Virus record (IMG/VR): IMGVR_UViG_3300033388_000691
Coordinates: 1 to 24,365 of that record
Length of the DNA: 24,365 bases
Direction: 5' to 3' (one strand)
Source of the DNA: a virus
This document shows positions 1 through 24,365 of the stretch, piece after piece. A program made the position numbers and the translations under genes. Position 1 is the first letter of the stretch. Every line of letters starts with the position of its first letter. The notes under the pieces are model-generated. The model was given only the letters and a program-made list of their open reading frames with translations. It ran no database searches and was not told where the DNA came from.

Positions 1-248
1 ATACTGATACAGAACCATCGTTTAATCTTATCGGAGGACAAATTCAACCAGGTGGAACTAGACCGCCAGCAACTTTTGTAGGCACCGCAGATAAAGCAAT
101 AACATATGTACCTACAAAAATGACAATCACAATCAACTGTGTTCCTGTTATTAGCAGAAACGCAATTAGTAACAACTTTAGTCTGAAAGACTATGCATCA
201 GGCAAACTGTTGCGTGGATCTCAGAGTAACGGCCCGGGGATTTGGTAA
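1..248 (+). CDS. Tail-tube cap-like protein gp48, C-terminal fragment (5' end outside window)
   Basis: The frame starting at base 3 is open from the window edge to a TAA at 246-248 and gives 81 residues of a C-terminus. Visible parts are a Gly/Pro-rich segment (IGGQIQPGGTRPP), then a beta-like stretch MTITINCVPVISRN followed by NNFSLKDYASGKLLRG. This ending resembles the C-terminal part of gp48/gp54-type tail-tube cap and initiator proteins of marine T4-like phages, which sit between the baseplate hub and the first tube ring. The position directly before gp53 supports that. The assignment rests on family resemblance plus gene order; most of the protein is missing. The stop overlaps the next ATG (TAATG). 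Another small tube or baseplate protein cannot be excluded. Confidence 0.5.
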   Translation, partial: TDTEPSFNLIGGQIQPGGTRPPATFVGTADKAITYVPTKMTITINCVPVISRNAISNNFSLKDYASGKLLRGSQSNGPGIW

Positions 249-565
249 TGCCACAGAATAATATATATCCAAAAACTAGTCCTTATAATAAAACAGGTGT
301 CATCAAAAACAAGTTTTTAGATGTTATGGAACCGTATACTGCGATTCCTAAAGATGCATCGGATGCATCTTTTACTATCACACCACAATATGAATTTAGA
401 CCTGATATGTTAGCACAAGATTTGTACAATGACTCTCGTTTATGGTGGGTATTTGCATCTCGTAACCCTAATGCATTAGGACCTGATCCTTACTTTAATT
501 TTAAATCAGGACTACAAATATTTGTTCCTAGAATGGACACCCTTAAACGTGTGCTAGGTATCTAA
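248..565 (+). CDS. 53: Baseplate wedge protein, gp53-like
   Basis: Encodes 105 residues from the ATG at 248, which overlaps the upstream stop as TAATG; a TTG two codons earlier (242) could also start the frame but is less likely. The core (YEFRPDMLAQDLYNDSRLWW, then VFASRNPN and FKSGLQIFVP) is the signature of the gp53 baseplate family: a small LysM-like fold with a DLYxDSRLWW helix and a final strand ending in a hydrophobic-Val-Pro motif. T4 gp53 is about 196 residues, so this is a compact version, as usual in marine relatives. In T4, gp53 clamps neighbouring wedges together around the hub. The neighbours (tube cap upstream, hub downstream) fit. A GGGGAT stretch lies 5' of the ATG as a possible ribosome-binding site. 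Confidence 0.85.
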   Translation: MPQNNIYPKTSPYNKTGVIKNKFLDVMEPYTAIPKDASDASFTITPQYEFRPDMLAQDLYNDSRLWWVFASRNPNALGPDPYFNFKSGLQIFVPRMDTLKRVLGI

Positions 566-3261
566 TGGCTACAATTAGCAGATACACTGAAGTTAATATT
601 GAAACATCACCTGGAGTAATTACTAACTTTAAATTACGTTCAGAGTATTATGGATATGATAGAGAGTGGCAAGGACAGAATGACATCATAATATCTGCCG
701 CGTCAGTTAATGGTAAACTGAGTGGTAGTGCTAAACCCATAGATCGACAAATTACAGCGGCAGAGAGTTTTTCAGAACCGGCCGCTTCTGAAATTTCAGC
801 AATTTTAAGACAACAAAAAACAGAAATTTTAGCCGAAGTATCCGCATTGCCGGCTGATGATCCTCAACGTGCCCCAGTAGTTGTCGAAGAGGCTGAAGTA
901 GAGGCAGACTCTGTTGATGATGCTTCAACTGGAGAAAATGCACAGACTGATGATCAACAAGTATCAGGAGGAAGCAACCCTGCAGGTAGTGACCCTAATG
1001 CCGCTCAACAAGCAAAACTAGATGAGACACAAGGTACAGAACAAACAACAAGTCCTAATATTGATGGTGGTGGCAATGCACAAAGTAATCCAAACACATC
1101 ATCAGCAGATGCACCGGGCAGACGATTAAAGAATCCATTAGGATCATTATCATCTTACACATATCAGATAAGTTTGTATATGATTACGCCAGATGCTTAT
1201 GATGCATTTCAAGCATCAGGTAGAAGACAAATCTCTGCATTAGAAGATGAAATAGGACAGGGCAGTGGTGGAGCCTATCTTATAGCACAATCAGGTGGTG
1301 TTAATAATAATACGTCACAAAGAGCACCTGGGTTTGAGTGGGATTATTACATTGATAATTTAAAACTTAAACAAGCAATATCAGGTAAAAGTACAAATTC
1401 ATCTACTAATATGTATGAAGTATCATTTGATATTTTAGAACCATATGGCTTTTCGTTTAATACAAAGTTAAGACAAGCAAGTGATGCACTACAGCAATAT
1501 TCAAATGATGCAGGTTATTCAGGTACTGGTAAAATAGATAATCCAACAAGACAATTTTTTGTGTTAGGTGTAAAATTTAACGGCTATGATAATGACGGTA
1601 ACTTAGCCAACGGAGCATTAGAGTTTGAAAACTCAGGGCCAATAGATCCCAATGCATCAGGTAATTCTTTATTTCAAGTTTATTATGATATAAACATTAC
1701 TAGTATTAAATTTACGATTGATGGCGGCGCCACACGATATGCATGTACAGGAGTTGCAGTAGCACCCGGCAAGGCTTTCGGTACAAAAAGAGGTAGAACT
1801 TTTTCTACGACAACAGTAATTGGAGCAACGTTTGATGAAGCCTTGCAAGGCGGTAAAGACGATATAGGCGGTAAAGGACTATTCACTCAAATTAACACAT
1901 TTGAACAATGGAAAGTTGATAACAAAATACAGGAGTTCGCCAACATTCATAGGGTAGAATACATTGGAGAAGATGTAGAAGCAATCAAAGATGCAAGACT
2001 TATCTTACCAACTGACACTGATAAAAGTAAATGGACTTCTGGAGACATAGAAAACACACAAGAATCAAATGACGCAACAGCCGCAAAAGCAGTACCAGAC
2101 GATTCAAAACGCAAAATTAATTTTAATGCAGACACTACATATATAGAAATTTTCGATGAAATTCTTAAAGGTAGTTCATATATGTATGATGCATTAAAAA
2201 TAGTTTACATGAGTCAAGCATCACCTAGCAAACAAGACAAAGAACAGCCTAGTTTAGATCCTAACAGTGCTAAAAAGATTGCTTGGTATAAAGTAACTCC
2301 GGTATTGTCTGCTCCTAAATGGGATTCTATAATCTCTGATTGGGCATATACGATGACATATAGAATAGAAACATATAAAACACCTGTCATCACATCTATT
2401 GGTACAAACGCCGGAGAAGAATATTATGGCCCTCACAAAAGATATGAATACTGGTGGACTGGAGAAAACAGAGAAGTTTTATCATACGAACAAAAATTAG
2501 ATAACTTATTTTACAATGAAGTATTAGGAAGTTCAAATGAATTAAATGAAGATGGAGTGGGCACTGGTGGTTCTACTCAGGTACCTGTTGCTCCAAATCA
2601 AAATGCATCCGGAGCTCCTAGAATGAATGCAATAGGTGGAGGAAGAGCATCTCAGAATCAATATGTTACAAGTTTGTATTCACCAGACTCATATGCACAA
2701 GCCAAAATTAGAATATTAGGAGATCCTGACTTTTTAGTACAAGATTACAGAGGTGGTCCTGATGCTGTTTATAATAGATTCTATGGAGAAGACGGGTACA
2801 GAATTTCTGCCAATGGTGGACAAGTGTTTATTGAAGTTGACTTTAAAGAAGCCGTTGATTATAATGATGAAACAGGAGTCATGGATATCAACGACTCTAT
2901 ATTATTTTATAAATACCCTGCTTGGGCTGAAGAAAAAATCAAAGGTGTTAGTTATCAAGTCATCACTGCTGTTAGTACATTTGAATCAGGAAGTTTTCAA
3001 CAAGAACTTACTGCTGTTATAAATACTTTTGCTGATTCTGATGCAGAAGCACCCGGAGAAAATCAAAGAGAAGAAAGTGAATCTACAAATCCAAACAGAG
3101 CCGGGCAAGAAGGAACAATGTCGTCAGGAAACATGACTACAGAAGATCAAACAGCAAATCAAAATTTAAGTGAAGTAACAGACTCTGGTGGGCAAAGTGC
3201 TACTGAAGCAGGTAATCCACCAACAACCGAGTCTGGCAACAATGACGATGCAGGTGGATAA
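565..3261 (+). CDS. Large virion structural protein, possible baseplate hub (gp27-like role)
   Basis: An 898-residue protein starting at an ATG that overlaps the gp53 stop (TAATG). Residues 1-95 form a folded N-terminal part. Residues about 95-187 are an acidic, Gln/Asn/Ser/Gly-rich linker that looks disordered. A long folded core follows from about 190 (NPLGSLSSYTYQISLYMITP). Around residue 590 come IAWYKVTP and WAYTMTYRIETYKTP, then HKRYEYWWTGENREVLSYEQ near 624, a Tyr/Trp-rich strand pair of a type seen in tail hub proteins. The last roughly 68 residues are again Gln/Glu/Ser/Asn-rich and probably disordered. Lying between gp53 and the gp5-like spike and coupled to both, it is a candidate for the trimeric hub platform that gp27 forms in T4. 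That function is inferred from position and texture; the safe call is virion structural protein. Confidence 0.6.
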   Translation: MATISRYTEVNIETSPGVITNFKLRSEYYGYDREWQGQNDIIISAASVNGKLSGSAKPIDRQITAAESFSEPAASEISAILRQQKTEILAEVSALPADDPQRAPVVVEEAEVEADSVDDASTGENAQTDDQQVSGGSNPAGSDPNAAQQAKLDETQGTEQTTSPNIDGGGNAQSNPNTSSADAPGRRLKNPLGSLSSYTYQISLYMITPDAYDAFQASGRRQISALEDEIGQGSGGAYLIAQSGGVNNNTSQRAPGFEWDYYIDNLKLKQAISGKSTNSSTNMYEVSFDILEPYGFSFNTKLRQASDALQQYSNDAGYSGTGKIDNPTRQFFVLGVKFNGYDNDGNLANGALEFENSGPIDPNASGNSLFQVYYDINITSIKFTIDGGATRYACTGVAVAPGKAFGTKRGRTFSTTTVIGATFDEALQGGKDDIGGKGLFTQINTFEQWKVDNKIQEFANIHRVEYIGEDVEAIKDARLILPTDTDKSKWTSGDIENTQESNDATAAKAVPDDSKRKINFNADTTYIEIFDEILKGSSYMYDALKIVYMSQASPSKQDKEQPSLDPNSAKKIAWYKVTPVLSAPKWDSIISDWAYTMTYRIETYKTPVITSIGTNAGEEYYGPHKRYEYWWTGENREVLSYEQKLDNLFYNEVLGSSNELNEDGVGTGGSTQVPVAPNQNASGAPRMNAIGGGRASQNQYVTSLYSPDSYAQAKIRILGDPDFLVQDYRGGPDAVYNRFYGEDGYRISANGGQVFIEVDFKEAVDYNDETGVMDINDSILFYKYPAWAEEKIKGVSYQVITAVSTFESGSFQQELTAVINTFADSDAEAPGENQREESESTNPNRAGQEGTMSSGNMTTEDQTANQNLSEVTDSGGQSATEAGNPPTTESGNNDDAGG

Positions 3262-6200
3262 TGGGTATTGATGTTTTTAAGCCTATAGGCGGACTAAAGA
3301 AAAATAAACCTGGAGCAGGCACCCAGTCTGTTATCCAAGTTCCTATTATTTGTACAGTAATGAATACAGTCGATCCTGAACGTCAGGGGCAGATCGCAGT
3401 ATACCCTTCAGAAAACTTAGATAAAAATTCAAACGATGTTAAAAATTGGTTATGGGTAAATAAACTTTCTACATTCTTTGGACAAACAGAAGGCATTTCT
3501 GCTGATGACGATTATGGTCAGTACGCCGGCAATCCTAGTTCATATGGACAGTGGAACTCTCCACCGGATAAAGGTACATTAGTTATTTGTATATTTGTTA
3601 ATGGTGATCCTAACTATGGATATTATATAGGAGCCGCCCCGTCTCCAGAAACGTTGTCAATGGTACCTGCAATAGGATCATCTGAAAATGTAACTCTTAA
3701 TGAAGGTGAAGCACAATCATACGGTGGAGCACCTCGACTTCCTACAACAAATCTTAATGTTAACAATAAAGATATCGCAGATAGTCCTACATATCTTGAG
3801 GATGCAAAACCAGTACATAGTTATACTGCATCTATCATGCAACAACAGGGTATTTTAAGAGACAAATATAGAGGACCTATTAGTACAAGTGCAACAAGAG
3901 AAGCATCAAGTAGAGTAGGTTGGGGTGTCAGTAGTCCGGGACGTCCTGTATATGAAGGTGGATTTACAGATGAGGATCTTCCAAGCAATTTAAGTGATGA
4001 AGATTTAGCAAAATACAGAGTAGTAACAAGAAGAGGTGGACACTCTATTGTATTAGATGACGGAGACATCATCGGTAGAGACCAATTGATCAGATTACGT
4101 ACTGCGTTAGGACATCAGATATTAATGAGTGATGACGGGCAAATGTTATCTATCCTACATTCAAATGGTCAATCATATATTGAATTAGGTAAAGAAGGAA
4201 CAGTTGATATTTTTAGCACAAACTCTATTAACTTGCGTACTCAAGGTGATCTTAATTTACATGCAGACGAAACACTTAATTTAAGTGCAAAAAATGTAAA
4301 CATAAACTCATCCGAAGACACTTACTTGAATGCAGACAAACAATTTAAACAAAGAGTAGGGGAAGATTATAACTTATTTGCCCTACAAAATATTAAAATG
4401 AAAGCCGATTCTGCATATGCAGTAAATGCTGTAGGTCAAATAGGATTAAAATCTGATGCAGAAATATTTAATGAAGCCGCAAAAATACATTTAAATGACG
4501 GAGCATCAAGTTTAAGTCCTGAAGTAGTAGAACCAATAGATGTTATTATGCACCCAGATACATTGTTTGATAGCACAGTAGGTTGGGCCGCCGCTCTTGC
4601 TAAACTTCCAAGTATTACTTCACGTGCTCCTGCACACATGCCGTGGATGAATGCTAATCAAGGTGCAGACGTAGAAGTAGATCCAAGTGCAGAAGGACAG
4701 TTGCCCGCAGAACCTACTGCTAAATTAGGTAATTTAAATGAGAACATTAGTGATTTAGCAACGTATCCTATAGGTCAAGGTGTAACACCAACGAGCGGCG
4801 CAGGCATTGATGAAATAGGAGCGATAAGTGACTCATTAGATAAAAACGTCACTTCGACTGTGTTGGCAGGTATCCAAGATATTACCTCAGACTTAAAAAC
4901 CGCAGGCTCTTTCGCACAAGCCGGAGTTGCTGGATCAGGCAGTACAGAATCTCTCATTCTAGGAGCATTTGGACAAACACCATCTCAAATGGCAGCAGGT
5001 GGAATCTTAAAGCCCGGGGCAGATATACTTGTTAATACGTTAGCATCTGCACCAGGATCAGGAGCCTTATTAAAGGCCGAATTTCGAGGCATAGTGCCTA
5101 AAGGAATTTTACCTCCTCAAGCATTTACAGGCTCAAGTGGAGTTAATAGTGTCGAACAATATCTAGGTTCAACTTCCGCACAAGCCCAAGGTGTCGTAAC
5201 AACATTGCAAAAAGGACAAAAAGCACTTCAAACTGTAGGGGCAATTACAGGTAAAGAAGCACCAGGTGGATTAGGAACGGTTGTAGCAGGTACATTAACA
5301 GCATCATCTAATGCAGGTGATATAGGAAAGAATGTTAAAGAAGTTACAGGTATTATTAACAAGTCTACAAGTTCTGGATTAACAGGGGGAACTCCTGATA
5401 ACGATATGCAGGGTGTTCTAAATCAAATGGCATCTGGAGCAGGAGCAGTTGTAGCATCACAACTTTCAGGAGCAGTAGGAGGAATTACTAAAGCATTAAA
5501 TACACTTGGAACTGAACTACCAGACATAGGGGTAGGAATAGATTTAAATATCGGCGCATCAGCATCTTCATTTAAATCTATCACATCATCCTTCGGTCAA
5601 TTAGAAGCAGGTGTACCACAAGATTTAGCGGCATTAGCAGGCGCCGGCGCAGCCGCAGTTGCTGGTGTAAGTGCAGGTATGAAAGGTATCGACTTAGCAA
5701 ACCCTGATACTATATCAGATCAGTTAGCATCTACTGTAGGTGCAGGAGATATTTCTGGAATAGTTAGTGGAGCCACAAGTAGTGTTACAGGAGCAGTTCA
5801 GGATATAGTAAACAATACAACTACACAAGTAGCATCTGATGCTATTGCAGGAGCAGTATCTGGTGTTGAAGCACTCGGAGGAAGTGTATCTAAACTAACA
5901 GAACAAGGTAAATTACAAAATGCCGCAACTCAAGTTCAAAGAGGGGCAACAGCATCAATATCGGCAACAGTAGCATCTGGGGTAAGTAATATTCCAGGTG
6001 GACAACAGATTGCATCAAGTGTAGTTAATAATGCACCTAATGTAGTGAATCCGATCGCAGACGGAATAGACACAGTTACCGGGGCATTACAAAATATTGG
6101 CACAGATGCATTTGATGGAGTAGATGTTGGAGATGCAGTTGCAAAAGGAGAATCTGTATTAGGAGATGCTATTGGAAGTCTTGGGGGCCTACTAAACAGT

Positions 6201-7196
6201 GTTAAAGATGAAGCCGGCGCATTGTTTAATGATGCATTAAGTCCAGGAGCAACAGCCGCATTAGAATCAGCACTTTCATCACTAACTGCAGGTGGCGGGT
6301 CAACTATTAAGTTGCCTACAGTAGCAATAAACACTTATGATAGATCAACTATTACTGATCTCATCGATGGAGTTATGGGTCCAGATATTATTCCAAGACC
6401 AAACTTATTAGGTCAAATACCAACAAGTGCAGTTACTGCGGTGAATGCATTAAAATCTTTAAGAAAAGAAATGTCTAGTGACATTAAAGCACTTAATAGG
6501 GCACAAGAAGATGTGGCTGATAAACAACGTGCATTATTTGAAGCACGATCACTATTCCCCGCAGGCTCAGAAGAAATTACGAGGGCAGAACGAGCATATG
6601 AACAAGCGGCAACATCGCCTTCATATCTTGCATTAATTCAGAAAGTGGCAAGTGCTAAAGAAACATTTGGAGATGCTATTCCTAATCCGACTCCGATACC
6701 AGCTCCGACTAATCCGTTTAGCAATATTGAAGCGGCAGTTCTCGCGGCATCTGAACGACCTTCCAATTGGGCAGGAGCCAGCAATACTTTATTACCAACT
6801 GATGAGGAAGTTGCTGAATATTATAATCCACAATCAATTTATTTTCTCAATAACCAGTATCTACCTACATATACTGACAATACGTATGCGGCTATTTTTG
6901 CTACGACTTCAAAAACATATGTGAAGAATAAAAGAACAGTATATCTGGATGAACCCTACAATACTGATTATACACCTATTATTAGCGGATTCCCGGCGCC
7001 CGAAAACACAGTCGAAAGTGTAACAGGTGAAGATATCGGAGATGGCCCATTAACAGTTACTGATGGACAAGGTGGTGTTGGTCAAGATGTTTACACAGAT
7101 TATGGAATACTTACTATTAATAACAACTTAGGAGTCGGTGGCGGAGGCGGTGGATTGAAATGGATTTACGACGGCGCCACTTGGAAGTTAAAATAA
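3261..7196 (+). CDS. 5: Baseplate central hub/spike protein, gp5-like, without lysozyme domain
   Basis: A 1311-residue protein whose ATG overlaps the previous stop (TAATG), with AGGTGG just upstream as ribosome-binding site. Residues about 24-127 match the gp5/VgrG OB-fold (VIQVPIICTVMNTVDPERQG, ending FVNGDPNYGYYIGAAP). Residues about 258-413 are the gp5 C-terminal type region: GGHSIVLDDGD, then LGHQILMSDDG, then repeated short strands (INLRTQGDLNLHADETLNLS) of the triple-stranded beta-helix needle. T4 gp5 (575 residues) carries a lysozyme between these parts; here the interval 130-255 is too short and shows no lysozyme motif. Residues about 500-1060 are an Ala/Gly/Ser/Val/Thr-rich extension, 1064-1137 a charged probable coiled coil, and the end has a six-glycine run followed by LKWIYDGATWKLK. 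It forms the cell-puncturing spike on the tube axis. Confidence 0.85.
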   Translation: MGIDVFKPIGGLKKNKPGAGTQSVIQVPIICTVMNTVDPERQGQIAVYPSENLDKNSNDVKNWLWVNKLSTFFGQTEGISADDDYGQYAGNPSSYGQWNSPPDKGTLVICIFVNGDPNYGYYIGAAPSPETLSMVPAIGSSENVTLNEGEAQSYGGAPRLPTTNLNVNNKDIADSPTYLEDAKPVHSYTASIMQQQGILRDKYRGPISTSATREASSRVGWGVSSPGRPVYEGGFTDEDLPSNLSDEDLAKYRVVTRRGGHSIVLDDGDIIGRDQLIRLRTALGHQILMSDDGQMLSILHSNGQSYIELGKEGTVDIFSTNSINLRTQGDLNLHADETLNLSAKNVNINSSEDTYLNADKQFKQRVGEDYNLFALQNIKMKADSAYAVNAVGQIGLKSDAEIFNEAAKIHLNDGASSLSPEVVEPIDVIMHPDTLFDSTVGWAAALAKLPSITSRAPAHMPWMNANQGADVEVDPSAEGQLPAEPTAKLGNLNENISDLATYPIGQGVTPTSGAGIDEIGAISDSLDKNVTSTVLAGIQDITSDLKTAGSFAQAGVAGSGSTESLILGAFGQTPSQMAAGGILKPGADILVNTLASAPGSGALLKAEFRGIVPKGILPPQAFTGSSGVNSVEQYLGSTSAQAQGVVTTLQKGQKALQTVGAITGKEAPGGLGTVVAGTLTASSNAGDIGKNVKEVTGIINKSTSSGLTGGTPDNDMQGVLNQMASGAGAVVASQLSGAVGGITKALNTLGTELPDIGVGIDLNIGASASSFKSITSSFGQLEAGVPQDLAALAGAGAAAVAGVSAGMKGIDLANPDTISDQLASTVGAGDISGIVSGATSSVTGAVQDIVNNTTTQVASDAIAGAVSGVEALGGSVSKLTEQGKLQNAATQVQRGATASISATVASGVSNIPGGQQIASSVVNNAPNVVNPIADGIDTVTGALQNIGTDAFDGVDVGDAVAKGESVLGDAIGSLGGLLNSVKDEAGALFNDALSPGATAALESALSSLTAGGGSTIKLPTVAINTYDRSTITDLIDGVMGPDIIPRPNLLGQIPTSAVTAVNALKSLRKEMSSDIKALNRAQEDVADKQRALFEARSLFPAGSEEITRAERAYEQAATSPSYLALIQKVASAKETFGDAIPNPTPIPAPTNPFSNIEAAVLAASERPSNWAGASNTLLPTDEEVAEYYNPQSIYFLNNQYLPTYTDNTYAAIFATTSKTYVKNKRTVYLDEPYNTDYTPIISGFPAPENTVESVTGEDIGDGPLTVTDGQGGVGQDVYTDYGILTINNNLGVGGGGGGLKWIYDGATWKLK
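4975..6440 (+). other. Low-complexity Ala/Gly/Ser/Val-rich extension inside the gp5-like protein
   Basis: About 490 residues (roughly 572-1060 of the hub protein) made almost only of Ala, Gly, Ser, Val, Thr, Ile, Leu, Asn and Asp, with many short segments such as LAGAGAAAVAGVSAGMKG and IAGAVSGVEALGGSVSKL. Aromatic residues and Cys are almost absent. No exact tandem repeat was found; the segments are a degenerate pattern of short amphipathic helices separated by Gly/Pro turns. The base composition is locally GC-richer (for example 5639-5660). No family is recognised. It lies after the beta-helix needle, where T4 gp5 ends. Confidence 0.7.
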
Positions 7197-7201
7197 CAGG
7201 G

Positions 7202-7209
7202 TATAAATA
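7202..7209 (+). promoter_or_regulatory. TATAAATA box, T4-type late promoter candidate before gp25
   Basis: An exact TATAAATA lies in the 18-base gap between the hub gene and gp25. This is the T4 late-promoter core read by the gp55/gp33/gp45 system. With T4 spacing the start would fall at about 7215, on the A of the gp25 ATG, so a transcript from here would be leaderless. In AT-rich DNA a few exact copies are expected by chance, and two more occur inside the upstream structural gene (2908-2915 and 3018-3025). Only this one is intergenic. It could instead be an unstructured AT-rich spacer. Confidence 0.35.
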
Positions 7210-7214
7210 GTATT

Positions 7215-7664
7215 ATGGCAACTTACGTAGGATTTTCAACAATAAACGCAGACAAAAGGCGAACGGTGAATAATCCTCCGGCTATAGATGGTCAAGCCAA
7301 TGGTATAACTAAACCTATTATTTTTGGTAAGAAGTTTAAATTGACAGATGAAAAGTTAGTTATACAAGATTTAGTTAACGCACTCAATATCAGACGGGGA
7401 GAAAAAGTAGGTCAACCTAATTACGGCACAAAATTATGGGACTTTATTTTTGAACCAAACACCTCTGACGTACAATCTGCAATACAGAATGAAGTTAGAC
7501 GAGTTGCAGGTTTAGATCCTCGTATTCATATCAACACAATACGAGTATTTCCTAAAGAAAACGGTATTTTAATTGAAGTACAACTATCAATCAATCCATA
7601 TAATAATGCTGGAGATTTAGCATTATTCTTCGACTCGCAGACAAACACAGCCGCAATAGCATAA
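7215..7664 (+). CDS. 25: Baseplate wedge protein gp25 (GPW/gp25 family)
   Basis: Encodes 149 residues, against 132 for T4 gp25. Residues about 50-140 carry the gp25/TssE-family pattern: a helix VIQDLVNALNIRRGEKVGQP, then NYGTKLWDFIFEPNTSD, then VQSAIQNEVRRVAGLDPRI and two closing strands (INTIRVFPKENGILIEVQL). The FEPN segment corresponds to the conserved EP motif region of this family. In T4, gp25 binds gp6 and has a sheath-like fold that starts sheath polymerisation at the wedge. It is followed directly by gp6, its structural partner. The gene begins 18 bases after the hub stop. A CAGGG (7197-7201) lies 13 bases from the ATG, far for a Shine-Dalgarno site, so initiation may be weak or partly dependent on upstream translation. 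Confidence 0.92.
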   Translation: MATYVGFSTINADKRRTVNNPPAIDGQANGITKPIIFGKKFKLTDEKLVIQDLVNALNIRRGEKVGQPNYGTKLWDFIFEPNTSDVQSAIQNEVRRVAGLDPRIHINTIRVFPKENGILIEVQLSINPYNNAGDLALFFDSQTNTAAIA

Positions 7665-7713
7665 AAAAAGTCGGTTTTTCCATAAAGATAAATATAATAA
7701 ACAGGGAATTACT
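7665..7713 (+). promoter_or_regulatory. Gene-start spacer before gp6: weak inverted repeat, GATAAATA box and strong ribosome-binding site
   Basis: This is the longest gene-free stretch in the window (49 bases). It begins with an A-run, GTCGG and a T-run (about 7665-7680), which could pair as a five-base A/T stem; that is too weak to call a terminator. GATAAATA at 7687-7694 differs by one base from the T4 late core. With T4 spacing, transcription would start near 7700, leaving a short leader that includes AGGGA at 7703-7707, six bases from the gp6 ATG. Unlike the other boxes here, the geometry works for a real promoter with its ribosome-binding site. Confidence 0.45.
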
Positions 7714-10700
7714 ATGGCTACAAGTTCAAGGCAATCAGGACTCTTTGGAGTAAATGATTGGAAAGCAATTTACGAAACCTTTCGTGAGGCAGACTTCCGA
7801 TCATACGATTACGAGACACTAAGAAAAAGTTTTATCGATTATCTTAGACTCTATTATCCTGAGACCTACAATGACTATATCGAAAGTTCAGAGTTCATTG
7901 CTCTACTTGATGTCATGGATTTTATGGGTCAAGGTCTTGCTTTCAGAAATGATTTAAACACACGTGAAAATTTCATTGACACGGCCGAACGTAGAGACTC
8001 AGTAGTCAAACTTGCAGATTTAGTTAGTTATACACCTAAAAGAAATTCATGTGCATCTGGCTACATGAAAGTAACTACAGTAAGAACATCAGAAAACATC
8101 ACAGACGCAAACGGTGTTAATTTAAGTAACGTACCAGTCAGTTGGAATGATCCATCTAATCGTAATTGGTTAGATCAAATGAATACAATATTCAATGCGG
8201 TGTTAGTCGATTCACAAAAGATCGGTAGACCAGGAAATAGTGCAGAAATTTTAGGAGTTACTACAAGTGAATATGGAATACAGATTCCTACTAACACATT
8301 ACCAATTGTACCTTTTACTACTCAAGTAGACGGAACATCAATGAACTTTGAATTGGTCAGTTCAACATCACTCGACCAAGACTACATTTACGAAATCCCA
8401 CCTGCACCGACAGGACAACTTAACATGTTATATAGAAATGATAAGTTAGGTTTTGGTAGTCCTAATACAGGATTTATGTTCTTCTTTAAACAAGGATCAT
8501 TACAGCCATATAATTTTAATTTCCAACAACAAATTTCTAACCAAACTATTAACATTGATGTCGAAGGAATCAATGAAACTGACACTTGGTTGTATCAGAC
8601 ACAAGCCGATAATACATTAGGTCTTTGGAAGCAAGTAGAAAATGTTTATGCAGATGCATACTTACAAACAGAGTCAAGTGACAAGAAAATCTTTTCTGTA
8701 GGATCACGTGCAAACGATCAAGTTACATATGTCTTTGGTGACGGAGTGTTTTCAGAAATGCCCGTAGGCAATTTTAGAGCATATGTAAGATCAAGTAATG
8801 CATTGACATATACTATTGATCCTTCTGAGATGAATGGAGTGTCAGTTGCAATTACATATGTAAGCAGAACAGGAAGAAACGAAACATTAACTATGTCATT
8901 GTCATTACCTATGACAGTAACAAACGCACAAGGTAGAGAATCATTAAGTGCGATTAAGCAAAGAGCACCGACAAGATATTATACCCAAAATAGAATGGTG
9001 AACGGAGAAGATTATACAAACTTCCCATACACATTGTATAATTCTATTATAAAATCAAAAGCAATTAATAGAAGTTCAATTGGTGTATCTAAAAATTTAG
9101 ATTTATTAGATCCAACAGGTAAATATTCTAGCACGAACTCATTTGGAGATGACGGAGCCTTATACCAAGAATCGGCTGACGGGTTTTTGTCTTTGACAGT
9201 AGATAATACATCAGATATTATTCAGTTTTTTACAGATGATTTAGCATCAGTACTTGCATTAAATCGTGCTAATCAATATTATATTCAAAATTATACTCGT
9301 TATGCTTATCCCGGCACAAGTGGAGGAACTACTTTATATTGGAAAACAAGTTCAGTAGATTCATCTAGTGAAACAGGATATTTTTATTCTTTAACTGGAA
9401 CAATAGAGCAACCACAACCGTTAGGTACTTTTACAACTACTAATGCAAAATATATTACAACAGGAGCATTATTAAAATTTGTTGCTCCAACTGGATTTTA
9501 TTTTGATGCAACTAATCGTTTAGTTGCAGGTGTACCAACTGGTGGAGAGAAAACTTATATTTGGTCAACAGTATTAAATGTTGTTGGCGATGGTAATAAT
9601 AATGGTGAGGGGACATTTGCAAACGGTCAAGGCCCTGTCACATTAAACGATTATGTGCCTGATGGTGTAACTATAACTGAGATTATCCCTGTTTTCGATA
9701 ACTCACTATCAAGCACAGTTATACAAGAAGCAATTCTTAAAATTGAATTGCAACAAGACTTTACTTTAATTTTTAACAATTCACTGTTAATCAACCAAGA
9801 ACGTTGGTCAATCGGCGCGGCATCAAATGCAAATTACTTTGTTAAATTTACTAGTTTAGGAAACAATCGTTATACAGTAACTTATAGATCATTAACATAT
9901 TACTTTGGTAGTGTTGCTGATACTCGTTTTACATATAACAAAGATGAATTAGTATATGATCCGTTTACAGGTAAAATCATACAAGACTTTATTAATGTAT
10001 TAGGAATCAATACTGTATTCAATACTACAACTGCATTAGGTGCAGATACTAAAGTTAATATCTTAGGACAAACAGTTGAGTCAGACGGTTATGTAAATGA
10101 CTTTCAAGTAGAAGTCGCCGCTACTGATGTTAACAACGGTCAATTAATATTAGATCCAGATTTCTTTAATGATATTACAGGTTACGTAAACAACGGCACA
10201 AATACTGGAGTGTATGTATTCTTTAGAACTATTACTGATCCTGTTAACTTAACAAGACAATTAATTGTGCCTAGCAGTGATATTGTTTACACTTATGGAA
10301 CTAAAAATCAAATTGAAATTGTCAAATACGAATTCCCTGTAGGACAATTATTTTATGCAACAACTGATAATAAGTTTTATAAATCAGTACAAGATCCTAC
10401 AATAACTACACCTAATTATATTATGACTGAGCAAGTGGAATATTCTGTTAAAGCAGGTAGACAAGGATTAGACTATCAATATAGACATAATGCAAACAAT
10501 ACTACTCGTATTGATCCAGCAACAACAAACATTGTTGATCTTTATATAGTTACTCAAGCATATTATACAGCATTTAATAATTATATTAAAGATACAACTA
10601 ATACAATTAAGAAACCAGATCAACCAACACTTAATGAACTGAATACTGCATATCCATTAGTACAAGATTATAAAATGTTGTCAGATTCAGTTATATTAAA

Positions 10701-11079
10701 TAGTGTTACGTTTAAACCATTGTTCGGTGAAAAAGCAGATGAATCCTTGAGAGCAACTATTAAAGTAGTGAAGTCACAAACAACAAATGCATCTAATAGT
10801 GAAATTAGAAGTTCTGTGTTAGCGGCAATGGATAGTTATTTTGATATTAACAATTGGAACTTTGGCGATACTTTCTTCTTTTCAGAATTAAGTGCGTATC
10901 TACATGAACAAATAGGAGAACTAGTGAGTTCGGTTATACTTGTTTCAAATGATCCTGAAAAATTATTCGGTGATTTATATGAAATTAAATGTAGACCTTA
11001 TGAAATATTTGTAAACGCGGCTACTACAAATGATATAGTAATTGTACCCGCACTAACTCCTGCAACAATGCAGTCTTAA
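7714..11079 (+). CDS. 6: Baseplate wedge protein gp6 (J-like family), enlarged
   Basis: An 1121-residue protein with a good ribosome-binding site (AGGGA, six bases from ATG). The N-terminus is typical of gp6: WKAIYETFREADFRSYDYET, YLRLYYPETYNDYIESSEFI, DVMDFMGQGLAFRNDLNTRE and NFIDTAERRDSVVKLA within the first about 105 residues. The C-terminal quarter has the matching dimerisation-type end: SVILNSVTFKPLFGEKADES, SSVLAAMDSYFDINNWNFGD and FFFSELSAYLHEQIGEL around residues 990-1070. T4 gp6 has about 660 residues, so some 450 are extra, mostly a beta-rich, Asn/Thr/Gly-rich middle between about 430 and 880. In T4, gp6 dimers form the continuous ring around the hub and hold gp25 and gp53. Position after gp25 agrees. 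No sign of frame damage. Confidence 0.9.
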   Translation: MATSSRQSGLFGVNDWKAIYETFREADFRSYDYETLRKSFIDYLRLYYPETYNDYIESSEFIALLDVMDFMGQGLAFRNDLNTRENFIDTAERRDSVVKLADLVSYTPKRNSCASGYMKVTTVRTSENITDANGVNLSNVPVSWNDPSNRNWLDQMNTIFNAVLVDSQKIGRPGNSAEILGVTTSEYGIQIPTNTLPIVPFTTQVDGTSMNFELVSSTSLDQDYIYEIPPAPTGQLNMLYRNDKLGFGSPNTGFMFFFKQGSLQPYNFNFQQQISNQTINIDVEGINETDTWLYQTQADNTLGLWKQVENVYADAYLQTESSDKKIFSVGSRANDQVTYVFGDGVFSEMPVGNFRAYVRSSNALTYTIDPSEMNGVSVAITYVSRTGRNETLTMSLSLPMTVTNAQGRESLSAIKQRAPTRYYTQNRMVNGEDYTNFPYTLYNSIIKSKAINRSSIGVSKNLDLLDPTGKYSSTNSFGDDGALYQESADGFLSLTVDNTSDIIQFFTDDLASVLALNRANQYYIQNYTRYAYPGTSGGTTLYWKTSSVDSSSETGYFYSLTGTIEQPQPLGTFTTTNAKYITTGALLKFVAPTGFYFDATNRLVAGVPTGGEKTYIWSTVLNVVGDGNNNGEGTFANGQGPVTLNDYVPDGVTITEIIPVFDNSLSSTVIQEAILKIELQQDFTLIFNNSLLINQERWSIGAASNANYFVKFTSLGNNRYTVTYRSLTYYFGSVADTRFTYNKDELVYDPFTGKIIQDFINVLGINTVFNTTTALGADTKVNILGQTVESDGYVNDFQVEVAATDVNNGQLILDPDFFNDITGYVNNGTNTGVYVFFRTITDPVNLTRQLIVPSSDIVYTYGTKNQIEIVKYEFPVGQLFYATTDNKFYKSVQDPTITTPNYIMTEQVEYSVKAGRQGLDYQYRHNANNTTRIDPATTNIVDLYIVTQAYYTAFNNYIKDTTNTIKKPDQPTLNELNTAYPLVQDYKMLSDSVILNSVTFKPLFGEKADESLRATIKVVKSQTTNASNSEIRSSVLAAMDSYFDINNWNFGDTFFFSELSAYLHEQIGELVSSVILVSNDPEKLFGDLYEIKCRPYEIFVNAATTNDIVIVPALTPATMQS

Positions 11080-11082
11080 GGT

Positions 11083-11090
11083 TGTAAATA
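11083..11090 (+). promoter_or_regulatory. TGTAAATA box before the giant gene
   Basis: The 15-base gap between gp6 and the giant gene holds TGTAAATA, one base off the T4 late core, and AAGG at 11078-11081. At T4 spacing the transcription start would lie at about 11096, inside the start codon, so use as a promoter for this gene is doubtful. It shares the TAAATA core with the gaps before gp25 and gp6. Confidence 0.2.
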
Positions 11091-11094
11091 AAAT

Positions 11095-14000
11095 ATGGCA
11101 AAGATCAGAACATTAGAGTTTTTACCTGAGATATTTAAAACCTCTACCAATGCACAGTTCTTAGGTGCAACACTAGATCAATTAGTCAACGAACCCAAAA
11201 CACAAACGTTGCAAGGCTATGTTGGTAGTAAGTTTGGTTATGGTGTTAATGCAAACGATAGATATGTTACAGAGCCAAATAAAACAAGAACAGATTATCA
11301 ACTAGCACCCGGTACTGCATTCTTAAATGAAAATCAGTCTACTGCTAAAGACTTCTTAACATACCCTGAACTTATTGATGCACTTCGACTTAAAGGTGGT
11401 GTAACATTAGATAACTCTAGGTTATTTAAAAGTGAATTTTATTCATGGGACTCATTCACTGATTTAGATAAATTAATTAACTTTAATCAGTATTACTGGA
11501 TACCAGAAGGGCCTCCAGCAGTTACTGTTGCTAGTGCTACAGTATTCTCAGAATCTGATTACATTGTTACTGACACATCAAACGCATATAGTATTAAAGC
11601 ACTAGGAGCAGGCGCAGGATCATTAAATCCTACTCTTACTTTACTGCGTGGCGGGTCTTATAGATTTGCAGTCAACCAAGAAACTCAGTTTTGGATACAG
11701 GGTGTGCCTGGTGTTACAGGACTAGACGGAGCAGAAGATACTAGACAGATCCTTGGAGTTAATAATAACGGTGCTAATACTGGGTATGTAACATTTACTG
11801 TTCCAACAAGATCAGCACAAGACGAATTTTTATTTCCAGGAAACAACACAGTTGGTGTTGTAAGTACAAAACTATTTTCAGAAGTTAACGGCTTAACAGT
11901 TAGTCAAGTAGGAAACATCGATGGTGTAACTTCATTAGAAGGTCTTACTGTTATGTTCTATCAGACAGAAGAACCAAATGAAATAGGGTTCGTACAATCT
12001 TTCTTTGATGAAAATGGAGCAAACTATGATGTCAATTTGACATCGCCTGAAATCGTTGCTCCAGTTACTTTAGCAATCGATGAAACTACATCTTCACAAC
12101 TTAAATTATCATCTGGCACTACGTCAGACCTAGTTGCAAATCAGACTGTTACATTTACAGCAGTTCCTGCAAGTGATCCGTTATTAGGTGGACTTGATGT
12201 TGATACAATTTATTATGTAAAAGATATTATCGATTCAACTTCATTTACAATTTCACTAACATTAAATGGTCCAACATTGTCATTGACTCCTGACACAGGT
12301 TCAATGGTTGCAAACGTCAATGAAGGTTTGTGGGAAGAAGGCTTTTACACAAATGTCAATGAAAACTTTTATACAATTACATACGTTGGAGATTCAACAG
12401 ACCCAACTATTCGTTTGATTCCCGCAGGTGTAATACCAACCGAAGAAAAAATTACTGTTCAATTTGGTACAGATTACATCGGCTTAGACTTTTACAGATC
12501 ATTAGCAGGTGAAATTACTAAAATACCATATCTTTCAGCATTATTAGATACATTATACTACCAAGACGGTACAAATGCAAATAAAGTGGGTGTTATTAAA
12601 TTAATCGAAAGTAACTTAACAAACACTTTAGACGTTGATGAAGATATTATAGGTCAGAAAACATTTACATCAACAAACGGCATAACATTTACAAATGGAT
12701 TAAAAGTACAATTTGATGGAGACGTTGTACCATCTAATTATTTAAGTGGTGAGTATTATGTTCAAGGTGTAGGTGAATCTATTAACTTGATTCCAACTAC
12801 AGACTTAACAGTACCAGAAGATTTTACAGGAACAAACTATATTCCTTATGACTCGTTACCATATTCAATTGGTAACTTTGATACAGAGTTGTTTATTCCT
12901 ATCGATCAGGATTATATTACTATCGGTAGAAACTCTATCAATAGAAATGCTTGGTCACGTTCTAACAGATGGTTCCATATTGATGTTATCAACGCATCTG
13001 CTGAATATAATGATGACCCGTCGATTGTTACAAATTATGCAACAGGAACAGCAAAAGCAAAAAGACCGATTGTTGAGTTTTATCCAAATTTAAAACTGTT
13101 TGATTCAGGTACAATTGCAAAGGCGCCTGTAGACTTTATAGATACAAGAACAACAAACGCATTTGATCAAGTTGCAAATAAACAACAATACTATCCTGAC
13201 ATAGAAACATATACAAGTTACACCGCTACGATTGCAGGAGTAACAGGAACAAGTACAACGATTACTATTCCTACAACAGACATCTATACAAAATTTGAAG
13301 TAGGCATGTATGTAACAGATTCAAACTTTGCGTTGCCAACTAATACACTAATTACCGATATTAGTGTAGCAGGAACAAACACAATTATAACAGTTGAGTT
13401 TGCATCAGCAACAGTGGTTGGACAATCTAATGTCTCAATCGTAGGTAGTGATACTACTGTAAATAATTATGAACTATTCTCTGGGGCAAGAATTGTATTC
13501 ACTGCCGACACTAACTCAGAAGTTAAAAATAAAATTTATGTTGTTGGATTCTCAACAATATCATTTGGATCTACACCAGTTATTACATTAACTGAAGCAG
13601 AAGATGGTTTATGTTTAGCAGATGATCAAGTTGTAGCACTAAGAGGATATAATTATCAAGGCTCTACATTCTGGTTTGATGGTGCATCTTGGGAAGAAGC
13701 ACAACAAAAACTCACAGTCAACCAAGCACCCAAATTTGATATCTATGATAAGAATGGAATCTCACTTGGAGACACATCAGTCTATCAAGGTTCATCATTT
13801 TTAGGTAACAAACTATTTGCTTACGGCAAAGGCACTGGAACAAATGATGCAATACTTGGATTCCCCTTACGTTACTCAGCAGTAGATAACGTAGGTGATA
13901 TTAGTTTTGACTGCTCTTTTAATGTTGACTCGTTTTCATATGTGACAGGAACAACTCCAGTTACAGAAAAAGTCAATACAGGTTACGTGTATAATTATTC

Positions 14001-17000
14001 TACACGTACTGACAAAACACGTGAGTTGGGCTGGCAAACAGCACTTGCCCCCTCAGTTCAATATCAAATATTTGAACTAGAATATACAGCAGGGACCGAA
14101 GCCACATTCACGTGTGATGTTGCTGTTATTCCTGAAGCAACAGATTCATGGCCGCGTATACAAGTTTATCTTAATAACGAATATCAATTAGATTCTAAAT
14201 ATACTATCAGTGAAACTGATAATACAACAACGATTACATTAAATACTGCTCCAATAGTAGATACGCCTATACAAATTTTAGTATTAAGTAATCAAACATC
14301 TACTTCTGCTTATTATAGTATACCTATCAATTTAAGCAACAACCCTTTTAATACAGATTTAGAAGTTGCAGATATTGGTGACATTAGATCACAATACCAA
14401 GATATCTTTATTAATAATCCAGACTCAACAGGTACAATATTTGGGGCAAACAATTTAAGAGACTTGGGTAACTTAGTTCCGTACGGTACAAAGATTATTC
14501 AAAACTCTGCATCATTAGTGTTGCCAAGTGTATTCTTGCGTAGATCAGAACATAACTTATTTGATGCACTGCAATTTAACTCTGATCAATATATTCAATA
14601 CAAGCAACAACTTGTTAAGACTGTTAATGACCTTGATTGGGAACGAAGATTTGACCCTAGTTATATTTTAGATACAGCATTAGAACAAATAGTATCAGCA
14701 AAATCAGAAGGAGATTCTTTCTTCTGGTCAGACATGATTCCATCACAAGCACCATATAAGTCAAATACATATACGTTTGCAAACGCATTGCAAGAGTCCA
14801 TTTACCCTCTAGCACAAACGTATGACTTTACAGAAGCAAATTATAAAGGTGTGCTTGTTTATCTCACACGAACAACTAGTGGCGCTACAAAGACAACTCA
14901 GTTGCTCAGAGACGTAGATTATGTTGTATCGACAACTGCACCTTCACTGACAGTAACTAAAGATTTAGAAGCAGGTGACGTTGTTACGATTAAAGAATAT
15001 AATCAAACATATGGTAACTTTGTACCTAATACTCCTACTAAGTTAGGGTTATATCCTAAATGGAAACCTGAAGTTGTATTAGATCCAAACTATCAAACGC
15101 CTACATATATGTTGAGAGGTCATGACGGATCGTATACATCTTTGTATACACTTGACTATACTCCAGAAACAGGACTTACTGATTTTAGAGATCAAGCATT
15201 ATTAGAATTTGAAACTAGAGTTTATAATAATATTAAACTAAGCACACTTGTTCCTATTGAACGTTATGAAGTGTTACCTGGATTCTTTAGAGATTCAACC
15301 TATTCAACAGAAGACTATTTAAAAATTTATAGTTCACAGTTTTTAAACTGGGCTGGACAAAACAGAATTGATTATAAAACACAAACAGGTTATACAAAAA
15401 CAAATGAGTTTAGTTGGAACTATTATGAATCAGGTAACAAACTAGATAACAAACCGATTGATCAAGGTTATTGGAGAGGAGTCTATGAATATTTTTATGG
15501 AACATCTCAACCAAACATAGCACCTTGGGAAATGTTGGGCTTCCCTGAAATGCCTAGTTGGTGGACTGCACGATATGGCTCTGCACCGTTTACAAAAGAT
15601 AACGGCATTATGTGGGGAGACATTGAAGCAGGTATTATATACAATACAGGCGGAACGACAAGTGTAACTGTCGATGAATTAAAACGACCTGGCTTAAGCA
15701 AAATTATTCCTGTTGACGATCACGGTGATCTTTTATCTCCATTTGATGCGTTAGTAGGTAACTATGATTCTAATACATTTCAACGTGATTGGAAAGTAGG
15801 AGATGATGCACCAGCAGAATTCTCATACAGAAGAAGTTCATCTTATCCATTTGACTTAATGCGAATATTTGCATTGACTCGTCCAGCAGAGTTTTTTAAC
15901 TTAAGTGCTGATTTAGACAATTACAAGTATAACACAGAATTCAAACAATATCTAGTAAATGATAGAAGTCATTTAGATATTAATGCTATTCAAATATATG
16001 GCAATGGCATAGCAAAAACAAGTTTTATTAATTGGATTGTTGATTTTGAAAAACAACAAGGTGTAGATGCAACTAATGAAATCACTACTTTATTAGACAA
16101 CTTAGATGTTCGTTTAATTTATAGATTAGCAGGTTTCAGTGATAAGACATTATTAAAATTCTTTGTAGAAAAAGCAACGCCTAACTCTGATAATGCATCA
16201 CTATTAATACCAGATGAAAGTTATGCTGTTTTATTGCATGACAATCAACCCAATGACCAATTAAAATATTCAAGTGTAATAATTCAAATTGTAAAAGACG
16301 GTTGGAAAGTATTTGGTAATTCACAGAGTCAAGCATACTTTACAATTGATACTCCAATTAGTAACGGAAAATCATCAAAGGTAGAAGTAGATGGATATTC
16401 AGTTAAGATTGCAAACGATTACACTACATCAGCAACTGATGAAAAGATTGTACCATATGGAACACAGTTTTATTCTTTCCAAGCAGTATCACAATTCTTA
16501 GCAAGTTATGGAGCATGGTTAAAACGTAAAGGTATGGTATTCGATCTTATCGAAAACGGTGCAGAAGTTAATTGGACTACGATGATCCAAGAATACTTGT
16601 ATTGGACACAATACAATTGGGAAAAAGGCTCTTTAATTACAGTCAACCCATCAGCACAAACTTTAAAGATTGAAAAAGAAAGTGATATTGTTCAACCATT
16701 AACAGTTCAACAAAGCAACTTCTTATTAAATCAAAATTTATATCCTATAGCACTTAAAGATTTAGCAGTCGAAAGATTAGACACTAAGTTCCAAGCCAAG
16801 ACTTTAAATGAAGGCGATGTAATGGCGTATGGTCAATTTAATTTAAGCAACATTGAGCATGGTATCGTCTTTGATAACAATACAGTTTTTAATGATGTCA
16901 TTTATAACTTAACTACAGGCTTAAGACAAAATAGAATTTATCTACGAGGTACTAAAACTGCTGAATGGAACGGAACAGTTAATGCATCTGGATTTATTCT

Positions 17001-20000
17001 TAACCAAGACAACGTGTATGAATGGAAGACTGGACTCAAATATGCAAAAGGCGAAATTGTAAAATATAAAAACAAGTATTTTACAGCAATTAGAACAGTC
17101 GAACCAAATGAGAAGTTTGAAGAATTAAATTGGACAGAGACTGATTATAATGATATACAAAAAGGCTTGTTACCTAACTCTGCTACTCGTTCTTATGAAA
17201 GTACGTTGTATTATAATAGTACAAAAGCAAACTTAGAAAATGATGCTGATCAGTTGTCTTTCTCGTTAATTGGATTTAGACCTAGAGATTATTTGTCAAG
17301 TGTAAATCTATCTGACATCACTCAAGTTAATGTTTATAAAAACTTAATACAATCTAAAGGTACAACAAACGCAGTATCAGCATTTAAAGGAACTCAATTA
17401 CCAACAGGTGGAATTGATTATGATGTTTATGAAAACTGGGCTATTCTTTCAGGAGAGTTCGGTGGAACACTAAACAACAACTTTGTTGACTTTAAATTAG
17501 ATGAAGCAAAACTAACAGGTGATCCAGGTATCGTATCTTTAACAGAAGGCACACCTACTATTGGAGCACAACAAGAAGTATCAGTACACAACTTGTTTAA
17601 TTATGCAAGACCTATTGACAGTCCTGACATTCTATCGACACTACAATATGAAGACCCATTAAGTCTTTATCCTACAGCAGGATATGTAAATTACGATGAT
17701 GTTAAGATGGCTAGTTATTATTATAAAGACTTAACAAGTAGAGCAATAAGTTCTACAGGTCAACAAGTTCCAGTTCAAAACTTCTATGTAAGAGATTACA
17801 TGTGGTTAGCAAACTTTAAAGAACAATGGCAAGTATATTCTATTAAGCCAGTTGGTCGTGTAATAAGAGTTACACCAAACAATAACAATTCAACTACAAT
17901 CACATTTGATGGAAGACACGGACTATCAAAACTTGATCCAGTATCATTTATTAACGTTGCTGGTAATGTCGATGGCTATTATCTCGTAACAAATGTTAAT
18001 AATCTTACATCTATAACAATTAATCTATCACTAGAAGAAGCATCAGTTGATTTTGATTCGGCAAACGGTTTAGGCTTAACATTTGTTCAACAACGTGTAC
18101 AAGAACCAGGTGACATTGCAGACTTAGATTTAAATGAATCAGAGTTCTCAAAAAATACTGTTTGGGTAGATAAAGCATCAGACGGTAACTGGGGTGTATA
18201 TCGTAAGTCTATTAATTATAGTCTAACAAATAACTTGGGTAGAGCAGACGGACAACAGTTCGGTAGTGCTGTAGCATATACTCCAAGAATGGGGTACTTA
18301 ATAGGTGACTCAGCCGCAGGTAAAGTTTATCGTTATGGTTTAAACCCTCAGACAAATGCATTTGATGAAGACACTGGAAGTCTTTTAACTGGTGCGGCGT
18401 CATTCGGTACAGCAATTGCTTACTCTAAGAATCTATTTGTAATCAGTGAACCCGAAACATCACTGGTGCCCTTGCCCTTTTCAACACTTAGAATTTACAC
18501 ACTAAATGATTCTGTATTATCAGATGACATTACATTATTACAAACATTTACTTCATCGTTTGGTTCAGGTACAAGTCTTGCAATTAGTGATGATCAAAAT
18601 TATATCTTTGCAGGTAACCCTAGTAATAATTCAGTACAAGTTTATAATAGACAACGTATACCTTTAACTGCAGGATATTTCAATATAGGTGAAACATATG
18701 AAATTACTAGTGTAGGTACAACAGACTTTACAGCATTAGGTGCAATAGAAAACAAAGTAGGAATAATTTTTGTATCAACTGGCATAGGCACTGGTACTGT
18801 TGACACCTCAGCAGATTGTATATCGATTGGCGCGCCGAACACAGCATCTCCAACTTCAAAAGTTAATTGGGGAGAAAATTATGTGTACTCACGTTTAGTA
18901 CAAAATATAGAATCACAATATACTGCAATACCTAATCAACCGCAACAGTATCCATTAGCATGGTCTACACTGTTTACCAGCAGAACTGCAAGTGCGGTAG
19001 CATCTAGTGTTATTACTGCTAATGCAACAATGACAGGGTTTAATAATGACGATCCTGTAGTCTTTAGTGAAGGTGGAAATTATGGTAATACAGGAATTAC
19101 ACCTAATCAAGTTTATTACTTGTCTGATATATCAGGTAGCACGTTTAAATTAAAAGAAAGTAGATCAAGTGCATCGACATTGACATTTACAGATGATACT
19201 GTTAACTTTAACATTTTTGTGCAAACAGAACCGTTGTTAGTTTCTGTTAACGGAACAATAGTTGATGATAACAATTATGCAGTTGGTGGAGGCACATCAG
19301 ACTTTAGATACTTCGGAGACATTAGAGCAGGAGATATCATTACAATTAGTTCTCGTAATATTCAATGGGTACAAACAATGGTACCAGATGAAGATGTAAG
19401 AGTAGGTGTCTTTATGGGTTATGCATCTGATATGGCATCATACGGCAGTGAGATATTAATGGGTGCTCCTGGAGAAATCAGAATTGACGGAGCAAAACAA
19501 ACCGACGGGACAGTTTATAGATACACGAACGGTGGAGGAAAGTACGGCACAGTAATCGGTACTTCTAATACACTATTGACTACTGATAGAAAATTATTAA
19601 TTAATGGTTATCTAGTTGAACTACCAAGTGGAGCAAATGCATCTTCAGTTGCAAGTCTCATAAATCAGTATGGTATTACAAATGTAACTGCTAGTGCATC
19701 AGACGGCAAACTTATCATTTCTACTATAGATCAAAGTTTAGCCCTTGTCAATGAAAAATTAAAATTACAAGCACCAAATATTGCGACATTTGCAGAACTT
19801 GGTATCTCAGTCTATTCTATGACACAGACAATTCATGCACCACATAATGTAAGCAGAACATTATTTGGTAATACAATTAAGTTTAATGAAAGTGATTCTG
19901 TTGTAATTTCTGCTCCAGTATCAACTAGATTCTTAGCAACGACATTTGATTTTATTGATGATGAAAATTTAGATAACGATACGATTTTTGATAACAACGC

Positions 20001-23000
20001 AACACGTTTTGTTGACACTTGGGATAATGCAGGCGCAATTTACATGTATGATTATCTTGCAAACTATAATGGATCTATTGCTGATCCAGGCAAGTTTTCA
20101 TATGCACAAAACTTAAACAGCCAAGATCAAACTTATGGTTTTGAACCGCAGTATGGAACAGCATTAGACTTCACTGACAATCAAGTTGTTGTAGGTACTC
20201 CTAACTTAAGTATTGGAGACTTAGAAGGACAAGTTACATTATTCCAAAACTCAGGTACTGCTAAAGACTGGGTACTTTATCGACAATCATCAACTATAGT
20301 AGATATTGATAAAATACAAAACGCACAAATTTATAGTGCTGAGACCAACAACACATTAGTCAATTTAGATTATTTGGATCCAATGCAAGAAAAACTATTA
20401 GGAGCAGTCAGAGAAAATATTGATTACGTTAATAGTGCAGATCCTGCAGTTTATAATTCTGAAATAGGTGGTATTAATTCAGGACTAACTTGGGGTACTA
20501 ATCAGATAGGTCATATTTGGTTTGATACTTCAACAACTAGATGGATAAACTATCATCAAAATGATGTAACATATAATGCTAGATTCTGGGGCAGAGTGTT
20601 CCCGGGCTCTACTCCAACATGTTGGACATGGGTTAAATCAACTAGACCGCCTACTGAATATACAGGCCCAGGAGTTGTAAGAGCAAATACCCAATACAGT
20701 GTTGAAGCAGATTTAAATGCATCAAACACAATTACACCTTGTTATTATTTCTGGGTACGTGGTACTAATATCATACAGAGTGATAAAACATTAAGTGACG
20801 TTACATTAGAACAATATATTGTAAATCCAACTAGATCGGGTATACCGTATTTTACACCTTTATTACAAAATACATTTGCTTTATATAATGCACAAGAATA
20901 TATTAATACAACTGATAGTGTATTCCACATAGGTTACGGAACAGGCAACAATGATGACCCTGCTCACCAAGAATTTAATTTAATTAAAGATGGTGAACCA
21001 GATGACTTCTTACCTGGTCTACCTAAGTTCGGACCACAAACTTCAACTAACAGACCAGAAGGACTTTATGATCGTTTGTTAGATTCGATGTCAGGTGTTG
21101 ATGAAGTAGGAGAAGTTGTACCTAATCCGTATCTTCCAAAAGCAGTTCAGTCTGGCGTATTAGCACGACCAAGACAAAGTTTCTTCTTTAGTAGATTCTT
21201 AGGATTAGAAAACTACTTAGAATATGCAAACAAAGTTCTTGCTGAATACCCAATTGCAGAAACAAGACAAGATGCAACATACTTATTTGCTAGTGGTACA
21301 TATTACAATACAGCAGATTACTGGCAGTATGTCAACTGGTGGTTACCAACAACTAATCCTGTAGGACAATACAACAACAATACTAAGTCAACTGTTAGTG
21401 TTGCAATTTACGCAGACCTTGCAAAACTTAATGTAGATATAAACACTATTGCTACAGTAGAAGCAAACGGCGACGGTAAATGGGAAATGTATCGTTACGA
21501 TGGCAACAGCATTTGGACACGTATTGGTTTAGAAAATGGTACGATACAATTTAACACATATCTTTGGGACTATGCCGCAGGCAAAACAGGATTCGGAGAT
21601 AACTTCTTTGACACAGCAAACTTTGATGAATATCCAAGTGAAGAAACACGTTGGATTATTCGTGCATTAAACGAACAAATTTATATTGACGAACTAGTTG
21701 AATTTAGAAACAAGTCGTTGATTATTTTATTTGAATACATTCAAAGTGAGACAGATGAATCGCAAAACTATTTGCCTTGGTTAAATAAAACATCGTTAGT
21801 AGATGTATCTCATGTCATTAGAGAATTAAAACCAATTCAGAATTATCAACAAGATAACCAAGAGTTCTTGTCAGGATATATTAATGAAGCAAAACCTTAT
21901 CACGTAGTTATTAAAGACTTCTTGTTTAAATATACAGGTATCGATACGTTTGAAGGAAATATCACAGACTTTGATTTACCTGCTGAATGGAACGAACAAG
22001 AGCAATCTTATATTTCACCTCAGTTAGTATATGATAATGTAGATTCACCTTCTGAATTTTTACCATTCTTTGAATGGCAGACTCCTGCATATATTAATTG
22101 GTACAATAACTATGGATTATCATTAGTTGGACAGACTGATTATGAGATTACAGAATTAAATGAATACATGACGATTGGTTCAGTAGTTGTAATGGTAGAC
22201 AATGCACAAGGATTCCCAATCAACGGCACAATACAAATTGACAAAGAAATTATTAGTTACTCTTTTGTTGATCGTGCTTTAAATATTATAGGTGGATTAC
22301 AAAGAGGTCTAAACGGAACAGAACCTACTACGCATTTACCAGGTGCAAAGATTTTCATGGACTTACCAGCAGTGGTAATATTAGACGGTGGTAAAAATTA
22401 TGTTGAGCCGCCCAAGATAACAGCATACATTGATTTAGACAAATACCCAGCGCCAAGAGTTGATGCACAACTTGAAGCAGTAATGAGTGTTGACAGTGTA
22501 ATCGGTGTGAACGTAATAAATCCCGGAGAAGGGTATGCTGTGTTACCAGAAATTAGAATTGCACCAGCAGAACAATTATTCTTTACTAATGACGATATTA
22601 ACTCTACATTACATACGATTAAATTGTTTGCACCAAGTCTACAAACTGGTAATTTGATACAATATAAAGACGATAGTACAACGAATGCAACTGTAACTAG
22701 ATTAGTTGATGGTCAGTGGTACTATGTAAATGTACTAGAAACAACACCGACAACAGTTGTCGCATTATATACAAGTTATGATGATGCTGTCAATCAAGTC
22801 AATAGAGTCGAACTAAGTGCAGGCGCAACTGACGGAGACTTTGCACTTAACGTTGGTGCTAAAGCATCTGCAATTACAAGTTCAGAACCTACAAGAGAAA
22901 ATAATATTGCTGTTCGATTTGATAGAACTTCTTACACAAGTCAAATCTTAGATTGGGAAGCAAATGTTTTTTATGGTTCGTTCTTTGCAGGTAGTTACTT

Positions 23001-24365
23001 TAATAGTGAAAATGTTTCAAGTTCATCTATATCATTACAAGCAACACAACCACCAATAACAGACATTTCAGCATCAGCACAAGGCGCAATATTTGAAATA
23101 ACTAATGTAACAAATGATCATCAGATTTATTATACTGAATTTAAACGTACTGTAGAATTAACAGAAGCGGCAGGCAACTTTATTAGACTAGACCCATATG
23201 ACGAAAACAATGGTGAACTTAATTCATCAGGCTCAACAGTTGGTTTCTATGTAGGTATGCCAATTAAATTTACTGGTGCAGTAATAGGTGGCATTGTCAA
23301 TGAGCAAGTTTACTATATACATTCTATTATTAATATAACAGACTTTACAATCAGTGAAACACCCGGTGGAGCAATTAAGACTTTACCAGATGCAACAGCA
23401 ACAAGTGCTGGTATGTTTGCATATGCTGGAGAAGTAACTGATACTGCTGTAGTAACTCTTAACTATCCTGGCTTGTTAACAGCAACTGCAACAGAAGCAG
23501 TGTCAAATAAAATTACAATTCCACAAAGTGTTATAGGCACAGGTGGTACAGACGGATTCTATATAGGTATCCCATTATTCTTCACAGGCACAATGATTGG
23601 TGGCATAGAAGAAAATGACGTTTACTATGTAACAACTGTAGTAGACGAACAAACTATTACAATAAGCGCCACAGAGACGCCTCTGACGACCACAGTGAGT
23701 GCTACAACGACTTCAACAAATGTTGTGACTGTTGCAGACACTACAGGATTCTCAGTCAACGATCCAATTATATTCAATATGATGCTTAACGCAAGTGGTA
23801 ATAAAATTACAGACTTTGGTGGAATTGCATCAGGTACTGTATACTATGTAAATGAAATTGTGTCAGCAACTGAATTAAAAATCGGAGTTAGTGTAAACGT
23901 ATCGCCACTAGCATTGTCTACAGTAACAACAGGCTCAGCATTGTTAACTAATCAGAAAGATACATTAGACTTAACTACAGCAACTGGTTCTATGTTAATG
24001 AACGTGTCACTTCCTGTATCACCAGGTCAGGTTGACGGACAGAAGTTTACGATGTATAATACATCTGCATACTATACAGATATTACGTCCGGTGTATTAA
24101 CAGATACACTTGACAGATCATGTTATGCAACTATTGCAGGAGATAATGCACAGGGAACTGATAATAGAATTGCATTAAGTGACCAAGACAAAGGAACATT
24201 TAATTTCTATACTGATATGCCAATACAGTTTAACTCTGTGCCAGGTGGATCAGGACTTTCTACTGGTGTAACGTATTATCTTTTTGACTTCTCTACTGAC
24301 GGAGACGAAAGTACATACATTACTGTAGATTGTACATCAACATCATCTAGCACAAATAGAATCAC
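11095..24365 (+). CDS. Giant modular baseplate/tail structural protein (3' end outside window)
   Basis: One reading frame runs from the ATG at 11095 to the window edge: 4423 complete codons without a stop. The N-terminus (IRTLEFLPEIFKTSTNAQFL, then LDQLVNEPKTQ, GVNANDRYVTEP and LINFNQYYWIPEGP, residues 3-140) matches the start of the very large structural proteins that follow gp6 in marine T4-like phages. Other parts of that type are the QAPKFDIYDKNGISLGDT region near 895, GAVRENIDYV near 3105, and GLYDRLLDSMSGVDEVGE near 3323. Embedded modules include a possible CBM5/12-like segment (1973-2015), an FG-GAP propeller (2378-3050), a QRGLNGT module (3694-3753), GGxxYxxPP strands (3763-3820) and YY-core repeats (4028 to end). 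No signal peptide or membrane segment is seen. By position it replaces T4 gp7/gp8/gp10, so an outer wedge or receptor-contact role is likely but inferred. AAGG lies 13 bases before the ATG. Confidence 0.85.
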   Translation, partial: MAKIRTLEFLPEIFKTSTNAQFLGATLDQLVNEPKTQTLQGYVGSKFGYGVNANDRYVTEPNKTRTDYQLAPGTAFLNENQSTAKDFLTYPELIDALRLKGGVTLDNSRLFKSEFYSWDSFTDLDKLINFNQYYWIPEGPPAVTVASATVFSESDYIVTDTSNAYSIKALGAGAGSLNPTLTLLRGGSYRFAVNQETQFWIQGVPGVTGLDGAEDTRQILGVNNNGANTGYVTFTVPTRSAQDEFLFPGNNTVGVVSTKLFSEVNGLTVSQVGNIDGVTSLEGLTVMFYQTEEPNEIGFVQSFFDENGANYDVNLTSPEIVAPVTLAIDETTSSQLKLSSGTTSDLVANQTVTFTAVPASDPLLGGLDVDTIYYVKDIIDSTSFTISLTLNGPTLSLTPDTGSMVANVNEGLWEEGFYTNVNENFYTITYVGDSTDPTIRLIPAGVIPTEEKITVQFGTDYIGLDFYRSLAGEITKIPYLSALLDTLYYQDGTNANKVGVIKLIESNLTNTLDVDEDIIGQKTFTSTNGITFTNGLKVQFDGDVVPSNYLSGEYYVQGVGESINLIPTTDLTVPEDFTGTNYIPYDSLPYSIGNFDTELFIPIDQDYITIGRNSINRNAWSRSNRWFHIDVINASAEYNDDPSIVTNYATGTAKAKRPIVEFYPNLKLFDSGTIAKAPVDFIDTRTTNAFDQVANKQQYYPDIETYTSYTATIAGVTGTSTTITIPTTDIYTKFEVGMYVTDSNFALPTNTLITDISVAGTNTIITVEFASATVVGQSNVSIVGSDTTVNNYELFSGARIVFTADTNSEVKNKIYVVGFSTISFGSTPVITLTEAEDGLCLADDQVVALRGYNYQGSTFWFDGASWEEAQQKLTVNQAPKFDIYDKNGISLGDTSVYQGSSFLGNKLFAYGKGTGTNDAILGFPLRYSAVDNVGDISFDCSFNVDSFSYVTGTTPVTEKVNTGYVYNYSTRTDKTRELGWQTALAPSVQYQIFELEYTAGTEATFTCDVAVIPEATDSWPRIQVYLNNEYQLDSKYTISETDNTTTITLNTAPIVDTPIQILVLSNQTSTSAYYSIPINLSNNPFNTDLEVADIGDIRSQYQDIFINNPDSTGTIFGANNLRDLGNLVPYGTKIIQNSASLVLPSVFLRRSEHNLFDALQFNSDQYIQYKQQLVKTVNDLDWERRFDPSYILDTALEQIVSAKSEGDSFFWSDMIPSQAPYKSNTYTFANALQESIYPLAQTYDFTEANYKGVLVYLTRTTSGATKTTQLLRDVDYVVSTTAPSLTVTKDLEAGDVVTIKEYNQTYGNFVPNTPTKLGLYPKWKPEVVLDPNYQTPTYMLRGHDGSYTSLYTLDYTPETGLTDFRDQALLEFETRVYNNIKLSTLVPIERYEVLPGFFRDSTYSTEDYLKIYSSQFLNWAGQNRIDYKTQTGYTKTNEFSWNYYESGNKLDNKPIDQGYWRGVYEYFYGTSQPNIAPWEMLGFPEMPSWWTARYGSAPFTKDNGIMWGDIEAGIIYNTGGTTSVTVDELKRPGLSKIIPVDDHGDLLSPFDALVGNYDSNTFQRDWKVGDDAPAEFSYRRSSSYPFDLMRIFALTRPAEFFNLSADLDNYKYNTEFKQYLVNDRSHLDINAIQIYGNGIAKTSFINWIVDFEKQQGVDATNEITTLLDNLDVRLIYRLAGFSDKTLLKFFVEKATPNSDNASLLIPDESYAVLLHDNQPNDQLKYSSVIIQIVKDGWKVFGNSQSQAYFTIDTPISNGKSSKVEVDGYSVKIANDYTTSATDEKIVPYGTQFYSFQAVSQFLASYGAWLKRKGMVFDLIENGAEVNWTTMIQEYLYWTQYNWEKGSLITVNPSAQTLKIEKESDIVQPLTVQQSNFLLNQNLYPIALKDLAVERLDTKFQAKTLNEGDVMAYGQFNLSNIEHGIVFDNNTVFNDVIYNLTTGLRQNRIYLRGTKTAEWNGTVNASGFILNQDNVYEWKTGLKYAKGEIVKYKNKYFTAIRTVEPNEKFEELNWTETDYNDIQKGLLPNSATRSYESTLYYNSTKANLENDADQLSFSLIGFRPRDYLSSVNLSDITQVNVYKNLIQSKGTTNAVSAFKGTQLPTGGIDYDVYENWAILSGEFGGTLNNNFVDFKLDEAKLTGDPGIVSLTEGTPTIGAQQEVSVHNLFNYARPIDSPDILSTLQYEDPLSLYPTAGYVNYDDVKMASYYYKDLTSRAISSTGQQVPVQNFYVRDYMWLANFKEQWQVYSIKPVGRVIRVTPNNNNSTTITFDGRHGLSKLDPVSFINVAGNVDGYYLVTNVNNLTSITINLSLEEASVDFDSANGLGLTFVQQRVQEPGDIADLDLNESEFSKNTVWVDKASDGNWGVYRKSINYSLTNNLGRADGQQFGSAVAYTPRMGYLIGDSAAGKVYRYGLNPQTNAFDEDTGSLLTGAASFGTAIAYSKNLFVISEPETSLVPLPFSTLRIYTLNDSVLSDDITLLQTFTSSFGSGTSLAISDDQNYIFAGNPSNNSVQVYNRQRIPLTAGYFNIGETYEITSVGTTDFTALGAIENKVGIIFVSTGIGTGTVDTSADCISIGAPNTASPTSKVNWGENYVYSRLVQNIESQYTAIPNQPQQYPLAWSTLFTSRTASAVASSVITANATMTGFNNDDPVVFSEGGNYGNTGITPNQVYYLSDISGSTFKLKESRSSASTLTFTDDTVNFNIFVQTEPLLVSVNGTIVDDNNYAVGGGTSDFRYFGDIRAGDIITISSRNIQWVQTMVPDEDVRVGVFMGYASDMASYGSEILMGAPGEIRIDGAKQTDGTVYRYTNGGGKYGTVIGTSNTLLTTDRKLLINGYLVELPSGANASSVASLINQYGITNVTASASDGKLIISTIDQSLALVNEKLKLQAPNIATFAELGISVYSMTQTIHAPHNVSRTLFGNTIKFNESDSVVISAPVSTRFLATTFDFIDDENLDNDTIFDNNATRFVDTWDNAGAIYMYDYLANYNGSIADPGKFSYAQNLNSQDQTYGFEPQYGTALDFTDNQVVVGTPNLSIGDLEGQVTLFQNSGTAKDWVLYRQSSTIVDIDKIQNAQIYSAETNNTLVNLDYLDPMQEKLLGAVRENIDYVNSADPAVYNSEIGGINSGLTWGTNQIGHIWFDTSTTRWINYHQNDVTYNARFWGRVFPGSTPTCWTWVKSTRPPTEYTGPGVVRANTQYSVEADLNASNTITPCYYFWVRGTNIIQSDKTLSDVTLEQYIVNPTRSGIPYFTPLLQNTFALYNAQEYINTTDSVFHIGYGTGNNDDPAHQEFNLIKDGEPDDFLPGLPKFGPQTSTNRPEGLYDRLLDSMSGVDEVGEVVPNPYLPKAVQSGVLARPRQSFFFSRFLGLENYLEYANKVLAEYPIAETRQDATYLFASGTYYNTADYWQYVNWWLPTTNPVGQYNNNTKSTVSVAIYADLAKLNVDINTIATVEANGDGKWEMYRYDGNSIWTRIGLENGTIQFNTYLWDYAAGKTGFGDNFFDTANFDEYPSEETRWIIRALNEQIYIDELVEFRNKSLIILFEYIQSETDESQNYLPWLNKTSLVDVSHVIRELKPIQNYQQDNQEFLSGYINEAKPYHVVIKDFLFKYTGIDTFEGNITDFDLPAEWNEQEQSYISPQLVYDNVDSPSEFLPFFEWQTPAYINWYNNYGLSLVGQTDYEITELNEYMTIGSVVVMVDNAQGFPINGTIQIDKEIISYSFVDRALNIIGGLQRGLNGTEPTTHLPGAKIFMDLPAVVILDGGKNYVEPPKITAYIDLDKYPAPRVDAQLEAVMSVDSVIGVNVINPGEGYAVLPEIRIAPAEQLFFTNDDINSTLHTIKLFAPSLQTGNLIQYKDDSTTNATVTRLVDGQWYYVNVLETTPTTVVALYTSYDDAVNQVNRVELSAGATDGDFALNVGAKASAITSSEPTRENNIAVRFDRTSYTSQILDWEANVFYGSFFAGSYFNSENVSSSSISLQATQPPITDISASAQGAIFEITNVTNDHQIYYTEFKRTVELTEAAGNFIRLDPYDENNGELNSSGSTVGFYVGMPIKFTGAVIGGIVNEQVYYIHSIINITDFTISETPGGAIKTLPDATATSAGMFAYAGEVTDTAVVTLNYPGLLTATATEAVSNKITIPQSVIGTGGTDGFYIGIPLFFTGTMIGGIEENDVYYVTTVVDEQTITISATETPLTTTVSATTTSTNVVTVADTTGFSVNDPIIFNMMLNASGNKITDFGGIASGTVYYVNEIVSATELKIGVSVNVSPLALSTVTTGSALLTNQKDTLDLTTATGSMLMNVSLPVSPGQVDGQKFTMYNTSAYYTDITSGVLTDTLDRSCYATIAGDNAQGTDNRIALSDQDKGTFNFYTDMPIQFNSVPGGSGLSTGVTYYLFDFSTDGDESTYITVDCTSTSSSTNRI
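17011..17145 (+). other. Possible CBM5/12-like carbohydrate-binding segment in the giant protein
   Basis: Residues about 1973-2015 read NVYEWKTGLKYAKGEIVKYK, then NKYFTAIRTVEPNEKFEELN and W. The order Trp, Tyr-x-x-Gly-(Asp/Glu)-x-Val, Tyr, Lys-x-Tyr-(Tyr/Phe)-x-Ala, Pro, then a closing Trp is the pattern of small chitin/cellulose-binding modules of the CBM5/12 type, which phages use on tail proteins to contact glycans. The match is by eye on a short pattern, and this fold is also used as a plain structural module. Confidence 0.4.
18226..20262 (+). other. Seven-bladed FG-GAP-like beta-propeller domain in the giant protein
   Basis: Residues about 2378-3056 contain seven degenerate units with an opening FG or YG strand, then a hydrophobic-(I/V/A)-G-x-P strand, then a G-x-V-Y-x-Y strand. 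Visible units: FGSAVAY...LIGDS..GKVYRY (2389-2413); FGTAIAY...VISEP...LRIYTL (2437-2470); FGSGTSLAIS...FAGNP..SVQVY (2489-2518); CISIGAPN...YVYSRL (2576-2601, opening strand displaced); FMGYAS...ILMGAP...GTVYRY (2772-2810); FGNTIKF...VVISAP...GAIYMY (2924-2985); YGTALDF...VVVGTP...GQVTLF (3021-3049). This is the blade signature of FG-GAP/integrin-alpha propellers, which usually have seven blades. No DxDxDG calcium loop is obvious. Other modules interrupt the propeller between blades 3-4, 4-5 and 5-6. Confidence 0.6.
18670..18804 (+). other. VGTTDFTALGA module inserted in the propeller
   Basis: Residues about 2526-2570 read AGYFNIGETYEITSVGTTDF then TALGAIENKVGIIFVSTGIG and TGTV. This roughly 45-residue unit, with a Tyr-x-Ile-x-x-Val-Gly-Thr-Thr-Asp-Phe-Thr core and a Gly/Thr tail, is a familiar small beta module that recurs in structural proteins of marine phages. 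Here it falls between the third blade and the IGAP strand of the fourth. Function unknown. Confidence 0.55.
22174..22554 (+). other. QRGLNGT and GGxxYxxPP beta modules in the giant protein
   Basis: Residues about 3694-3753 (VVVMVDNAQGFPINGTIQID, then KEIISYSFVD and LQRGLNGTEPTTHLPGAKIF) match a module common in phage tail proteins: a Phe-Pro-x-x-Gly strand, an (I/L)-x-x-E-x-I-x-Y strand, an (Q/T)RG-x-x-GT turn and H-x-x-G. Straight after come two strands of the GG-x-x-Y-x-x-PP-x-(I/V) type (LDGGKNYVEPPKITAYID and VINPGEGYAVLPEIRIAP), another short unit frequent in marine phage tail proteins. Both are structural modules; no catalytic residues are visible. Confidence 0.5.
23176..24365 (+). repeat. 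Tandem degenerate YY-core beta modules at the right end of the giant protein
   Basis: Four consecutive protein-level repeats of about 65-100 residues start near residues 4028, 4137, 4208 and 4355. Each has a strand with D/G-x-P-(I/L)-x-F, then GG(I/L)-type turns, then a (V/T)YY(I/V/L) core (GIVNEQVYYIHSI, GIEENDVYYVTTV, GIASGTVYYVNEI, GLSTGVTYYLFDF), and the first three then have a (F/I/L)-(T/K)-I-(S/G) strand and a Thr/Ser-rich tail. Isolated copies occur earlier at about residues 332-405 (GGLDVDTIYYVKDIIDSTSF), 516-585 (YLSGEYYVQGV) and 2640-2705 (GITPNQVYYLSDI). They diverge at DNA level, so the duplications are old. The series continues past the window edge. Confidence 0.65.

What the first reader, a model, noticed from the sequence alone, without database searches (positions are those of the whole stretch)
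1..24365. GCWGC avoidance forces the codon choice in Ala-Ala pairs
Isolated alanines mostly use GCA or GCT, yet of 28 Ala-Ala pairs I found, 26 begin with GCC or GCG. The only exceptions are GCAGC at 4992-4996 and 5649-5653; GCTGC does not occur at all although GCTG followed by A, G or T is frequent. On composition alone about ten or more GCWGC sites would be expected (rough estimate). GCCGC and GCGGC are well represented, so the target is GCWGC (TseI/ApeKI type) and not GCNGC. Gly-Ser pairs after GGC also use AGT rather than AGC in the cases seen.
Basis: partly seen in the sequence, partly recalled or inferred. Interest (0 to 1): 0.6.

Follow-up and report, generated by a model that had tools for sequence, protein, structure and literature searches.

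The report
Phage restriction-site purge, spared by GG
This marine giant phage has purged about a dozen restriction-enzyme target sites from its DNA but keeps those that touch a GG pair, most likely because its lineage's DNA-modifying enzyme (DpdA) swaps the G's of GG for a protected form, so the genome sequence itself records which bases are armoured.

Summary
The depletion is at DNA level: in pooled relatives it covers all codon phases and intergenic DNA. The true target is not bare GCWGC. In about 0.9 Mb of close marine relatives HGCWGCD occurs 0 times against about 741 expected, while GCWGC touching a GG (either strand) persists. The same rule governs GCGC, CGCG, CGWCG, TCNNGA, CTGCAG, GTGCAC, GACGTC, CGATCG and CGTACG: purged unless a guanine of the site is in a GG. 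Both GCWGC exceptions in the window touch a GG. Control phages purge some of these sites whatever the flank. Sister genomes carry FolE, QueD, QueE and DpdA (predicted TGT fold); a contig from the same sample as the closest large relative carries these genes and the same signature. Best explanation: DpdA-type 7-deazaguanine modification at GG shields those sites from host restriction, and unshielded sites were purged. The footprint is shown; the chemistry is inferred. GG differs from the GA/GGC reported for phage CAjan, and another DpdA lineage seems to protect GGA but not GGC.

The parts
1..24365 (.). Whole record: region purged of AGCT and of GCWGC lacking a GG flank
   Evidence: GCWGC 2 vs 25.5, AGCT 2 vs 51 under synonymous shuffles
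4991..4996 (+). Surviving GCAGC (4992-4996) preceded by G: GGCAGC, GG-protected context
   Evidence: ATGGCAGCAGG
5649..5654 (+). Surviving GCAGC (5649-5653) followed by C: GCAGCC, GG on the other strand
   Evidence: GGCGCAGCCGC
2611..2618 (.). Surviving AGCT (2613-2616) flanked by GG and CC
   Evidence: CGGAGCTCCT
6699..6706 (.). Surviving AGCT (6701-6704) flanked by CC on both sides
   Evidence: ACCAGCTCCG
242..565 (+). gp53-like baseplate wedge gene
   Evidence: phrog_7145, 9.6e-22
565..3261 (+). virion structural protein gene, 898 aa
   Evidence: phrog_11190, 2.5e-13
3261..7196 (+). baseplate hub / tail lysozyme gene, Ala-rich; holds many of the Ala-Ala pairs
   Evidence: phrog_13211, 3.6e-33
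7215..7664 (+). gp25-like baseplate wedge gene
   Evidence: phrog_261, 2.5e-12
7714..11079 (+). gp6-like baseplate wedge gene, used to collect relatives
   Evidence: phrog_10646, 1.3e-250
11095..24363 (+). giant structural gene, open at the 3' end (4423 aa in the window)
   Evidence: the orthologous ORF is 6429 aa in G001

Best explanation
The window is a fragment of a marine T4-like jumbo phage whose lineage uses two layers of defence against host type II restriction. Layer 1 (inferred): a phage DpdA transglycosylase, fed by phage FolE, QueD and QueE, exchanges guanines in GG dinucleotides for a 7-deazaguanine derivative, so that any restriction site with one of its guanines in a GG, on either strand, is shielded. 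Layer 2 (shown): sites that cannot be shielded this way (AGCT, HGCWGCD, HGCGCD, DCGCGH, CGWCG and CTGCAG without flanking GG, TCDHGA and others) have been removed by mutation. That the selecting agent is host restriction is inferred from the palindromic, R-M-like form and the lineage-specific list of purged sites.
For: Flank rule with the core held fixed: GCWGC 0/554 without GG vs 117/160 with; CTGCAG 0/141 vs 94/111; GCGC 1/159 vs 358/294; seven further cores. 4x4 neighbour matrices: only a 5' G (G-cores) or 5' C (C-cores) rescues, in three independent sets. Unbiased scan over all palindromic cores and neighbours: 27 rescues in the clade, all of these two kinds. Independent set of 80 freshwater dpdA loci with six cores fixed beforehand: 10/443 without GG vs 154/269 with. 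Controls 121Q, Atu_ph07 and CAjan: GG-flanked sites are purged too, 0 of about 37 expected. Genes: QueE, QueD, FolE, DpdA in sister genomes G032 and G034 and in G066, a contig from the same sample as G001 with the same purge signature, AGCT 0/287. DpdA model: pLDDT 84.9, all 46 PDB matches at E<=0.001 are tRNA-guanine transglycosylases. CAjan's DpdA system modifies G in GA and GGC contexts (PMC8306585 citing Kot 2020), so context-restricted 7-deazaguanine exists.
Against: No chemistry was measured. dpdA is not in the window, and in the marine lineage it is not physically linked to the baseplate contigs (same sample, signature and gene order as G032 only). PA5oct, which has a 34% identical DpdA, shows no clear GG rule. 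Every clade genome large enough to test shows the GG rule, so no dpdA-minus clade member was available to separate the gene from the rule. TCDHGA and CGWCG are strongly but not completely purged. QueC was only weakly detected (PF06508 25.6 bits in G032, 23.3 in G001). Host and its R-M systems are unknown.
Confidence: 0.8

Rival explanations
1. The protected base is cytosine, not guanine: a methyltransferase or hypermodification enzyme acting on CC dinucleotides shields the sites, and DpdA is unrelated to the rule.
For: Sequence alone cannot tell CC from GG, since they are the same duplex. G001 carries a SAM synthetase and several small class-I methyltransferase domains.
Against: No C5-cytosine methylase (PF00145) in 49 records of the clade, including the dpdA contigs; PF01555 only in one outgroup genome. 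DpdA with FolE/QueD/QueE is found in all three lineages with large enough coverage.
Confidence: 0.12
2. A single host R-M system with GCWGC (TseI/ApeKI/BbvI) specificity drives avoidance of GCWGC only.
For: GCWGC is strongly depleted in the window. GCWGC methylation occurs in nature, for example in Chloroflexi (PMC6329791).
Against: GCWGC with a flanking GG is not purged although TseI-type enzymes would cut it if unmodified; AGCT, TCDHGA, GCGC, CTGCAG and others are purged by the same flank rule.
Confidence: 0.03
3. The phage's own nuclease, used to degrade host DNA, cuts AGCT/GCWGC and similar sites, so the phage purges them in itself; GG modification is self-protection.
For: Near-absolute absence (AGCT 0/535 in G001+G066) suggests exposure in every infection. 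A PDDEXK_15 'phage putative endonuclease' occurs in G001 and in the outgroup.
Against: A dozen unrelated palindromic specificities would need many phage nucleases; the purged list changes between sister lineages that share the PDDEXK gene.
Confidence: 0.04
4. A translational or mutational bias (codon pairs, deamination) rather than selection on DNA sites.
For: In the window alone nearly all expected GCWGC sites are in one codon phase (24 of 25.5).
Against: In the pool all phases are empty, intergenic AGCT is 2 vs 90 and HGCWGCD 0 vs 10. Replacement is by GCC/GCG (A or T to C or G), opposite to deamination. The outgroup has normal GCWGC (420/419).
Confidence: 0.01

Closest known systems
7-deazaguanine phage DNA modification by DpdA (phages 9g, CAjan, Vid5 and others; Hutinet 2019 and Kot 2020 as cited in PMC8306585)
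   Same: Same gene set (FolE, QueD, QueE, DpdA with TGT fold) and the same expected effect, resistance to restriction enzymes. Context-restricted modification is known: CAjan GA and GGC.
   Different: Inferred context is any GG, both guanines; DpdA here is remote (absent from CAjan and other classical phages at the cut-off used); combined with near-complete purging of all sites lacking GG. CAjan itself shows no GG exemption. Modification not measured here.
Restriction-site avoidance in phages (general phenomenon)
   Same: Palindromic 4-6 bp sites are missing beyond composition and codon usage; the list is lineage-specific.
   Different: Avoidance is conditional on the neighbouring base: the same core is kept when it touches GG. 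A conditional rule shared by about ten cores was not found described in the papers searched.
Type II R-M specificities TseI/BbvI (GCWGC/GCAGC), Fnu4HI (GCNGC), AluI (AGCT), Hpy188III (TCNNGA), Hpy99I (CGWCG), PstI (CTGCAG), HhaI (GCGC), BstUI (CGCG)
   Same: Purged sites coincide with these known recognition sequences (enzyme names from general knowledge).
   Different: No such enzyme was found; the host is unknown.

Membership tests
DpdA-type 7-deazaguanine DNA modification system | TGT-fold transglycosylase (DpdA) encoded by the lineage | tested here: met
   Model of the marine DpdA matches TGT in all 46 PDB hits at E<=0.001; gene in G032, G034, G066, G065, G067, G068, G070. Not in the window record itself. 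PF01702 does not detect it.
DpdA-type 7-deazaguanine DNA modification system | preQ0 pathway genes FolE, QueD, QueE (and QueC) | tested here: met
   FolE, QueD, QueE next to dpdA in G066, G032, G034; QueC only weakly detected, so that step is uncertain.
DpdA-type 7-deazaguanine DNA modification system | 7-deazaguanine present in virion DNA | not testable with these tools
   Needs LC-MS or Nanopore signal.
DpdA-type 7-deazaguanine DNA modification system | Protection of modified sites from type II restriction | tested here: inconclusive
   Indirect: GG-touching sites survive, others are purged.
CAjan-like DpdA context (GA, GGC) | Protected contexts limited to GA and GGC | tested here: not met
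   Here a core ending in G is rescued by a following G whatever comes next, and neighbours other than the one making GG do not rescue; CAjan shows no GG exemption.
Simple GCWGC (TseI/ApeKI) R-M avoidance | All GCWGC avoided irrespective of flanks, in all codon phases | tested here: not met
   All phases yes, flanks no: HGCWGCD 0/741 but GGCWGC/GCWGCC kept.
Simple GCWGC (TseI/ApeKI) R-M avoidance | A host R-M system with the avoided specificity | not tested
   Host unknown.

The most novel reading that the evidence does not exclude
Survival of restriction sites in phage genomes is a readable record of base-modification specificity. It reveals a DpdA lineage that modifies both guanines of any GG in DNA, and another lineage (L384-L388) that protects GGA (GATC 1/76 without GG, 72/67 with) but not GGC (GCGC 1/19 with GG). 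DpdA context specificities can therefore be catalogued from sequence alone, together with the R-M specificities met in nature by phages of unknown host.
Probability: 0.6. Interest if true: 0.85.

Novelty: new variant of a known kind. Interest (0 to 1): 0.78.

Why it matters
Which bases a partial DNA modification actually protects is normally learned only from isolates, by mass spectrometry or Nanopore sequencing. Here the protected context (GG) and the list of restriction specificities faced in nature can both be read from the genomes of uncultured phages, because unprotected sites are absent and protected ones are not. That turns many metagenomic dpdA phages into testable predictions of enzyme specificity, and shows chemical camouflage and mutational purging working as complementary layers on the same sites.

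Tried and rejected
Codon-pair effect: rejected (all phases, intergenic DNA). Deamination: rejected (replacements run the other way). Bare GCWGC target: rejected once the flank dependence was seen. CATG and CATCC/GGATG depletion from the Markov count vanished or shrank under the codon-aware null. CC-methylase: no PF00145, and PF01555 only in one outgroup record. Pfam TGT search for dpdA gave nothing although the gene was there; it was found by reading the G032 ORFs near the QueE and FolE genes and checked by fold. PDB sequence search with the DpdA profile: no hit. PA5oct as a positive control: too little purging to test. dpdA in the baseplate contigs of the marine lineage: absent from those contigs. 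Literature searches found no description of this pattern; the CAjan mapping paper itself is not held, so its motif is cited through PMC8306585.

Full report
OBSERVATION. The window (24,365 nt, a complete IMG/VR virus record) contains GCAGC twice and GCTGC never. Shuffling synonymous codons while keeping proteins and codon usage gives 25.5 expected GCWGC (z -10.5), and 23.1 when the next base is also held. 26 of 28 Ala-Ala pairs start with GCC or GCG, while other alanines are mostly GCA or GCT. AGCT is depleted even more (2 vs 51). The window encodes a T4-like baseplate module: gp53-like, hub/lysozyme, gp25-like, gp6-like and a giant structural gene. Isolate phages are distant (33% or less in the gp6 protein).

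RELATIVES. 80 metagenomic relatives were fetched with the gp6 protein. One lineage (about 78% or more identical; I take it as marine from sample context, which is my inference) is depleted in AGCT and mostly in GCWGC; a sister group (68-72%, probably freshwater-rich) is not. In the largest contig of the first lineage, G001 (128 kb), coding AGCT is 0 vs 260 and GCWGC 23 vs 156; in the sister genome G032 (267 kb) GCWGC is 420 vs 419 but TCGA is 29 vs 433. So the avoided set is lineage-specific.

THE FLANK RULE. Residual GCWGC sites are not random: GCAGCC persists, whereas GCAGCA, GCAGCG and GCAGCT do not. Tabulating both neighbours gave HGCWGCD = 0 of about 560, with all survivors having G before or C after the site. 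The same appeared for TCNNGA (TCDHGA purged, TCCNGA/TCNGGA near normal), CGCG (CCGCG normal), GCGC (GGCGC normal) and CGWCG. Holding the core fixed and varying only the neighbour: GCWGC 0/554 vs 117/160, CTGCAG 0/141 vs 94/111, GCGC 1/159 vs 358/294, GTGCAC 0/24 vs 30/64, CGATCG 0/22 vs 8/9, GACGTC 0/34 vs 8/13, CGTACG 1/20 vs 12/11, CGCG 8/150 vs 106/80, CGWCG 16/235 vs 72/105. Full 4x4 neighbour matrices show that for cores starting with G only a 5' G rescues, and for cores starting with C only a 5' C (a GG on the other strand); one GG on one strand is enough. The sister genomes G034 and G032 obey the same rule with their own site lists, for example CTGCAG 0/55 vs 30/38 in G034. An unbiased scan of all palindromic cores and neighbours in G001+G066, G034, G032 and G041 found only these two kinds of rescue, 27 core instances. 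With six cores fixed beforehand, 80 dpdA loci of the sister group gave 10/443 without GG and 154/269 with (a few of these loci duplicate genomes already used). Controls: 121Q, Atu_ph07 and CAjan purge some of the same sites irrespective of GG (0 of about 37 expected GG-flanked sites). Pooled contigs are related, so counts are not independent events; the effect is nevertheless seen in each contig separately.

DNA LEVEL. Over 15 contigs of the lineage HGCWGCD is 0 vs 741, with zeros in each codon phase; intergenic DNA has AGCT 2 vs 90 and HGCWGCD 0 vs 10 (simple composition), while TGCA is not depleted. In the window both surviving GCWGC sites touch a GG (ATGGCAGCAGG, GGCGCAGCCGC), and both surviving AGCT sites lie between GG/CC pairs (CGGAGCTCCT, ACCAGCTCCG). 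In relatives AGCT is slightly relieved by adjacent GG (AGCTCC 27/170, AGCTGG 17/211, other 57/2626), so an adjacent protected base may help a little.

GENES. G032 carries QueE-like (44736-45578), QueD (46327-46740), FolE (47245-47928), IMP dehydrogenase and a 518-aa DpdA-like protein (51331-52884); G034 has QueE, QueD, FolE and DpdA. Related dpdA genes are common in metagenomic phages. dpdA contigs with the signature of the window's lineage were then found by a conserved-peptide pattern and by protein search. One, G066 (128,446 nt), comes from the same metagenome as G001 (128,169 nt), has the same signature (AGCT 0/287, TCDHGA 23/215, GCWGC 0/102 without GG vs 15/32 with) and carries QueE, QueD, FolE and DpdA. 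Four further metagenomes also gave both baseplate and dpdA contigs of this lineage (record names). The two halves are not physically joined in the data; in G032 both regions lie on one contig. The DpdA model (pLDDT 84.9) matches tRNA-guanine transglycosylases in all 46 PDB hits at E <= 0.001, although neither Pfam TGT nor a PDB sequence search recognises it. No C5-cytosine methylase was found in 49 records.

MECHANISM. Shown: palindromic sites are purged unless one of their guanines lies in a GG; dpdA and the preQ0 pathway accompany the rule in the lineages where enough sequence is held. Inferred: DpdA replaces both guanines of GG by a 7-deazaguanine derivative, as CAjan's system does at GA and GGC (Kot 2020 as cited in PMC8306585), and host type II enzymes cannot cut such sites.

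NOVELTY. 7-deazaguanine phage DNA and restriction-site avoidance are each known. A GG context, the combination of both layers on the same sites, and reading enzyme specificity from site survival were not found in the literature searched. A separate dpdA lineage (L384-L388) spares GATC only as GGATC (1/76 vs 72/67) but does not spare GGCGC (1/19), suggesting that DpdA contexts vary and can be inferred the same way.

Noticed in passing
L384, L385, L386, L388 (dpdA loci, DpdA about 40% identical to G032's): GATC occurs only when preceded by G on one strand (1/76 without, 72/67 with), but GCGC, GCWGC and CTGCAG are purged even with GG: a DpdA lineage with apparently different context (GGA, not GGC).
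   Followed up: partly
L061 / G032 and other sister-group contigs: The sister group purges a different list: TCGA 29/433, AGATCT 0/66, CAGCTG and CTGCAG without GG; AGCT and GCWGC are normal in G032.
   Followed up: partly
L324:15013-16635 (PA5oct, PQE65_gp168, YP_010679046.1): A protein of cultured Pseudomonas phage PA5oct annotated 'hypothetical' is a 34-37% identical homologue of this DpdA; QueD (two copies), FolE and QueE-like genes are annotated elsewhere in that genome.
   Followed up: partly
G001 108833-109963 (L088:8833-9963) and 110023-110409: Phage-encoded SAM synthetase (MetK) and an IscU/NifU-like protein; all 80 best MetK relatives listed are mostly alphaproteobacterial (51-59%), a weak hint at an alphaproteobacterial host.
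   Followed up: partly
G001 (128,169 nt) and G066 (128,446 nt), both from metagenome 3300025151: Probably two halves of one jumbo phage genome of about 257 kb; not joined in the data.
   Followed up: partly
pooled contigs of the window's lineage: GGAGG/CCTCC is depleted (142/392), and GGAGGT mainly on the coding strand: probably avoidance of internal Shine-Dalgarno-like sequence, separate from the GG rule.
   Followed up: no
window 11095-24365; G001 37212-56498: A giant structural gene (6429 aa in G001), second half missing from the window.
   Followed up: no
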